Shown here one piece after another: positions 1 to 64,000 of a DNA stretch of 64,000 nucleotides. The notes under the pieces are model-generated. The model was given only the letters and a program-made list of their open reading frames with translations. It was not told where the DNA came from and searched no databases. Source of the DNA: Cryobacterium levicorallinum (GTDB lineage Bacteria; Actinomycetota; Actinomycetes; Actinomycetales; Microbacteriaceae); NCBI RefSeq assembly GCF_004402405.1, contig NZ_SOFE01000003.1:1-64000 (forward strand), read 5' to 3'. Positions within the stretch are counted from its first letter, which is position 1, and each line of letters starts with the position of its first letter. A program made the translations under genes and the position numbers.

Positions 1-1392
1 TGGTGCCGAGGTGCACAACCTGACCCTGGTGGCCGAACAACACGGGCTGATAGCCGCCGGCGCAGACGAGTTCTTCGACTTGTTTGACGCTGAGGGGGCC
101 GTTGATGCCATCGATCCAGCCGGCGCCGCGCCCGGCGAGGAGGTCGTCGACGTGGATGTGCACCAGCACCGTCGGTGCCGCGCCGCCCATCGTCGGGGTT
201 CCCGGCTGTCGAGCGGCCGCCTCGAACACCGCGCGGAGGATCCCGTCCTGCTTCTCACCAATCGAGCGGACGTCGCCGGGTTCCTGCGGGCAAGGACTGA
301 GCACCTGGCCGTCGCTTGCTCCCGTCTGTTCGTCGGCTTCGCCGTGCTCTGTCGGTGTGTGGTTCTCGGCCTGGTCGCCACCGTCAGCGTCGGCGGCAGC
401 TGCTGCGCGACCGTCGCTGTCGCTGCTGTCGCTGCCATCGCTGCTGGTGCTGTCCGTGCCGTCTTCAGCGGACGGTTCGCTCGCGTGGAACGCGACCGTG
501 GCGCGTGGGGTAGCGCCGGGGACGGGGTTGGCGGCGGCCGAAGACAGGTAGGCGTCGAAGACGGTGCTGATGATGGCGCGGTCGAGGGTGCTCAGCCAGC
601 CGGAGAGGCTGTAGCCCCCGTTCGCCAGCCCACCAAAGGAGAGCCAGCTGTGCCGTTTTCCACCGCAGCCTCACCAGGCGCGGACCCATCGGGCGCAAGG
701 CGGGCCTGCCACGCAATGCCCTGCTGCCGCAGCAACTCCGGCGCGAACGCAATCCCCGCACCCGGAAGCCCCTCGGTCTCCGGGGTGATCGCACCGGACC
801 CACTCGCCACGAGAGAGCGTTCGACCCGGTCAAGGTCATCAACCAGAACCGAGGGGCGTAGGCCGTCGAGGACCTTCACGATCACGCGGGCCTGCTCCAC
901 GCCAAGCAACCCGCCCTGCACAGCTTCCCCGACAACGGGATAGGTCGGCGTCAGGGGCCGACCGAGCAGCATCCGCTCACCCGCAGTCTTACTCAGGCTG
1001 GCACGCTGCCGCACCTCACTGCGCGACAACCGAGCCAGGGTCGAAACCAACACGAGACCGCTGCGGCAGCCCAGCCGACGCGCCAGAGACACCGCGCCCG
1101 CCGCTTCCACCTCGGTCTGATCGGCGGTCATCGCCGCTGCCGTCTTCGCCACGGACTCATCAAAGTACTCGGAACGACGCAGCACATCCGTCGTCGACAG
1201 CACCCGGGCCCCATCAACAACCCGACCCACACCCTCCAACGCAAGCAACATGCTCAAGGACTCGTCATCACCGAGCAGCCCGAACGACACCCCACCCAAC
1301 GCCGCCAACAACGCCTCCCGCGCCTGCTCCACCGCCACAATAGTGGGGTTCACACTGACGTCGCTCGGGTTTTCCATGAACATGGGCGCCAT
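1..1392 (-). pseudogene. DUF222 / HNH endonuclease-type protein (13E12 repeat family), frameshifted, cut by window edge
   Basis: The first ~265 codons (1392 down to about 620) read as the N-terminal helical DUF222 domain of the 13E12/REP proteins that are multicopy in Actinobacteria and usually end in an HNH nuclease domain. A run of five G on the coding strand (614-618) shifts the frame. With one more G, reading continues without a stop to base 1 (GGYSLSGWLSTLDRA, then an Asp/Ser-rich linker, then PTVLVHIHVDDLLAGRGA, typical of the region before HNH). The HNH motif would lie beyond the window. The start is an ATG at 1392 preceded by GGGGAGGAGG. The defect is either a real homopolymer indel or a sequencing error. 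Function of the family is not settled; association with mobile DNA is common. Confidence 0.85.
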
Positions 1393-1589
1393 TGCCTCCT
1401 CCCCATGATTCTAGCCCAAACCGAACACAAAAGCGAGAGAAACTCAGACATATTCGAGACAGCATTTACGCAACTGAAGGTCGTGAACCTTGCTTCCATC
1501 TGCAGGAGAGTGATAATCGCTCGTAATACTCCGCCGAAGTCGGTTGGTGCCAACTTTTTGATGTCGAAACAATAAACGATTCTCAATCA

Positions 1590-1674
1590 CGAATAGCCCC
1601 AGCGTCCGCGCCTGCTCCACCGCCCCGCGCACCAGCACCGCGCCAATTCCGCATCGCCGATGTGCGTCCGTCAA
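1590..1674 (-). pseudogene. GNAT acetyltransferase fragment (remnant)
   Basis: A short stretch reads TDAHRRCGIGAVLVRGAVEQ followed by ARTLG, matching the acetyl-CoA binding motif A of GNAT acetyltransferases (R-x-x-G-x-G followed by an amphipathic helix ending in AR..G). Only about 30 residues are recognisable. Both sides run into non-family sequence, so this is at most debris. The 1393-1974 interval otherwise holds only the IS3 fragment to its right; no intact gene is seen. Confidence 0.35.
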
Positions 1675-1704
1675 GTTATTGAGACAATCTGATTGATTTT
1701 TCTT

Positions 1705-1863
1705 CTACGCCGCTACCGTTTGGCGGGCGTCGCGGTGAGCGGCCGACGCGACCGCGGGTTGGAGCCCTCCGCTGTGTGAATGAGGGCGCCGCCGGTTGTA
1801 CCAAGATTCGATATATTCCATCACCGCAGTCCTCGCGGCGCTGAAGGTCACGTCCCGCTGAGT
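1705..1863 (-). mobile_element. IS3-family transposase C-terminal remnant
   Basis: On the minus strand this reads FSAARTAVMEYIESWYNRRR followed by PHSHSGGLQPAVAS and a stop (TAG, 1705-1707). The 'EYI..WYN.RR.HS..G.L.P' pattern is the conserved end of the DDE integrase domain of IS3-family OrfB. The upstream catalytic part is missing and no terminal repeats were recognised, so the element is dead. It sits beside other debris and marks this end of the window as a site of past insertions. Confidence 0.7.
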
Positions 1864-1974
1864 GGTGCTAAACCCCGCACATCCAAGCGAATGTCAGCCG
1901 ACACTTATAACCCTGTCTAAGGCTCGAAGGCGTCACGATTCGCGGCGTGGCCTGCTCAGTGCCAGACTTGTACC

Positions 1975-2976
1975 ATGGTGTTCTCACTGCCGATCCTCGA
2001 TTTCTCTCAACTCGACGCTGGCGAAGCCGAAGCTGCGGTATTCCGCGCCGAACTCCTGCGCGTCACCCACGAGGTCGGGTTCTTCTACCTGACCGGCCAC
2101 GGCGTCGACCCGCAGCTGACGAAAGAGCTCCTCGCCGTCTCCCGCAAATTCTTTGATCTGCCGGCCGAACAGAAACTCAAGCTGGAAAACATCCATAGTC
2201 CCCAGTTTCGCGGTTATACCCGCGTTGGCGGGGAGCTCACCGCCAACGCCGTTGACTGGCGTGAGCAAATCGATATCGGAGTAGACCGCGAGCCCGTGCC
2301 CCTCGCCGTCGGAACTCCAGACTATTGGCGCCTCGAGGGCCCGAACCTCTGGCCGGAGTCCTTGCCCGAGCTGAAGACCGTCGCCCTGCGCTGGAATGAG
2401 GAGCTGAGCCGCATCGCGCTTCGCCTGCTGCGCGCCTGGGCACTCGCTCTCGGCAGCCCCGAGAGGGTCTTCGACGCCGCTTTCGCCGAGAACCCGTTCC
2501 TCTTGACCAAGATCGTGCGCTATCCCGGCCAGCCGGTACGTGCCCAGGGTGTGGGCGAGCACCGCGACGGTGGAGTTCTCACACTGCTGCTCGTCGAACC
2601 AGACAAAGACGGCCTGCAAGTCGAGCACGATGGCGAGTGGATCGACGCTCCCCCGCTCGACGGCGCCTTCGTCGTGAACATCGGCGAAATGCTCGAACTG
2701 GCAACGGATGGCTACCTCAAGGCGACCCTGCACCGCGTTTTCTCCCCTGAAGACGGGTCCGACCGCATCTCCGTGCCGTTCTTCTTCAACCCTGCACTCG
2801 ACACCGTAATGCCGCGACTGCAGCTCGACGAGAGTCTTACTCGCGAGGCCCGCGGGCTCTCTGCCGACCCGACCAACAGCCCCATTCTCGAGACGACCTA
2901 CGGTGACAACGCCCTGCGCTACCGCTTACGCGCCCACCCCAACGTGGCTGCGGCCCACCACGCCGATCTGATCTAA
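1975..2976 (+). CDS. 2-oxoglutarate/Fe(II)-dependent oxygenase, isopenicillin N synthase-like family
   Basis: A 333-residue soluble protein of the non-haem iron dioxygenase superfamily. The N-terminal DIOX_N part contains EVGFFYLTGHGVD. The C-terminal jelly-roll domain carries the iron ligands: His and Asp in GEHRDG (about residues 196-198) and His in LHRVF (about 253). They are followed by DRISVPFF, whose Arg-x-Ser binds the 2-oxoglutarate carboxylate. Members oxidise small molecules using 2-oxoglutarate and O2, and the substrate cannot be read from sequence. No strong ribosome site precedes the ATG, so a leaderless or weakly translated message is possible. It stands alone between IS debris and the ammonia-lyase gene. 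Confidence 0.88.
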   Translation: MVFSLPILDFSQLDAGEAEAAVFRAELLRVTHEVGFFYLTGHGVDPQLTKELLAVSRKFFDLPAEQKLKLENIHSPQFRGYTRVGGELTANAVDWREQIDIGVDREPVPLAVGTPDYWRLEGPNLWPESLPELKTVALRWNEELSRIALRLLRAWALALGSPERVFDAAFAENPFLLTKIVRYPGQPVRAQGVGEHRDGGVLTLLLVEPDKDGLQVEHDGEWIDAPPLDGAFVVNIGEMLELATDGYLKATLHRVFSPEDGSDRISVPFFFNPALDTVMPRLQLDESLTREARGLSADPTNSPILETTYGDNALRYRLRAHPNVAAAHHADLI

Positions 2977-3132
2977 CCCCAGATAACAGATGATGCCCGG
3001 ACCGAGACAACCGTCATACGCGTTACCTAAACCGTCTACTCGATGATGACCTCCTTCCGGGCCTGAATAGCATTAGAGCACTAAATCCCAAAGTGAGCTG
3101 CTGCGGATATCTCGGACAGTGGGCCCTCTTAA

Positions 3133-3387
3133 AATGAGGGTCTACTGAAAGTAGAGATCAGCATTACCGCAGCACGTAGGCGTTTCACCCAGGAGTTCAA
3201 AGACGATCGGAAAGTCCCGCTGTTCTGGGCCGTGACCCTGCACAATACCAGCCAGGGCCGTTTCGACGAGCGGATGGCTCGGACACTCGGCTCGGTCCAC
3301 GGCTGGGTGCCGACCATCACCGTCATCAGCTGCATCGTAGTCGCCGTCGTCGCGCAGCTTCGACTGGACGTGCTGAGCCACCTGTGA
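3133..3387 (+). pseudogene. Chimeric fragment: IS OrfA-like N-terminus joined to a membrane-segment tail
   Basis: An open frame without an ATG or GTG near its beginning reads VEISITAARRRFTQEFKDD, resembling the start of IS3/IS911 OrfA (ARRRFTQEFK...). It then changes abruptly to KVPLFWAVTLHNTSQGRFDE and ends in a hydrophobic stretch, WVPTITVISCIVVAVVAQLR. The second part looks like the C-terminus of a membrane protein I do not recognise. The likely reading is a deletion or insertion scar that fused two remnants. The remainder of 2977-3422 holds no recognisable gene. Confidence 0.45.
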
Positions 3388-3422
3388 CGGGCATCCGGCT
3401 GACCTGACGCGGATCCCTCGGC

Positions 3423-4541
3423 TCAGATCGGATTTGCAGAGCGGCTTTCTGTACTCAGCAGCACGACCACGGCATCGGAAGTCAGCGACGCTGCGGTGCG
3501 TCTGCCCGGATCGCCTGCGATTGCGCGCATCGCCGCCAGGGACGACGCGCCGCACGGGCCGGCGTCCACCCCGAGCTGCTCGAGGTCGTGCACAGCGCGC
3601 CGCGTGTCGTCCTCCGAGACGGTGACTGCGGCATCCAGACCGTCGATCAAATATGGCCAGGAGTTGCTCGACGGCGTGCCGCAGTTGAGGCCGGCCATGA
3701 TCGTGTATGAGGTCGGCACTGAGGTGAGCGTACCGGCTTGCAGCGAGACGATGACGGATGGTGCGTTCTCGGGTTCGACGCTCAGCACTGTCGGAGCCGC
3801 GGCGACTCCATCCGGTCGCGAGCGATAGTGGCGGATGGCCGCCTCAGCCAGGGACCCGACACCGACGGGAACCGTCACCAGGTCGGCGAGAAGCCCCAAT
3901 TCCCCCAGCTGCGCGTCAGCCTCACTGAAGATGGTCGAGTAGCCGTCGACGATAAGCTGCGGTACCTGCTCATAGCCGGGCCAGGCGGTGTCCTGGATGT
4001 GGAGTGCACTCTCCCCCGCCGACTCGACATAGGCGCGGGCGGCAGCCACCACGCCGTCGTACGGTGCGTCCACCCCAAATACCCCCGCACCCTCCGATTC
4101 GATCGCCGCCCAGGGGAGCTTCGACAGGTAGTTCGAGACGAAGATGCGCGCGGGCAGGCCGAGCAGCCGCGCCATATGGGCGACCGCGCGCCCGTGGTTG
4201 CCGTCGGTCGCGGCGACCAGGGTGAACGGTGCCTGCGCGGTCAGCCGGTCGCGCAACTCCTCCAGCGGAAGCGCCGCATCCGGCGACCCTACCCGAGCCG
4301 ACAGCACGCGCGACACCGCGTACGACGCGCCCATCATCTTGAACGCCGGCAGGCCGAATCGGAACGATTCGTCTTTCACGAACGCACGGCCGACCCTCAA
4401 CTCGTCGGCCAGGGCGGAAACCTCCGTGAGCGAGCTCGGCCGGTAGTCGGGCAGGCTGCGGTGGAATTGCAGGATCGAGTCGTCCACAGCATCCGTTCGC
4501 CACCGCCTGGCGGCCGGGTTGGAGTAGAAATTGTCAGTCAT
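3423..4541 (-). CDS. dpaL: Diaminopropionate ammonia-lyase (PLP-dependent)
   Basis: The protein has 372 residues from the ATG at 4541, which has AGAGG just upstream. The longer upstream reading is not protein-like. The family converts 2,3-diaminopropionate to pyruvate and two ammonia using pyridoxal phosphate. The PLP lysine lies in FKMMGASYA (about residue 66), the phosphate-binding region includes VAATDGNHGRAVAHMA, and there is a glycine-rich PVGVGSLAEAA. N-terminal FYSNPAARRW and KDESFRFGLPAFK are characteristic of the DpaL/YgeX group within the threonine-synthase fold. The gene is monocistronic. It probably serves amino-acid catabolism, since no diaminopropionate biosynthesis gene is nearby. 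Confidence 0.85.
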   Translation of the reverse strand: MTDNFYSNPAARRWRTDAVDDSILQFHRSLPDYRPSSLTEVSALADELRVGRAFVKDESFRFGLPAFKMMGASYAVSRVLSARVGSPDAALPLEELRDRLTAQAPFTLVAATDGNHGRAVAHMARLLGLPARIFVSNYLSKLPWAAIESEGAGVFGVDAPYDGVVAAARAYVESAGESALHIQDTAWPGYEQVPQLIVDGYSTIFSEADAQLGELGLLADLVTVPVGVGSLAEAAIRHYRSRPDGVAAAPTVLSVEPENAPSVIVSLQAGTLTSVPTSYTIMAGLNCGTPSSNSWPYLIDGLDAAVTVSEDDTRRAVHDLEQLGVDAGPCGASSLAAMRAIAGDPGRRTAASLTSDAVVVLLSTESRSANPI

Positions 4542-4964
4542 GCTACCTCTACTTTTCCTAAAGAGTTCGTTCCGCAATAGTCGATGATGACGCCGTGGAG
4601 CACGCAGGTGACGGTCTCCAGAGACTTGCGCTCGTATGGTGAATGAGACAGAGATAAGAAGAATCTGTTTCATGACAAATCGTCTAAAATTCACCCCTTC
4701 CAGTTCCAGTCCGAGTTGAGCCGACTTCTACGTTTGCTGTTGGTGTCCCGGAGGTCGGCAATGAAGTTCACGTTCTCCCGTGGGTTGGCTGCAGAAGAGT
4801 CGCGGCCATCGTGATGATCGTGATTTTCCCGGCCCTGTTCGTGCCGAGAATGCCACGATCTCGTCCGGTTTGATCTGCCGGGGAGATTGCACCCAGCCTC
4901 AATCGAGTTGGCAGGACAATGGAATGACCAGCGAACAGGGATCAGCTTTGGCGGACGAAGCCCG
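4542..4964. other. 423-base intergenic stretch, no gene recognised
   Basis: This separates the dpaL start from the acyl-CoA dehydrogenase stop. It should contain the dpaL promoter (minus strand), but no convincing -35/-10 pair stands out. Frames through it give low-complexity, non-family peptides. There is a small inverted pair, GTCTC-CA-GAGAC, near 4616. No transposase, tRNA or terminator-like hairpin was seen. Confidence 0.5.
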
Positions 4965-6149
4965 TCACGCAACGGTGGGCTCGTCGAGTAATGCGGCCGC
5001 GTACATCGGTCGGGCGGCGTCGGCACTCGGCGGATGGAACAGCCCGGCCGTAGCATCCCGGAACAGGCGGTTAAGCTCGTCGCTGTTGTTGTATCCGCTG
5101 CCACTTGCGCACATCAGCGCGGTCTCGGTCGCGTGCCGGGCCACGTTGGATGCGTTGATGCGCGCGCTGACCAGACGCAGCGGCCAGCCTGCGCCGTGGT
5201 CGATGAGGTCGTCGAAGTCGCGAGTGTAGGCATCCAACTGCGCGGGCACGGCCATGTACGCCATGAGGGCGTCGGCCAGGCGTGCCCGGAACTCCGGAAC
5301 CTGGGCGTAGGTAGTGCCGTTCTTGGCCGACTTCCGGCTTTTCAGCCCCGCGGCGCCCAGATCCAGCGCACGGCGCGCGACACCCGTGTACACAGCCCCG
5401 ATCAGCAGTTGAAAGTTGCTCGTGATCGCGAACGTCAACAGATCGGGGTATCGCCCCGTCGGAATTCTGCGAGCGACCTTCTCCGGCCGCATCCGCACGT
5501 TCTTCAGGATCGTCGCACGGCTCTGCGACGCGCGCATACCGAGCACGTCCCACTGGTCCGACACGCTGATGCCCTCCGCGCTCCGCTCGATGAACCCGTA
5601 CACGAGCGTCGGGTTGTCGGCATCGGTGCTGTCCAGCCCGTGGGTGATCAGGCGCGTCCATACCGGCGACAGTGAGGTGAAAACCTTCACCCCGGTCAGC
5701 AGATAACCGCCGTCCTCCTGCGGCTGAGCAACGGTGTTCGACCCCTGCAGTACCCAGTCGTTGGCTGGCTCGCTCACCCCGAACGCGAAGATCTCACCGG
5801 CCATCGCCTCGTCGAACACGTACGTCAGCGACCGGTCGCCGCGCTCGAACATCGCACGTACAACCCCGACGCACATCAGGTGCATGTTTACGGCGAGGGC
5901 CGTCGCGGGCGCTGCCGTGGCCAGACGCTGCTGCAGCCGAGATACTTCGTTGAGGCTCAGACCTGCGCCGCCGAACTCCTCCGGCACAAACAGGGTGAGA
6001 TAGCCTTGCGCTGTGAGCTCGGCGAGGTCCTCATCGAAGAAGCGGTTTTCCCGATCGTAGATCTCGGCCCGCGCGCGGAAACGGCCCAACAGGTCGTCGG
6101 GCAGGTACGTCGAGGCCAGCTCTGCGTGTCGGGTTTCCCGATCTGACAT
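4965..6149 (-). CDS. Acyl-CoA dehydrogenase family protein
   Basis: 394 residues from the ATG at 6149, chosen because GAAGGAG lies 6 bases upstream; a longer in-frame start has no such site. Members are FAD enzymes that abstract alpha-beta hydrogens from acyl thioesters. The N-terminal helical domain includes PEEFGGAGLSLNE, the middle beta domain has FGVSEPAND and YLLTGVKVFTSLSP with DVLGMRASQSR, and the C-terminal helical domain follows. I did not identify the catalytic Glu with certainty. It is last in a tight three-gene operon (ligase, ketosynthase, dehydrogenase), 13 bases after the ketosynthase stop. Context suggests it acts on a chain made or activated by its neighbours rather than in ordinary beta-oxidation. 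Confidence 0.85.
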   Translation of the reverse strand: MSDRETRHAELASTYLPDDLLGRFRARAEIYDRENRFFDEDLAELTAQGYLTLFVPEEFGGAGLSLNEVSRLQQRLATAAPATALAVNMHLMCVGVVRAMFERGDRSLTYVFDEAMAGEIFAFGVSEPANDWVLQGSNTVAQPQEDGGYLLTGVKVFTSLSPVWTRLITHGLDSTDADNPTLVYGFIERSAEGISVSDQWDVLGMRASQSRATILKNVRMRPEKVARRIPTGRYPDLLTFAITSNFQLLIGAVYTGVARRALDLGAAGLKSRKSAKNGTTYAQVPEFRARLADALMAYMAVPAQLDAYTRDFDDLIDHGAGWPLRLVSARINASNVARHATETALMCASGSGYNNSDELNRLFRDATAGLFHPPSADAARPMYAAALLDEPTVA

Positions 6150-6162
6150 GTCTGCTCCTTCG

Positions 6163-7422
6163 TCATGCATTGGCGCGTCTGATCAGTACCGCGCCGTTGT
6201 GGCCGCCGAACCCGAACGAGTTCGACAGCACCGTGTCAACACGCTGTCGGCGGGCCTTGCCGGCCACGATATCCCAGCCCGCGAACTCGAGGTCGTCGAG
6301 GTTGCGAGTGGGCGGTAATACCTCGTCACGCAACGACTGCACGGCGATGATTGCCTCCACCACCCCGGACGCGCCGAGGAGGTGGCCTGTGCTGGACTTG
6401 GTTGCGCTGATCGGGATGCTGCGAGCTCGATCACCGAGCGCGGCATCCATCGCGTTCAGTTCGGCGGCATCACCGGTCGGTGTTCCGGTGCCGTGTGCGT
6501 TGATGTGGTCGACGGCATCTGGCGTGACGCCGGCGTCGGCAAGGCAGACTCGCACAGCTTGCGCCGCTCCTCGACCTTGTGGATGCGGTGCGGTCGGGTG
6601 GTACGCATCGCTGGCCGCCCCGAAACCGGCCAGCTGGGCTAACACTGTGGCCCGGCGGGTGCGCGCGCCCTCCTCGGACTCGAGAAGGATGGCGGCGGCC
6701 CCGGCCGACATTACGAAGCCGGAGCGTGCCCGATCGAAGGGGCGGGATGCGGCGGCGGGATCATGCTCGTACCCAGCTGCCAGGGCGCGTATGTTCGCGT
6801 TCGATGCGAGATTTACCGGGTTCAGGCAGTCCTCGACACCGACGACGAGGACTGCGTCGGCGTAGCCGTGGCGGATGCGACGCAGCGCCTCCCCGAGACC
6901 GATCGCGCCGCTCGCGCACGTCGCCGATACGCTCTGTGCCGGCCCGAATGCCTGGTAGCGCTGGCTGAGTAGGGCCGCCGCTGCGTCGGGTGCACCGTAG
7001 ATCGCGAGGGTCAGTGGCACTGCTCGGGGGCCGCGCTCGTCGAGGGCGCGGGTGGCGTGCTGCATGGCGTTGACCGGTCCGGAGCCCGTGGCGGCGATCA
7101 CCGCGAATCGGTGCGGGTCCCACGGCATCTCGCCGGTTCCGGGCGTCCAGCCTGCCTGCGCCAGTGCCTGGTCAGCGGCCGCGACGGCCCAGTGTTGGCT
7201 GCGGCTCAGCCGACGGGCAAGGCTCGGTGCGAGGACGCTGGATACCTCGAACCCGTGCACCTGTCCGCCGATGCGCACGGCCAGGTCGGCGAATTCGGGA
7301 TCGTCAAGTGTCGTAATGGCGCTGCGGCCGTGGCGGACGGCATCCCACATCGTCGGCACATCCAAGCCGCTCGGGGTGATCGCCCCGAGCCCGGTGATGA
7401 CCACGCGGCGCCGATCGCTCAC
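6163..7422 (-). CDS. Beta-ketoacyl-[ACP] synthase, FabF/KAS II type
   Basis: 420 residues from a GTG at 7422 that overlaps the ligase stop (GTGA, 7419-7422). The first residues, VSDRRRVVITGLGAITPSG, match the family start. The thiolase-fold triad is present: Cys in SATCASGA (about residue 168), His in NAHGTGTPTGD (about 307) and His in SSTGHLLGASG (about 346). C-terminal SNSFGFGGHN is also conserved. Such enzymes condense malonyl-ACP with an acyl chain. No acyl carrier protein, ketoreductase or dehydratase gene is in the cassette, so it must borrow them from primary fatty-acid synthesis or use a distant ACP. Coupling to the ligase and dehydrogenase argues against a housekeeping fabF. Confidence 0.9.
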   Translation of the reverse strand: MSDRRRVVITGLGAITPSGLDVPTMWDAVRHGRSAITTLDDPEFADLAVRIGGQVHGFEVSSVLAPSLARRLSRSQHWAVAAADQALAQAGWTPGTGEMPWDPHRFAVIAATGSGPVNAMQHATRALDERGPRAVPLTLAIYGAPDAAAALLSQRYQAFGPAQSVSATCASGAIGLGEALRRIRHGYADAVLVVGVEDCLNPVNLASNANIRALAAGYEHDPAAASRPFDRARSGFVMSAGAAAILLESEEGARTRRATVLAQLAGFGAASDAYHPTAPHPQGRGAAQAVRVCLADAGVTPDAVDHINAHGTGTPTGDAAELNAMDAALGDRARSIPISATKSSTGHLLGASGVVEAIIAVQSLRDEVLPPTRNLDDLEFAGWDIVAGKARRQRVDTVLSNSFGFGGHNGAVLIRRANA

Positions 7423-8927
7423 AGCCGCACGGCCTCTCCCCGCGCGACGAGCTGCGCGGTGGCGGCGCGGCGAATCTTTCCGCCGATTGTGCGCGGCAGC
7501 CGCTCGACCCAGTACCAACGGCGTGGGACGAATTGCGGGGCCAGGTTGTGCCGCGCGTGCGTGAGCAGCTGGCCCTTGTTTGGTGTTTCACCCTCGATGA
7601 CGAGGGCGATGACAGTGCCCAGCCGTTCATGAGGAAGCGCCACGGCGCAAATCGCGCCCAGGCGCGGTATCACCTCGAATGCGCGTTCCACCTCCGGTAA
7701 CGCCACCTTGTGTCCGCCGGTGACGGCGATGTCTCCGGCGCGGCCCACCAGAACCAACGCACCGTCGACCAGCCGGCCGTGGTCATGTACGGTTGACCAG
7801 CCGTCGGAGCCCTTCAGCACGGCATTTGTCGTACGGGCGATGTAACCGTCGGAGCAAGCGGCGGCCCGGATCCACAGCGTGCCGGGCTCGCCGTCGGGCA
7901 GCTCGGCGCCATCCTTGTCGCGAATACTCGCCTTGACACCATCGTAGATGTTGATAGTTGTGCCGTCACCGTCACGGCTGTCACCGATGAACCCGATCTC
8001 AGCTGCACCGTAATAACTGATCAGCCGCACATCGGGCAGCACGTCGGCCAAACCCGCACGAAGAACGGCGGGTAGATTCGCGCCGCCAGTGACGATCAGT
8101 TCGAGCGTGGTGAAGCGGGCGGGGTCACGACGGGCGGCATTCACCAGTGCCTGCACGACGGCAGGGACCGTAACGACGCGGGTGATCTTCTCGTCGAGGA
8201 TGCGCGCGGCCATTTCCAGCGGATTGAACACGTCCGCCATGTGCGCGCTGCCTCCGGAGGCGAGGCACTCGATCAGCGCGTAGAGGGTGAGGCTGTACGA
8301 CACTGGGCCGGGCGCGAGCGTTGCGACGCCGGGCCGTGGTTCCAGGTGCGCACTGGAGATCGCGAAGTTCTCGCGGTACTGGTGCCGCGTCTTCAGGAAT
8401 GCCTTGGGGTTGCTCGTCGTGCCCGATGAGAACAAGAGGAGGAAAGGCTCGTTGCCGTGCCGCACCGTCGGTGCTGCCGCCGCCGTGGCAGATGCCTCGC
8501 GCTGCATGAAGTCGGCCAGCGGCTGGATCGTACCGGTCCAGCCGCGCGCGGCGAGGGCATCCGCAAGGTCGGTAGCATCACTGATCACCACACCGATTCC
8601 CGTGGCAAGAATGACGCCGACCCTGTGCTCCAGCGGCCACCGTGGGTCGATAGTCGCCGACACAGCGCGGAACCCCGCGAGCCCCGCGATGATGCGTGCC
8701 GTATGGAACGCTGATGCGATGCTCACGGCCGTGATCGGGATGCCGCCGGTTTCAGCGGCGGGTACCGGCGGCGTGTGCTGCCTCAAGTGAAGCTCCTCCA
8801 CGGCGGCGAACATGTACCGGGAATCCTCAACGAGTTGCGCATACGTCAGCCGAATATCAGCTGCAACTATCGCCAGCTGGTCCGGATACTGCTCGGCGAC
8901 TTCCAGCACGGTCCGCGTAATCGGCAC
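7419..8927 (-). CDS. AMP-dependent acyl-CoA synthetase/ligase family protein
   Basis: 502 residues from a GTG at 8927 with AAGGAGG seven bases upstream. It is a class I adenylate-forming enzyme (ANL superfamily) that activates a carboxylate as an acyl-AMP and loads it on CoA or a carrier. The P-loop-like A3 motif is LLFSSGTTSNPKAF (about residue 166). The A5 motif is YYGAAEIGF, the Asp-containing hinge region includes GRAGDIAVTGGHKV, and the catalytic C-terminal lysine lies in RTIGGKIRRA. The N-terminus is short and divergent. It is the first gene of the ligase-ketosynthase-dehydrogenase operon. The acyl substrate is not evident. Confidence 0.88.
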   Translation of the reverse strand: MPITRTVLEVAEQYPDQLAIVAADIRLTYAQLVEDSRYMFAAVEELHLRQHTPPVPAAETGGIPITAVSIASAFHTARIIAGLAGFRAVSATIDPRWPLEHRVGVILATGIGVVISDATDLADALAARGWTGTIQPLADFMQREASATAAAAPTVRHGNEPFLLLFSSGTTSNPKAFLKTRHQYRENFAISSAHLEPRPGVATLAPGPVSYSLTLYALIECLASGGSAHMADVFNPLEMAARILDEKITRVVTVPAVVQALVNAARRDPARFTTLELIVTGGANLPAVLRAGLADVLPDVRLISYYGAAEIGFIGDSRDGDGTTINIYDGVKASIRDKDGAELPDGEPGTLWIRAAACSDGYIARTTNAVLKGSDGWSTVHDHGRLVDGALVLVGRAGDIAVTGGHKVALPEVERAFEVIPRLGAICAVALPHERLGTVIALVIEGETPNKGQLLTHARHNLAPQFVPRRWYWVERLPRTIGGKIRRAATAQLVARGEAVRL

Positions 8928-9118
8928 CCGCGACCTCCTTGCGCGACCACGCCCTGGATCGATGCGATCAGTCTAATCCCCACCTAATCCTCAATCGACC
9001 GGTCTGCGTGGGTTGTGACGGCGTGGTGACCCGAGACTTCTGCTCTGATGGTCAGGCTCGATCCGGCTCAGCGCAGCTGATTAGAGCAGATCGTCACCGA
9101 CCTGCTCGACCGGGTCTG

Positions 9119-9369
9119 GACTTTCTAGTCCGAAGATTCCGGATGCGAAGACGGTTGATCGCCGCCGGCAGTACGACGACGCTCGTGGTGAAGACGGAGT
9201 GGCGTTCTGGTTCGCTGAACACCACCGGTCACACTGCCGCGCTGGGAACCCGTTCGGCACCGTCCCCGGCCCGGCCACCTCACCCACCAGCAGTGCCGGA
9301 TGCCACCGCCTCATCAAAGAATTCGGGGCGCGGATCATCACCGACGCGACCGACGCCGCCGAACTGTAG
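9119..9369 (+). pseudogene. dprA: dprA remnant (C-terminal part of DNA-processing protein A), frameshifted
   Basis: Two adjoining frames reproduce the end of the DprA Rossmann-like domain. The first reads RRLIAAGSTTTLVVKTEW and continues RSGSLNTTGHTAALG. After a one-base shift at about 9244-9250 it continues NPFGTVPGPATSPTSSAGCH and RLIKEFGARIITDA to a TAG. In intact DprA this is 'RNRLIAAL...VVEAGWRSGSLNTAGHAAALGRP.GAVPGPVTSP.SAGCHRLI'. DprA loads RecA on incoming single strands during natural transformation. The N-terminal half is absent, so this is a dead fragment, probably a second copy or a recombination scar. The rest of 8928-9118 has no recognisable gene. Confidence 0.75.
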
Positions 9370-9377
9370 GAGCCAGG

Positions 9378-9403
9378 GTCGGCCAGCCTTCGGGCTGGCC
9401 GAC
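9378..9403. terminator. Perfect 11-bp hairpin with TTCG loop
   Basis: The arms GTCGGCCAGCC and GGCTGGCCGAC enclose a TTCG tetraloop, an unusually stable RNA hairpin. It follows the dprA remnant stop by 8 bases and so could be its old terminator. There is no T-tract. Bases 9404-9487 downstream hold no recognised gene. Confidence 0.5.
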
Positions 9404-9487
9404 GAGGGCCGCATCGACACCCAGCCCGACGAAACGTGCACTGTTACCCGCTATGCCGACAGCAACGCCTAACCGAGGAGACTCATC

Positions 9488-9748
9488 ATGACCATCACCC
9501 AGCTCCGCCCCCTCCGCATCGGCTTTCTCACGGAGCTTGAACCTACTTTCATTGCGACGGTTAACCTCGCTCCGGTGGCTAATGGCCAATCGTCACCACC
9601 ACCACCAAGGACGGATTCGACAGAGCCTGCAACCTATACCGCGACAGCACGACAAACTCAACGTAAAATCCGCAGAACTCGCGATACGCAACGCCAGCGC
9701 TGCTGCACTCGCGGCGAGCGTCCAGCAGGGCAGGGCTACCATCCGAGG
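9488..9748 (+). other. Decayed or non-coding leader upstream of the MpaB-family gene
   Basis: A plausible gene start (CGAGGAGACTCATC then ATG) begins MTITQLRPLRIGFLTELEP, but the frame then turns into Arg/Thr/Gln-rich sequence with no family resemblance. It only appears joined to the downstream protein because no stop intervenes. I read it as the 5' end of a broken gene. The real downstream protein starts at 9749. Confidence 0.4.
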
Positions 9749-10663
9749 ATGGGCAAATTTTTTGACAGCTGGCGCTCGCACCTACTGGTCACGCTGTCGG
9801 GCAACAGCGAAGGCCGGCCGAAATGGGTCGGCCAGATAGCGACGGGCGACGACGCCGGGTACTTCGGCCCGGGCAGCGCGGCCTGGGCGGTACACGGCGG
9901 AATGGCGACCATGGTCGCCGGCATTCGGGCCCTGCTCATGCAGACGCTGCACCCGGGCGCGATGGCCGGGGTGCACGACTGGTCCCGCTATCACGAAGAC
10001 CCGCTCGGCCGCCTGTCGGGAACGATTCAATGGCTCGTCACCGTGACCTTCGCGGACACGGTGGTGGCTCAGCGCGAATCGGACCGGGTGGCTCACTTTC
10101 ACGAACGCGTCGCCGGGACCTACCTTGATGCGCAGGGCAAAGAACGGCCGTACACCGCGGGTGACCCCGAGCTTCTCTCGTGGGTGCACGTGGTCTTCAC
10201 CGACGCCTTCCTGCAGACCCACCTGCTTTGGGGCGACGCCATTCCCGGCGGTTCCGACGGCTACGTCAACGAATGGGCCACGGCCGGCGAGCTGATCGGC
10301 GTGCAAAATGCTCCACATTCGGCCAGTGAACTCGCCGCCCAGCTGGAGGCCTTTCGCAGCGCCGGAACCCTGAAAAGCGACGCCCGCGTCGCCGAGGCGG
10401 TGCGATTCATCCGCTACCCGCCGCTCAGCCGTGGCATGCTGCCCTTTTACCGCATCATGTTCGCCGGGGCCGTCGCCTCGATCCCTCGCGAGTATCGCGA
10501 CATGCTCGGTCTGAAACGCTCCCGACTGCCCTCCCTCTGGGCCACCCGCCTCGTTCTGGGCGTCGTGCGCACCCTGCTCGGCCCTTCGTCGACCTCAGAG
10601 GATGCTGCCCGCGCACGTTTGGCGCGGATCACACGCACCGACCAGCTCGCTCCCGAGACGTAG
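9749..10663 (+). CDS. Oxygenase MpaB family protein (DUF2236)
   Basis: About 304 residues from the ATG at 9749, where family similarity begins (MGKFFDSWRSHLLVTLSG...). The region FGPGSAAWAVHGGMATMVAG, then LLMQTLHPGAMAGVHDWSRY and DPLGRL, is typical of the ER-bound/latex-clearing-like MpaB fold. Conserved His and Arg there belong to a likely haem or metal site, and WVHVVFTDAFLQTH follows. Some relatives oxidise polyisoprenoids or other lipids, and the substrate here is unknown. An in-frame extension back to 9488 is rejected because it is not family-like. GAGG abuts the ATG too closely for a good ribosome site, so a leaderless start is possible. Confidence 0.8.
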   Translation: MGKFFDSWRSHLLVTLSGNSEGRPKWVGQIATGDDAGYFGPGSAAWAVHGGMATMVAGIRALLMQTLHPGAMAGVHDWSRYHEDPLGRLSGTIQWLVTVTFADTVVAQRESDRVAHFHERVAGTYLDAQGKERPYTAGDPELLSWVHVVFTDAFLQTHLLWGDAIPGGSDGYVNEWATAGELIGVQNAPHSASELAAQLEAFRSAGTLKSDARVAEAVRFIRYPPLSRGMLPFYRIMFAGAVASIPREYRDMLGLKRSRLPSLWATRLVLGVVRTLLGPSSTSEDAARARLARITRTDQLAPET

Positions 10664-10885
10664 CCCCCGCGCGGGCCTCGATCGACTGTTACTCGGTAAG
10701 ATCAGGCCCTGGCGCCGGAAGGCATTCCACACACCGTGATCGAGTACTGCGGTAGTGACTTCATCAGCGTGCAGCTTGACGTCGTCGAGCGGGCGACAGC
10801 GGATACACCGACACCCCAGCCCTCGCCCTATCAGCACCCGCTCCTGACCCAGCCCTCGAATGGGTGCCGTCCGGACCAGGTCCGG

Positions 10886-12163
10886 TTACGCCTCGGGCAC
10901 GAAGAACGCAGCCGTAGCCGCGCTGAGCGCTTGGGGATCGTTGACGTGGCAGAGTTCCCGCGCTGAGTGCATCGACAACAACGGCACACCAACGTCGACG
11001 ACGCGGATGCCGAGGCGGGTCGCGGTCAGTGGTCCGATGGTCGACCCGCAGGGAACCGTGTTGTTGGAGACGAATTCCTGGTACTCAACGTTGGCCTGGG
11101 CGCAGGTGCGCGCCCACAGGGCCGCGCCATGGGCATCCGTTGCGTAACGCTGGTTGGCATTGATTTTAAGCAGCGGGCCGCCGCCGAGAATGGGCGCATT
11201 CGCCGGGTCGTGGCGCTCGGGGTAGTTCGGGTGCACGGCATGTCCGGCGTCGGCGGAGAGGCACCAGGACTCGGCGTAGGCCTGCAGCCGCTCCGAAACG
11301 GATGCGCCGAGACCGGCGCCGATCCGAGTGAGAATGTCATCGAGCAGCGGCCCGCTCGCGCCGGAGCGGGACTGCGAGTCGAGCTCTTCGTGGTCGAAGG
11401 CGGCCAGCACGCTGATCGGGCCGGTGGTGTGCTCGCTCGTCAGGATCAGGGCGCGCAGCCCGGCGTACACCGAGGTGAGGTTGTCGAGGCGCCCGCCGGC
11501 AAACAGCTCCTGGCCGAGACCGAACGTCGCCGGAGGGTTGGTGTCTGCGGTGAGAATGTCGTAACCGGCAACATCCGCTGCCCGAAGACCGGCCAGACTG
11601 GCCAGATGAGCCAGCAGGTCGGCCTCGGCGGCATCGCCGACGCCGAAGACCGGCGTGAGGTGGCGTTGCTTGTCGAGGGTCAGGCCGTTATTGACCTCGC
11701 GGTCGAGGTGCACCGCAAGCTGCGGGATACGCAGGAACGGTCCGGTGCGCACCAGATGCTCAACGCCATCGCGGGTGACCAGCCGGCCGGCGAGCTCGAG
11801 CTCGCGGTCGAGCCAGGAGTTCTGCAGCGGCCCGCCGTAGACCTCGACGCCAGCCTGTAGCCAACCGTGTGCGCCGATCGTGGGTTTGGGCTTGAGCTTG
11901 AACCCCGGGGAGTCGGTGTGCGCGCCGAGGATGCGGAACGGCGTGGTGGGCCCGGCGTTGGCCGGCTGGGACCAGGCGATCACGGCGCCGTCGCGCACGA
12001 CGTAGCAACGCTCTGCAGCATCGATCCAGTTGTCTGACTCGCTCAGCCGGGTGAAACCGGCCGCGTCGAGGCGCCGGGCCACCTCGGCTGCGGCGTGGTA
12101 CGACGACGGTGAGGCTTGCAGAAAAGCAGTGAAATCGGTGATGTAGTCGGGCGTTGCATCCAT
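10886..12163 (-). CDS. apeB: M18 family aminopeptidase (aspartyl aminopeptidase-like)
   Basis: About 425 residues from the ATG at 12163; a TTG four codons earlier is the alternative. M18 enzymes are dinuclear-zinc exopeptidases that form large cytoplasmic tetrahedral assemblies and remove N-terminal, often acidic, residues. Zinc ligands and catalytic residues are visible: His and Asp in GAHTDSPG (about residue 84), Asp in GRLDNLTS, the Glu pair in FDHEELDSQSRSGA, and the distal His in MHSAREL near the end. FKLKPKP and VEVYGGPLQNSWLDREL are M18 signatures. Length matches the bacterial family. The gene is separated by about 220 bases from the MpaB gene, which converges on it. Confidence 0.93.
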   Translation of the reverse strand: MDATPDYITDFTAFLQASPSSYHAAAEVARRLDAAGFTRLSESDNWIDAAERCYVVRDGAVIAWSQPANAGPTTPFRILGAHTDSPGFKLKPKPTIGAHGWLQAGVEVYGGPLQNSWLDRELELAGRLVTRDGVEHLVRTGPFLRIPQLAVHLDREVNNGLTLDKQRHLTPVFGVGDAAEADLLAHLASLAGLRAADVAGYDILTADTNPPATFGLGQELFAGGRLDNLTSVYAGLRALILTSEHTTGPISVLAAFDHEELDSQSRSGASGPLLDDILTRIGAGLGASVSERLQAYAESWCLSADAGHAVHPNYPERHDPANAPILGGGPLLKINANQRYATDAHGAALWARTCAQANVEYQEFVSNNTVPCGSTIGPLTATRLGIRVVDVGVPLLSMHSARELCHVNDPQALSAATAAFFVPEA

Positions 12164-12211
12164 TCCTCCATCCAACCACTCAGGTCGGGCAGCGGATGCC
12201 GTGGGCGTGAT

Positions 12212-12949
12212 CTACCCAGCGACCGGCGCCTCGGATTGCAGGGCCGCTCGGGCGAAAGCCGCGCCGCCAACGGTGACAGCGCTGCGGTCGCCGTGCCAGG
12301 CATCGGTCTGCTCGAACACGCTGAGCCGGTTGAGCAGGCGCCACTTGGTGTCGACGAGGTGCCAAACCGAGTCCGTCGTCGGTTCCTGACCGTCGGACTG
12401 CACCCAGCCGAGTGAGCCGAGCGCGCGCGCGAGGGTCACCAGATAGTCCTCGCGTCGGGTGAGGCCGCGGGTCGCGACGAACAGCAGCAGCAGTCGGGTG
12501 GCATCGCTCACGGCGGCAGTCCGACTGTGATGAATGGTGCGGGCGAGGTGCCACCACAGTTCGCGCGGATTCCCGGCAAGGGCGCGACCCTTCTTGGTGA
12601 GCAGCAGCGTCCCCTTGCTGATGCGCAGCAACCCGACATCGCGCAGGTGCCCGCGCAGCTCCTGCAGCGGGCTCAAGTGGACTTCACGGTTGACGCTGAT
12701 CGGCCAGCCCCAGTCGAGCGCGGCGGCTGCCTCCACGACGACGGCCGGCGGCAGGTGTCCGGCCTGAGTCAAACGGATGCCGTCGGTGCCGACCCGGTTC
12801 AAAATCCACTGCGCTTGCGCGACCATGCGTGCCATGGCTCGTTCCTGCAGCAGGATCGGGTCGCCCACACGGGCCTGGCCGATGAGTCGGCGAAAACCGA
12901 CGACCGCCTGTTCCGGCAGCCGCGTCTCGATCTCCTGAATCACGTTCAC
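12212..12949 (-). CDS. Conserved hypothetical protein, possibly winged-helix
   Basis: 245 residues beginning MNVIQEIETRLPEQAVVGFRR. It has no membrane segment or signal. The middle, LRDVGLLRISKGTLLLTKKG followed by RALAGNPRELWWHLA, resembles 'LT.KGR.L...P..LW..LA' winged-helix-like segments found in pRiA4b ORF-3/SEC-C associated proteins of Actinobacteria, but I cannot name a family firmly. It is transcribed with, and 49 bases upstream of, the M18 aminopeptidase gene, so the two may share a message. Confidence 0.7.
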   Translation of the reverse strand: MNVIQEIETRLPEQAVVGFRRLIGQARVGDPILLQERAMARMVAQAQWILNRVGTDGIRLTQAGHLPPAVVVEAAAALDWGWPISVNREVHLSPLQELRGHLRDVGLLRISKGTLLLTKKGRALAGNPRELWWHLARTIHHSRTAAVSDATRLLLLFVATRGLTRREDYLVTLARALGSLGWVQSDGQEPTTDSVWHLVDTKWRLLNRLSVFEQTDAWHGDRSAVTVGGAAFARAALQSEAPVAG

Positions 12950-13093
12950 CCACCGAGCCTACTGAGCGATGTCGCTCAAAACTGACGGATGCCCCACGAC
13001 ACGCACGCTGGACCGGTGTTCGAGAATCTATCGCGCGGGTTCTGCGGCTGCTTGGTCAGCGAAACGTTGTGGTGCTGCCGGATCGACCGGCCC

Positions 13094-13330
13094 CTATCCG
13101 CCGTGGTGGGACTTGACCAGCAGCACAACGCCGAGCCCCAGCCACCACAGCATTCCCAGCGGGATCAGTGCCATGGAGGCAACCCAAAGAAACCCGGGGA
13201 AGTCGATACCTGCTGCCGTCAGGAATGGACCAGCCATGAGCATCACGAGCCGGAGGCCGGCGACTAATCCCAGGACGCATAACCAGATCGGAAGGGCGCG
13301 GGAGCGTGCCCCAGCCACACAGATACCCAC
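13094..13330 (-). CDS. Small membrane protein, two predicted transmembrane helices
   Basis: 78 residues from a GTG at 13330. Two hydrophobic stretches, LPIWLCVLGLVAGLRLVMLM and FLWVASMALIPLGMLWWLGL, are separated by a short loop, and the C-terminus is basic (VKSHHGG). No family is recognised. It could be an intact small membrane protein or the surviving end of a longer one. It lies in an otherwise empty 532-base interval between the hypothetical gene and recQ. The other part (12950-13093) shows nothing. Confidence 0.5.
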   Translation of the reverse strand: MGICVAGARSRALPIWLCVLGLVAGLRLVMLMAGPFLTAAGIDFPGFLWVASMALIPLGMLWWLGLGVVLLVKSHHGG

Positions 13331-13481
13331 CGACCTGGGTCTAGCGATGACAGAACAGTACGCGCACGGACGCCCGACCGGAATGGGCTTTCCCGGCGAT
13401 TTTCAGTGCGTCGAGCAGCATTCCGCTCCCGCAAACCCGAGGGCGGGCGGGACTGTCGGTGGTATCTGGCACCCTTGAAGG

Positions 13482-15620
13482 ATGACCGACACCCGCGCAT
13501 CCGCTCTGGCCATTCTGCGCACCCTGGTGGGTCGGGACGACGCCTCCTGGCACGACGGCCAGTACGAGGCGATCGAAACCCTGGTCGACCATCGCCGCCG
13601 CGCACTCGTCGTGCAGCGCACTGGGTGGGGCAAATCGGCCGTGTATTTTGTGGCGACCCTGCTGCTGCGACGCCAGGGCGCCGGCCCGACCATTCTGGTC
13701 TCGCCGCTGCTCGCACTGATGCGCGACCAGGTTGCCGCGGCGGCGCGAGCCGGGGTAAGAGCGGTGTCGATCAACTCGTCGAACGCGCAAGAGTGGGCCG
13801 ACGTGCTGCGTCAGCTCGATGCCGACGAGGTTGACGTGCTGCTGGTGTCGCCCGAACGGCTGAACAATCCGTCTTTCCGCGATGAGCAGCTGCCCGCTTT
13901 GATCGCCCGCGTCGGCCTGCTCGTGGTCGATGAAGCACACTGCATCTCGGACTGGGGCCACGACTTTCGCCCGGACTACCGTCGCCTGCGCGACCTGATC
14001 GCCCAGATGCCGACAGGGGTGCCGGTGCTCGCCACGACGGCGACCGCCAACAGCCGGGTCGTGCAAGATGTCGCGGAGCAGGTGGGTATGGTCGCCGCTG
14101 GTTTTGGTGCCGGCACTGGCGCCGCAGAGGTCGTCACGATTCGCGGCCCGCTCGCCCGTTCTTCGCTGCGCCTCGGCGTGCTGCGCCTGCCCGACTCGCG
14201 TGCTCGACTGGCCTGGCTGCTCAGCCACCTCGGCGATCTGCCCGGTAGCGGCATCATCTACACCCTCACCGTGGCGGCGGCCGAAGACACCGCCCGGCTG
14301 CTGCGTGAGGCCGGCCACGCGGTGCGCGCCTACACCGGGCAAACCGATACGGCTGAGCGCGAAGAGTCCGAGGGGCTCCTCAAGACCAACCAGGTCAAGG
14401 CGCTCATCGCCACGAGTGCCCTCGGCATGGGATTCGACAAACCCGACCTCGGTTTCGTGCTGCATCTAGGGGCGCCTTCCTCCCCCGTCGCGTACTACCA
14501 GCAGGTGGGACGCGCCGGTCGTGCCACCGCCTCGGCCGACGTGCTGCTATTGCCCGGCACCGAGGACGAGGCGATCTGGCACTATTTCGCGACCGCTTCG
14601 ATGCCCAATCAGGCCAAGGCCCTCGCCGTGATCGGCGCGCTCGAAGCTGCCGGTGCACCCCTGTCGACGCCGGCGCTCGAGGCCAGGGTCGACCTTCGGC
14701 GCACCCCGCTCGAACTGCTGCTCAAGGTGCTCGACGTCGACGGCGCCGTGCACCGGGTCAAGGGCGGCTGGCAGTCCACCGGGCAGCCCTGGGTCTACGA
14801 CTCCGAACGCTACGAACGCATCGCCGCCGCGCGGCTCGGCGAACAGCGGGCGATGCTCGAATTCGAGAGCACCACCGGCTGCCGCATGGAATTTCTGCAA
14901 CGCGCCCTCGACGACGATACCGCCGTGCCCTGCGGCCGCTGCGACAACTGCCAGGGCTCCTGGTATCCGGTCGACCTGGCCGAGGGAGCAGCCACCACGG
15001 CCGCGCAATCGCTCGACCGGGTGGGCGTCGCGATCGACGTGCGCGCCCAATGGCCCACCGGCATGAGCAGCCTCGGCGTCGCGGCCACCGGCAAGATCCC
15101 CCTCGCAGAACGCGCCGAACCCGGCCGCGCGCTGGCCCGGCTGACCGACCTAGGCTGGGGCGGCCCCCTGCGAGATCTCTTCGCCACCGGTGCAGCCGAT
15201 GCTGCAGCCCCGCCGGCCATGCTGGCCGCCTGTGTGCGGGTGCTGGCCGAGTGGGGGTGGGCCGATCGACCGGCGGCTATTGTCTCGATGCCGTCGCGGC
15301 AGCATCCGCTTCTGATCGATTCGGCGGCCCGGTCACTGTCCGAGGTCGGCCGGCTGCCGTGGCTCGGCGCCCTGAACTGGGCGAACGGCGGCCCCACCGG
15401 TGAACCCGGCGGCAACAGCGCCTACCGGCTGTCCAGCGTCTGGGACCGATTCGCGGTGGGGCCCAATCTCGCTGAGGCGCTCGCACCGTTCGCCGGGCGC
15501 CCTATTATGCTCATCGACGACCTTGCCGACAGCCGCTGGACCGTGACCGTGGCCGCCCGCGTGCTGCGCCAGCACGGCGCCTCGGCCGTGCTGCCGTTCA
15601 CGCTCGCACTGCGCTCGTAG
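13482..15620 (+). CDS. recQ: RecQ-family ATP-dependent DNA helicase with C-terminal phosphoribosyltransferase-like domain
   Basis: 712 residues. It is a 3'-5' superfamily 2 helicase that unwinds recombination and repair intermediates. Walker A is TGWGKSAV (about residue 46). The DEAH box and RecQ-specific aromatic loop read VVDEAHCISDWGHDFRPDY (about 150), and motif VI is QVGRAGR. The zinc-binding subdomain shows CGRCDNC near residue 484. Instead of an HRDC domain, the last ~120 residues carry IMLIDDLADSRWT (about 675), the phosphate-ribose loop of type I phosphoribosyltransferases. This arrangement is common in actinobacterial RecQ-like proteins; whether the tail is catalytic is not known. 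GAAGG lies directly before the ATG. Confidence 0.92.
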   Translation: MTDTRASALAILRTLVGRDDASWHDGQYEAIETLVDHRRRALVVQRTGWGKSAVYFVATLLLRRQGAGPTILVSPLLALMRDQVAAAARAGVRAVSINSSNAQEWADVLRQLDADEVDVLLVSPERLNNPSFRDEQLPALIARVGLLVVDEAHCISDWGHDFRPDYRRLRDLIAQMPTGVPVLATTATANSRVVQDVAEQVGMVAAGFGAGTGAAEVVTIRGPLARSSLRLGVLRLPDSRARLAWLLSHLGDLPGSGIIYTLTVAAAEDTARLLREAGHAVRAYTGQTDTAEREESEGLLKTNQVKALIATSALGMGFDKPDLGFVLHLGAPSSPVAYYQQVGRAGRATASADVLLLPGTEDEAIWHYFATASMPNQAKALAVIGALEAAGAPLSTPALEARVDLRRTPLELLLKVLDVDGAVHRVKGGWQSTGQPWVYDSERYERIAAARLGEQRAMLEFESTTGCRMEFLQRALDDDTAVPCGRCDNCQGSWYPVDLAEGAATTAAQSLDRVGVAIDVRAQWPTGMSSLGVAATGKIPLAERAEPGRALARLTDLGWGGPLRDLFATGAADAAAPPAMLAACVRVLAEWGWADRPAAIVSMPSRQHPLLIDSAARSLSEVGRLPWLGALNWANGGPTGEPGGNSAYRLSSVWDRFAVGPNLAEALAPFAGRPIMLIDDLADSRWTVTVAARVLRQHGASAVLPFTLALRS

Positions 15621-15814
15621 CCGCTGGGCGTTGCGTCGTGGCCGACAAGCGCTGCTTTCGTACCCAACCAGCGCTGCCATCGGGCGTAACCGGAATATTC
15701 GAGCCCGCCAGCGCCTTGTTACGCTGGGGACGCCGCTACTCGCGGCCTCCGCACATTCTGGGACAGTACCCGCACGACCCGCGCTCACCCCCATTAGTTC
15801 GTTAGGCGTTTTTC

Positions 15815-16630
15815 ATGAAGCTCAGATTCATTCCAGCCGCTTTGCTTTCCATCGTCGCCCTCACCCTGACCGGCTGCTCGGCCTCCAGCGCCGACAACGC
15901 AGCGGACAGCACGACCGGCACCGACGATTCGCTCAGCAGTGTGCTCGACGCCGGCACCCTCGTGATCGGCACCGAGGGAACCTACCGGCCGTTCTCGTTC
16001 CACGAAGACGGATCCGGCGAACTGACCGGTTATGACGTCGAAGTCGCTCGCGCCGTCGCCACCGAGCTCGGCGTTGACGCCAAGTTTGAAGAAACCCAGT
16101 GGGACGCCATCTTCGCCGGCCTCACCGCCGGCCGCTGGGACACCATCGCCAACCAGGTGTCCATCACGCCGGAACGCCTGGACGCCTACAAGTTCTCCAC
16201 GCCGTATACCTACTCCACCGGCGTCATCGTGGTTCCGTCCGACAACACCTCGATCACCTCGTTCGCGAGCCTCGACGGCAAGACAACCGCGCAGTCGTTG
16301 ACCAGCAACTGGAACACCCTCGCTACTGAGAGTGGCGCCACCGTTGAGGGCGTTGAGGGCTGGGCCCAATCGGTCGCCCTGGTCGAACAGGGCCGAGTGG
16401 ATGCCACGGTCAACGACAAGCTGACCTTCCTCGATTACCAGAAGACCAACGGCGCCGACAACCTGAAGATCGCCGCCGAGACAGAGGAGCGCTCGGAGAG
16501 CGCGTTCGCCTTCGCCAAGGACGGCACGGCCCTGGCCGACGCCGTGAGCGAAGCGCTCGCCACCCTGAGCGCCGACGGCACGCTGGCCGAGCTCTCGGAC
16601 AAGTACTTCGGCGCCGACGTCAGCCAGTAA
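15815..16630 (+). CDS. Amino-acid ABC transporter substrate-binding lipoprotein
   Basis: 271 residues. The signal peptide ends in a lipobox (TLTGC, lipidated Cys21), so the protein is anchored outside the membrane. It is a solute-binding protein family 3 member: VIGTEGTYRPFSFHEDGSGE followed by LTGYDVEVARAVA and ETQWDAIFAGLTAGRWD is the ligand-binding signature. Similarity is strongest to cystine/polar amino-acid binders (TcyA/FliY type). It begins an operon with permease (12-base gap) and ATPase. The 194 bases upstream hold the promoter, but no riboswitch or attenuator was recognised. Confidence 0.93.
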   Translation: MKLRFIPAALLSIVALTLTGCSASSADNAADSTTGTDDSLSSVLDAGTLVIGTEGTYRPFSFHEDGSGELTGYDVEVARAVATELGVDAKFEETQWDAIFAGLTAGRWDTIANQVSITPERLDAYKFSTPYTYSTGVIVVPSDNTSITSFASLDGKTTAQSLTSNWNTLATESGATVEGVEGWAQSVALVEQGRVDATVNDKLTFLDYQKTNGADNLKIAAETEERSESAFAFAKDGTALADAVSEALATLSADGTLAELSDKYFGADVSQ

Positions 16631-16642
16631 ACCGACACGTCG

Positions 16643-17311
16643 ATGATCCAACCTGAGTGGGATTTGTTCCTCAGCTCGCTGTGGCCAATGTTCGACGGCG
16701 CGGTGCGCGGCACGATTCCGCTCGCCCTGATGTCGTTCGCGATCGGGCTCGTGCTCGCGATTGCACTGGCATTGATGCGGTTGTCGACCCGCCGCTGGCT
16801 GTCCGGAATCGCACGCGGCTACATCTCGATCGTGCGAGGCACTCCGCTGCTGGTACAACTGTTTGTGATCTTCTACGGGCTGCCGTCGATCGGCGTGACG
16901 ATCGATCCGTGGCCGAGCGCTGTGGTCGCCTTCTCGATCAATGTGGGTGGCTACGCGGCCGAGGTCATTCGGGCCGCGATTCTCTCGGTACCCAAGGGCC
17001 AGTGGGAAGCGGCCTACATGATCGGCATGTCGCACCGTCGGGCTCTCACCCGCATCATCCTGCCGCAGGCAGCCCGGGTCTCGGTGCCGCCGCTGTCGAA
17101 CACCTTCATCAGCCTGGTGAAGGACACCTCGCTGGCCTCCACGATCCTGGTCACCGAGCTGTTTCGTGAGGCGCAGCAGATCGCTGCTTTCAGCCAGGAA
17201 TTCATGCTGATCTACCTCGAAGCAGCCCTGATCTACTGGGTCATCTGCCTCGTGCTTTCCACCGGGCAGGGTTTTCTCGAAAAGCGATTGGACCGCTATG
17301 TCGCCCGCTGA
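16643..17311 (+). CDS. Amino-acid ABC transporter permease (HisM/TcyB type)
   Basis: 222 residues with about five membrane helices. The N-terminal YISIVRGTPLLVQLFVIFYG is the hallmark of polar amino-acid permeases. The EAA loop that contacts the ATPase reads EAAYMIGMSHRRALTRIILP. It would form a homodimer in the membrane. It lies between the binding protein and the ATPase and overlaps the latter by 14 bases. The substrate is presumably cystine or another polar amino acid, inferred from the binding protein and not proven. Confidence 0.93.
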   Translation: MIQPEWDLFLSSLWPMFDGAVRGTIPLALMSFAIGLVLAIALALMRLSTRRWLSGIARGYISIVRGTPLLVQLFVIFYGLPSIGVTIDPWPSAVVAFSINVGGYAAEVIRAAILSVPKGQWEAAYMIGMSHRRALTRIILPQAARVSVPPLSNTFISLVKDTSLASTILVTELFREAQQIAAFSQEFMLIYLEAALIYWVICLVLSTGQGFLEKRLDRYVAR

Positions 17312-18164
17312 TCTCTCGCCCGGCTTTGCCGCCGGCGAAATGGATGCCGCTCCCCTGCTGCGCGTGCGCGGCCTGCAGAAAAGTTTTGGCAGCAACCGAG
17401 TCCTGGAATCGGTAGACCTCACCGTGGGTCGCGGCCGGGTACTCGCGCTGATCGGACCGTCAGGCTCGGGCAAGACCACGATCCTGCGCTGCTTGAACGG
17501 GTTGGAATTACCCGACGGCGGCACGATCGACGTCGCCGTCGCCAGCGCGAGTGACCGGGGTCCGGGCGGTTCAGCTGCCGGCCGGGGCGAGCGCTCGGCC
17601 GCACCGTTGACCATCGATTTTGCGGCGAAAACCTCACCGAAAGAGTTGGCTAGCCTGCGCGACCGGTCGGCGATGGTCTTCCAGCACTACAACCTGTTCC
17701 CGCACAAAACCGTGCTGCAGAACGTGATCGAGGGACCGGTAATCGTGCAGCGACGCCCGGCAGCCGAGGTGACCGCCGAAGCACTCGCCCTCCTCGATCG
17801 GGTCGGCCTGACCGACAAGCGGGACAGTTACCCGTTCGAGCTCTCCGGCGGCCAACAACAGCGGGTCGGAATCGTTCGGGCACTCGCCCTGCGGCCGCAG
17901 GTGCTGTTGTTCGACGAACCGACATCCGCTCTCGATCCCGAGCTGGTCGGCGACGTGCTGCGCCTGATCAAGGAACTCGCCGACGAGGGCTGGACCATGG
18001 TGATCGTCACCCACGAACTCGAATTCGCCCGAGAGGTCGCCCACGAGATTGCGTTCGTCGACGGCGGAACGATCGTCGAGCACGGCGACCCGAGACAGCT
18101 GCTGCGGAACCCACAACATGAACGCACCCGCCAGTTTCTGCACCGACTGCTCAACCCGTTCTAG
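17298..18164 (+). CDS. Amino-acid ABC transporter ATP-binding protein, with an inserted loop
   Basis: 288 residues. Walker A GPSGSGKTT, Q-loop MVFQHYNLFPHKTVLQNV, signature LSGGQQQRV, Walker B VLLFDEPTSALDP and switch His in VTHELEF are all intact. It energises the adjacent permease. Between the first strand region (ELPDGGTIDV) and the Q-loop there is an extra Gly/Ser/Ala-rich stretch of about 25 residues (ASDRGPGGSAAGRGERSA) not usual in this family. It probably forms a flexible surface loop. Overlap with the permease gene indicates translational coupling. Confidence 0.93.
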   Translation: MSPADLSPGFAAGEMDAAPLLRVRGLQKSFGSNRVLESVDLTVGRGRVLALIGPSGSGKTTILRCLNGLELPDGGTIDVAVASASDRGPGGSAAGRGERSAAPLTIDFAAKTSPKELASLRDRSAMVFQHYNLFPHKTVLQNVIEGPVIVQRRPAAEVTAEALALLDRVGLTDKRDSYPFELSGGQQQRVGIVRALALRPQVLLFDEPTSALDPELVGDVLRLIKELADEGWTMVIVTHELEFAREVAHEIAFVDGGTIVEHGDPRQLLRNPQHERTRQFLHRLLNPF

Positions 18165-18329
18165 GCTGCGGGCACTGAGCCGCCGACCGAGCAGCAGGCA
18201 CTGAGCAGAGCGCGGCGTGACCGGGGTCCGAACGGCCCGAGCAGCTGCCACGGCATCCGCGACCCGCACGACCGCGCTCAAAACGGGTAGCCGCTACGCC
18301 GGTTCGTTACCGCAGAGCGCGGGCGGGCG

Positions 18330-18626
18330 CTATGGGTGCGGCGTGATGATCACGACGGTGATGCGGTCGAGCCCTGGTCCGTAATGCCAGTAGATGCGAC
18401 CGGCTGTGGGCGTGCGGTGCTCAATGTAGGAGTCCCAGACGGCCTCGCCCTTCTTGCCCGCCAGCGACACATATTTGTGCGAGCGCAGGGCCGGATCTTC
18501 GGGGTTCAGCTGCAGCCGACCGAGCGCGGTTCGCACGCGCTTGAGTCGGCCGACCAGTTGCGGTTTCGCTTCTAGAATGGAGAGTCCGGATGCCGCTTCC
18601 CGAGTGAGCAGGAGCGTAAAGCTCAT
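18330..18626 (-). CDS. Putative type II toxin, RelE/ParE-like
   Basis: 98 residues. It begins MSFTLLLTREAASGLSILEA and ends RIYWHYGPGLDRITVVIITPHP, the small alpha/beta layout of RelE/ParE toxins with a C-terminal R.YW / I.VV strand pair and basic helices (VGRLKRVRTALGRL). RelE-type members cut mRNA at the ribosome; ParE-type members poison gyrase; the activity here is not determined. It is the distal gene, starting within the 4-base ATGA overlap of the upstream antitoxin-like gene, the classic arrangement for such modules. Confidence 0.72.
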   Translation of the reverse strand: MSFTLLLTREAASGLSILEAKPQLVGRLKRVRTALGRLQLNPEDPALRSHKYVSLAGKKGEAVWDSYIEHRTPTAGRIYWHYGPGLDRITVVIITPHP

Positions 18627-18952
18627 GACCGGGGCTCGGCGGAGGCATTCTCGTCCTCGAGCGGGTGGTCTTCCTCGGCGTACCGGGTGAAGTCACCGCC
18701 CTCACTCGTTTCGTCCTTGGAACTGTGCTCGAGGCCACGCACCAGAGCGGCACGAATTCCCTCGTCATCCCAGACCAGAAGTTCCCGGCGGGGAATGGAC
18801 ACGAGCGGCGTCAGAAGAATTTCACCCTCGGCATTCACCGCAACTGCATACCGATCATCACGGTGCACGCCGGCCTTGCCAAAAGCCATTCTGGAGCGCT
18901 CATCGGCGCTCACTTCGCCCATCGGAACGAAATCCGACTTCAGTTCCACCAT
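18623..18952 (-). CDS. Putative antitoxin partner of the RelE/ParE-like toxin
   Basis: 109 residues from the ATG at 18952; a TTG four codons upstream is an alternative. An N-terminal basic segment (MVELKSDFVPMGEVSADERS) is followed by a compact part, DRYAVAVNAEGEILLTPLVS then IPRRELLVWDDEGIRAALVR, and an acidic, probably disordered tail (SEGGDFTRYAEEDHPLEDEN) suited to neutralising a basic toxin. I do not see a clear ribbon-helix-helix or Phd fold. Assignment rests mainly on the overlap with the toxin gene and the charge pattern. Such antitoxins usually repress their own promoter. Confidence 0.65.
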   Translation of the reverse strand: MVELKSDFVPMGEVSADERSRMAFGKAGVHRDDRYAVAVNAEGEILLTPLVSIPRRELLVWDDEGIRAALVRGLEHSSKDETSEGGDFTRYAEEDHPLEDENASAEPRS

Positions 18953-18964
18953 GTCGTCACCCAA

Positions 18965-19298
18965 TCATCTGGTGGCATTGACTCGCGAGGGTAAACCACC
19001 CTGGCAGGACATTGCCCGTCTGAAAAATGAGATTACCCCAGATTTACATGTGGGTAAACCCCTAGTCAAGACTTTCAGAAGATGTATACTCCGCACCCAC
19101 AGAGGTCTCTCAGGGTTAGTGACGGTGAGTTCAGGCGCTGGTCGCAGACAGATCGCACCGTGAAATCCCACCGCACACAGAAAGATCAGTCCGGCCGATA
19201 GGGCGATCGGACTGATCTAGACAGCATGAATATACAACGCCGGGGGCACCTGCTCAAGCACCAAAACACCTAGTGGTTGACTGTTCCGCCGGGAAAAA
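18965..19298. other. 334-base intergenic stretch, no gene; contains an inverted repeat
   Basis: This should hold the antitoxin promoter (minus strand) and the end region of the HAD gene. Apart from the hairpin at 19183-19218 and short GGTAAAC/GTTTACC-like words near 18990 and 19050, no gene, tRNA or riboswitch was recognised. Confidence 0.5.
19183..19218. terminator. Perfect 11-bp inverted repeat, probable terminator of the HAD gene
   Basis: The arms AGATCAGTCCG (19183-19193) and CGGACTGATCT (19208-19218) are separated by 14 bases that can partly pair (GCCGAT with GCGAT). It lies about 80 bases past the HAD nucleotidase stop on the minus strand. There is no clear T-tract, so an operator is an alternative. 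Confidence 0.5.
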
Positions 19299-19850
19299 TC
19301 ACCGAGCCGAGGACACCACGGTCTGCAGATCACTCGAGCGCAGCGACCGGGATTCCCGCTTGGCGCGCGGGTCCGAACGGAGCGGCGTTTCGGCCCGCTC
19401 CAGCAGATAGCGCGTGACCGTGTGCCAGTCCGCAAACTTCGGTGTCAGAAACTTGATCAGCTCCCCCTCGAACCGGTCAGCCCCGACGGCCATGCCATCG
19501 TCGACCAGAAAGTCTCCGCGATTCAAATGCTTGTGGTGCGAGAGGATCAGCCGTTTGTAGGCCGGACCGGTCGCATCCGCTCCTAAATGTTCCTGTACCC
19601 ACTCCAGCTTGTGCTGCCAGGCACTCGCGTTGCCCCACGGCGCCATCGACAAAATATAGGTGTCAAAGGATTTCGCCAGGGTACGAAAGGCCTCTATCGC
19701 GCCGCTGATCGGTTCCATCCGGGCGAAAACGCCCGGCACCTCATCGAGTCTTTTTTCGTAGCGGCTGTATTCCGCGTTGGTCAGGCGGTCGATTCCCGAT
19801 TGCACGTTGACGAGTGTGTTGTCGAGGTCGATATAGAGGATCTTTTTCAT
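19299..19850 (-). CDS. HAD-like 5'(3')-deoxyribonucleotidase family protein (NT5C type)
   Basis: 183 residues, cytoplasmic. The HAD nucleophile motif is IDLDNTLVN at residues 7-15, motif II is LSMAP, the motif III lysine is probably in the AYKRLILSHHK region, and motif IV is LVDDG with neighbouring D. The family dephosphorylates (deoxy)nucleoside monophosphates. The C-terminal ~25 residues are basic and Ser-rich, longer than usual and probably disordered. It is a single gene between the toxin-antitoxin module and sbcC. Confidence 0.8.
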   Translation of the reverse strand: MKKILYIDLDNTLVNVQSGIDRLTNAEYSRYEKRLDEVPGVFARMEPISGAIEAFRTLAKSFDTYILSMAPWGNASAWQHKLEWVQEHLGADATGPAYKRLILSHHKHLNRGDFLVDDGMAVGADRFEGELIKFLTPKFADWHTVTRYLLERAETPLRSDPRAKRESRSLRSSDLQTVVSSAR

Positions 19851-19967
19851 TCGGGCTCCCTAATGCGGCTCGCATCATTGCGGCAACGCTCCGATGTTGA
19901 CAGGGCCACCCCAGATCGGCAATACCTGAAGACAACCCCGAACGATTGGCACGCCCGGCGGCGCCGG

Positions 19968-22900
19968 TCACCCCGTGGCGTCACCGCCCTCAATTTCGCT
20001 AGAGCCCCGATCGGTCACCACGATGCGAAGAGTTGCAGGGATCTGCTCCTTCATAGAATCGACGTGACTGATCAGCCCGATGGTGCGGCCCCCGGCACGG
20101 AGGGAATCGAGCGTACTCATGGCCGTCTCGAGGGTTTCACCGTCGAGGGAGCCGAAGCCCTCATCGACGAAGAGAGTATCGAGGGTGACGCCGCCGGCCT
20201 GCCCTGTCACGACCTCGGCGAGCCCCAGAGCGAGGGCCAGAGAGGCGAGAAATGTCTCACCGCCCGACAGCGAGTGCGTTGGACGGGCCCGTCCGGTGTA
20301 TTCGTCGCGGATGGCGAGCCCCAGGCCCGACCGTGCCCCGCCGAAAGCCAGGGAGTCATCGTGTTCAAGGGTGTAGCGACCGCTGGTCATGGTGCGCAGC
20401 CGAATGTTGGCGGCCGCCACGATCTCCTCGAGCTGCGCGGCCAGCACGTAATTCTCCAGTCGCATGCGTTTGGTGTTGGGTTCGTCGCCGTGCACGACGT
20501 CGGCCAGCTGACGCACCTGCTGCTGCATCTCGTGCAACTGAGCGGATGCCGCGAACAGCGACCCAACCCGGCGCACGATCGCCGAGAGGGTCCCGGTGCG
20601 ATCGACCAGCGAACTCTGCCGGGTCAACGCGGCATCACGAGCCGTGCTCGCAGCGGCAGCGGCGGCCGCGGCCGGTAATACGTCGACGGGCTCGGTGGGT
20701 AAATCGGCGAGGTCGGGCTGGGCCAGGGTCGCGCGGGCTGCCGCCAGACCGTCATCATGCACCCGCAGAGCTCTCGTGCGTCGCTCAATCTCGGGCTGGT
20801 CGAGCCGCGCGGCGAGTGCTGCTGCTTCATCGGTAAAGGCTTCTTCAGCCAATTGCGCGGTGAGGCGGCTCTGCGCGGCGTCTTCGGCTGCGCCGCACTC
20901 ATCGACCACACTCAGTGCGGTGGCGAGGGTGCGGGCCTGGGTCAGTTCGTCGTGCAGGTGAGTGGCCTGGCCGCGCACACTGTCGAACTCGCCGCGTTGC
21001 GCGGCAAGCCGGCCGAAGATGGCCTCCCTCTGGCTGACCTTGAAGGCATGAGCGGTGCTGGCCTGATCGCGTTGGCCGCGTAGTTGGTCGACGCTCGTGG
21101 CCGCCCGGGTCATCGTGGACTGCAGTTGAGCGAGCCGGGCCTGCAAATCGGGCAGAGTCGCGGTGGCCCGATCGGCCAGCCGGTGCGCCGCGGTTGCTGC
21201 GTCGTGCTCGGCAGTGACCGTGGCCGCGTCGCGGCCGCTGGTGAGGGCGCGGGCTTCGGCCAGACGCAGATTGACCGATTGCACCGCGTTCTGGGCCACG
21301 AGGAGCTGACTCTGCCGGTCGGTGACCGTGCTGCGCGCGGTGTTCAGATCGTGGGTGGTGACCGGATCATCGTGGCCGAGGGCTGGCTGGGGGTGTGCCG
21401 TTGACCCGCACACCGCGCAGGCGTCCCCGGTGACCAGCCGGGCGGCGAGCTCAGCGGCGAATCCCGAGAAGCGACGAGCGAGCACGCTCTCGTAGTGCGC
21501 GGCCGCGTCGGCGTTGTCGCCGCTCGCAGTCAACTCGGCCTGCTGCGCGGTGAGCAGGACGCTACTGAGCCGCGTGACAGTCTGCGCGGCCTCCAGGGTA
21601 AGGGTGGCGCGGTCGAGGGCAATCATCGTGTCGGACTGACGAGCAGCCGCGAGCTGTGCCGCGGAGTGCTCCGCGGTGATTGCCTCGATTTGTTCGGGCA
21701 AAGCATCGGCCTGGGCACGGGCAGCATCGAGCGCGCGAGTGCCTTCCAGCTGTTCGATCAGTAGCTCGGCGATCTCGTTGTCGAGCTCGGGGAGGGCGAG
21801 CTCGTCGGCGAGGGCATCTTCGAGCGCACCAAGGCGGCCGAGCAGCCCGTCAATGACCAGCTGAAGCTGGCCGAGCGTTTCCGGGGAAGCCACATCCGAT
21901 CGCGAACGACCCGCAGCACCAGCACCCGCAGTCTCGGCCGGGCGATCGCCCGTGCGCTGCGCCTGTGCGGCGGCCAGGGCGCTCTCGGCCGCCGCGAGTG
22001 CACTGGCGGCCTCGTGGCGCGCCCGAACCTGCGGCCAGACTCGGGCCGCACGCGCGGCGTTTTGCAGATCGGAGCGCTCCCGCACGATGTCGTCCTGCCG
22101 GGAGTCGAGTGAGGCCAGAGCACTGGCGGCAGCGGATCGACGCAGCTGACGCTGCTCGGTCTGCAGCAGGGACTGGTGCCGGTCGGTCGCGGCGGTCAGT
22201 TCGGCCATGGTGCGCGCCTGCTCAATGGTCGCAGCATCAAGTTGCCCGGCGAGGTCATGCTGGGCGGCGGCAAACCACCCAGCGGTTGGTGCGGCGAGCG
22301 GCCCCTCGTCCCGTAGCAGCTGTGCGGCAGCGGTCTGGTCTTGCTCGAGGTCGCGCTGGCTCGTCGCCAGCTGCTCGTCCAATCCCTTGCGGCGCAGAAT
22401 CAGCGCGGCCTCGAGCTGTTCGAAGCGGCCGGTGTTGAACAGGGTGCGCAGGACAGCGCGGCGCTCCTCGGTCTTGGCGAGCAGGAATCGTTGGAATCGA
22501 TTCTGCGCGAGCAGGATCACCTGCAGAAACTGGTCGACCTTCAGCGGCAGAATGGTGTCAAGCTCGTGCCCGACGGCACCGGGCTTGGCTGCTATACCGC
22601 GCCAGCCGCCATTATAGGAACCGTCGGCGTCGTCCAGAACCTGCAGCACGGCGGTCGGCGCGGCCGTGGTGACCCCGACTTGATTCTTCTTGGGTCGTTC
22701 GTACGCCGGGCTGCGGCGCAACCGATATCGGGACTGGTTGACGCTGAAGTCGAGTTCGACGAAAGTCGGGTCGCCAGCCTCGCAGTGGTCGCTGCGCAGC
22801 TTGAGTTCGCTGCCATCGAAGCGCGGCACCTGGTTGTAGAGGGCGAAACAAATGGCGTCGAGAATGCTCGATTTGCCGGCCCCGGTCTTGCCGGAGATCA

Positions 22901-22994
22901 GAAAGATGCCGTCACTGTCGAAGCGCTCGAAGTCCACGAGCTGTTCGTCTTTATACGGGCCGAACCCGGCGAGCCGCAACCGCAGTATCTTCAC
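19968..22994 (-). CDS. sbcC: Exonuclease subunit SbcC (Rad50 homologue)
   Basis: 1008 residues. SMC-like ATPase of the SbcCD complex, which opens DNA hairpins and trims double-strand ends. Walker A GKTGAGKS is at residues 35-42. Long Ala/Gln/Arg-rich coiled coils flank a zinc hook, CAVCGSTAHP (about residue 525), where two molecules join. The ABC signature LSGGETFLASLALAL is near 909 and Walker B with D-loop, TLFVDEGFGSLDGE, near 943. The ATG overlaps the sbcD stop (ATGA), so the two are translationally coupled. Long Ala-rich coils explain the many antisense open frames here. Confidence 0.96.
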   Translation of the reverse strand: MKILRLRLAGFGPYKDEQLVDFERFDSDGIFLISGKTGAGKSSILDAICFALYNQVPRFDGSELKLRSDHCEAGDPTFVELDFSVNQSRYRLRRSPAYERPKKNQVGVTTAAPTAVLQVLDDADGSYNGGWRGIAAKPGAVGHELDTILPLKVDQFLQVILLAQNRFQRFLLAKTEERRAVLRTLFNTGRFEQLEAALILRRKGLDEQLATSQRDLEQDQTAAAQLLRDEGPLAAPTAGWFAAAQHDLAGQLDAATIEQARTMAELTAATDRHQSLLQTEQRQLRRSAAASALASLDSRQDDIVRERSDLQNAARAARVWPQVRARHEAASALAAAESALAAAQAQRTGDRPAETAGAGAAGRSRSDVASPETLGQLQLVIDGLLGRLGALEDALADELALPELDNEIAELLIEQLEGTRALDAARAQADALPEQIEAITAEHSAAQLAAARQSDTMIALDRATLTLEAAQTVTRLSSVLLTAQQAELTASGDNADAAAHYESVLARRFSGFAAELAARLVTGDACAVCGSTAHPQPALGHDDPVTTHDLNTARSTVTDRQSQLLVAQNAVQSVNLRLAEARALTSGRDAATVTAEHDAATAAHRLADRATATLPDLQARLAQLQSTMTRAATSVDQLRGQRDQASTAHAFKVSQREAIFGRLAAQRGEFDSVRGQATHLHDELTQARTLATALSVVDECGAAEDAAQSRLTAQLAEEAFTDEAAALAARLDQPEIERRTRALRVHDDGLAAARATLAQPDLADLPTEPVDVLPAAAAAAAASTARDAALTRQSSLVDRTGTLSAIVRRVGSLFAASAQLHEMQQQVRQLADVVHGDEPNTKRMRLENYVLAAQLEEIVAAANIRLRTMTSGRYTLEHDDSLAFGGARSGLGLAIRDEYTGRARPTHSLSGGETFLASLALALGLAEVVTGQAGGVTLDTLFVDEGFGSLDGETLETAMSTLDSLRAGGRTIGLISHVDSMKEQIPATLRIVVTDRGSSEIEGGDATG

Positions 22995-24172
22995 GAGTTC
23001 ACCGCCCGGGTGGACTGCTCGGTGAGCAGTTCGGCGACGAGCGCACTCTCAAATTCGGTCGGTCCGACGCCGTTGCGCACGAAAGAGAGGAAGCCGGCCA
23101 CGATCTCGGGGTCACTCGTCGCCGCGCGAATGCGCTCGGCGTAGCTGTTATCGCCGGGGTCGACCCGAATCGCCGGGCGATGCTCGAGCGCCACCGCGTG
23201 CGCAAACCGGGCCTGCAGCGCACGCATGGCGTCGAGCGGCCGCACCTGATCGGTGAGGATGGCCTTCACCCAGTCGCCCTCGTTGTCGGCGTAGCTGGAA
23301 TTTTCGAGCAGATCGGCGAGCTCGCCGGTGAGCACGGCCAATCGGCGCGGCACCGGCAGGTCGACCCACTCGACCCGCCCGAGGCCGGAGGCATCGAGTT
23401 CGACCAGCCAGGCTCCCCGCGGTTTGCCCACCTCGGAGAAGGAGTAATGCAGTGGCGACCCGGAATAGCGTACGCGGTCGGTGAGGGTGGCCCGGCCGTG
23501 GATGTGCCCCAGCGCGACGTAGTCACAGCCGTCGAAGACGCTCAGCGGAACGACGTCGAGGCCGCCGGCGGTGATATCGCGCTCCACATCGCTCGCCGCC
23601 GTGGCCGGGGTCACCCCGGCGGCGAAGCAGTGCGAGAGCACCACGCTGCGCCCGCCGCCCGCAGTAAGTCCGCGCAGCGACCGGTCGGCCCGAATCCGCG
23701 TCATGGCGAAATCCAGGACCTGCTCGTGCGTTTTCAGCAGCTCGCCGGGGTGCAGGTGTCGGATGAGTACAGGCTCCAGAAACGGAATGCCGTAGAAGTG
23801 CACCGGCCCGTGCTCATCACTGATGGTGATCGGTTCGAGGTACTGCTCGGGCCGGGTGACCACGTGAATGCCGGCCAGCGCCGCCCACTCGGCCTGAAAG
23901 CCCAGACGGGTGGCCGAGTCGTGGTTTCCGCTGGTCATGACAACGGATGCCCCGGCCTCCTTCAGACGCCGCAAGACGCGCGTCAGCAGCGCGTAGCTCT
24001 CTTTCGAGGGCATGGCGGAATCAAACACGTCGCCCGCCACGACGACCACGTCGACGCCTCGCTCGCGCACCACCGCAACGACGGCGTCGAGCACGACCGC
24101 TAGGTGTTCGAGGGTCGAATGGGTGTGGAAGGTGCGCCCGATGTGCCAGTCCGAGGTGTGCAGAATCTTCAT
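22991..24172 (-). CDS. sbcD: Exonuclease subunit SbcD (Mre11 homologue)
   Basis: 393 residues from the ATG at 24172 (MKILHTSDWHIGRTFH). Longer readings through the intergenic region are not family-like. It is a manganese phosphoesterase with motif I DWHIG, motif II GDVFDS, motif III GNHDSATR, and the later His motifs VVLSHCFA and ALGHIHGRA. Partner of SbcC in processing hairpins and double-strand breaks. It is first in the sbcDC operon and divergent from fruR, with about 175 bases between. Confidence 0.96.
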   Translation of the reverse strand: MKILHTSDWHIGRTFHTHSTLEHLAVVLDAVVAVVRERGVDVVVVAGDVFDSAMPSKESYALLTRVLRRLKEAGASVVMTSGNHDSATRLGFQAEWAALAGIHVVTRPEQYLEPITISDEHGPVHFYGIPFLEPVLIRHLHPGELLKTHEQVLDFAMTRIRADRSLRGLTAGGGRSVVLSHCFAAGVTPATAASDVERDITAGGLDVVPLSVFDGCDYVALGHIHGRATLTDRVRYSGSPLHYSFSEVGKPRGAWLVELDASGLGRVEWVDLPVPRRLAVLTGELADLLENSSYADNEGDWVKAILTDQVRPLDAMRALQARFAHAVALEHRPAIRVDPGDNSYAERIRAATSDPEIVAGFLSFVRNGVGPTEFESALVAELLTEQSTRAVNS

Positions 24173-24246
24173 AACATTCACGCTACCGTCGGCCACCGAC
24201 ACGGCCGACCGACCGCATCCGTTCCACCTGAACGAGGTAATTTCTT

Positions 24247-24294
24247 TGTTTATCTTGTTTTTTCTTGACAAACAAAAATAAACACAGCTAAAGT
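24247..24294 (+). promoter_or_regulatory. fruR operon promoter with overlapping inverted repeat (probable FruR operator)
   Basis: A -35 TTGACA (24265-24270) and -10 TAAAGT (24289-24294) are 18 bases apart, about 54 bases before the fruR GTG. The AT-rich flanks form an imperfect inverted repeat: TGTTTATCTTGTT (24247-24259) against AACAAAAATAAACA (24271-24284), centred on the -35. This is the place for a DeoR-type repressor such as FruR, released by fructose 1-phosphate. The AT-rich block stands out sharply from the surrounding high-GC DNA. Confidence 0.75.
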
Positions 24295-24347
24295 CGATGA
24301 AACCAACATCTTGTGACCTGTGTCACTCATCGTCGAGGAGGCAATTC

Positions 24348-25136
24348 GTGTTCGCCGAAGAACGTCAACTCTTGATCGCCGCACTCGTGGCAACCGAAGG
24401 ACGGGTCACCGTGACCGACCTCGCCGCGCGTTTCACCATCACCGCCGAAACCGTGCGCCGTGACCTCGACACCCTCGAGGCCGCCCGCCAGTTGCGCCGA
24501 GTGCACGGCGGTGCCGTCGCGATCGATCGCCTGAGCCTGTCAGAGCCGAGCCTCGACGAGCGTCAGACCCAACGCCTCGACGAGAAGTCCCGCATTGCCG
24601 ATGCCGCCCTGCGCATGATTCCCGCGAGTCGAACCGGCTCGATCTTGCTCGATTCCGGCAGCACCACCGAGCGCCTCGCCGAGCGCCTCGCCGCTTGGAC
24701 GCCCGCCGTCGCCGGCGACCAGCTGCTCGTGATCACCAACGCCGTTCCGATCGCCGCCAAACTCTCCCGCAACGACGCCATCAACCTGCACATTCTCGGC
24801 GGTCGGGTGCGTGGGCTGACCAGCGCGATCGTTGGTGCCGGCACCGTCGCCCAGCTCGCGGCGCTGCGCCCCGACATCGCCTTCATCGGCACCAACGGCA
24901 TCAGCGCGACCTTCGGCCTCAGCACCCCGGACTCGGTCGAAGCAGCGGTCAAGTCCGCGATCGTCCGGGCAGCCCGGCGCGTCGTCGTTCTCGCCGATTC
25001 CAGCAAGCTCGACCAGGAGACCCTGGTCTCCTTCGCCGCCCTCGCAGCGATCGACACCTTGATAACGGATGCCGCGCCATCCGCCGATCTTGCCGCAGCA
25101 CTGGCCGCAGCCGATGTCGACGTGGTGATCGCATGA
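24348..25136 (+). CDS. fruR: DeoR/GlpR-family transcriptional regulator of fructose utilisation
   Basis: 262 residues from a GTG at 24348 with GAGGAGG seven bases upstream. The N-terminal winged helix-turn-helix reads ERQLLIAALVATEGRVTVTD then LAARFTITAETVRRDLDTLE, with LRRVHGGAV after it. The C-terminal DeoRC sensor domain contains ILLDSGSTTERLAERL and FIGTNGISATFGLSTPD, typical of sugar-phosphate sensing. It is the first gene of the fru operon and ends in a 4-base overlap with fruK. It probably represses its own operon until fructose 1-phosphate accumulates. Confidence 0.92.
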   Translation: MFAEERQLLIAALVATEGRVTVTDLAARFTITAETVRRDLDTLEAARQLRRVHGGAVAIDRLSLSEPSLDERQTQRLDEKSRIADAALRMIPASRTGSILLDSGSTTERLAERLAAWTPAVAGDQLLVITNAVPIAAKLSRNDAINLHILGGRVRGLTSAIVGAGTVAQLAALRPDIAFIGTNGISATFGLSTPDSVEAAVKSAIVRAARRVVVLADSSKLDQETLVSFAALAAIDTLITDAAPSADLAAALAAADVDVVIA

Positions 25137-26134
25137 TCGTAACGCTGACCCCCAACCCGAGCCTCGACCGCACCATCGAACTGGCCGGGCCGCTCGCCCG
25201 CGGCGAAGTGCAACGCGCCGTCGCCGCCCACGGCGAACCCGGCGGCAAGGGCGTCAACATCTGCCGCGCCCTCGAAGCGAGTGGCATCTCTAGCCTGGCC
25301 ATCCTCCCCGGCGACGCCGACGACCCGGTGCTGCTCGCCCTGACCAGCCACGGCATTCCGCACCTCGGCCTGCACATCGGCAAACCGCTGCGCAGCAACG
25401 TGGCGATCACCGAACCCGACGGCACGACCACCAAGCTTAACGAACCCGGACCGGAACTGAGCCCGGCCCAGCAAAACGCCCTCGTCGACCTGGTGCTCGA
25501 GCAGTCGGCCGGCGCCAGCTGGCTCGTGCTGGCCGGGTCCGTGCCGCCCGGTGTGCCCGACGATTTCTACGCCCGCATCATCCGCGAGCTGCGCGAACGC
25601 TTTGGCTCGGCGGCACCGAAAGTGGCTGTGGATTCTTCGGGTGGCCCACTGGAGAAAGCGGCGCTGGCCCACCCCGATCTGCTCAAACCCAACGGTGAGG
25701 AACTCGCGGAGTTGAGCGGCCTGTTCGACGGCGACACGCTCGAGGCAAACCCCGACCTTGTCGTCGACGCGGCGCGCGTGCTCATCGCAGGCGGTGTCGG
25801 TGCCGTGCTGGCCACCCTCGGAGCGAAGGGCGCCGTGCTCGTCACTGCCGAGGGCAGCTGGCTCGCGACCACGCCGCCGATGATCGCCGTGAGCACCGTC
25901 GGTGCCGGCGACTCGGCCCTGGCCGGTTACCTGCTGCAAAGCAACCTCGGCGCGAGCGCCCCCGACCGCCTGCGCCAGGCCGCCGCCCACGGCGCCGCCG
26001 CAGCCTCCCTACCCGGTTCCACTGTTCCCGCCCTGCACCAAACCAACCCCAGCGCCGTCACCGTGACGGACCTTGCCCCAGAATCGGTCCCCCGGCCGGT
26101 CCTGGCCGCACATCCAAAGGAGGATGACCAGTGA
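25133..26134 (+). CDS. fruK: 1-phosphofructokinase
   Basis: 333 residues, starting in the fruR stop codon (ATGA). PfkB-family kinase converting fructose 1-phosphate to fructose 1,6-bisphosphate with ATP. It begins MIVTLTPNPSLDRTIEL, contains GEPGGKGVNICRALEASG (sugar-binding PfkB signature 1) and the anion-hole/catalytic STVGAGDSALAGYLL near residue 260. DLLKPNGEELAEL is also conserved. Its GTG-linked neighbour is fruA, the transporter supplying fructose 1-phosphate. Confidence 0.95.
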   Translation: MIVTLTPNPSLDRTIELAGPLARGEVQRAVAAHGEPGGKGVNICRALEASGISSLAILPGDADDPVLLALTSHGIPHLGLHIGKPLRSNVAITEPDGTTTKLNEPGPELSPAQQNALVDLVLEQSAGASWLVLAGSVPPGVPDDFYARIIRELRERFGSAAPKVAVDSSGGPLEKAALAHPDLLKPNGEELAELSGLFDGDTLEANPDLVVDAARVLIAGGVGAVLATLGAKGAVLVTAEGSWLATTPPMIAVSTVGAGDSALAGYLLQSNLGASAPDRLRQAAAHGAAAASLPGSTVPALHQTNPSAVTVTDLAPESVPRPVLAAHPKEDDQ

Positions 26135-28173
26135 GTGCACTGATTACCCCGGAGCTCGTTGCTCTGGACACCCATCTCGGCAGCGAGCCGAAGGACGTCA
26201 TTCGGCGCCTGGCCGAGCTTGTCGTCGAGTCAGGTCGCGCCACCGAGATCGAGGCGTTGTACGCGGATGCCCTCGCTCGCGAAGCGAAGACCGCCACCGG
26301 CATTCCGGGTGGCCTCGCCATTCCGCACTGCCGTTCGTCGGCCGTGTTGGAACCCACCCTCGCGCTGGCCCGTCTGTCGACCCCGGTCGATTTCGGGTCG
26401 AAGGACGGCCCCGCCGACCTGGTCTTTCTCATCGCGGCCCCGGAAGGCGCCGACCAGGAACACCTGAAGATTCTGGCCAAGCTCGCCCGGTCGCTCATGA
26501 AGAAAGACTTCACCGCGGCCCTTCGGGACGCGTCGACCGCGCAGCAGATCGTCGAACTCGTGGGCAACGTCGTCGCCACGGTTCCGGTTGCCGCTGGCGC
26601 ACACGCGGCCGGTGCCGCCGAGAATGCAAACGCCGGCACCGGTCCGGCTCAGACCGGCGCCGAGTCAACCAGCAGGGGGCGCATCGTCGCCGTCACCGCC
26701 TGCCCGACCGGCATCGCGCACACCTACATGGCCGCCGACTCGCTCGTGGCCGCTGCCAAGGCCGTCGGCGTTGACCTGCAGGTGGAAACCCAGGGTTCGG
26801 CTGGCGTCACCCCACTCGACCCAGCGGTCATTGCTGCCGCCGACGCCGTCATCTTCGCCGTCGACGTCGACGTGCGCGGCCGGGAACGTTTTGCCGGCAA
26901 GCCCGTCATCAACGCCCCGGTCAAGCGCGGCATCGACGAACCTGGCCGACTGATCGAGGAAGCCCTCGCGGCCGCACTCAACCCGAACGCCCATCGCGTC
27001 AGCGGCACCGTCGACCTCGGCGGCGCATCGAACGAGAAGAGCGAGCACCTGGGCCAGAAGCTCAAGCGCGCGCTGCTCACCGGTGTCAGCTACATGATTC
27101 CGTTCGTCGCCGGCGGAGGTCTGCTGATCGCCCTCGGCTTTCTGTTCGGCGGCTACGCGATCACGGACATCGCCGACGACGTGGTGCTGAACAACAGTCT
27201 CTTCAATCTGCCGGACGGCGGGGCGAACCTGCTCGGGGGGTTCGGTGTCTATCTCGGCGCGGTCTTCTTCAAGATCGGCGCCTTGTCGATGGGCTTCCTC
27301 GTTCCCGCACTGGCCGGCTACATCGCCTTCGCGATCGCTGACCGTCCCGGTATCGCGCCCGGCTTCGTCGCGGGCGCCGTCGCCGGCTTCATGGGCGCTG
27401 GCTTCCTCGGAGGTATAGTCGGCGGGCTGCTCGCTGGTGTCGTCGCCATGAGTATTGCCAGGATCAGCGTTCCGCGCTGGCTGCGCAGCCTGATGCCCGT
27501 CGTGATCATTCCGCTGATCGCATCGATCGTCGCGTCCGGGTTGATGTTCCTCGTGCTCGGCGGTCCGATCGCGCTGCTCACCGTGGGACTCGGCAATTGG
27601 CTGAACGGCATGACCGGGGCATCCGCTGTGATTCTCGGTGTCATTCTCGGTCTCATGATGGCATTCGACCTTGGCGGTCCGGTCAACAAGGTCGCCTACT
27701 CGTTCGCCGTCGCCGGCCTCGGCGCGGCGAGCCTTGCCAACCAGGCACCGTGGCAGATCATGGCCGCGGTCATGGCCGCCGGCATGGTTCCGCCGCTCGC
27801 AATGGCCCTCGCCACCGTGATCGACAAGAAGCTGTTCAGCCTGTCTGAGCGTGAGAACGGCAAGGCGGCCTGGTTGCTGGGTGCCTCGTTCATCTCCGAA
27901 GGCGCCATTCCGTTCGCCGCTGCCGACGTGTTCCGGGTTATTCCGGCCGCCATGCTCGGCGCAGCGGTCACCGGCGGGCTGTCCATGGCCTGGAACATCA
28001 CGAGCAAGGCGCCACACGGTGGAATGTTCGTCTTCTTCGCCATCGACAACTTCCTGCTGTTCGTGCTCGCCATTGCGATCGGTACTGTGGTATCAGCGTT
28101 CGCCGTGGTCGGGCTCAAGCGTTACGCGGTGCGCAAGCCCGCAGTCGTGGACGCCGCCCCGGTCAACGCCTGA
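26131..28173 (+). CDS. fruA: PTS fructose transporter, EIIABC fusion
   Basis: 680 residues, GTG overlapping the fruK stop. Domain order is EIIA (phospho-His in IPHCRSSAV, about residue 64), EIIB (phospho-Cys in TACPTGIAHTYMAAD, about 190), then EIIC with about eight membrane helices from residue ~310 (SYMIPFVAGGGLLIALGFLF, FISEGAIPFAA). It takes up fructose and phosphorylates it at C1. Having all three domains on one chain with EIIA first is usual in Actinobacteria. Phosphate comes from EI and HPr, encoded just downstream. Confidence 0.95.
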   Translation: MSALITPELVALDTHLGSEPKDVIRRLAELVVESGRATEIEALYADALAREAKTATGIPGGLAIPHCRSSAVLEPTLALARLSTPVDFGSKDGPADLVFLIAAPEGADQEHLKILAKLARSLMKKDFTAALRDASTAQQIVELVGNVVATVPVAAGAHAAGAAENANAGTGPAQTGAESTSRGRIVAVTACPTGIAHTYMAADSLVAAAKAVGVDLQVETQGSAGVTPLDPAVIAAADAVIFAVDVDVRGRERFAGKPVINAPVKRGIDEPGRLIEEALAAALNPNAHRVSGTVDLGGASNEKSEHLGQKLKRALLTGVSYMIPFVAGGGLLIALGFLFGGYAITDIADDVVLNNSLFNLPDGGANLLGGFGVYLGAVFFKIGALSMGFLVPALAGYIAFAIADRPGIAPGFVAGAVAGFMGAGFLGGIVGGLLAGVVAMSIARISVPRWLRSLMPVVIIPLIASIVASGLMFLVLGGPIALLTVGLGNWLNGMTGASAVILGVILGLMMAFDLGGPVNKVAYSFAVAGLGAASLANQAPWQIMAAVMAAGMVPPLAMALATVIDKKLFSLSERENGKAAWLLGASFISEGAIPFAAADVFRVIPAAMLGAAVTGGLSMAWNITSKAPHGGMFVFFAIDNFLLFVLAIAIGTVVSAFAVVGLKRYAVRKPAVVDAAPVNA

Positions 28174-28269
28174 CCCGGAAAGTACCCCGTGCGGGAACTC
28201 CCCGCGAAGAATGCCACGCAGTACAGTGACGCCAGCCGCAGGCTGGGGTTCAAGGAATTGAGGACGATC

Positions 28270-30000
28270 GTGCAGACGCTTTCAGGCAAGGCCAGTACCG
28301 ACCGCGCCGAAACCGGCCGCACCTTCACCGGAGTCGGTGTCAGCCCCGGCCGTATCGTCGGCTCCATCCTGTTGATGCCCCAGCCCGTGCGGGAACCCGC
28401 TGCGGGCGAACGCCTGGTCGAGGGGACCACGCCGGAAGAGGCATCCGCTACCCTGCGGGTCGCAGCAAAGGCCGTGCAAACCAGTCTCACAGCTCGCTCG
28501 GTCGGCGCTTCGGGCGCCGGCCGGGAGGTGCTGGAGGCGACAGCACTGATGGCGAACGACCCGATGCTGGTTAAGGCGGCCGTCAAGCTCATCACCAACG
28601 GTTCCTCACCGGAACGGGCGATCTGGGATGCGGCCGCCTCGGTGGCCGAAATGCTGCACAACCTCGGCGGTTACATGGCCGAGCGGGCGACCGACGTGCT
28701 CGATGTGCGCGGCCGGATCGTGGCCGAACTGCGCGGCGTTCCGGCCCCCGGAATCCCGTACTCGGACACGCCGTTCATTCTGGTCGGCGAGGATCTTGCG
28801 CCGGCCGACACTGCCACTCTCGACCCGGCGAAGGTTCTCGCCCTCGTCACCTCGAGCGGCGGACCCCAGTCGCACACGGCCATCATCGCCCGCGCCCTTG
28901 GGCTGCCGGCCGTGGTCGCCGCTGTCGGCGTCGAAGGCCTGACCGACGGCACCATCGTCTTCGTGGACGGCGCGGCCGGAACGATTCTGGTCGACCCCGG
29001 CGCCGACGAGATCGACCTGGCCAAGGCCTGGGCGACCACCACCGCCGCCCTGGCCGTGTTCGACGGCACCGGACGCCTCAAAGACGGCCACCTGGTTCCG
29101 CTGCTCTCCAACGTCGGCGGCGCCAAGGATGCGGTCAAAGCCGCTGCCGCCGGTGCCCAGGGCGTCGGCCTGCTGCGCACCGAATTCTGCTTCTTGGAAC
29201 GTGACACCGAACCCACCATCGCCGAACAGGTCGACGCCTACCGCGGCGTGTTCGACGCGTTCCCCGGCAAGAAGGTCGTCGTGCGCACCCTCGACGCCGG
29301 CGCCGACAAACCGCTGCCGTTTCTGACCGATGCCTCCGAGCCGAATCCCGCCCTCGGCGTGCGCGGCTACCGCACCGATTTTACCTCCCCCGGAGTGCTC
29401 GAGCGTCAGCTCCAGGCCATCGCGCAGGCAGCCAACGGCACCGAGGCGCAGGTCTGGGTGATGGCGCCGATGATCTCCACCGCCGAGGAAGCCGAACATT
29501 TCGCCGGCCTCTGCGCCGCGGCGGGGCTCACGACACCCGGCGTCATGGTCGAGGTCCCCTCGGCCGCGCTCACCGCCGCGAGCATTCTCGAACACGTCGA
29601 CTTCGTCAGCCTCGGCACCAACGACCTGACCCAGTACGCCATGGCCGCCGACCGCCAGCTCGGCCCACTCGCGGCCCTCAACACGCCGTGGCAGCCAGCA
29701 GTGCTGCAATTGATCCGCCTGACCGTGGCCGGTTCGCGTGACGAGGGCAACGACAAGCCGGTTGGGGTCTGCGGTGAAGCTGCCGCCGATCCCGCACTCG
29801 CGGTGGTGCTGGTCGGACTCGGAGTCTCGACACTGTCCATGACCGCACGGGCCCTCTCCGCCGTCGCCGCCGTGCTCGCGAGCGTGACGCTGCCCGAGGC
29901 GCAGCAACTGGCCGCCCTGGCCCTCAAATCATATTCAGCAACGGATGCCCGTCGAATCGTTCGCGAAAAACTTCCCATACTTAATACGCTGGGTTTGTAA
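28270..30000 (+). CDS. ptsI: PTS enzyme I (phosphoenolpyruvate-protein phosphotransferase)
   Basis: 576 residues from the GTG at 28270 with TTGAGGA upstream. A GTG at 28189 would add a non-conserved leader. The protein moves phosphate from phosphoenolpyruvate to HPr. N-terminal HPr-binding helices are followed by the phospho-His in SSGGPQSHTAII (about residue 202) and the PEP-binding TIM barrel with LRTEFCFLE, VRTLDAGADK, SLGTNDLTQYAMAADR and VGVCGEAAAD (catalytic Cys about 500). The 96-base gap after fruA contains a small CCAGCC-GCA-GGCTGG hairpin that may tune downstream expression. Confidence 0.95.
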   Translation: MQTLSGKASTDRAETGRTFTGVGVSPGRIVGSILLMPQPVREPAAGERLVEGTTPEEASATLRVAAKAVQTSLTARSVGASGAGREVLEATALMANDPMLVKAAVKLITNGSSPERAIWDAAASVAEMLHNLGGYMAERATDVLDVRGRIVAELRGVPAPGIPYSDTPFILVGEDLAPADTATLDPAKVLALVTSSGGPQSHTAIIARALGLPAVVAAVGVEGLTDGTIVFVDGAAGTILVDPGADEIDLAKAWATTTAALAVFDGTGRLKDGHLVPLLSNVGGAKDAVKAAAAGAQGVGLLRTEFCFLERDTEPTIAEQVDAYRGVFDAFPGKKVVVRTLDAGADKPLPFLTDASEPNPALGVRGYRTDFTSPGVLERQLQAIAQAANGTEAQVWVMAPMISTAEEAEHFAGLCAAAGLTTPGVMVEVPSAALTAASILEHVDFVSLGTNDLTQYAMAADRQLGPLAALNTPWQPAVLQLIRLTVAGSRDEGNDKPVGVCGEAAADPALAVVLVGLGVSTLSMTARALSAVAAVLASVTLPEAQQLAALALKSYSATDARRIVREKLPILNTLGL

Positions 30001-30044
30001 TCTGCCCTCACTCTTTGTCAACACTGCTTACCTTGGAGGACCCC

Positions 30045-30323
30045 ATGTCTGAACGAACCGCTGTCATCGCAAGCCGCGTCGGTCTGCACGCCCGCCCCGC
30101 CGGAATCTTTGTCGCCGCGGTCGGTGAGCTGCCCCTCGAGGTCACCATCGCCATGGCCGGCGAGCCGGCCGAGGATGCCATGGACGCGTCGAGCATCCTC
30201 TCCATTATGAGTCTCGGCGCCTCCAACGGCGATACCGTCGTGCTGCGTGCCGACGGCGAAGGCGCCGACGAGGCTCTCGACTCCCTGGTCAAGATTCTGG
30301 AGACGGATCTCGACGCCGAATAA
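30045..30323 (+). CDS. ptsH: PTS phosphocarrier protein HPr
   Basis: 92 residues with TTGGAGGA six bases before the ATG. His15 in VGLHARPAG is the phosphorylation site used by enzyme I. The Ser46-equivalent region is ASSILSIMSLGA (Ser49/Ser50/Ser53), so regulatory phosphorylation cannot be assigned by eye. The acidic C-terminus ETDLDAE is short. It is the last gene of the fru-pts cluster, so the general PTS components are tied to fructose induction here. Confidence 0.95.
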   Translation: MSERTAVIASRVGLHARPAGIFVAAVGELPLEVTIAMAGEPAEDAMDASSILSIMSLGASNGDTVVLRADGEGADEALDSLVKILETDLDAE

Positions 30324-30386
30324 TACCCGTTCCCCGTTTGGGGACAATCCTTTACCGCACGCAACTAGGTAACTACGCTAGGTAAA

Positions 30387-30411
30387 TCGCGCGGGCGCTG
30401 TGCCCGCGCGA
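30387..30411. terminator. Strong GC hairpin after ptsH
   Basis: The arms TCGCGCGGGC and GCCCGCGCGA enclose a five-base loop (GCTGT), 64 bases past the ptsH stop. There is no T-tract, as is common for high-GC actinobacterial terminators. Just before it the word CTAGGTAA occurs twice (about 30365 and 30378). Confidence 0.6.
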
Positions 30412-30469
30412 GACCGGCGCACCTGCCGGTACCTGCAACACCATCTGTGCGAGCGAAAAGGAACCTACC

Positions 30470-30742
30470 GTGACTGAACGACAGACGTACCTGGGCAACG
30501 TTGAGAGCACCCCTGAATCCGAGGAGCACACCATCAAGGACTGGGCGGATCTCGGCCAGGAAATGTGGTCGTACCTCACCGGTAAGGGTGCGGCCATCAA
30601 CTACAGTTTCATCGATATGGTCGTCGAAGTTCCCCGTGACATCGGCCCCGATGCTCCGCGGGCCGTCTGGAAGCTCAACGGCACCCTGCGGGTAACCACG
30701 AGCGACGAGAAGTCGCTCGGCTCCGATCCGTTTCGGGGCTGA
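30470..30742 (+). CDS. Small conserved hypothetical protein
   Basis: 90 residues from a GTG at 30470 with AAAAGGAA six bases upstream. Acidic N-terminus (NVESTPESEEH), then KDWADLGQEMWSYLTGKGAA, AINYSFIDMVVEVPRDIGPD and WKLNGTLRVTTS. It has no membrane segment or signal. Family not recognised. It is directly followed (2 bases) by the FHA-domain gene, with which it surely forms an operon. Confidence 0.75.
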   Translation: MTERQTYLGNVESTPESEEHTIKDWADLGQEMWSYLTGKGAAINYSFIDMVVEVPRDIGPDAPRAVWKLNGTLRVTTSDEKSLGSDPFRG

Positions 30743-30744
30743 TC

Positions 30745-31710
30745 GTGAGCTCCTCGGCGAGCTCAACACTGGCTGGCTCCCCGGTGAGTCTGCACATCGA
30801 TCTCGCCTTTTCCCTGGTCGAACCGACGGGTGCGGTCGGTGCGTCGAAAGCTTCCTCCGGTGCGGATTCGACCGGAGCAGAGTTCGGCGATTCCTTTGGG
30901 TCAGCGGATGCCATGCAGGGCACGGTGACCGCCAACGGCACGGAGATCACCGTATTCACGAGCAACCCGGAAATGTTCGTGCAGGGGCGTGCGCTCAATC
31001 TGGAACCGCTGCGCGCGCTGGCTGCCGAATTGGCCTCCCGCGGTCTGACCGTCTCCATCACGGGCCCGATCGGGCTGATTGCGCGTCTCGGCGACGTGCA
31101 GGCATCCGTTTCGCAACGGCTGTTGACGCGGTCACCGCACATCGTGCTCGGGTCCCGAAACGCCCTCGGGCCGCTCGTGCAGGCACGAATGCGCGGGCGT
31201 GCACGCATGCCGGTTGCCATTCCGCTGCCGCCATCGACGGTGTTTCCGCTCGCACCGACCTTTGATCGACACCGCCGGCGAAAGATCACCACAACGCACT
31301 ACACGCCGGGAAGCGGGCGACCCCGCCTCATCTTCGTCGTGGGCTCGGAGAACTGGAACGGGCAGATGCCCCGGGAATTCAACCTACTGCCGGGCGTGAC
31401 GACGATCGGCTCGTCCGCGGATGCCGACCTGCAATTGCCCGGGTTGAAACCGCTGCACGCCGAAATTCGCCACGATGACAACGATGAGTACGTTCTGTTT
31501 GCGATGGGTGACGTCGCGAGCAGCTCTCGACCGGCCGAGGGAGGCACCGGGAACAGCCAGATTCTGCGCACCGGGTCGCGGCTCGAAATGGGCCCGTGGC
31601 GCATGGGCTACTTTCGGGAGGAATTCGCCGACCACGGCCGGCCGTTTGGCGGGCGCGTTGGCGGGGAGCTGGCATTCCAGAAGCCGCAGCCGCCCAGGCC
31701 GCGGGCCTGA
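30745..31710 (+). CDS. FHA domain-containing protein with a degenerate phosphopeptide site
   Basis: 321 residues, GTG start 2 bases after the preceding gene. The N-terminal ~150 residues form an unassigned alpha/beta part (TVTANGTEITVFTSNPEMFV...). Then comes a basic linker (FDRHRRRKI) and an FHA-like fold of about 90 residues: FNLLPGVTTIGSSADADLQL, PGLKPLHAEIRH, EYVLFAMG. In binding-competent FHA domains the pattern is 'IGR...SR.HA'. Here the Arg and the first Ser are replaced (IGS, LKPLHA), so phosphothreonine binding is doubtful. The tail is Pro-rich. Confidence 0.78.
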   Translation: MSSSASSTLAGSPVSLHIDLAFSLVEPTGAVGASKASSGADSTGAEFGDSFGSADAMQGTVTANGTEITVFTSNPEMFVQGRALNLEPLRALAAELASRGLTVSITGPIGLIARLGDVQASVSQRLLTRSPHIVLGSRNALGPLVQARMRGRARMPVAIPLPPSTVFPLAPTFDRHRRRKITTTHYTPGSGRPRLIFVVGSENWNGQMPREFNLLPGVTTIGSSADADLQLPGLKPLHAEIRHDDNDEYVLFAMGDVASSSRPAEGGTGNSQILRTGSRLEMGPWRMGYFREEFADHGRPFGGRVGGELAFQKPQPPRPRA

Positions 31711-31716
31711 GAGGCG

Positions 31717-31753
31717 CGTGAGGGTGTCGCACGTTCGATGCGGCACCCTCACG
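31717..31753. terminator. Bidirectional terminator hairpin
   Basis: The arms CGTGAGGGTG (31717-31726) and CACCCTCACG (31744-31753) form ten pairs, with inner pairing of CGCA and TGCG. It lies 6 bases past the FHA gene stop, and its right arm contains the stop codon of the convergent DUF2231 gene (TGA, 31749-31751), so one hairpin serves both genes. Confidence 0.75.
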
Positions 31754-32255
31754 AGGTGAACAGGTCGGTCCAGACCGCTCGAGAACCCGATTCCCCGATG
31801 AGCGCAACCGTGACGACCGATCCAAGCGCGCTGACCAGAACCACAAGATCAAGAACAATGGTGGCCGCGAGGCGTCCGGTGCCGTGTGGCAGAGCGGATG
31901 AGAAACGGGCGCCCTCGGCGGTTACGTAGCGGTACCAAAACCACTGCAGTGCCGCCACGAGGAACAGGGCGATCACCCACGGCAGCAGCGTGTTGCCGAG
32001 CGAGGTGTGCGTGCCGAGCAACGGGGTCACGTTGACCAGCCGGGACTGCAGCCACTCCCCCGCCTGCACGGCGAGCGGAACCAGCACGAGCGCTGCCAGG
32101 GCCACCAGGGGCGTCACGATGCCCAATCGCCGCCGAGCGGCCGGCCAGAACGCGGTGAGCAGCGCGCACAGGGCGGCGAGTGGCACCACGATCACGACCG
32201 CGTGCACGATCAGCACGTGAAGCGGCAGTCCGTTGAATTCCCAATCAATGTTCAA
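31749..32255 (-). CDS. DUF2231-like integral membrane protein
   Basis: About 168 residues from a TTG at 32255, preferred because TGGAGA lies about seven bases upstream and the family begins near NIDWEFNGLPLHVLIVH. An ATG at 32273 is the alternative. Four hydrophobic helices: LIVHAVVIVVPLAALCALLT, the IVTPLVALAALVLVPLAV region, LLPWVIALFLVAALQWFWYR and TIVLDLVVLVSALGSVVTVA. The 'NGLPLH...VH' motif is typical of DUF2231 membrane proteins, possibly haem-linked; function unknown. It converges on the FHA gene and shares its terminator. Confidence 0.78.
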   Translation of the reverse strand: MNIDWEFNGLPLHVLIVHAVVIVVPLAALCALLTAFWPAARRRLGIVTPLVALAALVLVPLAVQAGEWLQSRLVNVTPLLGTHTSLGNTLLPWVIALFLVAALQWFWYRYVTAEGARFSSALPHGTGRLAATIVLDLVVLVSALGSVVTVALIGESGSRAVWTDLFTS

Positions 32256-32430
32256 GGCGTATCTCCACTGCATCGGCTCTTGCGGGCGGGGAAATCAGAA
32301 TGAGCGCAAGCACTTGCCGGAGTAAAGTACCACCATTTGGCGTTTCCTGCTGTCCCCGTCACAGGGGAGGACATCACGCTGTCTATCCCCGCTAGGTTGG
32401 AATTATCGAACCGATTACCCGGAGTCGGCG

Positions 32431-32730
32431 ATGGAACGGACAATCGTGAAAATGTTGCAGACAGAGTGCCCCGAATGCCAACAAATGGTGTGGATCACGT
32501 CGGATACCCGCTTCGCGACCTACCATTCCCTGGCCAATTCCTCCAAGGATTGCCCGGGCTCCCGAATGATCGTTCCGGTCCCCCCCAAACAGACCGCTGC
32601 GAGCCGTAAGCGGGCGCAGGCCGAACTCCTCGCCTGGAGCCACTCTGCGAGCGCTGTCAGTGCCACCGAACACCAGGCCACCGAACACCAGGCCGACAAA
32701 AACCACGCCACCAAGCACCAGGCCGCCTGA
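32431..32730 (+). CDS. Small hypothetical protein with CxxC and His-rich repeat tail
   Basis: 99 residues, ATG preceded by CGGAG. The N-terminal part has a CPECQ pair and a single Cys (KDCPGS), a possible half zinc ribbon. MVWITSDTRFATYHSLANSS follows. The C-terminal 25 residues are a low-complexity run based on the unit AT(E/K)HQ(A): ATEHQATEHQADKNHATKHQ. The tail may bind metals or be a replication-slippage product. No family recognised and no operon partner. Confidence 0.6.
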   Translation: MERTIVKMLQTECPECQQMVWITSDTRFATYHSLANSSKDCPGSRMIVPVPPKQTAASRKRAQAELLAWSHSASAVSATEHQATEHQADKNHATKHQAA

Positions 32731-32918
32731 CACCAGCCGACTCGAACATCCGAGGCGGTGTCGACTCCCTACCCGGGTCGGCACCGCCTAGTTTTGTGGA
32801 ACGGCGGCCTCGGTTCAGTTCAGTCGGCCGACCGCTGTGCGCGCGACGCGTTGCAACGGATGCGTAACAAACCGGCCAACCGGGAGATCTCATTCTGGCG
32901 CGAGGGTAGACTCGTTTG

Positions 32919-33040
32919 TTTTTTATCAGCCTCTTCTCAGGCCATGCCCCGTACCGTTACACACGGAGTTCCCCCACTCCACGTAAAGCCCCGGCATATT
33001 TCTCACCTCCCCCCAGGCGAGAAGTGCCGGGGCTTTTTCG
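32919..33040 (+). ncRNA. 6C small RNA (two C-rich-loop hairpins with terminator)
   Basis: The Rfam 6C motif, conserved in Actinobacteria (B11 in mycobacteria), consists of two hairpins whose loops hold runs of C and that ends in a terminator. Here the first hairpin is GGAGT / ACTCC with loop TCCCCC (about 32972-32988). The second is AAAGCCCCGGCA (32985-32996) with TGCCGGGGCTTT (33025-33036), extended inward by TTCTC / GAGAA, with loop CCTCCCCCCA and followed by T residues. A -10 TAGACT at 32907-32912 places the start near 32919. The C-rich loops are complementary to ribosome-binding sites, which is how the mycobacterial RNA acts. The 5' boundary is approximate. Bases 32731-32906 hold no gene. 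Confidence 0.75.
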
Positions 33041-33154
33041 GTTCCGCGGCGCCGCGAGGGCCGTGCCATGGCGGTCTCGGCAGGATCGGCCAACGAATTG
33101 GTGGCGATCCCGAGACCAGCGCGGGTCGTTTCAGCGGATGCTGACCCAGGCCGG

Positions 33155-33928
33155 TTACGCGGCGAGCGCGGGGGCGTCGACGCGCAGCGAGCGAGCCCCG
33201 TGCTGCTCGGCCAGACCGGCCAGAAGCCGGGCGAGCTGATCGACCGGGGAGTCGGGCGCTTCGGGGTGCCACTGCACGCCGGTGATCGGAGCACTCTCAT
33301 GCTCGAGGGCTTCGATCAGGCCGTCGGGGGCGTGGGCGGCGGCCACAAGTCCGGCGCCGAGGCGGTCGACGATCTGGTGGTGGGCGCTCTGCACCGAGAT
33401 GTCAATGCGGCCGAGGCTCGCGGCCAGGGTGCTGTCGGCGGCGAGCACGACGTCGTGGGTGGAGAGAATCTGGTCGATCGGCACGTCGATGTTTTTGTGA
33501 ATGCCGTCGTCAATGTGCTGCACCAGATTGCCGCCGAGGGCGACATTGATGATCTGCAGGCCGCGGCAGATGCCCAGCAACGGGGTGCCGACCAGGAGGG
33601 CACGCTGCACCAGGGCTATCTGGCCCTCGTCGGCGACCGGGAAGTGTGCCGTCTCACCCTCGTAGCCGGTAGCGCCGCCGTAGAAGTGGGGCGTGACGTC
33701 TTCGCCGCCGACGATGATGATGGCGTCGGCATCCGCTGTGATGCGCAGCAGTTCGACCGATGTGACGTCGGCAGCGGCGACCCGGGTGACTGCCCAGCCG
33801 GCGGTTTCGGCATCGGCGGCGACGCGCGAATTGAGCACCTGCACCTTGGCGTGATAGGCGGGGCGGTCTGGGCGCGCTCCGGTAACCTCGACGACGACGA
33901 GCATCCGGTTCGTGAATTCTTGGTTCAT
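33155..33928 (-). CDS. Class I glutamine amidotransferase-like hydrolase, peptidase C26 / PuuD family
   Basis: 257 residues from the ATG at 33928 with CGGGAG upstream. The catalytic Cys is in LGICRGLQ (about residue 120) and His in QWHPEAPDS (about 219), plus ADAIIIVGGEDVTPHFYGG. The family hydrolyses gamma-glutamyl amides, for example gamma-glutamyl-GABA in putrescine breakdown. No puu genes are near, so the exact substrate is open. Single gene on the minus strand, divergent from pspA, with about 220 bases between. Confidence 0.85.
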   Translation of the reverse strand: MNQEFTNRMLVVVEVTGARPDRPAYHAKVQVLNSRVAADAETAGWAVTRVAAADVTSVELLRITADADAIIIVGGEDVTPHFYGGATGYEGETAHFPVADEGQIALVQRALLVGTPLLGICRGLQIINVALGGNLVQHIDDGIHKNIDVPIDQILSTHDVVLAADSTLAASLGRIDISVQSAHHQIVDRLGAGLVAAAHAPDGLIEALEHESAPITGVQWHPEAPDSPVDQLARLLAGLAEQHGARSLRVDAPALAA

Positions 33929-34146
33929 GCCGGGCTCCCGTCCTGTCGCATTGCTGTCCTGATTCCATTGTGGGCGGCAGGCCCGTAGCACGCGAGTAGC
34001 CCTGTAACACAGGGCAACATCGCAATCGCACGGATTCCCTGAGGTTCCCAGACTCGCCTCTGCCGGTCACCCTAAACTTTGGTCATGCAAGCACTTTCCT
34101 GGCGGGTCAGCTCGACCAGGACGACTCCTTTGGAAGGGACACCCGA

Positions 34147-34878
34147 ATGACCAAGCAGTCCATCTTCGGCCGTATTTCCCAGCTCGCGAAGGCGAACATC
34201 AACGCCATCCTCGACTCGGCGGAAGACCCCGCCAAGATGCTCGACCAGATGGTGCGCGACTTCTTGAGCAGCGTCTCCGACGCCGAGAGCGCGATCGCCG
34301 AGACCATCGGCAATCTGCGGCTGCTCGAAGACGACTACCGCGAAGACCAGGAAGCCGCCGTGGAGTGGGGCGACAAGGCCCTGGCCGCGAGCCGCAAGGC
34401 CGACGAGCTGCGCCTGGTCGGCAACGCTGCCGACGCCGACAAGTTCGACAACCTCGCCAAGGTCGCGCTGGGTCGCCAGCTCACCTCGGAGAAGGAAGCG
34501 AAGACCGCTGAGCCGCAGATTCAGGCCCAGACCGCCGTCGTCAACCAGCTCAAGACCGGCCTGAACGCCATGAAAGAGAAGTTGGTGCAACTCACCAACA
34601 AGCGTGCAGAGCTCGTCGCGCGCTCCAAGACCGCCAAGGCGCAGGCGCAGGTGATGGATGCCGTCAAGAGCATCGACATGATGGATCCGACGAGCGAGGT
34701 CAACCGCTTCGAGGACAAGATCCGTCGCGAAGAAGCCCGGGTTCGCGGCGCGCAGGAGCTCGCCGCGTCGAGCCTTGACGCCCAGTTCGAAAGCCTCGAC
34801 GACCTCGGCGAGCTCACCGAAGTGGATGCCCGCCTCGCGGCCCTGAAAGCCGGAACCACCGCCGCCCTCGAGCGCTGA
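34147..34878 (+). CDS. pspA: PspA/IM30 family protein
   Basis: 243 residues, almost entirely charged coiled coil, as expected for the ESCRT-III-like membrane-maintenance proteins PspA/Vipp1. The N-terminal amphipathic helix region (SIFGRISQLAKANINAILD) is followed by SAEDPAKMLDQMVRDF and NRFEDKIRREEARVRG, both conserved. It peripherally binds the inner membrane and is induced by envelope stress. TTTGGAAGGG lies before the ATG. No pspBC or ClgR-type partner is adjacent. A long hairpin follows the gene. Confidence 0.92.
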   Translation: MTKQSIFGRISQLAKANINAILDSAEDPAKMLDQMVRDFLSSVSDAESAIAETIGNLRLLEDDYREDQEAAVEWGDKALAASRKADELRLVGNAADADKFDNLAKVALGRQLTSEKEAKTAEPQIQAQTAVVNQLKTGLNAMKEKLVQLTNKRAELVARSKTAKAQAQVMDAVKSIDMMDPTSEVNRFEDKIRREEARVRGAQELAASSLDAQFESLDDLGELTEVDARLAALKAGTTAALER

Positions 34879-34884
34879 GCGTTC

Positions 34885-34938
34885 AGTGGACAACTTTGGT
34901 GGGTGACACCCCGGTGGCACCCACCAAAGTTGTCCACT
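34885..34938. terminator. 21-bp perfect inverted repeat downstream of pspA
   Basis: Left arm AGTGGACAACTTTGGTGGGTG (34885-34905), split here as AGTGGACAAC plus TTTGGTGGGTG, is matched base for base by the complement at 34918-34938. The 12-base loop pairs further (CACC-CC-GGTG). It starts 7 bases after the pspA stop. It can act as a terminator, although its length and perfect symmetry are more than termination needs; a dispersed intergenic palindrome is the alternative. Confidence 0.7.
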
Positions 34939-35023
34939 CAGGACCTGACCGGCGAGCCCGGCGAGAAATTCGCTCTCGGCGAAGCGGATGTTGTTGGCCC
35001 CGGCCGCTGCGCCATACTGAGGT

Positions 35024-35857
35024 ATGGCTCCCACCTTCGTTGTAGTACCGCAGTGGCAGGGTTCGATTTCTCCGCGCGCAATGCGCCTGGTCGACGGGGC
35101 GGCGGCCATTCAAGGCGACCTGCCCTTTTCGGCCACGCGTCTGGTCGACGTTCCGGTCGAGGCCGGTGACGCGCTCGATACCGGGGTGCACCGGTTCTCC
35201 GCGATCCAGCACGTGCGGGAACGCCACACCGCTGTTTTGAAGGACACGGCCGATTGGGCGCTCTCCATCGGCGGCGACTGCGGCATTGCCCTCACCGCTG
35301 TCGAGCACGCGGCGCGTACGCATCCGGGCGACTTGGCCGTCGTCTGGTTCGACGCCCACCCCGACCTGCACACGCCAGAGACCTCACCGTCCGGCGGATT
35401 CTGCGGCATGGTGCTGCGCGCGATCAGCGGCGAAGGGCCAGCCGAGCTGGAACTCGCCGCCACGAGCAGCGTGTCACTCGACCGCGTCGTGCTGGCCGGA
35501 ATCCGCGATGTCGACGATGCCGAAGACGTTCTCCTGCAGGAGCGCGGCCTGGTGAGCGTGTCCTGCTCCGAGTTGACCGACCCGGCCGCCCTGGTCGGGG
35601 CCGTCGCTGCCATCGGCGCCAAGCACGTCTTCGTGCACATCGACCTGGATGTGCTCGATCCGTCAGCTCTTGGCGGCCTGAATGACCTGATTCCGTTCGG
35701 GTTGAGCGTGGCCGAACTCGGTGGAGCGATCACCGCCCTGCGCGCTGAGTTCACCCTCGCCGGAGCGACGATCACCGGGTTCGCGCCGGCCTCCCCCGAG
35801 GCGGCGACCGATGATCTGCCGAGCATCCTGCGCATCATCGGGGCACTTACCCGCTAG
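35024..35857 (+). CDS. Arginase/agmatinase family protein (ureohydrolase)
   Basis: 277 residues. Binuclear manganese ligands are visible in three motifs: GGDCGIA (about residue 83, the usual GGDH has Cys in place of His), WFDAHPDLHTP (about 109, D-A-H-x-D intact) and HIDLDVLDP (about 207). GGFCGMVLRAI also fits the fold. Members hydrolyse guanidino groups of arginine, agmatine, formiminoglutamate and similar. The GGDC change removes one canonical metal ligand, so activity or substrate may differ. CATACT about ten bases before the ATG suggests a leaderless transcript. Confidence 0.85.
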   Translation: MAPTFVVVPQWQGSISPRAMRLVDGAAAIQGDLPFSATRLVDVPVEAGDALDTGVHRFSAIQHVRERHTAVLKDTADWALSIGGDCGIALTAVEHAARTHPGDLAVVWFDAHPDLHTPETSPSGGFCGMVLRAISGEGPAELELAATSSVSLDRVVLAGIRDVDDAEDVLLQERGLVSVSCSELTDPAALVGAVAAIGAKHVFVHIDLDVLDPSALGGLNDLIPFGLSVAELGGAITALRAEFTLAGATITGFAPASPEAATDDLPSILRIIGALTR

Positions 35858-36052
35858 GCACTGCTCTCGCAGGTGACCGGACTGAGTGAGTGGGAATGCG
35901 CATAACTGCTGCAATTTCTGGCTGGCCAGGGACACACCGGCGTCATTCTGGGCAACTTTGCGGGACCGCCAACGAATTGCAGGAGTTATGGACTCGGGGC
36001 GACAGGCCCGGCGAGCACCGCACGAATTCACACACCGACCAATGGAGGCCCC

Positions 36053-36841
36053 ATGAACGATCAGCCCCGCATCCTCACCGAGCGCCGCGGCCACATTCTT
36101 CTGATCGGGTTCAATCGGCCCGAGAAGCGCAATGCCGCCGACTTTGCCCTGCTGCGGCAGCTCGCCCTCGCCTACGGTGAGCTCGACGGCGACCCCGAGC
36201 TGCGCGTCGGCCTGGTCTACGCCGTCGGCGAGCACTTCACGGCCGGGCTCGACCTCGCCGACATCGGTCCCCGGCTGGGCCCCGCCGGGCTCGAAATGGT
36301 GCCGGAGGGCGGCATCAACCCGTGGCAAGTGGATGGCGAATCCCTCAGTAAACCGGTCGTCATCGCCGTGCAGGGAACCTGTCTCACCCTCGGAATCGAG
36401 CTCATGCTCGCGAGCGACATTGTGGTTGCCGCCGAATCGACCAAGTTCGGGCAGATCGAGGTAGCCCGCGGCATTTTGCCGTTCGGCGGCGCGACGATTC
36501 GGTTCCCGCGTGCGGCCGGCTGGGGCAATGCCATGCGCTGGCTGCTCACCGGTGAGCTGTTCGATACCGCCGAAGCGCATCGTTTGGGCCTCGTTCAGGA
36601 AGTCGTGCCCGACGGCACCCAGTTCGACCGGGCGCTCGAGCTCGCCGAGAAGATCGCCGCCCAGGCACCCCTCGCGATCCAGGCCACCCTCGCCAATGCG
36701 CGCCTGGCGCAGCGGGAGGGGGCGGCATCCGCTGAACAAGAGCTGCAGCCGGCCCTCGCCCGCCTGGTGCAAACTGAGGACTCCCGCATCGGCATGCAAT
36801 CCTTCATGACCCGGACCCCCGCCGTCTTCGTGGGCCGTTAG
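36053..36841 (+). CDS. Enoyl-CoA hydratase/isomerase (crotonase) family protein
   Basis: 262 residues with TGGAGG before the ATG. Crotonase fold: FNRPEKRNAAD near the start, oxyanion-hole region GEHFTAGLDLADIG and the second loop VQGTCLTLGIELMLASDIVV, then AARG/ARGILPFGGATIRFPRAAG. The acidic pair typical of true hydratases is not obvious, so hydratase versus isomerase or hydrolase cannot be decided. It is a monocistronic gene. The 195 bases upstream carry no recognised element. Confidence 0.87.
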   Translation: MNDQPRILTERRGHILLIGFNRPEKRNAADFALLRQLALAYGELDGDPELRVGLVYAVGEHFTAGLDLADIGPRLGPAGLEMVPEGGINPWQVDGESLSKPVVIAVQGTCLTLGIELMLASDIVVAAESTKFGQIEVARGILPFGGATIRFPRAAGWGNAMRWLLTGELFDTAEAHRLGLVQEVVPDGTQFDRALELAEKIAAQAPLAIQATLANARLAQREGAASAEQELQPALARLVQTEDSRIGMQSFMTRTPAVFVGR

Positions 36842-36868
36842 CCACGCGCGCACCCTCCTCTTCTGCGA

Positions 36869-36910
36869 CCGGGCCCGGAACGCAGGCCCAGCCTATTAAT
36901 CGGGCCCGGG
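36869..36910. terminator. GC-rich hairpin between crotonase and oxidoreductase genes
   Basis: CCGGGCCCGG (36869-36878) and CGGGCCCGGG (36901-36910) can pair across a 22-base loop; each is also nearly self-complementary. The position, about 30 bases after the crotonase stop, fits a terminator. There is no T-tract. Confidence 0.4.
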
Positions 36911-36987
36911 TTCACAGAGTGGGCCCCCGACGGGCACCTCGGGATAGGCTGCTCTGAACGGTCGGGCCACAAAGTCAAGGAGATTCA

Positions 36988-38463
36988 ATGTCAAGTCAGA
37001 ACTACGACGTCATTGTGATCGGCGGCGGCGCTGTCGGCGAGAACGCGGCCGACCGCACCGCGCAGGGCGGCCTGCGCACGGTCGTCGTCGAAAGCGACCT
37101 GGTCGGCGGCGAATGCTCGTACTGGGCCTGTATGCCGTCCAAGGCTCTACTGCGCAGCGGCGCCGCTCTCGCTGCGGCCAGGCGCGTGCCGGGCGCCGCC
37201 GAAGCCGTCACCGGAACCGTCGACGCGCGTGCCGCCCTCAAACAACGCGACGCCATCGCGAGCCACTGGAAGGACGACGGCCAGGCAAAGTGGCTCGAGT
37301 CGGCCGGAATCGACCTGGTACGCGGCCACGCCCGCCTCACCGGCACGAAAGAGGTCACCGTGACGTCCGCCGACGGCACCGTGACCGTGCTCACCGCCAC
37401 GCACGCCGTCGTCGTCAGCACCGGTTCGGCCGCCCTCCTGCCCGACATTCCGGGCCTGACAAACATCGAACCGTGGACCAGCCGCGACGCGACCAGCGCC
37501 CAGGAGATTCCGGCCAGCCTGGCGGTGATCGGCGGCGGCGTCGTCGCCGCCGAGATGGCCGCCGCCTACGCCTCACTCGGCTCGACAGTGACCGTCATCG
37601 CGCGCAGCCCTCTGCTCGGCGGTCAGGAACCCTTCGCCGGTGAGCTCGTCACCGCCGCCCTGCGGCGCAACGGCGTCACCGTCCTCGTCGGCCCGTCTAC
37701 CACCGAAGCCCACCGCAACTCAGACGGCACCGTCACGCTCACCCTCGACGACGACAGCACCGTCACGGCCGAGAAAGTGCTCGTGGCCATCGGCCGAACC
37801 CCGCGCACCCAGGATCTGGGCCTTGAAACCGTCGGGCTCGACGAAGGCGACTGGCTCGCCGTCGACGACACCCTGCTCGTGCAGGGCGACTCCCCCGCGC
37901 TCGCCGGTGACTGGCTCTACGCCACCGGCGACGTCAACCATCGCGCGCTCCTCACCCACCAGGGCAAGTACCAGGCACGAGCGACTGGCGACGCGATCGT
38001 GACCCGCGCGGCCGGCAGACCGATCGACACGGCGCCCTGGGGCGTGCACGTCGCCACCGCCGACCACGCCGCCGTGCCCCAGGTCACCTTCACCGACCCG
38101 GAGGTGGCCTCGGTCGGGCTGACCGCAGCATCCGCTGTCAAGGCGGGGTATCGCATCCGAATTCTCGATTACGACCTCGCCAACCTGGGCGGCGCCTCCG
38201 TGCTCGCCGTCGGCTACGTCGGTAAGGCGCGCGCGATCGTCGACCTCGACCGCGAGGTGTTGCTCGGCGTCACCTTCGTCGGGCAGGATGTCGCTGAGCT
38301 GCTGCATTCGGCCACGGTCGCCATTGTCGGCGAGGTGCCCATCAACCGGCTGTGGCACGCCGTGCCGAGCTACCCGACGCTGAGCGAAGTCTGGCTGCGC
38401 TTGCTCGAAGCGTACGGACGCCCCGGGTCGACCGACAACGACACCGAGGCCGCGGACGAGTAG
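36988..38463 (+). CDS. Pyridine nucleotide-disulfide oxidoreductase family protein, atypical active site
   Basis: 491 residues, AAGGAG before the ATG. FAD site [15 protein letters not shown] at the N-terminus, redox Cys pair [13 protein letters not shown] (Cys about 42 and 47), NAD(P) site [20 protein letters not shown], second FAD motif LYATGDVN, and a C-terminal dimerisation domain. It belongs near lipoamide dehydrogenase and mercuric reductase. Two differences stand out. The spacer between the cysteines is S-Y-W-A, and the C-terminal HPT-x-x-E, which supplies the catalytic His, is YPTLSE, so Tyr replaces His. The physiological substrate is therefore uncertain. Next gene starts 3 bases after its stop. 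Confidence 0.9.
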
Positions 38464-38466
38464 CGG

Positions 38467-38847
38467 ATGCGGCGCATCCTGTTCGACTCACCCGTCAGCC
38501 GCGCCGGCTACCTGTACGCAACCGCGTTCGGGCTAGTCTGGGGCTCGATCTGGAGTACCGGCCGAGTCGAGCGCAAGGCCGGCCTGTATGTGTTTCGCGG
38601 CATGCCGCCGTGGACGTTCGGACGCGGCGGATCCTGCGTCGGCGGCTGCTACCTCACCAATCAGAACGTCACCGCGGCCGTGCTCGAGCATGAGGCCGTG
38701 CACAAACGCCAGTGGCAGCGCTTCGGCATGGTCTTTCCGCTGCTATACGCGCTCGGCGGGCGCAATCCGCTGCAGAACCGCTTCGAGATCGAGGCCGGCC
38801 TGAAAAAGGGCGGCTACATCCGCTCGTTCAGCCAACGTGGCTCGTGA
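38467..38847 (+). CDS. Conserved hypothetical protein with HExxH-like motif
   Basis: 126 residues, 3 bases after the oxidoreductase stop, so probably cotranscribed. Contains VLEHEAVHKRQWQRFG: HEAVH fits the zinc-binding HExxH pattern of metallopeptidases, though H-E-A-V-H could also be structural. NPLQNRFEIEAGLKKGGY further on supplies a possible third ligand Glu. Two Cys lie in GGSCVGGCYL. A hydrophobic N-terminal stretch (AGYLYATAFGLVWGSIW) may associate with membrane. No named family recognised. Confidence 0.7.
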   Translation: MRRILFDSPVSRAGYLYATAFGLVWGSIWSTGRVERKAGLYVFRGMPPWTFGRGGSCVGGCYLTNQNVTAAVLEHEAVHKRQWQRFGMVFPLLYALGGRNPLQNRFEIEAGLKKGGYIRSFSQRGS

Positions 38848-38883
38848 CACCGCCGTCCATTCCGGTGAGCGGCTGCAGCACAC

Positions 38884-38923
38884 ACAAAACCGCCCGGGCT
38901 GGGAACAGGCCGGGCGGTTTTGT
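38884..38923. terminator. Bidirectional intrinsic terminator (hypothetical gene / catalase)
   Basis: The arms ACAAAACCGCCCGG (38884-38897) and CCGGGCGGTTTTGT (38910-38923) give fourteen pairs with A and T tracts on either side. It terminates in both directions, lying 36 bases after the hypothetical gene and 13 bases after the catalase stop on the other strand. Confidence 0.85.
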
Positions 38924-38935
38924 CGTGCAGAAGCG

Positions 38936-40426
38936 CTACTGCGCGGCGACGTACTCAGCGTCGATGGCGGCAGCCGCGGCGAACACAGCGAGGTTCGCAC
39001 GCAGCTTGGCGCCGAGGTCGGCGTCAACGCTGGTCCAGTACCAAATGGCACGCTCGGTGACCTCGGGGCGGGTCACGCCGCTGATGGCACCGGTGATGGT
39101 GTCGAGGAAGCGCGCCTTGGCGGCGTCGTCGTAGACCTCGCGGTACAGCGTTCCGGCCTGGCCGAAGTCGCTGTCCTCGCTGCGCAGGGTCGCGGCGGCA
39201 CGCAGCAGCGTTCCGTCGCCTTCCCAGGCGCCCTCGCCGGCCGCGGCCGGGTCGGCGACGGGGCCGCCGAGGGAGTTGGGTGCGTAGTTCGGCTGGCTCG
39301 GGGCGTTGAAGTGGTGGCGCTGCGCGCCATCCTGCGAGTAGTTGTTGACCGGGCTCTTCGCCGCATTGATCGGCAGCTGGGTGTAGTTGGTGCCGACGCG
39401 GTAGCGCTGCGCGTCGGGGTAGGAGAAGATGCGCGCCATGAGCATCTTGTCGGGGCTTGCGGCAATTCCGGGAACGAAGTTGGCGGGCGAGAACGCGGCC
39501 TGCTCGATCTCGGCGAAGAAGTTCTCCGGGTTGCGGTTGAGGGTGTGGGTTCCGACCGGAATGAGCGGGAAGTCGGCGTGCGGCCAGACCTTGGTCACGT
39601 CGAACGGGTTGAATCGGTAGGTGTTGCCCTGCTCGTACGGCATGACCTGCACGGAAACGTTCCAGGACGGGAAGTTGCCGGCGGCAATGGCGTCGGACAG
39701 GTCGCGACGGTAGTAGTCAGCATCCGCTCCGGCGATGAGCTCAGCTTCTGAGCCTTCCATCTCGACGTTGCCCTGGTTGGATTCGAAGTGGTACTTCACC
39801 CAGAACCGCTCGCCGGCGGCGTTGATCCACTGGTAGGTGTGCGAGCCGAAGCCGGGCATTTCACGCCAGGAGCGCGGCAGGCCGCGGTCTCCCATGAGGT
39901 AGGTCACCTGGTGGGCGGACTCCGGGGAGAGCGTCCAGAAGTCCCACTGCATGGTCGCGTCGCGCAGGCCGGTGCCCGGCAGGCGCTTCTGCGAGTGGAT
40001 GAAGTCGGGGAACTTGATGCCGTCGCGGATGAAGAACACCGGGGTGTTGTTGCCGACGATGTCGTAATTGCCCTCGGTCGTGTAGAACTTGACCGAGAAG
40101 CCGCGCACGTCGCGCCAGGTGTCTGGGCTGCCCTGCTCGCCGGCCACGCTGGAGAAGCGCTGCAGGGTGGGGGTGACGGTGCCGGGCTGAAACACGGCCG
40201 CGCGGGTGTACTTCGAGACGTCGCCGGTCACGACGAACTCGCCGTGCGCTCCGCTGCCCTTGGCGTGCACGATGCGCTCCGGAATGCGCTCGCGGTTGAA
40301 CTGGGCGAGCTTCTCGACCAGGTAGCGGTCGTGCAGCGCGGTGACGCCGTCGGCGCCGACGGTGAGGGAGTGCGCGTCGCTGGCGACGGGCGTTCCCGTC
40401 TGGTCGGTAGTGGGCTTGATAGTCAT
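38936..40426 (-). CDS. katA: Catalase (monofunctional haem catalase)
   Basis: 496 residues, small-subunit clade length. Catalytic His lies in [12 protein letters not shown] (about residue 54), distal Asn in [12 protein letters not shown], and proximal haem Tyr in [12 protein letters not shown] (about 335). It detoxifies hydrogen peroxide in the cytoplasm. It is 46 bases downstream of a Fur-family regulator on the same strand, the common peroxide-responsive arrangement in Actinobacteria, and probably shares its promoter. AAGGAGCACC lies directly before the ATG. Confidence 0.96.
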
Positions 40427-40472
40427 GGTGCTCCTTGGTGTGGATCAGCAACGCGAGGTTGGCGGAAAAAAG

Positions 40473-40949
40473 TTAGGGGTGTGCGGTGTCGAGCTGGCAC
40501 TGGGCGCACAGGCCCCAGTAGATGACCTCGGCGGCGCGCACGTCGAAACCGAGCGTATCCGCCGGCGTGAGGCAGGGTGCGTGACCGATGGCGCAGTCCA
40601 CGTCGTGCACCACAGTGCAGCGGGTGCAGACGATGTGGTGGTGGTTGTCGCCGACCCTGCGCTCGAACAGGGCGGGCGAACCGGCCGGTTCGATCTTGCG
40701 CACGAGTCCGGCAGTGCCGAGCGAGGCGAGCACCCCGTAGACCGCCTGCAGCGAGGTGCCGGGCAGGTCGGTGTGCACCGCTGTGAACAGGGCATCGGCG
40801 TTGGAGTGCGGCATATCGGTGAGGGCGCGCAGCACAGCCAGACGCGGCGCCGTGACTTTGAGACCAGCCGAACGGAGGCTGTCGGCCAGCAACCCGGCGT
40901 CGGCTGCGGCCAGGCGCAGGCCCGCGGTCTCTTCGCTCGGTTCGATCAT
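40473..40949 (-). CDS. furA: Fur-family peroxide/iron regulator (FurA/PerR-like)
   Basis: About 158 residues from the ATG at 40949, which has GGAG seven bases upstream; an ATG two codons earlier is possible. Winged-helix DNA-binding domain: LKVTAPRLAVLRALTDMPHS followed by LQAVYGVLASLGTAGLV. The regulatory metal site includes DNHHHIVCTRC, and the structural zinc site is two CxxC pairs (CTRC and CAQC). It sits upstream of katA and behind a palindromic box at 40972-40994, pointing to autoregulation and peroxide-responsive control of catalase. Confidence 0.93.
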   Translation of the reverse strand: MIEPSEETAGLRLAAADAGLLADSLRSAGLKVTAPRLAVLRALTDMPHSNADALFTAVHTDLPGTSLQAVYGVLASLGTAGLVRKIEPAGSPALFERRVGDNHHHIVCTRCTVVHDVDCAIGHAPCLTPADTLGFDVRAAEVIYWGLCAQCQLDTAHP

Positions 40950-40971
40950 CGTCATGCTCCGACCCTAGCAT

Positions 40972-40994
40972 TTGTTTTGAGTAATTCAAAACAA
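40972..40994 (-). promoter_or_regulatory. Fur-type operator over the furA-katA promoter
   Basis: TTGTTTTGA (40972-40980) and TCAAAACAA (40986-40994) form a 9-9 palindrome with a five-base spacer. On the minus strand it contains a -35 TTGAAT, with a -10 TAGGGT sixteen bases on, and the ATG follows closely. Repressor binding here would block RNA polymerase. The divergent MMPL gene starts 56 bases away and may also be affected. Confidence 0.8.
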
Positions 40995-41049
40995 TTCGGG
41001 CACTGGTATAGCTAGCTAGGATAGCGATTATCGAGGTTCTGGAGGAACT

Positions 41050-43107
41050 GTGCTCGCGATCACGCGATTCATCACCGGCAAACGCACCGCCTGGGCGGTC
41101 TTGCTCGGAACACTCGTGGCGGTCGGTCTGCTGTTTGCGCTGCTCCCGGCCAATGAGTCCGAGGATTTTCCGGCGGCGGGGCTGCCGGAGACCAGCCAGG
41201 CGGCCCAAGTCACCGAGCTGCTCGCCGACTTTCCCTCGGCCGACCAGACCGCGGCGATCGTGGTCTGGAGCCGCGACGGCACCGCGCTCACGGCGGCCGA
41301 CCAAACCGCGATCACCGCCGCAGCCGAGCAGCTCGGTGCCGCGTCGATCGCCCCGCGCGCGGCCACGCCGCAGTTCAGCGACGACGGTCAGGCGGCGCTG
41401 AGTGTGGTGCCGCTGGAGGCGGCGAGCGCGACGGCCGACATTGCGAAGACGGCCACCGACATCCGTTCAACGGCGTCGACCGCGCTGCCGAGCGGGCTGA
41501 CCGCCTATGTCACCGGGCCGGTCGGCTTTCAGTCCGACATCACCAACGCTTTCGCCGGAGCCGACTTTCGCCTGCTGCTGGTGACCGTGATCGTCGTCGC
41601 GGTGCTTCTGATCGTGACCTATCGCAGCCCGGTGCTCTGGATCGTGCCGCTCGTCGTGGTCGGGCTCGCCGACGGCCTGGCCGGCAAGGTCGCCGGCGCG
41701 CTGACCGAACCGCTCGGTTTCGCCCTCGACGCCTCGATCTCGGGTATCCTCTCGGTGCTCGTGTTCGGCGCCGGCACCAATTATGCCCTGCTGCTCGTGG
41801 CCCGCTATCGCGAAGAATTGCTGCACACCGAAAATCGCAACGTCGCCATGCGCACCGCCGTGACGAGCGCCGGCCCGGCCATCGCGGCGAGCGGCGGCAC
41901 CGTTGCGCTGAGCCTGGCGACCCTGGTTTTCGCCGAACTGGCCGGCAACCGGGCGCTCGGCATCGCCTGCGCCATCGGTGTACTCATCGCCATTCTGTTC
42001 GCCCTGCTCGTGCTGCCGGCCGCCCTCGTGGTCTGCGGGCGCGGCCTGTTCTGGCCGTTCATTCCGCGCGTGCAGGCCCATGCCACTGCCCCGCGCACCG
42101 GCTTCTGGACCAGGCTCGGTCGCGGAGTGGCCAGGCATCCGGTGATCATCACGATCGTGTCCGTTCTGGTGATCGGTTCGCTCGCGTTCGGGCTGAACGG
42201 AGCCGCGGTCGGGCTATCCCAGGCCGACCAGTTGCTCGGCAACCCGGAGTCGGTTGTTGCCCAGGACATCGTGGACGCGTCTTTTTCGGCGGGGCTGACC
42301 AGCCAGACGGTCGTGCTGACGCCGGATGCGGTATCCGCTGACACCGTGGCAGTGGCCCTGCAGACCCCAGGGGTCTCCGCGGCTGTCGCCGGTGAGAACG
42401 CCGGCGGCCTGACCCGCATCGATGTCACCCTAGACAGCGAACCAGGCAGCGACCTGACTTTCGCGACCCTCAGCCAACTGCGCAGCGATTTAGCGGATGC
42501 TTCGGGCGCGGTCTCGCAGGCGCTGGTCGGTGGCAGCGATGCCACGGCCCTCGACACGAAAATCAGCGCCGAACGGGACCAGGCCCTGATTCTGCCGCTG
42601 ATTCTGGGCATCGTCTTTCTCATTTTGGCGCTGCTGCTGCGCTCCCTCGTGGCGCCGGCGTTGCTCATCGCCACCGTGCTCGGCACCTTCTTCGCCAGCC
42701 TGGGAGCTTCGAACCTGATCTTTCAGAACCTGCTCGGCTTCGCCGCGTTCGACACCAGCGTCGTGCTGTTTTCCTTTCTGTTCCTGGTCGCTCTCGGCGT
42801 GGACTACAACATCTTCCTGACCACGCGAGCGCGGGAAGAGGCCCGGCGCTACGGCACCCGAGAAGGCATGGTGCGGGCGCTCTCGTCGACCGGAGCGGTG
42901 ATCACGAGCGCCGGGATTCTGATCGCGGCGGTGTTCGCCGTGCTCGGCGTCCTGCCGGTCGTGGCGCTCACCCAGATCGGCGTGATCGTCTGCATCGGCG
43001 TGCTGCTCGACACCCTTGTCGTGCGCACCGTGCTCGTGCCGGCCCTGGTCTTTCTGGTGGACGACCGGTTCTGGTGGCCGTCAAAGCCTGTCGCGTCACG
43101 CCAGTAG
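41050..43107 (+). CDS. MMPL family transporter (RND superfamily)
   Basis: 685 residues, GTG start with GGAGG five bases upstream. Two repeats of one helix, an extracytoplasmic domain, then five or six helices; the first helix is AWAVLLGTLVAVGLLFALLP. Charged residues in helix 4 regions (DASISGILSVLVFGAGTNYA and FLFLVALGVDYNIFL, with Asp-Tyr in the second) are the proton-relay positions of MmpL proteins. Substrates are lipids or drugs; none can be assigned. It is divergent from furA, whose operator overlaps the shared promoter region, so redox control is possible. Confidence 0.92.
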   Translation: MLAITRFITGKRTAWAVLLGTLVAVGLLFALLPANESEDFPAAGLPETSQAAQVTELLADFPSADQTAAIVVWSRDGTALTAADQTAITAAAEQLGAASIAPRAATPQFSDDGQAALSVVPLEAASATADIAKTATDIRSTASTALPSGLTAYVTGPVGFQSDITNAFAGADFRLLLVTVIVVAVLLIVTYRSPVLWIVPLVVVGLADGLAGKVAGALTEPLGFALDASISGILSVLVFGAGTNYALLLVARYREELLHTENRNVAMRTAVTSAGPAIAASGGTVALSLATLVFAELAGNRALGIACAIGVLIAILFALLVLPAALVVCGRGLFWPFIPRVQAHATAPRTGFWTRLGRGVARHPVIITIVSVLVIGSLAFGLNGAAVGLSQADQLLGNPESVVAQDIVDASFSAGLTSQTVVLTPDAVSADTVAVALQTPGVSAAVAGENAGGLTRIDVTLDSEPGSDLTFATLSQLRSDLADASGAVSQALVGGSDATALDTKISAERDQALILPLILGIVFLILALLLRSLVAPALLIATVLGTFFASLGASNLIFQNLLGFAAFDTSVVLFSFLFLVALGVDYNIFLTTRAREEARRYGTREGMVRALSSTGAVITSAGILIAAVFAVLGVLPVVALTQIGVIVCIGVLLDTLVVRTVLVPALVFLVDDRFWWPSKPVASRQ

Positions 43108-43170
43108 AATTTCGGCGCGACTCTGGTTGACTCCGGGCTCACGCCCGGTGAGGCCAACGCCCGGTCAGGC

Positions 43171-44601
43171 CTACGCAGGGTCGGGCGGCACGCGGTCCTG
43201 CCAGCGGATGCGCCGCTCCAGCTGCGCGCCGAGCGCCAGCAGCGTCGCTTCGCCGCCGGGTCGCCCGATGAGCTGCACGCCCATCGGCAGGCCGTCGTCG
43301 GTCTGGTGCACCGGCAGCACGATGGCCGGCAGCCCGCTCACGTTGATCATCGAGGTGAACGGCGTGTACTGCACCTGCTGGGCGAAGTTCGCCTCGCCGT
43401 CGTGCGCGTCGTACCAGCCGACCGGCCGCGGCGTCAGCGCCATCGCCGGGGTCAGCACGGCATCGAATTTCGACAGCTGGCGAATGAACGAACGCTCGAA
43501 CGCGGACAGTGCGGCCAGCGCCTCGGCGAGTTCCCGGGCACCGAGGGCACGACCTCGGGCGAGCAGCCACTGGGTCAGCGGTTCAAGCAGGGCGACGTCT
43601 GCGTCGGTTTCGGCCGGGATGGTCGCCGCGCCCGCTTGCCAAATTGTGCGAAACGCCGGCACATAGCTCGCGTCGGGCACGAGTGCCGTCTCCTCGAGGC
43701 CGTGCTGCAGCGCGGCGAAACCGGCCACGGCGAGATCGAGCGCGGCCTGGGCTTCGGGCGCAATCGAAATGGAGTAATCGTTATCCCAGGCTGAAGTGGT
43801 CATGACGCCGAGCTGAAACCGCCCATCGCCGCGCACCGCCGCGGCCAGCAGCGGAGCTTCGTCTCCCGGAGCCCGCAAGGCATAGTGGTGGTCGGGGTGA
43901 CCATCTCGCGGCGCGATCATGGCATCGAGCAGCAGAGCGGCATCCGCTACCGTGCGGGCGATCGGGCCGCCGACGGCGAGGCCACCGAGCTTGTCGACTC
44001 CGGAAGCGGACGGCACCCGTCCGCGGCTCGGCTTGAGGCCGACCAGCCCGCAGGCGGCCGCTGGGATGCGGATGGACCCGCCGCCATCGGAGCCCGGCGC
44101 GAACGGCAGCAGGCGGGCGGCGACCGCGGCGGCGGCGCCGCCGCTGGATCCGCCGGCGCCGAGCGCAAGGTTCCACGGCGTGCGAGCCGGCGGTGCCGCG
44201 AGGCTTTCGGTGTAGGAGGCGAGGCCGAATTCCGGCGTGTTCGTCTTGCCGAGGCTGACTCCCCCGGCGTCGTCGAGGGCCTGCACAAGCTCATCCGACT
44301 CGTCGGGCACATAGTCGGCGAAGAGGCGGGAGCCGAACCTGGCCGGCACCCCGGCACGCAGGTACAGGTCCTTGTCGGCGAACGGGAGGCCCCAGAGCGG
44401 CGCGGTGCGCGGCATCCGCTCTTCAACGTAACGGGCCCTGACCCTGGCCGCGTCTGCCGTCACCGTGACAAAGGCACCGAGTGCCGGATTGTACTTCTCG
44501 ATGCGGGCGAGGTAGTGCTCGGCGAGCTCGCCCGGGCTGATTTCGCGGTTCTGCAGGGCCTGCCATTGCTCAAGGGCGGTCAGTTCGTGTGGATCAGCCA
44601 T
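43171..44601 (-). CDS. Amidase signature family protein
   Basis: 476 residues. Ser-cisSer-Lys triad visible: Lys in PFADKDLYLRAG (about residue 76), cis-Ser in GGSSGGAAAAVA (about 151), and nucleophile Ser in GSDGGGSIRIPAAACGLVG (about 172), followed by LKPSRGRVP. The family hydrolyses amides such as indole acetamide, nylon oligomers or aryl amides. It is not GatA, since gatB and gatC are absent. It is a single gene facing the MMPL gene tail to tail. Confidence 0.93.
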   Translation of the reverse strand: MADPHELTALEQWQALQNREISPGELAEHYLARIEKYNPALGAFVTVTADAARVRARYVEERMPRTAPLWGLPFADKDLYLRAGVPARFGSRLFADYVPDESDELVQALDDAGGVSLGKTNTPEFGLASYTESLAAPPARTPWNLALGAGGSSGGAAAAVAARLLPFAPGSDGGGSIRIPAAACGLVGLKPSRGRVPSASGVDKLGGLAVGGPIARTVADAALLLDAMIAPRDGHPDHHYALRAPGDEAPLLAAAVRGDGRFQLGVMTTSAWDNDYSISIAPEAQAALDLAVAGFAALQHGLEETALVPDASYVPAFRTIWQAGAATIPAETDADVALLEPLTQWLLARGRALGARELAEALAALSAFERSFIRQLSKFDAVLTPAMALTPRPVGWYDAHDGEANFAQQVQYTPFTSMINVSGLPAIVLPVHQTDDGLPMGVQLIGRPGGEATLLALGAQLERRIRWQDRVPPDPA

Positions 44602-44678
44602 GACCCGAGCCTAGTTCGGCGACGGTCGCCAATCAGGCAGCACTGGCCGGGGCGGCACAACGAGGCTAGCCTCAATCC

Positions 44679-45503
44679 ATGGCCAGCGCTTTGTACAACC
44701 CCATCGGCACCACCGCGCTCATCACCGGAGCGTCGAGCGGACTCGGCGTCGGGTACGCCCACGCGCTCGCCCAGCGCGGCGCGGATCTGGTACTCGTCGC
44801 CCGTCGCCAGGCCCGGCTCGAATCCCTCGCGGTCGATCTCGCCGAGAAATACGGCACCGTTTCCACCGTGATTCCGCTCGATCTCACCGAAGCGGATGCC
44901 GTCCCCGAGCTGGTGCGCGACCTGCGTGAGCGGGCAATCACCATCGGCACCCTCGTGAACAATGCCGGATTCGCCACCTTCGGCACCGTGCTCGAGTCGG
45001 ACGAGGCCCGCGAACGCGAGCAGGTGGCGCTCAACGTGCACGCGCTGACCGCGCTGACCCACGCCTTCCTGCCCGATCTGGTCGAGACCGCCTCGCTGCA
45101 TCCGCACACTGCGGCGCTGGTGAACCTGGCCAGCACGGCCGCATTCCAGCCGGTGCCGCGCATGGCGGTGTACGGCGCGACCAAGGCCTACGTGCTCAGC
45201 TACACCGAGGCGATCAGTTACGAAACGCGGGCGAGCGGCCTCAAGGTCACGGCGATCTGCCCAGGTCCCGCCGACACCGAGTTCTTCGAGGTCGCCAAGA
45301 CCGGCGGCGGCAAGAAGGGCACACCGCTCACGGTCGACGAGGTTATGCGCGCCTCGTTCTCGGCGCTCGACCGCTCGGTCACGCCCTCGGTCGTGCTGGT
45401 CGGCGCCCGCAACGCCCTGCTCGCCCGGGTCGCGAGCATCTCTCCGCGACGTGCGGTACTCAACGCCGTCGGCCGCCTGAACACGCCGCGCGGCACGCGC
45501 TGA
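44679..45503 (+). CDS. Short-chain dehydrogenase/reductase (SDR) family protein
   Basis: 274 residues. Cofactor-binding ITGASSGLGVGYAHALAQRG at the N-terminus, NNAGFATFG, and catalytic YGATKAY (Tyr about 166, Lys +4) preceded by LASTAAFQ. It is close to the long-chain/DltE-like SDRs annotated as NAD(P)-dependent oxidoreductases; Arg after the second strand (VARRQ) suggests NADPH. Likely leaderless or weak ribosome site. Upstream 77 bases separate it from the divergent amidase. Confidence 0.9.
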   Translation: MASALYNPIGTTALITGASSGLGVGYAHALAQRGADLVLVARRQARLESLAVDLAEKYGTVSTVIPLDLTEADAVPELVRDLRERAITIGTLVNNAGFATFGTVLESDEAREREQVALNVHALTALTHAFLPDLVETASLHPHTAALVNLASTAAFQPVPRMAVYGATKAYVLSYTEAISYETRASGLKVTAICPGPADTEFFEVAKTGGGKKGTPLTVDEVMRASFSALDRSVTPSVVLVGARNALLARVASISPRRAVLNAVGRLNTPRGTR

Positions 45504-45559
45504 GCCCGGGCACGCCCGCGAGACGCCAACTTCGGTCCCTATGCCCCGCGACCTGCCAA

Positions 45560-45585
45560 CGTCGGCCCCATGAGCTGGGCCGACG
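45560..45585. terminator. Terminator hairpin between convergent SDR and GNAT genes
   Basis: The arms CGTCGGCCC (45560-45568) and GGGCCGACG (45577-45585) flank an eight-base loop. Just upstream a 25-base unit is imperfectly repeated: GAGACGCCAACTTCGGTCCC (from about 45520) and GACCTGCCAACGTCGGCCCC (from about 45550). The hairpin thus lies inside a small duplicated intergenic repeat. Confidence 0.6.
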
Positions 45586-45588
45586 GGG

Positions 45589-46167
45589 CTACTTCAGACT
45601 CTTCTGCAGCAGAATAGTGCCGAGCCAGCGCTCGAACTTGAAACCGACCTTGCCCATGCGGCCGATCTCCTCGAAACCGAAGTCGCGGTGCAGCTTGATC
45701 GAGGCATCCGCTCCCTGATCCGCGATCACGGCGATGATCTCCTTCAGGCCGGCCGCCTTCGACCGCTTGATCAGTTCGCCGAGCAGCTCGCGCCCGAGTC
45801 CCTTTCCGGTGGACGCGGCGCCGAGGTAGATCGAGTTTTCGACCGTGAACCGGTAGGCCTTCTTCTGTTTCCACGGGGCGACCAGGGCATAGCCGAGAAT
45901 CTGGCCGGCCGGTGAGACGGCAACGATGAACGGCATGCCCTGCTTGTTCAGGTAGTAGAACTTGTCGCGCCACTCGGGGAGAGTCATGGCATCTTCGTCA
46001 AAAGTGACGGTGCTGTTGGCTACGTAATAATTGTAAATTTCGCGAATGTGCGGCAGGTCGGTCGCCCGCACCTCACGCATCGTGTATTCGAACGGCGTCT
46101 CGACGGCGGTTTCCGGCCGCAGGTGGCGGGGCAACCGACGACGAGGCTCGTATTCTTCCTCAAGCAC
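45589..46167 (-). CDS. GNAT family N-acetyltransferase (phosphinothricin acetyltransferase-like)
   Basis: 192 residues from a GTG at 46167 with AGGGGAG upstream. The first ~28 residues ([14 protein letters not shown]...) are an extra basic arm, and the GNAT core begins [20 protein letters not shown]. Acetyl-CoA motif: [20 protein letters not shown], followed by [20 protein letters not shown], typical of Pat/MddA-type enzymes acting on small amino acids such as methionine derivatives or phosphinothricin. It overlaps the end of ung by 8 bases, so the two are cotranscribed. Confidence 0.88.
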
Positions 46168-46882
46168 CGGGCACTCCCCTTTCTGGTTGATTCCAGATTA
46201 CCGGAAGCTCCCAGTTCACCGATGCAGCCCCCTGCCCGGTCAACAGCCGGTTGGCGTTGCTGAATGGCTTCGAACCGAAAAAACCACGCCAGGCCGATAG
46301 TGGACTCGGGTGCACCGACTCGTGCACGGGCGTGTCGCCGAGCAGTGGCTTGAGCGCGCCGGCATCCTGTCCCCACAAAATCGCGACCAGCGGATGTCCC
46401 CGCCCGGCCAGTGCGCGAATGGCCTGGTCGGTCACCGCTTCCCATCCCTGGCGGCGGTGCGAACCGGCCGCTCCCGCACCGACGCTGAGCACCCGGTTCA
46501 GCAGCAGCACGCCCTGATCGGTCCAGGCCGAGAGGTCGCCGTGCTCGGGTCGCGGCAGGCCGAGATCGGCTTCATATTCAGTGTAGATATTGCCGAGGCT
46601 GCGCGGAAGCGGGCGCACGTCGGCTTTGACGGCGAAGGCCAGGCCGATCGGATGGCCCGGAGTCGGATACGGATCCTGCCCGACGATGAGCACCCGCACG
46701 GCGTCGAACGGCTGGCGGAACGCGCGCAGCAGGTGCTCCGCAGCGGGCAGCACGGCGCGGCCGGCGGCTCGTTCACGCGTCAGGAACTCGCCGATCCTGG
46801 CCAGGTCATCGGCCACGGGTGCGAGGGCGAGCGCCCAGCCCGGATCGATGTCGCCGCTGGCCGCGAGGGCGTCGAGGTTCAC
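46160..46882 (-). CDS. ung: Uracil-DNA glycosylase
   Basis: 240 residues from a GTG. Family 1 UDG removing uracil from DNA as the first step of base excision repair. Water-activating Asp in [19 protein letters not shown]-type motif (GQDPYPTPG, Asp about residue 69), uracil-pocket [10 protein letters not shown], and the minor-groove loop [18 protein letters not shown] (His about 190). The last residues extend slightly past the usual end ([10 protein letters not shown]), overlapping the GNAT gene. Confidence 0.95.
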
Positions 46883-47005
46883 GACCTCACCCGGCCGACC
46901 GGGCGCGCCCGATCAACCCGGCAGGTACCTGATGGGGTGGCGACCGCCGCGAGCTGACTCGGTACGCATGTTGCGGCATCCGTTGTGCAGGCTGTCATGC
47001 GCGGG

Positions 47006-47713
47006 TCAGGCGCCGATGGTGCTCACGAGCACGCCGCCGTCGGCCTGGCTGACGTTCCAGACGCTGCCGGCGCCGAGCACGCGAAGTGCGCCCTCGCCGA
47101 CCACGAGCACGGTGTTCTCGTCGATGGCGAGGCCGCCGTCGATCAGGCCGGCCTCGGTCGCCGCGATCAACCGGGACAGGCTGCCGGACTGGGCGGCGTG
47201 CACGTCGACCGTGACGTCGAGCAGTCCGATGCCCTGGGCGAGGGTGATCTCGTCGAGGCCCTCGGAGACGTCTTCGGGCGTCACCTCGACGCCGCCGATG
47301 CGCCAGCCGCCGATCAGGGCTCGTTCGGCGGCGATCATGGCACCGGCCGAGAAGCCGAGGTAGGGCACGCCGGCCGATACCTGGCGGCGAATCTCGCCGG
47401 CTATGGGGAGCAGTGCGGCCAGGTAATCGGGGGTCACGCCGCCGCCGATGAGAATGCCGTCGACAGCGCCCAGAGCGGTGAGGTCGCCGGTATCGCCGGG
47501 CGCGAGTACGGTGCGGCGGGTCTGCACACTGTCGCCGAGCGAGGCAGCCAGTTCCTCGGCGTGGGCGCTGCCCGGGCCGACGGTGATGATAGCCACGATC
47601 GGTTCGTCACGGCCAGCCTGTGCGGCGTGAGCCACAACCTCGGACAGGAACGTTCCGAGCACCTGGGCATTGTGGGCCGGGTCTCCTCCGCCGCCGACCA
47701 GGTGCACGCTCAC
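47006..47713 (-). CDS. Peptidase S51 family protein (cyanophycinase/dipeptidase E-like)
   Basis: 235 residues from a GTG. Nucleophile elbow GFSAGAMIAAERAL (Ser about 121) with preceding GILIGGGVTPDYLAALLP is the S51 signature. VHLVGGGGDPAHNAQVLGTF starts the first strand. Members are exopeptidases specific for aspartyl or cyanophycin bonds. No cyanophycin synthetase is adjacent, so an alpha-aspartyl dipeptidase-like role is equally possible. Single gene between ung and the prp operon. Confidence 0.82.
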   Translation of the reverse strand: MSVHLVGGGGDPAHNAQVLGTFLSEVVAHAAQAGRDEPIVAIITVGPGSAHAEELAASLGDSVQTRRTVLAPGDTGDLTALGAVDGILIGGGVTPDYLAALLPIAGEIRRQVSAGVPYLGFSAGAMIAAERALIGGWRIGGVEVTPEDVSEGLDEITLAQGIGLLDVTVDVHAAQSGSLSRLIAATEAGLIDGGLAIDENTVLVVGEGALRVLGAGSVWNVSQADGGVLVSTIGA

Positions 47714-47824
47714 GCGGTGACCTTCGTTTCGGTCGTGGCTGTGTCGTTGCTCGAAAGAGGTGCGTCAAGTGTCATTCGACAATGCTAACGAAAGACGCAA
47801 GCGCCGTGACCGCAGGCACAATAA

Positions 47825-47864
47825 AGCGGATGCCGCGCTGCCGACCGGCAGCGCGGCATCCGCT
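47825..47864 (-). terminator. Terminator of prpC built from an inverted pair of the AGCGGATGC word
   Basis: AGCGGATGCC-GCGCTGCC (47825-47842) and GGCAGCGC-GGCATCCGCT (47847-47864) form eighteen perfect pairs with a GACC loop, 33 bases beyond the citrate synthase stop on the minus strand. The outer ten bases of each arm are the word that is dispersed at high frequency through the window. Confidence 0.8.
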
Positions 47865-47896
47865 CGTTGCGGTTTATCCGGCGCGAAGAAGAAGCG

Positions 47897-49036
47897 CTAC
47901 GGAACCTGACGCTGGTCGAGCCCGTTGTAGGCCGACAGCGGGCGAATCAGTGCGTTGCTGGTCTTTTGCTCCATGATGTGCGCGGTCCACCCGGTGATGC
48001 GCGCCGCAACGAACAGCGGCGTGAAGGTGAGGGTGTCAAACCCCATCAGGTGGTAGGCCGGGCCCGAGGGGTAGTCGAGGTTGGGCAGGATCGCCTTGCG
48101 CGTCGTCATGGCCGTCTCGAGGGCTTCGTAGAGTTCGAGCAGCTCCGGCTTCTCGTAGTGCAGGGCCAGGGTGACGAGCGCCGCCCGCATGGTCGGTACG
48201 CGCGAGTCGCCGCTCTTATAGACGCGGTGCCCGAAGCCCATGATCTTGCGCTTCTCGGCGAGCGCCTGCGCGAGCCAGGGCTCGGCCCGGGCGGCCGAGC
48301 CAGCGCCGAGGCCGATCTCGGTGAAGGTGTGCATGACGGCTTCGTTCGCGCCGCCGTGCAATGCTCCCTTGAGCGCCCCGACCGCGCCGGTCACGGCCGA
48401 ATAGAGGTCTGACAGGGTTGAGGTGATCACCCGCGCGGTGAACGTCGAGGCGTTGAAGGAGTGCTCGGCGTAGAGAATCATCGACACGTCGAAAGCGTTG
48501 ACGACGACGAGCTCAGGCACCTCCCCGAAGGCCATGTGCAAAAAGTTCGCCGAGTAGCCGAGGTCGTCGCGCGGCTCGACCAGGTCGAGCCCATGCCGAC
48601 GCCGCTGGTCGTACGACACGATCGCGGGCAGCTGGGCGAACAGCCGAATCGACTTGGCCAGGTCGGATTCCGGCGACGGGTTCTCGGCTTCCGGATCGCT
48701 CGCTCCGATAACGCTCACCGCGGTGCGCATGACATCCATCGGGTGCGCGGTCAACGGCAGTTCGTCGATGATGCGCTTGACGACCGGGTTGAGGTGGCGC
48801 AGCGATCGTTCGAGGGCCTCGAACTCGGCCAGCTGTTGGTCGTCGGGCAGCTCCCCGTGCCAGAGCAGGTAGGCGACCTCCTCGAAGCTCTTCTTCGCCG
48901 CGAGTTCCTGCACCGGGTAGCCACGGTAGAGCAGCGAGTTGGTCTCCGGGTTGACCTTGGAGACCGCGGTCGTGTCGACGACCACGCCGGTCAGCCCCTT
49001 ATAGACGTGTGGAGCGAGTGTTTCCGTGTCAGACAT
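47897..49036 (-). CDS. prpC: 2-methylcitrate synthase / citrate synthase
   Basis: 379 residues. Condenses propionyl-CoA with oxaloacetate to 2-methylcitrate. Citrate-synthase signatures: NAFDVSMILYAEHSFNASTF with the first catalytic His in AEHSFNAS, GALHGGANEAVM (second His), and KIMGFGHRVYKSGDSR. Context (prpD, prpB, prpE, GntR regulator) and the short gram-positive length make prpC more likely than gltA, though such enzymes usually accept acetyl-CoA too. It is the last gene of gntR-prpD-prpB-prpC, 10 bases after prpB, and is followed by a strong terminator. Confidence 0.92.
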   Translation of the reverse strand: MSDTETLAPHVYKGLTGVVVDTTAVSKVNPETNSLLYRGYPVQELAAKKSFEEVAYLLWHGELPDDQQLAEFEALERSLRHLNPVVKRIIDELPLTAHPMDVMRTAVSVIGASDPEAENPSPESDLAKSIRLFAQLPAIVSYDQRRRHGLDLVEPRDDLGYSANFLHMAFGEVPELVVVNAFDVSMILYAEHSFNASTFTARVITSTLSDLYSAVTGAVGALKGALHGGANEAVMHTFTEIGLGAGSAARAEPWLAQALAEKRKIMGFGHRVYKSGDSRVPTMRAALVTLALHYEKPELLELYEALETAMTTRKAILPNLDYPSGPAYHLMGFDTLTFTPLFVAARITGWTAHIMEQKTSNALIRPLSAYNGLDQRQVP

Positions 49037-49046
49037 TATGCTCCCC

Positions 49047-49964
49047 TTATACCTTGGACGAAATGTGCGGGTTCAGCGTGAAATCGAAGATACCCGAATC
49101 GAACTGGCTATACGACGCGTAGTCGAGCAATTCGTACAGGTCAGCCCGGTGCTGCATCTCGGGCAGCATCGTCGTGAGCGAGCCGGTCTGCTCGATCGCA
49201 TCGAGTCCGCGGGCCGCCGACCCCATCGCGAGGCGCAGCAACGACACCGGAAAGATCACCAGGTTCATGCCCACGTTTTCGAGCTGCTGCACGGTGTACA
49301 GCTCGCCCTTGCCGAATTCGGTCATGTTCGCCAGGATCGGCACCGAGACGGCCGCCCGGATCGTCTCGAACTCGGCCAGGCTGCCCATCGCCTCGGGGAA
49401 GATCGCGTCCGCTCCGGCATCCTGCAGCTGCTTTGCCCGAGTCACCGCGGCATCCAAACCGTCGACGGCACGGATGTCCGTGCGCGCCATCACGAGAAAG
49501 TTCGCATCCCGGCGGGCATCGACCGCCGCGCGGATGCGCTTGATCGCGGTGTCCGCATCCACGACCTGCTTGCCGTCCAGGTGACCGCAGCGTTTCGGGT
49601 TGATCTGGTCCTCGATGTGCATTCCGGCCAGGCCAGCATCCTCGAGAGTCTGAATGGTGCGCGCCACGTTCATCGGCTCGCCGAAGCCGGTGTCGGCATC
49701 GACGATGGCCGGCAGGTCGGTCATCCGGGCGATCTGCTGCGACCGGCCGGCCACCTCGGTGAGGGTGGTCAGGCCAATGTCGGGCAGGCCGAGGTCGGCC
49801 GAGAGCACGGCACCCGAAATGTAGACGCCCTCGAACCCCTTCTGCTGAATGAGTTTGGCCGAAAGCGGGTTGAACGCGCCCGGAAAGCGCAAAATCTTGC
49901 CGCTTTTTAGGCCCTGGCGCAGGGCAATGCGCTTGTCAGCGGCGTCGCGCCTGGCGTACAGCAT
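49047..49964 (-). CDS. prpB: Methylisocitrate lyase
   Basis: 305 residues. Splits 2-methylisocitrate into pyruvate and succinate, the last step of the methylcitrate cycle. The isocitrate-lyase superfamily active-site motif is PKRCGHLDGK (Cys about residue 125), with YISGAVLSADLGLPDIGLTT, PAIVDADTGFGEP and HIEDQ supplying magnesium and substrate ligands. The ATG overlaps the prpD TAA by one base (TAATG), so translation is coupled. Confidence 0.95.
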   Translation of the reverse strand: MLYARRDAADKRIALRQGLKSGKILRFPGAFNPLSAKLIQQKGFEGVYISGAVLSADLGLPDIGLTTLTEVAGRSQQIARMTDLPAIVDADTGFGEPMNVARTIQTLEDAGLAGMHIEDQINPKRCGHLDGKQVVDADTAIKRIRAAVDARRDANFLVMARTDIRAVDGLDAAVTRAKQLQDAGADAIFPEAMGSLAEFETIRAAVSVPILANMTEFGKGELYTVQQLENVGMNLVIFPVSLLRLAMGSAARGLDAIEQTGSLTTMLPEMQHRADLYELLDYASYSQFDSGIFDFTLNPHISSKV

Positions 49965-51499
49965 TAGAAGATTCCGATCGGCGCAGTAATGGAGGAGAGC
50001 AATCCCGGCTTGGCCACGATGGTCAGGCCGCCGAGCTCAGCCGCGCCGAGCTCGGGCAGACGCTGGGCCAGAGCGAGAAAGCGTTCAATCTCCGACGCCT
50101 CCATGACCGGGGCAGCGAGGGTGCGGAACTTGTTGATGTACTCCGCGCGGGCGAAGGGGCGAGCTCCGAGCGGATGCGCATCGGCGACGGCAATCTCGTC
50201 CACGATGCGGGTTCCATTGGCCAGTTCGATCTCGACGCGACCGCCGAAGGCCTTCTCGGCCGGGTCGAGGGAGTGGTAGCGACGCGTCCACTCCTTATCC
50301 TCGGTGGTTGTGACGGTCTGCCACAGGGCGATGGTGTCTGGGCGGCCGGCTCGTTCCGGGCTGTAGGAATCGACGTGGTTCCAGCTGCCGTCCTGCAGAG
50401 CGACCGTGAAGATATAGGGAATGGAGTGGTCGAGCGTCTCGCGGCTCGCGGTGGGGTCGTACTTCTGCGGGTCGTTGGCGCCGGAGCCGATCACATAGTG
50501 CGTGTGGTGGCTGGTGTGGATGACAACGCTCGTGATAGCCCCGGCGACGAGCAGTTCGGGGTGTTCGTTGTGCAGCTTGCGAGCGAGGTCGATCCAGGCC
50601 TGCGCCTGGTATTCGGCCGAGTGCTCCTTGGTATAGCTGTCCAGAATGGCCCGCTTGATGCTGCCGGCTTTCGGCAGCGACACGTCATAGGAGCCGTCCG
50701 GGCCGTCGAGCAGCCAGGCGATGACGCCGTCTTCGCCCTCATAGATGGGAGTCGGGCTGGTTTCGCCGCGCAGCGCACGGTCGACGGCTTCGACAGCCAT
50801 CTTGCCAGCGAAAGCCGGGGCGTGCGCCTTCCAGCTGGAGATTTCGCCCTTGCGGGATTGGCGCGTCGCGGTCGTGGTGTGCAGCGCCTGACCGACGGCC
50901 TGAAAGATGGTTTCCTTGTCGAGGCCGAGCAGGGTGCCGATACCGGCGGCGACCGACGGGCCGAGGTGGGCAACGTGGTCGATCTTGTGCGCGTGCAGGC
51001 TGATCGATTTCACCAGGTCGATCTGAATCTCGTAGCCGGTGGCGATGCCGCGAATCAGGTCGCTGCCGGTCAGGCCGCGGGAGGCCGCGAGGTGCTGGGC
51101 GACCGCCGTGATCGGCGGGATATTGTCGCCGGGGTGCGAGTACTCGGCGGCGAGGAACGTGTCGTGATAGTCGAGTTCACGCACGGCCACACCGTTGGCC
51201 CAGGCCGCCCACTCCGGGGAAACCCGGCGGGCGGGGGCGAGGCCGAACACAGTCGCTCCGTCGCCGCCATTGGAACGCGGATGTGCGAGCGCCTGCGAGC
51301 GGGCGGCGATCACCGGGCGACGAGTCAGGCTGGCCGCCGCGACGGAGGCGTTGTCGATCACCCGGTTGATGACCATCTCGGTCACCTCTTCAGAGACGAG
51401 GGCCGGGTCGGCGGCGACCTCGGCGATTTTCCAGGCCAGCTGGTCCTCGCGGGCCAGATTCTCGTCGCTCTTGTGAACTCGAACGTGGTGAAGCTGCAC
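49964..51499 (-). CDS. prpD: 2-methylcitrate dehydratase
   Basis: 511 residues from a GTG at 51499 with GAAGGG eight bases upstream. An ORF extension toward the regulator gene is rejected as non-family. It is a MmgE/PrpD family enzyme dehydrating 2-methylcitrate to cis-methylaconitate. Conserved segments: [54 protein letters not shown] and [10 protein letters not shown], then [19 protein letters not shown]. It lies 31 bases after the GntR regulator and is coupled to prpB. Hydration to methylisocitrate needs an aconitase encoded elsewhere. Confidence 0.95.
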
Positions 51500-51530
51500 T
51501 GTGGATCCCTTCGTTAGGTGACCAGGGCCG

Positions 51531-52211
51531 CTAATTGGCGACAGTGGCCGAACCCTCATCGATCGCCGCGAGGACGCTCTGGAGGCTTTGATGAAGATGA
51601 ATATGGGTGGCATGGGCCGCCAGCGACGGATCGCCGGCGATGATGGCGTCGAGAATCAGCAGATGCTCGGCCGCCGCGGCATGGAGCCGCAGCGGATTTC
51701 TCCGGGCCAACCGACGAATTCGGGCCAAGTGGGTGCGTACGGCGCGCAGGGCGCCGACGAGAAAGGGGTTGCCGACCGCGACATCGATGGCATCTTCGAG
51801 TTCATCGATCAGCCCGTAGTATCGGTGCACTCCGACGTCGCCCTGTTCCAGCAGCTGCGGAGCATTGACGAAGCCCTCACGGAGCAGGGCGAACGGGGTG
51901 GGATCACGGCGAATCGCCGCCAGACGAATGGCCTGCACCTCAAGCGCCTGGCGCAGTTCGTAAAGTTCGGAAATACTGTCGACCGAGATATCGGTGACTT
52001 CAAAGCCACGGCCTCGGCGACCGACGACGAGTCCATCGGCAATCAATCGGGCCACCGCTTCCCGCAGCGGGGTGCGCGATATGCCAATACGCTCGGCCTG
52101 TTCGACTTCGAGCAGGGCAGCCCCTGGTGCGAGGAATCCGTTCAGGATTTCCCCGCGCAGCTGACGGTACGCTCGCTCACTGGCGCGGAGCGGCACGTCT
52201 AACCCCAACAT
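51531..52211 (-). CDS. GntR-family regulator (FCD domain) of propionate genes
   Basis: About 226 residues from the ATG at 52211. The open frame extends to a GTG at 52229, but the -10 TATACA lies inside that extension, so the ATG 10 bases after it is favoured as a leaderless start. N-terminal winged helix: [20 protein letters not shown] then [20 protein letters not shown]. The C-terminal FCD ligand domain has metal-binding His/Asp positions ([30 protein letters not shown]). Location between prpE and prpD plus paired TGTATACA boxes makes it the local regulator. Confidence 0.88.
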
Positions 52212-52220
52212 TGCGGTTTC

Positions 52221-52291
52221 TGTATACACAACTCAGATCCTATTCCACAATGCTGGGTTATATGCAATACTTCAACCACTCTTTGTATACA
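52221..52291. promoter_or_regulatory. Divergent prp promoters with two TGTATACA operators
   Basis: The perfect 8-base palindrome TGTATACA occurs at 52221-52228 and 52284-52291. On the minus strand the first contains a -10 TATACA with a -35 TTGTGG eighteen bases before it, reading into the GntR-prpDBC operon. On the plus strand the second contains a -10 TATACA reading into prpE. A GntR dimer on each box would cover both promoters. The core T-G-T-A-T-A-C-A fits FadR-subfamily operators. Confidence 0.8.
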
Positions 52292-52317
52292 GAGGCACTT
52301 CGATGGAGAAGATAGAC

Positions 52318-54246
52318 ATGAACGGCGAATCAGGTGCGAGCTACCGGGATGCGTGGCGACGCAGCATTTCGTCGACGGAAGCCTTCTGGCTTGAGGCGGC
52401 TGAGGGCATCGACTGGATCACGCAGCCCCGTCTGGCGCTCGCTCCCGACGGCCCGGCGACCGGCAGCTGGTTTCCCGGCGGCACTCTCAATACCAGCTAC
52501 AACGCACTCGACCGCCACGTGCTGGCCGGCCGCGGCGCCCACACCGCGCTGATCTATGACTCCGCCATGACCGGCACCCGGGTCAAGCTCAGCTACCTCG
52601 ACCTGCTCGGCCGCGTCGCCAGGTTCGCCGGCGTACTCCGCGCCAACGGCGTTGGCACCGGCGACCGCGTCGTCATCTACCTGCCGATGATTCCCGAAGC
52701 CGTTGTCGCCATGCTCGCCTGCGCCCGCATCGGCGCGGTGCACTCGGTCGTGTTCGGTGGTTTCGCCGCAACCGAACTGGCCGTGCGCATTGATGACGCC
52801 CGCCCGAGTGTCATCGTCACGGCATCCGGCGGCCTGGAGCCTGGCCGCGCGGTGGAATACCTGCCACTGGTCGACAAGGCCATCGCCCTGAGCCAGGGTT
52901 CGGTGCACACCGTGATCGTGCAGGGCCGGGACAGCATCCCCGGCTCAGCTGCTGACTACCAGAACCATTCAGAAGCGGATGTCGTCTGGCTCGACTGGGC
53001 AGCCGAAGAGGCCAAAGCCGCGCCGGCCGACCCGGTCGCCCTGCGCTCCGAAGACCCGCTGTACATCCTGTACACGTCCGGTACGACCGGTGAGCCCAAG
53101 GGCATCATCCGCGACAACGGCGGCCATGCCGTTGCGCTGAACTGGTCGATGCGCAACATTTACGATGTGGGACCGGGCGACGTCTACTGGGCCGCATCCG
53201 ACGTCGGCTGGGTGGTCGGACACTCCTACATCGTCTACGCGCCGCTCCTGGCGGGCGCGACCACGGTCCTCTATGAGGGCAAGCCGATCGGCACCCCGGA
53301 TGCCGGCGCCTTCTGGCGCGTCGTCGACGACTACAAGGTGAAGGTTCTGTTCACCGCGCCGACCGCCATACGGGCCATCCGCCGGGTCGACCCCGACCTG
53401 CTCGAACTGAAGAACCACGACGTTTCGAGCCTGACCAGCCTGTTCTTGGCCGGCGAACGACTCGACCCCGAGACCTTCCACTGGGCCAACAATGGGCTGC
53501 ACTGCCCGGTCGTCGACCACTGGTGGCAGACCGAGACCGGGTGGGCGATCTGCGCCAATCTGCTCGGCATTGAAGAATTGCCGACCAAGCCGGGTTCGGC
53601 CACCGTCCCGGTACCCGGATACGACATTGCCATTCTGGATTCCAAGGGCAAGCCGATCGAGAAAGTCGGCAAGGACGGCAACATCGCCATTCGACTCCCC
53701 CTGCCGCCCGGAACCCTGCTCGGGGTCTGGGGCAGCGAGGAACGGTTTACGAGTTCATACCTGACCGCCTTCCCCGGCTACTACGCCACCGGCGACTCCG
53801 GCCATTTCGACGCCGACGGCTACCTGTTCGTGATGGGCCGCACCGACGATGTGATCAACGTTGCCGGGCACCGGCTCTCCACCGGGTCGCTCGAAGAGGT
53901 ACTCACCCTGCACCCGGCCGTCGCCGAGTGCGCGGTACTCGGCGTGCACGACGCCCTCAAGGGCCAGCGAGCCGCTGGTTTCGTGACCCTCAAAGTAGGG
54001 ACTAGTGTCGACCACGACGTTCTGGCCGCCGAACTCGTCGCGCTCGTCCGGGAGCATGTCGGCCCGGTTGCCGCGTTTCGCGACGTCACCATACTCGACC
54101 GACTGCCCAAAACGCGGTCGGGCAAGATTCTTCGCAAAACCATTCGGCAGATCGTCGACGGTGAAGAATATTCCGTTCCCCCCACTATCGAAGACCCCAC
54201 CGTTCTCGACGATTTGAAACAGGCGCTGTCAGCATCCGTTTCCTAA
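52318..54246 (+). CDS. prpE: Propionyl-CoA synthetase
   Basis: 642 residues from the ATG at 52318, which has GGAGA about eight bases upstream; ATG 52303 lacks a site. ANL ligase that activates propionate (or acetate) to its CoA thioester. N-terminal ACAS_N part (YRDAWRRSISSTEAFWLEAA), A3 motif ILYTSGTTGEPKGIIRDNGG, A5 WWQTETGW, hinge GRTDDVINVAGHRLSTG, catalytic Lys in KTRSGKILRKT. The RDNGG sequence after A3 is typical of PrpE rather than Acs. First gene of a plus-strand operon with DUF485 and symporter genes. Confidence 0.93.
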   Translation: MNGESGASYRDAWRRSISSTEAFWLEAAEGIDWITQPRLALAPDGPATGSWFPGGTLNTSYNALDRHVLAGRGAHTALIYDSAMTGTRVKLSYLDLLGRVARFAGVLRANGVGTGDRVVIYLPMIPEAVVAMLACARIGAVHSVVFGGFAATELAVRIDDARPSVIVTASGGLEPGRAVEYLPLVDKAIALSQGSVHTVIVQGRDSIPGSAADYQNHSEADVVWLDWAAEEAKAAPADPVALRSEDPLYILYTSGTTGEPKGIIRDNGGHAVALNWSMRNIYDVGPGDVYWAASDVGWVVGHSYIVYAPLLAGATTVLYEGKPIGTPDAGAFWRVVDDYKVKVLFTAPTAIRAIRRVDPDLLELKNHDVSSLTSLFLAGERLDPETFHWANNGLHCPVVDHWWQTETGWAICANLLGIEELPTKPGSATVPVPGYDIAILDSKGKPIEKVGKDGNIAIRLPLPPGTLLGVWGSEERFTSSYLTAFPGYYATGDSGHFDADGYLFVMGRTDDVINVAGHRLSTGSLEEVLTLHPAVAECAVLGVHDALKGQRAAGFVTLKVGTSVDHDVLAAELVALVREHVGPVAAFRDVTILDRLPKTRSGKILRKTIRQIVDGEEYSVPPTIEDPTVLDDLKQALSASVS

Positions 54247-54334
54247 CCAGGTCAAGACCGCTCGCGCCCTAAACCGCGCACCGACAACTTTTCCGTAAAA
54301 CCCGTACTTTCCACCCTTAAGGCAAGGAGGCCCC

Positions 54335-54682
54335 ATGAGTGAAGCAGTGAAAGACGCCCCACCGAAGTCCATCATCGACTACGAGGCTTTTGAAAAGACC
54401 CCCCGTTTTCTCGAGTTGAAGCGCACCCGCAACAGGTTCGTCGTACCGATGGCAATCTTCTTCTTTGTCTGGTACATCGCCTACGTACTCGCTGCCGCGT
54501 ACCTGCACGAGTTCATGGCCACGCCGGTCTTCGGCCGCATCAATATCGGACTGCTGCTCGGCCTCGGCCAGTTCGTCACGACGTTCGCCATCACCATGAC
54601 CTACGTGACCTTCGCGAACCGCAAGATCGACCCGCGCACCGAAGAACTTCGCCTTGAGCTTGAGCGGATGGAACAGCGATGA
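54335..54682 (+). CDS. DUF485 membrane protein (symporter partner)
   Basis: 115 residues with AAGGAGG before the ATG. Two membrane helices (FVVPMAIFFFVWYIAYVLAA and INIGLLLGLGQFVTTFAITM) and basic motif FLELKRTRNRFV are characteristic of DUF485/YjcH. These are almost always encoded just upstream of the acetate permease ActP, as here: the stop overlaps the symporter start by 4 bases (ATGA). A helper or stability role is inferred from this linkage only. Confidence 0.92.
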   Translation: MSEAVKDAPPKSIIDYEAFEKTPRFLELKRTRNRFVVPMAIFFFVWYIAYVLAAAYLHEFMATPVFGRINIGLLLGLGQFVTTFAITMTYVTFANRKIDPRTEELRLELERMEQR

Positions 54683-56301
54683 ACGCACTGCACCTCCTGG
54701 CCACGACGGTCAAACCGGTTGAAAACAACCCGATCCTGAACATATCCATCTTTCTCGCCTTTGTGGCGGTGACCCTGATCATCGTCATCCGCTCCGGACG
54801 CAACAACAAGTCCGCCGCGGACTACTACACCGGTGGCCGCTCGTTCACCGGACCGCAGAACGGTTTCGCCATCGCCGGCGACTACCTCTCGGCGGCGTCG
54901 TTCCTCGGCATCGTCGGCGCCATCGCGATCAGCGGCTACGACGGGTTCATGTACTCGATCGGATTCCTCGTCGCCTGGCTCGTGGCCCTGCTGCTCGTTG
55001 CGGAGCTCATGCGCAACACCGGCAAGTTCACGATGGCCGACGTGCTCTCCTTCCGGTTGAAGCAGGGTCCAGTACGCGTGGCAGCAGCAACGACCACCCT
55101 GGCCGTGTGCTTCTTCTACCTGCTCGCCCAGATGGCCGGAGCCGGCGGACTCGTCTCGCTACTCCTCGGCATCAACGACAAGCTCGGCCAGTCCATCGTG
55201 GTCACCGTCGTCGGCGCGCTGATGATCGTCTACGTACTGGTCGGCGGTATGAAGGGCACCACGTGGGTGCAGATCGTCAAGGCGTTCCTGCTCATCATCG
55301 GTGCACTCGCCATGAGCATCTGGGTACTGGCCCTGAACGGGTTCAACCTGTCGGCCCTGCTCGACAGCGCTGTTGCCGTCTCGACCTCCGTTCCGGCCGA
55401 TGCGATCCTGGCTCCGGGCCTGAAGTACGGCACCAACCCGCTCGACTTCATCTCGCTCGCCCTCGCCCTGGTTCTCGGAACTGCCGGCCTGCCGCACGTG
55501 CTCATGCGCTTCTACACGGTTCCGACCGCCAAGGAAGCTCGTCGCTCTGTGGTCTGGGCCATCTGGCTCATCGGCGCGTTCTACATCTTCACCCTCGTGC
55601 TGGGCTTCGGTGCCGCATCGCTCGTTGGTGCTGACACCGTTCTCGCCGCTCCCGGTGGAGTGAACTCGGCAGCTCCGCTGCTCGCGCTCGCTCTCGGTGG
55701 TCCGCTGCTGCTCGGCTTCATCTCGGCCATCGCCTTCGCGACGATCCTGGCCGTTGTGGCCGGAATCACCATCACGGCGGCAACGAGCTTTGCGCACGAC
55801 ATCTACGGCTCCGTCATTAAGAAGGGCAAGGGAAACCCCGACGACGAGGTCAAGGTTGCCCGTCGCACCGTGATCGTGATCGGAATCCTCGCCATTGCCG
55901 GTGGTATCGGCGTGCAGGGGCAGAACATCGCCTTCCTCGTGGCACTCGCGTTCGCCGTCGCGGCGAGCGCCAACCTGCCCACCATTCTCTATTCCCTGTT
56001 CTGGCGTGGCTTCACTACCCGGGGCGCGGTCTGGAGCATGTACGGCGGGCTGTCCTCAGCCGTGCTTCTGATCATCTTCTCGCCGGTATTCTCGGGCACT
56101 GACACCTCCATGTTCGGTGCCGCCGTGGACTTCGCGATCTTCCCGCTGAGCAACCCGGGCATCATCTCGATCCCGCTCGGGTTCTTCCTGGGCTGGCTCG
56201 GATCGGTCACCAGCACCGTGAAGGAGAGCCCGAAGCTCGCCGCCGAAATGTCGGTGCGTTCGCTCACCGGGCACGGCGCCGAAAAGGCCGTCGAGCACTA
56301 A
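54679..56301 (+). CDS. Sodium:solute symporter family monocarboxylate/acetate transporter (ActP/MctC-like)
   Basis: 540 residues with about 13 membrane helices (LeuT-fold SSS family). Signatures: AADYYTGGRSFTGPQNGFAI then AGDYLSAASFLGIVGAIAIS, LLAQMAGAGGLVSLLLG, and GTAGLPHVLMRFYTVP, which are typical of acetate/propionate/pyruvate carriers such as MctC. Together with prpE it gives uptake and activation of propionate, feeding prpDBC. The operon ends at the hairpin 56317-56356. Confidence 0.93.
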   Translation: MNALHLLATTVKPVENNPILNISIFLAFVAVTLIIVIRSGRNNKSAADYYTGGRSFTGPQNGFAIAGDYLSAASFLGIVGAIAISGYDGFMYSIGFLVAWLVALLLVAELMRNTGKFTMADVLSFRLKQGPVRVAAATTTLAVCFFYLLAQMAGAGGLVSLLLGINDKLGQSIVVTVVGALMIVYVLVGGMKGTTWVQIVKAFLLIIGALAMSIWVLALNGFNLSALLDSAVAVSTSVPADAILAPGLKYGTNPLDFISLALALVLGTAGLPHVLMRFYTVPTAKEARRSVVWAIWLIGAFYIFTLVLGFGAASLVGADTVLAAPGGVNSAAPLLALALGGPLLLGFISAIAFATILAVVAGITITAATSFAHDIYGSVIKKGKGNPDDEVKVARRTVIVIGILAIAGGIGVQGQNIAFLVALAFAVAASANLPTILYSLFWRGFTTRGAVWSMYGGLSSAVLLIIFSPVFSGTDTSMFGAAVDFAIFPLSNPGIISIPLGFFLGWLGSVTSTVKESPKLAAEMSVRSLTGHGAEKAVEH

Positions 56302-56316
56302 CCCTCTGCAGTACAC

Positions 56317-56356
56317 AAACGGGCCGGCCAGGATGCATATCCTGTCCGGCCCGTTT
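56317..56356 (+). terminator. Intrinsic terminator of the prpE-symporter operon
   Basis: The arms AAACGGGCCGG and CCGGCCCGTTT, extended inward by CAGGAT and ATCCTG with one mismatch, close on a four-base loop and end in TTT. It starts 16 bases after the symporter stop. Confidence 0.85.
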
Positions 56357-56580
56357 CTGTGCCCCTGCTGCTGCAGGCATCCGCTCCCGGGGTACGGTGG
56401 TCGCCGACCTCGGCCAGCGGATGCGCGCGAGCGGCCCCGCAGACACCCTCATGTCGGCAGCATGCCCACTCCAGTTCAAAATGTGGCTAAATACGGTGGC
56501 AGGATGGCTCAGTTTCGAGGGCAGCTCCGGGTCAGTTGTCCCCCCTTCGCGGCACGCGGGAGTTGTGGCCAGGCCACAGG
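56357..56580. other. Gene-free interval after the symporter operon
   Basis: Between the terminator and the 19-base repeat block no coding frame with family character, RNA gene or promoter was recognised. It contains two copies of the dispersed word (GCATCCGCT near 56378 and AGCGGATG near 56416) and a CAGGCCACAG/GTGGCC partial palindrome near 56565. Confidence 0.5.
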
Positions 56581-56692
56581 TCCCGCGCACTGGCGGAACA
56601 CCCGCGTAACGAGGCCGGCCAGCACCGCCCCCGCTCCCAAACTCCCGCGCACCGGCGCAGGTCCCGCGAATTGGCGCAACCCCCGCGCGGCC
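56581..56692. repeat. Short tandem 19-base intergenic repeats
   Basis: A 19-base unit of consensus TCCCGCG(C/A)A(C/T)(C/T)GGCG(C/G)A(A/G)(C/G) occurs at 56581-56599, 56643-56661 and 56662-56680. Degenerate partial units follow at 56600 and 56681. The last two full units are exactly contiguous. It is intergenic, just past the SDR stop. The block looks like a local expansion of an intergenic palindromic element rather than CRISPR, since there are no unique spacers. Confidence 0.65.
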
Positions 56693-56701
56693 GGAACGTG
56701 G

Positions 56702-57484
56702 TTAGAGCTCGCGCACTTTCAGCGAACCACGGGCGATGCGTGTCGGGGCCGCCTGGGCGACCGGCTTGATCACGATCAGGTCGAGGTTCACGTGTGCCGG
56801 GCGCTCAACGCTCGACACGATGGTCTCCGCGATGTCCTCCGCCGATAGCGGATCTGGCACGTTGTCGTAGGCCGCGAACGCCTTGTCGGCGTCACCGTTG
56901 AAACGAACCAGACCGAACTCATCCGTTTTGACCATGCCTGGCGCGATCTCGATCACCCGAATCGGCTCACCGGAGAGCTCGAGGCGCAGCACCTCGGTCA
57001 TGGCGTGGGCAGCGAACTTGGCCGCGTTGTAGCCGCCGCCACCGAGATAGGCCACGTGCCCGGCGATCGAAGTGATGGTGACGATGTCGGCCGACCCGGC
57101 CCCGGAGTCGATGCCGGAGCGCAGCAGCGGCAGAATCGCCGTGGTGACCCGCTTGACGGCGAGCACGTTGATCTCGAACATCCAGGCCCAGTCCTCGATA
57201 CTCCCGGCCTCCACAGTGTCGAGGCCTTTGGCGCCGCCGGCATTGTTGACCAGGGCGTGCACCGGGCCGGTGGCGGCGAGATAGTCGCGGAGGGCGTCGA
57301 CATCCGCTTGCAGCGTCAGGTCAGCGGTGAAGACATCCGCTCCCGTGTCCGCTCGCAGCGTAGCGAGGCGGTCGGCCCGCCGCGCGACCCCGACCACATC
57401 CCAGCCTCGCAGCCGGAACAGGCGAACGGTCGCCGCTCCGATTCCCGAACTTGCTCCGGTCACAACCACTCTTCGAGTACTCAT
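56702..57484 (-). CDS. SDR family NAD(P)-dependent oxidoreductase
   Basis: 260 residues from the ATG at 57484 (GGAGAA just upstream). The longer frame overlaps the divergent gene. Classical SDR: VVVTGASSGIGAATVRLF, NNAGGAKGLDTVE, catalytic Ser in ITSIAG, YNAAKFA (Tyr about 150, Lys +4). Arg residues in VARRADRL suggest NADP preference. Similar to YdfG/serine 3-dehydrogenase-like enzymes acting on 3-hydroxy acids. It is divergently transcribed from the acyltransferase gene with only 29 bases between starts, so the two share a control region. Confidence 0.9.
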   Translation of the reverse strand: MSTRRVVVTGASSGIGAATVRLFRLRGWDVVGVARRADRLATLRADTGADVFTADLTLQADVDALRDYLAATGPVHALVNNAGGAKGLDTVEAGSIEDWAWMFEINVLAVKRVTTAILPLLRSGIDSGAGSADIVTITSIAGHVAYLGGGGYNAAKFAAHAMTEVLRLELSGEPIRVIEIAPGMVKTDEFGLVRFNGDADKAFAAYDNVPDPLSAEDIAETIVSSVERPAHVNLDLIVIKPVAQAAPTRIARGSLKVREL

Positions 57485-57513
57485 TTCTCCATTGTGGCGG
57501 GAGAATGGATTCA

Positions 57514-58614
57514 ATGAGCGCACTTGGCACCGCCACCACTCGACCGCAGAAGCGTCGCTTACCCCTCTGGGACAACGCGCGCTGGATCGCGGTCACCCTC
57601 GTGGTGATCGGCCACGCCATTCTCAAACTCATCGGCGAAGCGGATGTCGCATATACGCTGTACCTGTTCATCTACGCATTCCACGTGCCGGTGTTCGTTG
57701 CCGTGAGCGGCTATTTTGCCAAATCGGGGCCTCCCGACGCGCGACAGATGCAGCGGCTGCTCACCGACATCGTTTTTCCGTACCTCATCTTCGAAACCAT
57801 CTGGACCGGGCTGCGCTGGATCCTCGGCGGCAAATTTCTGCTGGATTACTCCAGTGCCAGCTGGACCCTCTGGTTCCTGCTCGCCCTGCTGATCTGGCGG
57901 ATCGCATTGCCCTACCTGGTCTTGCTGCGCTATCCCCTCACCATCAGCATTGTGATCTCCATCGGCGCCGGCTACATCTCGTCGATCGATGGCACCTTCA
58001 CCCTCGCCCGCACCCTCGGGCTGCTCCCGTTCTTCGTGTTCGGCTGGAAACTGCGGCAGTGGCTGCTGACGGACACCTGGCTCGAACTGCGCGCGGGGCT
58101 GGTCTGGCGCTGGCGGGCCGGGGCGCTCGGGCTGTTTGGCGGGCTGTACCTGCTGATCACCCTCAATATCGAGACCCTGCGCGAGCTGCAGGTGCGCCGT
58201 TTTCTGCTCTACGACGAGTCGTACGCGACGTTTGATTACTCCTCATGGTGGGCCGGCGGCATCCGTTTGGCCGTCATACTGCTCGCCTTCGCGCTGATCG
58301 TGGCGTTCCTGATGCTGATCCCCCGGCGCACGACCTGGTTCAGTGAGCTCGGAGCAGCCACGATGTATATCTATCTGCTGCACACCTTTCTGCTCTACCC
58401 GCTGCGTGAAACCGGTGTACTCGACGGGCCGCAGCCGGGCTGGGTGCTTCCGGCGATGATCGTGCTGAGCGTGGCCATCTCGATCGTGCTCTCGCTGCCG
58501 ATCGTGCGGAGGGTAATGCGGCCCCTGGTCGAGCCGAAAGCCCGGTGGCTGTTTCGCCCGGGCGCTGCGACACCGACGGGCACGATTGTGCTGCCGCATC
58601 GCGACCGAAAGTAG
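57514..58614 (+). CDS. Acyltransferase family 3 (OafA/YrhL-like) membrane protein
   Basis: 366 residues from the ATG at 57514 with GGGAGA nine bases upstream. About ten membrane helices. The N-terminus WDNARWIAVTLVVIGHAILK carries the conserved Arg/His of acyltransferase-3 proteins, followed by IYAFHVPVFVAVSGYFAKSG. Others of the family O-acetylate cell-wall or exported carbohydrates; some are fucose 4-O-acetylase-like, and this one resembles that branch. The substrate is unknown. The C-terminal ~30 residues are cytoplasmic and basic. Confidence 0.87.
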   Translation: MSALGTATTRPQKRRLPLWDNARWIAVTLVVIGHAILKLIGEADVAYTLYLFIYAFHVPVFVAVSGYFAKSGPPDARQMQRLLTDIVFPYLIFETIWTGLRWILGGKFLLDYSSASWTLWFLLALLIWRIALPYLVLLRYPLTISIVISIGAGYISSIDGTFTLARTLGLLPFFVFGWKLRQWLLTDTWLELRAGLVWRWRAGALGLFGGLYLLITLNIETLRELQVRRFLLYDESYATFDYSSWWAGGIRLAVILLAFALIVAFLMLIPRRTTWFSELGAATMYIYLLHTFLLYPLRETGVLDGPQPGWVLPAMIVLSVAISIVLSLPIVRRVMRPLVEPKARWLFRPGAATPTGTIVLPHRDRK

Positions 58615-58727
58615 CATCCGGCAGAAGATGACGCCGTGTTGCGGCATCCGTTGCAGGGTTCACACCGGCTCCATATGCTCGTGGCCAGAGCGCCGGACAA
58701 TCCGCGCCGAGTGATCCGGAGGCTATC

Positions 58728-60059
58728 GTGACCGACAATTCTTCATCGTGGAAGTTTGAGACCAAGCAGGTTCACACCGGAGCACACCCGGACCCGACCA
58801 CCAACGCTCGGGCGACGCCGATCTACCAGACCACCTCGTATGTCTTCAACAGCGCAGAGCACGCCCAGAACCTGTTCGCGCTGGCCGAATTCGGCAATAT
58901 CTACACCCGCATCCAGAACCCCACCCAGGCCGTCGTCGAGGAGCGCGTGGCCGCACTCGAGGGGGGCACCGCGGCGCTGCTGCTGTCCAGCGGACAGTCG
59001 GCGTCCACTTTTGCGGTGTTGAACATCGCCCAGGCCGGCGACCACATTGTCTCGTCCAGCTCGATCTATGGCGGCACCTACAACCTGTTCAAGTACACCC
59101 TGGCCAAGCTCGGCATCGAAACCACCTTCGTGGAAGACCAGGATGACGCGGCCGAGTGGGCCCGTGCGGTGCGCCCCAACACCAAGCTGTTCTTCGCCGA
59201 GACCATCGGAAACCCGCGCATCAACGTGCTCGACATAACTCTGGTAGCGGATGTCGCCCACGCCGCCGGCATTCCGCTGATCGTCGATAACACGATCGCG
59301 ACGCCGTACCTGATTCGCCCGTTCGAGCACGGCGCCGACATCATCGTGCACTCGGCCACGAAATTCCTCGGCGGCCACGGCGCCGTCATCGGCGGGGTTC
59401 TCGTCGACGGTGGCAAGTTCGAGTGGTCGAAGAATGTGGAAAAGTTCCCCGGACTGACCGAACCCGACCCCTCCTACCACGGCGCGAGCTACACCACCGC
59501 GGTCGGTGACGGCATCGCCTACGTCATCAAGGCTCGCGTGCAGCTGCTGCGTGACCTCGGAAGCGCCATCGCCCCGGCGAGCGCCTGGCAGCTCATCCAA
59601 GGCATCGAGACGCTCAGTCTGCGCATCGAACGCCACGTGCAGAATGCCCAGGAAATCGCCGAGTGGCTCGACAACCACGACGACATCGCCTCGGTGAACT
59701 ACGCCGGCCTGCCCTCGAGCCCCTGGTACGCCAACGCCAACAAGTACGCCCCGCTCGGCGTCGGAGCGGTGCTCTCCTTCGAACTCAAGGGCGGAGTCGC
59801 CGCCGGCCGCGCCCTCGTCGACAATCTGAGCTTGTTCAGCCACCTCGCCAACATCGGCGACGTGCGTTCCCTGGTCATTCACCCGGCCTCGACCACGCAC
59901 GCCCAGCTCACCCCGGAGCAGCAGCTCACCGCCGGCGTCACCCCGGGCCTGGTGCGGCTCTCGGTCGGCATCGAAAACGTGGCCGACCTGAAAGCCGACC
60001 TCGAGGCTGGCCTCGCCGCGGCCCGCGCCGTCGTCAAGCGCGACCGCGCCGACGCCTGA
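58728..60059 (+). CDS. metY: O-acetylhomoserine sulfhydrylase (aminocarboxypropyltransferase)
   Basis: 443 residues from a GTG with CCGGAGG seven bases upstream. PLP enzyme of the Cys/Met metabolism family that makes homocysteine from O-acetylhomoserine and sulfide. Start WKFETKQVHTGAHPDPTTNA, then RIQNPTQAVVEERVAALEGG, and PLP Lys in VHSATKFLGGHG (about residue 212). Length (over 430) is typical of MetY rather than MetB or MetC. Followed by metX, which supplies its substrate. No S-adenosylmethionine riboswitch was recognised in the 113 upstream bases. Confidence 0.95.
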   Translation: MTDNSSSWKFETKQVHTGAHPDPTTNARATPIYQTTSYVFNSAEHAQNLFALAEFGNIYTRIQNPTQAVVEERVAALEGGTAALLLSSGQSASTFAVLNIAQAGDHIVSSSSIYGGTYNLFKYTLAKLGIETTFVEDQDDAAEWARAVRPNTKLFFAETIGNPRINVLDITLVADVAHAAGIPLIVDNTIATPYLIRPFEHGADIIVHSATKFLGGHGAVIGGVLVDGGKFEWSKNVEKFPGLTEPDPSYHGASYTTAVGDGIAYVIKARVQLLRDLGSAIAPASAWQLIQGIETLSLRIERHVQNAQEIAEWLDNHDDIASVNYAGLPSSPWYANANKYAPLGVGAVLSFELKGGVAAGRALVDNLSLFSHLANIGDVRSLVIHPASTTHAQLTPEQQLTAGVTPGLVRLSVGIENVADLKADLEAGLAAARAVVKRDRADA

Positions 60060-60070
60060 CCGGGTCGCTG

Positions 60071-60104
60071 GGCCCGGGCGCACAACGTAACATGCGCCCG
60101 GGCC
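60071..60104. terminator. GC hairpin between metY and metX
   Basis: The arms GGCCCGGGCGCA (60071-60082) and TGCGCCCGGGCC (60093-60104) pair over a ten-base loop, 11 bases after the metY stop and 28 before the metX start. It probably lowers readthrough into metX, or terminates metY if metX has its own promoter. No T-tract. Confidence 0.6.
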
Positions 60105-60132
60105 GTCCATTCGGCCGACAGAATGGACGGAT

Positions 60133-61335
60133 ATGGAATGGCAATCATCAGCAGACACGGTCCCGTCGAGCTTCATCACCGAAGCCCAGGCGCGCTCGGT
60201 CCTCGGCAAGCCTCCGGCGACCGGTGCCTGGCGTGACGGTGACCCGGTGGGAAACCGGCAATTCGCCACTCTCGGCCCGCTGAGCTTTGAGGCCGGCGGC
60301 AGCCTCCCCATGGTGCGGCTCGCCTACGAGACCTGGGGCACCCTCAATCCGGCCGGCGACAATGCCGTGCTCGTGCTGCACGCGCTCACCGGCGACAGCC
60401 ACCTGGCCGGTGCCCCCGGCCCCGGCCAGGAGACCGGCGGCTGGTGGGACGGCATCGTCGGACCGGGCCTCGCCATCGACACCGACCGGTGGTTCGTCGT
60501 GGCGCCGAACATGCTCGGCGGCTGCCAGGGCAGCACCGGGCCGGCGTCGCTGGCTCCGGACGGTCTGGAGTGGGGCATCCGTTTTCCCTATCTCACGATT
60601 CGCGACCAGGTCAGCGCGCAGCGCGTTTTCAGCGACCGACTCGGCATCGACCGCTGGGCTGCCGTCATCGGCGGGTCAATGGGCGGCATGCACGCCTTGG
60701 AATGGGCGATCATCACCCCCGAGCGGGTCGAGCGCCTGATCATTTTGGCCGCGCCGCCAATCACCACGGCCGATCAGATCGCCGTCAACTCAGTTCAGAT
60801 CGAGGCGATTCGCACCGACCCGGCCTTTCGGGCCGGCGATTATTACGATGAAGCAGATGGTGACGGACCGACGCGCGGGCTGGCCCTCGCCCGCCGCATG
60901 GCCCTGTTGAACTACCGCAGCCCAGCCGAACTCAACGCACGCTTCGCGCGGGGCTGGCAGAGCGATATCAGTCCGCTCGGCGCCAACGGTCGCTTCGCCG
61001 TGGAATCGTATCTTGACTTTCACGGGAATAAATTCACCAGGCGCTTCGACGCCAACAGCTACATCGTGTTGGTCGAAGCCATGAATTCCCACGATGTCGG
61101 GCGCGGCCGCGGCGGCGTGGCGACCGCCCTCGGCCGGGTCACCGCCCGGTCCGTTGTCGTCGGTATCGACAGTGACCGACTGTTCCCGGTCGACGGCCAG
61201 CGCACCATCGCCGCCCACCTGCCGAACAATATCGATGGCCCCACCGCTGTGGTGCTGGAATCCGGGTATGGTCACGATGGCTTCCTCATCGAGAACGAAG
61301 CGATCGGCGCCCAAATACGGCGGGTGTTGGACTAG
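60133..61335 (+). CDS. metX: Homoserine O-acetyltransferase
   Basis: 400 residues. Alpha/beta hydrolase that acetylates homoserine from acetyl-CoA. Nucleophile Ser in IGGSMGGMHALEW (about residue 180), Asp in GIDSDRLFPV (about 346), His in GYGHDGFLIE (about 381). LAYETWGTLNPAGDNAVLVL and ALTGDSHLAG are conserved MetX features. Together with metY it gives direct sulfhydrylation to homocysteine. The predicted start is the ATG at 60133; its ribosome site is weak. Confidence 0.95.
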   Translation: MEWQSSADTVPSSFITEAQARSVLGKPPATGAWRDGDPVGNRQFATLGPLSFEAGGSLPMVRLAYETWGTLNPAGDNAVLVLHALTGDSHLAGAPGPGQETGGWWDGIVGPGLAIDTDRWFVVAPNMLGGCQGSTGPASLAPDGLEWGIRFPYLTIRDQVSAQRVFSDRLGIDRWAAVIGGSMGGMHALEWAIITPERVERLIILAAPPITTADQIAVNSVQIEAIRTDPAFRAGDYYDEADGDGPTRGLALARRMALLNYRSPAELNARFARGWQSDISPLGANGRFAVESYLDFHGNKFTRRFDANSYIVLVEAMNSHDVGRGRGGVATALGRVTARSVVVGIDSDRLFPVDGQRTIAAHLPNNIDGPTAVVLESGYGHDGFLIENEAIGAQIRRVLD

Positions 61336-61405
61336 GGAGAACTCTCCGGCGTCCCGCCCGGTATGGTGCAGATAGACATGTTCATCTCCCACCAGACAGG
61401 CACCC

Positions 61406-62575
61406 ATGCAACGCATCCTCAAGGAGCGAGACCGGCTCCTTCGCAGAGCGGTGCAGGCGGCCGGGCTGACCGGCTCGGCCACGACGCTGGCGTGCTTGTT
61501 CGTACCCGGTGGCCTTGCCGGAGACGCGCGCATTGCGGCGGTGGCGCTCATCCTGCTGCTGGCGGCCGCGCAGTACCTGCTCGGCAGCACGGGCGCCCTG
61601 CGCTGGGCGGTGCTTATCGTGCTCTGCGGAGAAGGAACGATCCTGGTCGTGGGCTTCGCGAGCCACCCCGGAGTTTCTCCCAACCCAATCGAGGAAAGCG
61701 TGATCGGCATGGTGGCGACCGCGCCGATGTGCGCGGTCGCGGCAGTACTGATCACGAGCGCACGTCGGCTGCTGATGCTCGGCTCCTTCTTCGTGCTGAC
61801 CGTCGCGACTGTTGCCGTCGTTACAGTAGGCGCCCCCAACCAAGTCATTCTGCTCACCCTGACGGTGGCCATGTGGTTTTCCTTCACCCTCGCCTCCTGG
61901 TTTATCGCGCAGAGCGTCCCTCGGGTAATGCACCGCATTGCCGCGATCGGGCGTGCCTACCGCGCCGAACGGCACGCCAGCGAACTCGAGGCGCAACGCC
62001 GACAGGACGCCCGGTTGCTGCACGATACCGTGCTCGCCACGCTGACCCTGCTGGCCCATTCCGGGGTCGGAGTGAGCCCAGCAGCCCTGCAGAAGCAGGC
62101 TGGCGACGACGCCCGGCTACTGCGTCAATTGCGGCTCGGCGGCCTGCCGATGCCGAGCCGTTCCGGCGGGTATACCCTCGAACCAGCCTCGCTGCTGACC
62201 CTCGGCGACACGCTCGACGAAGTGCGTCAGCGCTTCGAACGGGTCGGTCTGACCGTCAACTGGCACGGCAGCGGGCAGGTGCAGTTGCCCAGCAACGTGC
62301 TCGATTCCTTTCTGCTCGCCCTCTCTGAGTGCCTCGAAAACGTGCGCCGTCACTCCGGGGTCGATCATGCCGACGTAACAATAACGGATGACGACGCCAC
62401 CATTCGCGCGATGGTCACGGACACCGGGGTCGGCTTCGACCTCGGACAGGTCGGTTCGGAACGACTCGGCGTCGCCGAGTCGGTCGTTGCCCGGCTGCGT
62501 GACGCGGGGGGCAACGCTCGTCTGTTTTCCTCGCCGGGTGCCGGAACGACGGTTGTTCTTGAGGTTCCCAAATGA
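61406..62575 (+). CDS. Sensor histidine kinase, HisKA_3/LiaS-DesK-like
   Basis: 389 residues. Five or six membrane helices in the first ~180 residues with little extracellular loop. A cytoplasmic coiled segment (RAYRAERHASELEAQRRQDA) leads to the phospho-acceptor HDTVLATLTLLA (His about residue 206). HATPase_c: N-box ECLENVRRHSG (about 311), G1 VTDTGVGFDL, G2 LGVAESVVARLRDAGG, GAGTTVVLEVP. The HD-x-V context suits kinases paired with NarL/LuxR regulators, and one begins at 63952. It overlaps the next gene by 4 bases. Confidence 0.87.
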   Translation: MQRILKERDRLLRRAVQAAGLTGSATTLACLFVPGGLAGDARIAAVALILLLAAAQYLLGSTGALRWAVLIVLCGEGTILVVGFASHPGVSPNPIEESVIGMVATAPMCAVAAVLITSARRLLMLGSFFVLTVATVAVVTVGAPNQVILLTLTVAMWFSFTLASWFIAQSVPRVMHRIAAIGRAYRAERHASELEAQRRQDARLLHDTVLATLTLLAHSGVGVSPAALQKQAGDDARLLRQLRLGGLPMPSRSGGYTLEPASLLTLGDTLDEVRQRFERVGLTVNWHGSGQVQLPSNVLDSFLLALSECLENVRRHSGVDHADVTITDDDATIRAMVTDTGVGFDLGQVGSERLGVAESVVARLRDAGGNARLFSSPGAGTTVVLEVPK

Positions 62576-63906
62576 GTCCGCTGAGCGACACCGCACCCAT
62601 TGATACCGTTCGCACGCGCGGTGTGGGTGCGCGCCTGCTGGGCGGGCCGGACGAGCGAAGCTGGCCGACATCATCCGCTGGCCAAACGACCCGGGCCGCA
62701 CTGTCGCCGCTGCGGTTTCCGCGATCGAGCCTGCGTGGTGACGGTCATTTCACCGTTTTCCGCTCGGACCAAAACGGTTTAGGCGCCCGCCACCTCGGTA
62801 TCGGTATGAGCATCAGTGCGGCCGTCATCGCCGTTTTTCTGGCTGTGCGGCTGGTGGTCGAGTGGGACCAGGCCCCCACGCCCACACTGAGTATTGTGGC
62901 CTGGCTGTTACTCGCCGCGATCGCGGTCGGGGTGAACCTGGCGGTCCACGAACTCTCCTCACGCATGCCCATGTGGCTGTTTCTACTAGCCCTCGGCCTC
63001 TGCGCGATCGTGGTCGCCCTCGACCTGGCCGGATCCATGGGAATTCCGGGAACGGCGGCCTTTCCCACCGCGGCTCCAGCCGTTGGCGCCTTTCTGCTGA
63101 CGATTGCGACCCTGCGGGAATCTCGCGATATCACCCTGGCAGCGCTCGCCCTCGGTGTCATCATGGGCGCTGCAACCCTGCTCGAAGCCCGCAGCGACGT
63201 GCTGACGCTGGGACCAGATATTCTCGGGGTCACCCTCGCGGTGGTACCGCCGGTGGTCGGCGCGAGCATTGTGCAAGCGTTTCGGCGCATGGTTCAGCGC
63301 GAGCTCGACCTCGTGCTCGTGCAGAGCACCGTGTCCCAGCCACGGTTTGCGGTCGGCATGCTCGCCTCGGAACAGCTGGCTCGGCTCGACCTCGATGCGG
63401 AGACCTTGCTCGACGATGTGGCCCAGGGACGCACAGCGCTTCCGTTGGCCGCGTCGACGGCCACGACCGCTGCGTCGCTCGCCACCCAGTTGCGCGTGCA
63501 CCTGATCGAGGGCCGCACCGAGACCTGGCTGCACCACGCGATCACGGAGAGCGAGTTTCTTGGCCCCGTCGTAGCCCTGAGCGACCCGGCTGGGCTCGCC
63601 GGGCTGTTGTCGCCGACCCAACGTGAGGGGCTGCTCCTGACGATTTGGCTGCTGATCGGGGATACCCAGCGATCGGGAGCATCCGTTTCACTGCGGTTCG
63701 GACCGATTGCCCCCACACGTGGGGTGGGGCTGCAGCACCAGGTGCGTTTTCCGATTCAATTGACCACAACTGGGGTATCGCGGCGGCGTGTCGATCCCGA
63801 AACCTGGCAGGCGATTTGTGCGGTTGGTCCGCACATGGATTCCAATTGGGCCGGAAGCTTGCGGGTAGACATCGAGTGCAGTGTGGACAATCCAGCTGAT
63901 GCCTAG
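62572..63906 (+). CDS. Multi-pass membrane protein linked to the histidine kinase, sensor-like C-terminus
   Basis: 444 residues, ATG overlapping the kinase stop. A ~75-residue cytoplasmic N-terminus is followed by about five helices (GIGMSISAAVIAVFLAVRLV ... FLLTIATL ... LGVTLAVVPPVVGASIV), then a ~190-residue soluble part. That part contains LATQLRVHLIEGRTETWLHH and LSPTQREGLLLTIWLLIGD, an arrangement resembling a kinase dimerisation/ATPase region without a phospho-His or the glycine boxes. It may be an accessory sensor for the kinase. No exact family recognised. Confidence 0.72.
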   Translation: MSPLSDTAPIDTVRTRGVGARLLGGPDERSWPTSSAGQTTRAALSPLRFPRSSLRGDGHFTVFRSDQNGLGARHLGIGMSISAAVIAVFLAVRLVVEWDQAPTPTLSIVAWLLLAAIAVGVNLAVHELSSRMPMWLFLLALGLCAIVVALDLAGSMGIPGTAAFPTAAPAVGAFLLTIATLRESRDITLAALALGVIMGAATLLEARSDVLTLGPDILGVTLAVVPPVVGASIVQAFRRMVQRELDLVLVQSTVSQPRFAVGMLASEQLARLDLDAETLLDDVAQGRTALPLAASTATTAASLATQLRVHLIEGRTETWLHHAITESEFLGPVVALSDPAGLAGLLSPTQREGLLLTIWLLIGDTQRSGASVSLRFGPIAPTRGVGLQHQVRFPIQLTTTGVSRRRVDPETWQAICAVGPHMDSNWAGSLRVDIECSVDNPADA

Positions 63907-63951
63907 TATTGGGGATATAGACGATAAGGTGCACTCAGTAGGAGGCAACAC

Positions 63952-64000
63952 ATGACGACGACACCCCGGCCCATCCGCTTGGCCCTTGTTGACGACCACA
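63952..64000 (+). CDS. Response regulator, 5' end only (cut by window edge)
   Basis: AGGAGG nine bases before the ATG at 63952 opens MTTTPRPIRLALVDDH, the beta-1 strand and acidic pair of a CheY-like receiver. Given the HisKA_3 kinase upstream it is expected to be a NarL/LuxR-type DNA-binding regulator, but only 16 codons are visible. A possible -10 (TATAGA) lies near 63915, so it may have its own promoter. Confidence 0.8.
   Translation, partial: MTTTPRPIRLALVDDH

What the first reader, a model, noticed from the sequence alone, without database searches (positions are those of the whole stretch)
970..63970. The DNA word A(G/A)CGGATG is strongly over-represented on both strands
Scanning by eye I find about 42 AGCGGATG/CATCCGCT and about 20 AACGGATG/CATCCGTT. 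With roughly 66% G+C, base composition predicts about 2.5 and 1.3. The following base is mostly C or T. Inside genes it is usually read GCG-GAT-G(C/T)C (Ala-Asp-Ala/Val) or GCA-TCC-G(C/T)T, although GAC dominates for Asp elsewhere (for example one GAT followed by GAC in ADAD at 33739). That argues for selection on the DNA word, not the peptide. Candidate roles: uptake sequence, recombination hotspot (Chi-like), methylation or restriction context (GGATG), or nucleoid/segregation mark. I know of no description in this group.
Basis: partly seen in the sequence, partly recalled or inferred. Interest (0 to 1): 0.78.

Follow-up and report, generated by a model that had tools for sequence, protein, structure and literature searches.

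The report
Uptake-like DNA word with dialects
A short DNA word is scattered thousands of times over the genomes of many members of one bacterial family, is kept more faithfully than the DNA around it and is spelled differently in different lineages, much like the self-recognition tags that some unrelated bacteria use when they take up DNA.

Summary
The window (genus Cryobacterium, Microbacteriaceae) holds 43 AGCGGATG and 20 AACGGATG. The whole genome holds 2725 ARCGGATG on equal strands (1356/1369) against 336 for the reversed word. Synonymous codon shuffling predicts 32 of the 293 copies seen inside genes. Density is about the same between genes. Synonymous codons inside the word are kept in relatives far more often than elsewhere (424 of 488, expected 262), while those in one-mismatch words are not (435 of 635, expected 417).

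Across 299 Microbacteriaceae genomes the core CGGATGC reaches 13 times its reversed control, with different flanks ("dialects") in different lineages. There is no strand polarity, which argues against Chi or segregation marks.

Best reading: a DNA-uptake-sequence-like mark for natural transformation in a Gram-positive family, arisen independently of those in Neisseriaceae and Pasteurellaceae. The sequence anatomy is shown. The uptake function and the receptor are inferred: comEA, comEC and Tad pilus genes are present, but no machinery gene tested tracks the word well. I found no published description in the library searched.

The parts
970..977 (-). word AGCGGATG
2703..2710 (+). word AACGGATG
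3269..3276 (+). word AGCGGATG (outside my predicted genes)
4490..4497 (-). word AACGGATG
10408..10415 (-). word AGCGGATG
11134..11141 (-). word AACGGATG
11297..11304 (+). word AACGGATG
11572..11579 (-). word AGCGGATG
12191..12198 (+). word AGCGGATG (outside my predicted genes)
12772..12779 (+). word AACGGATG
13498..13505 (-). word AGCGGATG
15303..15310 (-). word AGCGGATG
17923..17930 (-). word AGCGGATG
19574..19581 (-). word AGCGGATG
20541..20548 (+). word AGCGGATG
23942..23949 (+). word AACGGATG
24216..24223 (-). word AACGGATG
25064..25071 (+). word AACGGATG
27620..27627 (-). word AGCGGATG
28442..28449 (-). word AGCGGATG
29940..29947 (+). word AACGGATG
30903..30910 (+). word AGCGGATG
31103..31110 (-). 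word AACGGATG
31893..31900 (+). word AGCGGATG
32855..32862 (+). word AACGGATG (outside my predicted genes)
33133..33140 (+). word AGCGGATG (outside my predicted genes)
33730..33737 (-). word AGCGGATG
34983..34990 (+). word AGCGGATG (outside my predicted genes)
36726..36733 (-). word AGCGGATG
38129..38136 (-). word AGCGGATG
38462..38469 (+). word AGCGGATG (outside my predicted genes)
38817..38824 (-). word AGCGGATG
39721..39728 (-). word AGCGGATG
41460..41467 (-). word AACGGATG
42492..42499 (+). word AGCGGATG
43203..43210 (+). word AGCGGATG
43941..43948 (-). word AGCGGATG
44413..44420 (-). word AGCGGATG
44891..44898 (+). word AGCGGATG
45705..45712 (-). word AGCGGATG
46389..46396 (+). word AGCGGATG
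46977..46984 (-). word AACGGATG (outside my predicted genes)
47825..47832 (+). word AGCGGATG, left arm of an inverted pair
47857..47864 (-). word AGCGGATG, right arm of an inverted pair
47825..47864 (.). inverted pair of words, a G+C-rich stem-loop outside my predicted genes (terminator role inferred)
50169..50176 (+). word AGCGGATG
52974..52981 (+). word AGCGGATG
54233..54240 (-). word AACGGATG
54663..54670 (+). word AGCGGATG
54786..54793 (-). word AGCGGATG
56378..56385 (-). word AGCGGATG (outside my predicted genes)
56416..56423 (+). word AGCGGATG (outside my predicted genes)
56920..56927 (-). word AACGGATG
57301..57308 (-). word AGCGGATG
57334..57341 (-). word AGCGGATG
57639..57646 (+). word AGCGGATG
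58260..58267 (-). word AACGGATG
58645..58652 (-). word AACGGATG (outside my predicted genes)
59246..59253 (+). word AGCGGATG
60576..60583 (-). word AACGGATG
62383..62390 (+). word AACGGATG
62672..62679 (-). word AGCGGATG
63680..63687 (-). word AACGGATG
63972..63979 (-). word AGCGGATG (outside my predicted genes)

Best explanation
The word is the Cryobacterium dialect (ARCGGATGC, preferably followed by C) of a DNA mark widespread in the Microbacteriaceae whose shared core is CGGATGC. It most likely works like a DNA uptake sequence: a DNA receptor on the cell surface (perhaps a minor pilin of a Tad/Flp competence pilus, or a ComEA-like protein) binds the word on free double-stranded DNA and so favours DNA of the own kind for natural transformation. 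Fragments that carry the word are taken up and recombined more often, so copies are gained and repaired by transformation and selection until there is about one per kilobase, on both strands, in and between genes. Receptor change shifts the flanks and creates dialects. Loss of the system, or a change of word, lets copies decay. SHOWN by sequence: abundance, DNA-level maintenance, non-polarity, shared core with varying flanks, a modest excess of inverted pairs, scarcity in low-G+C stretches, presence of comEA, comEC and tad genes. INFERRED: that uptake is the function, which protein reads the word, and that transformation occurs in these species at all.
For: (1) Abundance: 2725 ARCGGATG in 3.75 Mb against 336 reversed; up to 4093 CGGATGCC against 230 in G142. 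(2) It is not codons: 293 in genes against 32 after synonymous shuffling; sense 154, antisense 139; intergenic 0.78/kb, genic 0.84/kb. Similar use on both strands and between genes speaks against an RNA-level signal. (3) It is maintained: at orthologous sites in 7 congeners, codons inside the word kept 424 of 488 (expected 262), one-mismatch words 435 of 635 (expected 417). For example GAT 95 of 103 inside against 449 of 1005 elsewhere, and CAT 19 of 19 against 89 of 197. For the neisserial uptake sequence an exact: one-mismatch ratio of about 2.4 is reported (PMC2397512, passages). (5) No polarity. (6) Dialects around a shared core. At G000 word sites, nine Cryobacterium loci of other dialects keep the whole word in 11 of 64 and CGGATG in 28 of 64 comparisons, background 6-mer identity 0.23 to 0.30. 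(7) Inverted pairs GCGGATG(4-30)CATCCGC 30, opposite order 13, chance about 15. (8) Density falls with G+C (Spearman 0.62 over 98 windows); a word-poor stretch is a surface-polysaccharide region (L013). (9) comEA (SLBB and helix-hairpin-helix domains) and comEC side by side and a locus tadA-tadB-tadC-(short frame without family match)-tadE-unknown-tadG-like. In Micrococcus luteus, of the same order, tad and comEA/comEC genes are required for transformation (PMC4322843 and PMC8467076, passages).
Against: No uptake or transformation data. comEC is in 29 of 30 genomes tested, word-rich and word-poor alike (the miss is G012, 82% complete), and a comEA-like gene lies in 78 of 80 named loci, the two misses being loci cut off just before comEC, so the com genes do not track the word. 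PilB-type pili do not track it either (25 of 50). The second TadA ('group B') is only weakly associated: in 61 of 85 genus representatives, median enrichment 4.42 against 3.0, Mann-Whitney p = 0.023 without correction for descent; 10 of 24 genera without it are still enriched 4-fold or more, and small genomes that have it (e.g. G010, G013) lack the word. Copies are not concentrated between genes or near gene ends (49 of 266 in the terminal fifth), as is reported for some known uptake sequences (abstract of PMC2346458; passages of PMC3630211). Core/accessory contrast could not be tested in the window, which is mostly shared (1.07 and 1.52 per kb; 5 words in 3.3 kb). Plain 8-mer conservation is unremarkable for AACGGATG (148th of 708), and the reversed word was kept 21 of 33 times. 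Phage Min1 of a Microbacterium has 22 CGGATGC against 5 reversed in 46 kb, an excess in phage DNA that uptake does not predict.
Confidence: 0.54

Rival explanations
1. Chi-like recombination hotspot: the word tells the end-processing helicase-nuclease (AdnAB, or RecBCD/AddAB) to stop degrading and start recombination; dialects follow changes in the enzyme.
For: Non-palindromic, about one per kb, lineage-specific words. It contains AGCGG, which I recall as the Bacillus subtilis Chi (recalled, not from a call). Regulation of AddAB and RecBCD by Chi appears in the abstracts listed.
Against: Known Chi sites act in one orientation and are biased to the leading strand (recalled). Here strands are equal: G000 198/207 over 23 stretches and G240 131/147 over 20, heterogeneity p 0.85 and 0.83, far from what a 75:25 bias would give; on the G-rich strand of G240 140 against 138. 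Whether such an enzyme is present and tracks the dialects was not tested.
Confidence: 0.1
2. Binding site of an intracellular chromosome-organising or nucleoid protein that needs many evenly spread sites.
For: Near-random spacing (mean 1121 bp, CV 1.09), both strands, present in each of 20 stretches around the G240 chromosome (4 to 24 copies), poor in low-G+C stretches, maintained at the DNA level.
Against: Change of flanks between related species, decline in some members of a genus (g85: G164 980 against 516 reversed, the other four of that genus in the call 3675 to 5314) and three-fold under-representation in two g52 genomes are odd for a core chromosome function. No polarity was seen.
Confidence: 0.15
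3. Mutation or repair bias: a methyltransferase or mismatch-repair specificity makes the word hypomutable or creates it, without any selected function.
For: Asymmetric words can be recognised by methyltransferases; GGATG is the FokI site (recalled). A bias of this kind would also give conservation and both-strand symmetry, and could act on phage DNA (Min1: 22 CGGATGC against 5 reversed).
Against: The pattern has a 7-base core plus preferred bases up to four positions beyond it (CGGATGCCnCG in G240). Maintenance is specific to the exact word while one-mismatch words behave as background. Restriction-methylation usually leads to avoidance, not 10-fold excess (established knowledge). No methylome data could be consulted.
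Confidence: 0.11
4. Codon or dipeptide preference (Ala-Asp-Ala, Ala-Ser-Ala) or a transcription/translation signal.
For: The dominant frames are GCG-GAT-G and xCA-TCC-GCT.
Against: Codon shuffles give 32 of 293 copies; sense, antisense and intergenic densities are alike; codons GAT, GCT and CAT are kept far more often inside the word than elsewhere.
Confidence: 0.02

Closest known systems
DNA uptake sequence (DUS) of Neisseriaceae, read by the minor pilin ComP
   Same: Thousands of copies; dialects sharing an invariant core (CTG there); inverted pairs at terminators (PMC3630211, passages); highly conserved, with an exact: one-mismatch ratio of about 2.4 (PMC2397512, passages).
   Different: Unrelated sequence (core CGGATGC); high-G+C Gram-positive host; no excess between genes; uptake function untested; receptor unknown (a ComP relative was not searched for).
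Uptake signal sequence (USS: AAGTGCGGT, ACAAGCGGT) of Pasteurellaceae
   Same: Short non-palindromic word in thousands of copies with two versions (PMC3630211, passages).
   Different: Different word and phylum; Pasteurellaceae copies lean to gene ends (abstract of PMC2346458), these do not.
Tad/Flp-pilus natural transformation of Micrococcus luteus
   Same: Same order (recalled); [quoted passage not shown]
   Different: Searching the main text of two M. luteus papers for 'uptake sequence' gave no hit. In the 230 sampled genomes of other families of the order, CGGATGCC is at most about 4 times its reversed form (read by eye). M. luteus itself was not examined.
Chi sites (RecBCD/AddAB)
   Same: Short asymmetric word with lineage-specific spelling (recalled).
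   Different: No strand polarity here.

Membership tests
DNA uptake sequence (DUS/USS-like) | Short word at hundreds to thousands of copies, far above sequence expectation | tested here: met
DNA uptake sequence (DUS/USS-like) | Enrichment independent of codon use, on both strands, in and between genes | tested here: met
   no excess between genes was seen
DNA uptake sequence (DUS/USS-like) | Copies conserved between related genomes beyond neighbouring sequence and near-miss words | tested here: met
   plain 8-mer ranking is weaker for AACGGATG
DNA uptake sequence (DUS/USS-like) | Dialects with a shared core across a family | tested here: met
   g36 and some other lineages lack the core
DNA uptake sequence (DUS/USS-like) | Inverted pairs forming terminator-like hairpins | tested here: met
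   30 against 13 in the opposite order, about 15 by chance: modest excess; terminator role not tested
DNA uptake sequence (DUS/USS-like) | Rare in recently acquired DNA | tested here: inconclusive
   Low-G+C stretches are poor, but core/accessory contrast in the window had only 3.3 kb of accessory DNA
DNA uptake sequence (DUS/USS-like) | Host carries DNA-uptake machinery, and loss of it goes with loss of the word | tested here: inconclusive
   Machinery present; association with the word weak or absent
DNA uptake sequence (DUS/USS-like) | Word raises DNA uptake or transformation; specific receptor | not testable with these tools
   Needs bench work
Chi site | Polar distribution with respect to replication | tested here: not met
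Chi site | Recognised by the host end-processing enzyme | not testable with these tools
   Needs biochemistry
KOPS/segregation mark | Strand bias pointing to the terminus, or clustering near ori or ter | tested here: not met
   Copies in each of 20 stretches of G240, strands equal; positions of ori and ter were not mapped

The most novel reading that the evidence does not exclude
Self-marking of DNA by uptake sequences arose a third time, in a Gram-positive phylum, with a Tad/Flp-type or ComEA-type receptor, and has spread into many lineage dialects around CGGATGC (with GGAGGCGC in the g36 lineage as a possible shifted core). This would make Microbacteriaceae a large natural experiment on how uptake specificity and species barriers evolve.
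Probability: 0.44. Interest if true: 0.92.

Novelty: new variant of a known kind. Interest (0 to 1): 0.82.

Why it matters
[quoted passage not shown] If this word works the same way, the phenomenon has evolved independently in a Gram-positive family, with several dialects and many genomes to compare, which makes the old question (selection for exchange with kin, or molecular drive by a biased receptor) testable in harmless environmental bacteria. Even if the function proves different, a widespread, DNA-maintained, non-polar 9-to-11-base mark with dialects needs an explanation that I could not find in print.

Tried and rejected
PilB-type pilus (PF05157) as determinant: present in 25 of 50 genomes without relation to the word (absent from G079, G142 and G240, which are very rich in CGGATGCC). 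Group-B TadA as determinant: looked convincing on the (truncated) match list, but failed as a rule on 85 genus representatives. comEC and comEA loss as the cause of word loss: genes present nearly everywhere. Raw 8-mer conservation as proof: AGCGGATG ranks 6th of 708 frequent 8-mers but AACGGATG only 148th, and the reversed word was kept 21 of 33 times (few sites), so I used the codon test with a near-miss control instead. Bias to gene ends: none. A strand bias suspected from the mostly '+' place lists was not borne out: strands are equal in the sampled sequence. Shine-Dalgarno explanation of GGAGGCGC in g36: 45 of 54 copies are not followed by a start codon within 12 bases, similar to the reversed word (16 of 21). 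Plasmid origin of the word-poor contig L013: one plasmid match, covering 1%.

Rows dropped or chosen: 5 of the 80 named loci (L085, L086, L100, L108, L138) were left out. In one search each genus is represented by its first listed genome, except g13, where G094 replaced the 82%-complete G012; g82 is represented by G082, which lacks group B although the other g82 genomes have it. A genome was scored as having group B if its best E-value was below 1e-70 (the weakest counted was 2.5e-91, the best not counted 3.1e-53). G311 was left out of the coverage count. L020 in the 436-kb sample is all N. Pairs of site and genome are not independent, so no p-value is given. The other-family ratios were read by eye, not computed.

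Literature: searches found no description of this word or of uptake sequences in this family (one search matched 1,074 papers, of which 20 were listed, those seen being unrelated; none; one, seen as a listing). The library is open-access only. Papers seen: passages of PMC3630211, PMC2397512, PMC12616744, PMC4322843, PMC8467076; abstract of PMC2346458; others only as listings.
Full report
WHAT IS THERE. The window is 64 kb of contig C27 of a 3.75-Mb genome in 36 contigs. Its comEC gene is closest to Cryobacterium suzukii and Cryobacterium sp. PH29-G1 (77 and 78% identity in the best segment), and a genome listed as of the same genus (G279) has a comEC contig of the same length, 20,013 bases, as one of Cryobacterium adonitolivorans, so the genus is Cryobacterium, family Microbacteriaceae. 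AGCGGATG occurs 43 times and AACGGATG 20 times in the window, on both strands, against 2.5 and 1.3 from base composition. In the whole genome ARCGGATG occurs 1356 times forward and 1369 reverse; the same word read backwards occurs 180 and 156 times. In a 436-kb sample (window, including 2 kb of N) an order-3 Markov model expects 21 and 13 copies where 241 and 122 are found; the best 10-mers are AGCGGATGCC, AAGCGGATGC and AACGGATGCC. Of the single-base neighbours, AGTGGATG (36 against 8) and GACGGATG (52 against 24) have the largest excesses; ACCGGATG (40 against 26), AGAGGATG (15 against 7) and AGCGGATA (12 against 5) smaller ones; most others are near or below expectation. Beyond AGCGGATG, C is preferred at the next two positions (77% and 55%) and A weakly before it.

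IT IS NOT PROTEIN OR RNA. I called genes in the sample with a simple codon-usage method (326 genes, 81% of bases). Genes hold 154 sense and 139 antisense copies; shuffling synonymous codons leaves 16 and 16, and a model that also keeps the base before each codon leaves 19 and 17. Density is 0.84 per kb in genes and 0.78 between them. A signal read in RNA would be expected to prefer one strand of genes. Copies are spread evenly along genes (terminal fifth 49 of 266).

IT IS MAINTAINED. The window was aligned with 20 stretches from seven congeners (41.9 to 50.7 kb aligned for six of them and 21.6 kb for G311, 84 to 85% identity). Of 306 site-by-genome comparisons 174 have the strictly identical word. 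Among aligned synonymous codon pairs, codons inside the word are identical in 424 of 488, where the rate of the same codons elsewhere predicts 262. Codons inside one-mismatch words give 435 of 635 with 417 predicted. GAT is kept 95 of 103 inside and 449 of 1005 elsewhere, GCT 38 of 50 and 185 of 834, CAT 19 of 19 and 89 of 197. The comparisons share ancestry, so these are descriptive counts. Against this, plain 8-mer conservation is less striking: AGCGGATG ranks 6th but AACGGATG 148th of 708 8-mers, and the reversed word, present at few sites, was kept in 21 of 33.

NO POLARITY. In 23 stretches of G000 the strands hold 198 and 207 copies, with no more variation between stretches than chance (p 0.85). 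In 20 stretches around the single-contig 3.59-Mb chromosome of G240 the word CGGATGCC has 131 and 147 (p 0.83), and 140 against 138 when counted on the G-rich strand. I did not map ori and ter. Spacing is near random. Two words facing each other, GCGGATG(4-30)CATCCGC, occur 30 times, the opposite order 13 times, about 15 expected for each; one such stem-loop is at 47825-47864 of the window.

A FAMILY OF DIALECTS. In 299 Microbacteriaceae genomes ARCGGATG ranges from under-represented (G051: 59 against 224 reversed) to 2735 (G193). The shorter core CGGATGC is enriched up to 13-fold over its reversed form (G091: 5246 against 403), with a median of 4.1 over 85 genus representatives. In 248 genomes of the order, CGGATGCC reaches 4093 against 230 in G142; among the 230 genomes of other families the highest ratio I read in the table is about 4 (G532, 313 against 79). 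Two sampled g36 genomes lack the core excess and instead over-use AGGAGGCG(C). Eight other pooled Microbacterium loci have little excess (75 against 29 reversed). Within Cryobacterium 24 of 57 genomes have more than 1500 ARCGGATG and the other 33 have 608 to 1387. G239 has only 754 ARCGGATG but 3413 CGGATGC against 753 reversed, i.e. the core without this flank. At G000 word sites in the comEC region, nine Cryobacterium loci of other dialects keep the whole word in 11 of 64 comparisons and CGGATG in 28 of 64 (background 6-mer identity 0.23 to 0.30); C. zongtaii (1 of 10), C. adonitolivorans (0 of 4) and MLB-32 (3 of 11) kept few. Codon shuffling in 75 of 80 named loci puts CGGATGCC first of all 8-mers by excess score (665 against 187).

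WHERE IT IS SCARCE. Word density in G000 rises with G+C of 5-kb windows (Spearman 0.62, n = 98); six of the low-G+C sampled stretches have 0.10 to 0.40 per kb, among them L013 with glycosyltransferase and acyltransferase genes. This fits DNA that arrived recently, but G+C itself also affects the chance of the word. A phage of a Microbacterium, Min1, has 22 CGGATGC against 5 reversed in 46 kb; its host's dialect is unknown and the preferred next base differs from that of the Microbacterium loci, so I cannot weigh this excess.

MECHANISM. The combination (asymmetric, non-polar, about one per kb, maintained, dialects with a shared core, some inverted pairs) resembles what is reported for the uptake sequences of Neisseriaceae (PMC3630211 and PMC2397512, passages). 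G000 has comEC and comEA side by side and a locus tadA-tadB-tadC-(short frame without family match)-TadE-like-unknown-TadG-like, whose tadB and tadC recur near the ATPase in 17 of 18 other loci examined. In Micrococcus luteus tad genes and comEA/comEC are needed for transformation. I therefore favour uptake specificity, with the receptor unknown. The weak point is that no machinery gene that I tested tracks the word: comEC 29 of 30 genomes, PilB 25 of 50 without pattern, second TadA in 61 of 85 genus representatives with only a small difference in enrichment (4.42 against 3.0). Loss of function by small changes, change of word without loss of machinery, and slow decay would all blur such a comparison, but so would a different function.

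RIVALS. Chi-like action is disfavoured by the strand result. An intracellular organising protein is possible and would explain the even spread, but not easily the change of flanks between species or the under-representation in g52. A mutation or methylation bias cannot be excluded without methylomes, and the Min1 count would fit it, but the extended, gapped specificity (CGGATGCCnCG in G240) and the sharp difference between exact and near-miss words speak against it.

VERDICT. It resembles DNA uptake sequences in most sequence features that I could test, not in intergenic or gene-end preference; whether it is one needs a transformation experiment.

Noticed in passing
G035, G110, L137 (Frigoribacterium sp. 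Leaf8): The two g36 genomes lack the CGGATGC excess and over-use AGGAGGCG/GGAGGCGC instead (35 and 31 in 40 kb of G110 against 5 and 6 expected); L137 over-uses the same words. 45 of 54 GGAGGCGC copies in three stretches are not followed by a start codon. Possibly a shifted core (GGATGC to GGAGGC).
   Followed up: partly
G051, G121 (genus g52): CGGATGC is about three-fold under-represented (159 against 522 and 164 against 513 reversed), as if avoided.
   Followed up: no
L013:2568-2709 (G000 contig C28): Seven-base tandem repeat AGGACTA, 20 copies, 98% alike, at the upstream end of an open frame (1238-2572, -) near surface-polysaccharide genes; could be a phase-variation tract.
   Followed up: partly
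L103 (Microbacterium azadirachtae), L115: Palindrome TACGCGTA is strongly over-represented (16 against 0.4 and 10 against 0.5 expected) in two Microbacterium loci that lack the CGGATGC excess.
   Followed up: no
window:13482-24271: Repair genes in the window: RecQ-like helicase (13482-15620 +), SbcC (19968-22994 -) and SbcD (22991-24271 -).
   Followed up: no
G078, G193 (genus g1): Three and two PilB-type (PF05157) matches respectively, where the other 8 of 10 Cryobacterium genomes tested have one.
   Followed up: no
L229 (Microbacterium phage Min1): CGGATGC 22 against 5 reversed in 46 kb: a modest excess in phage DNA that I could not interpret without the host's dialect.
   Followed up: no
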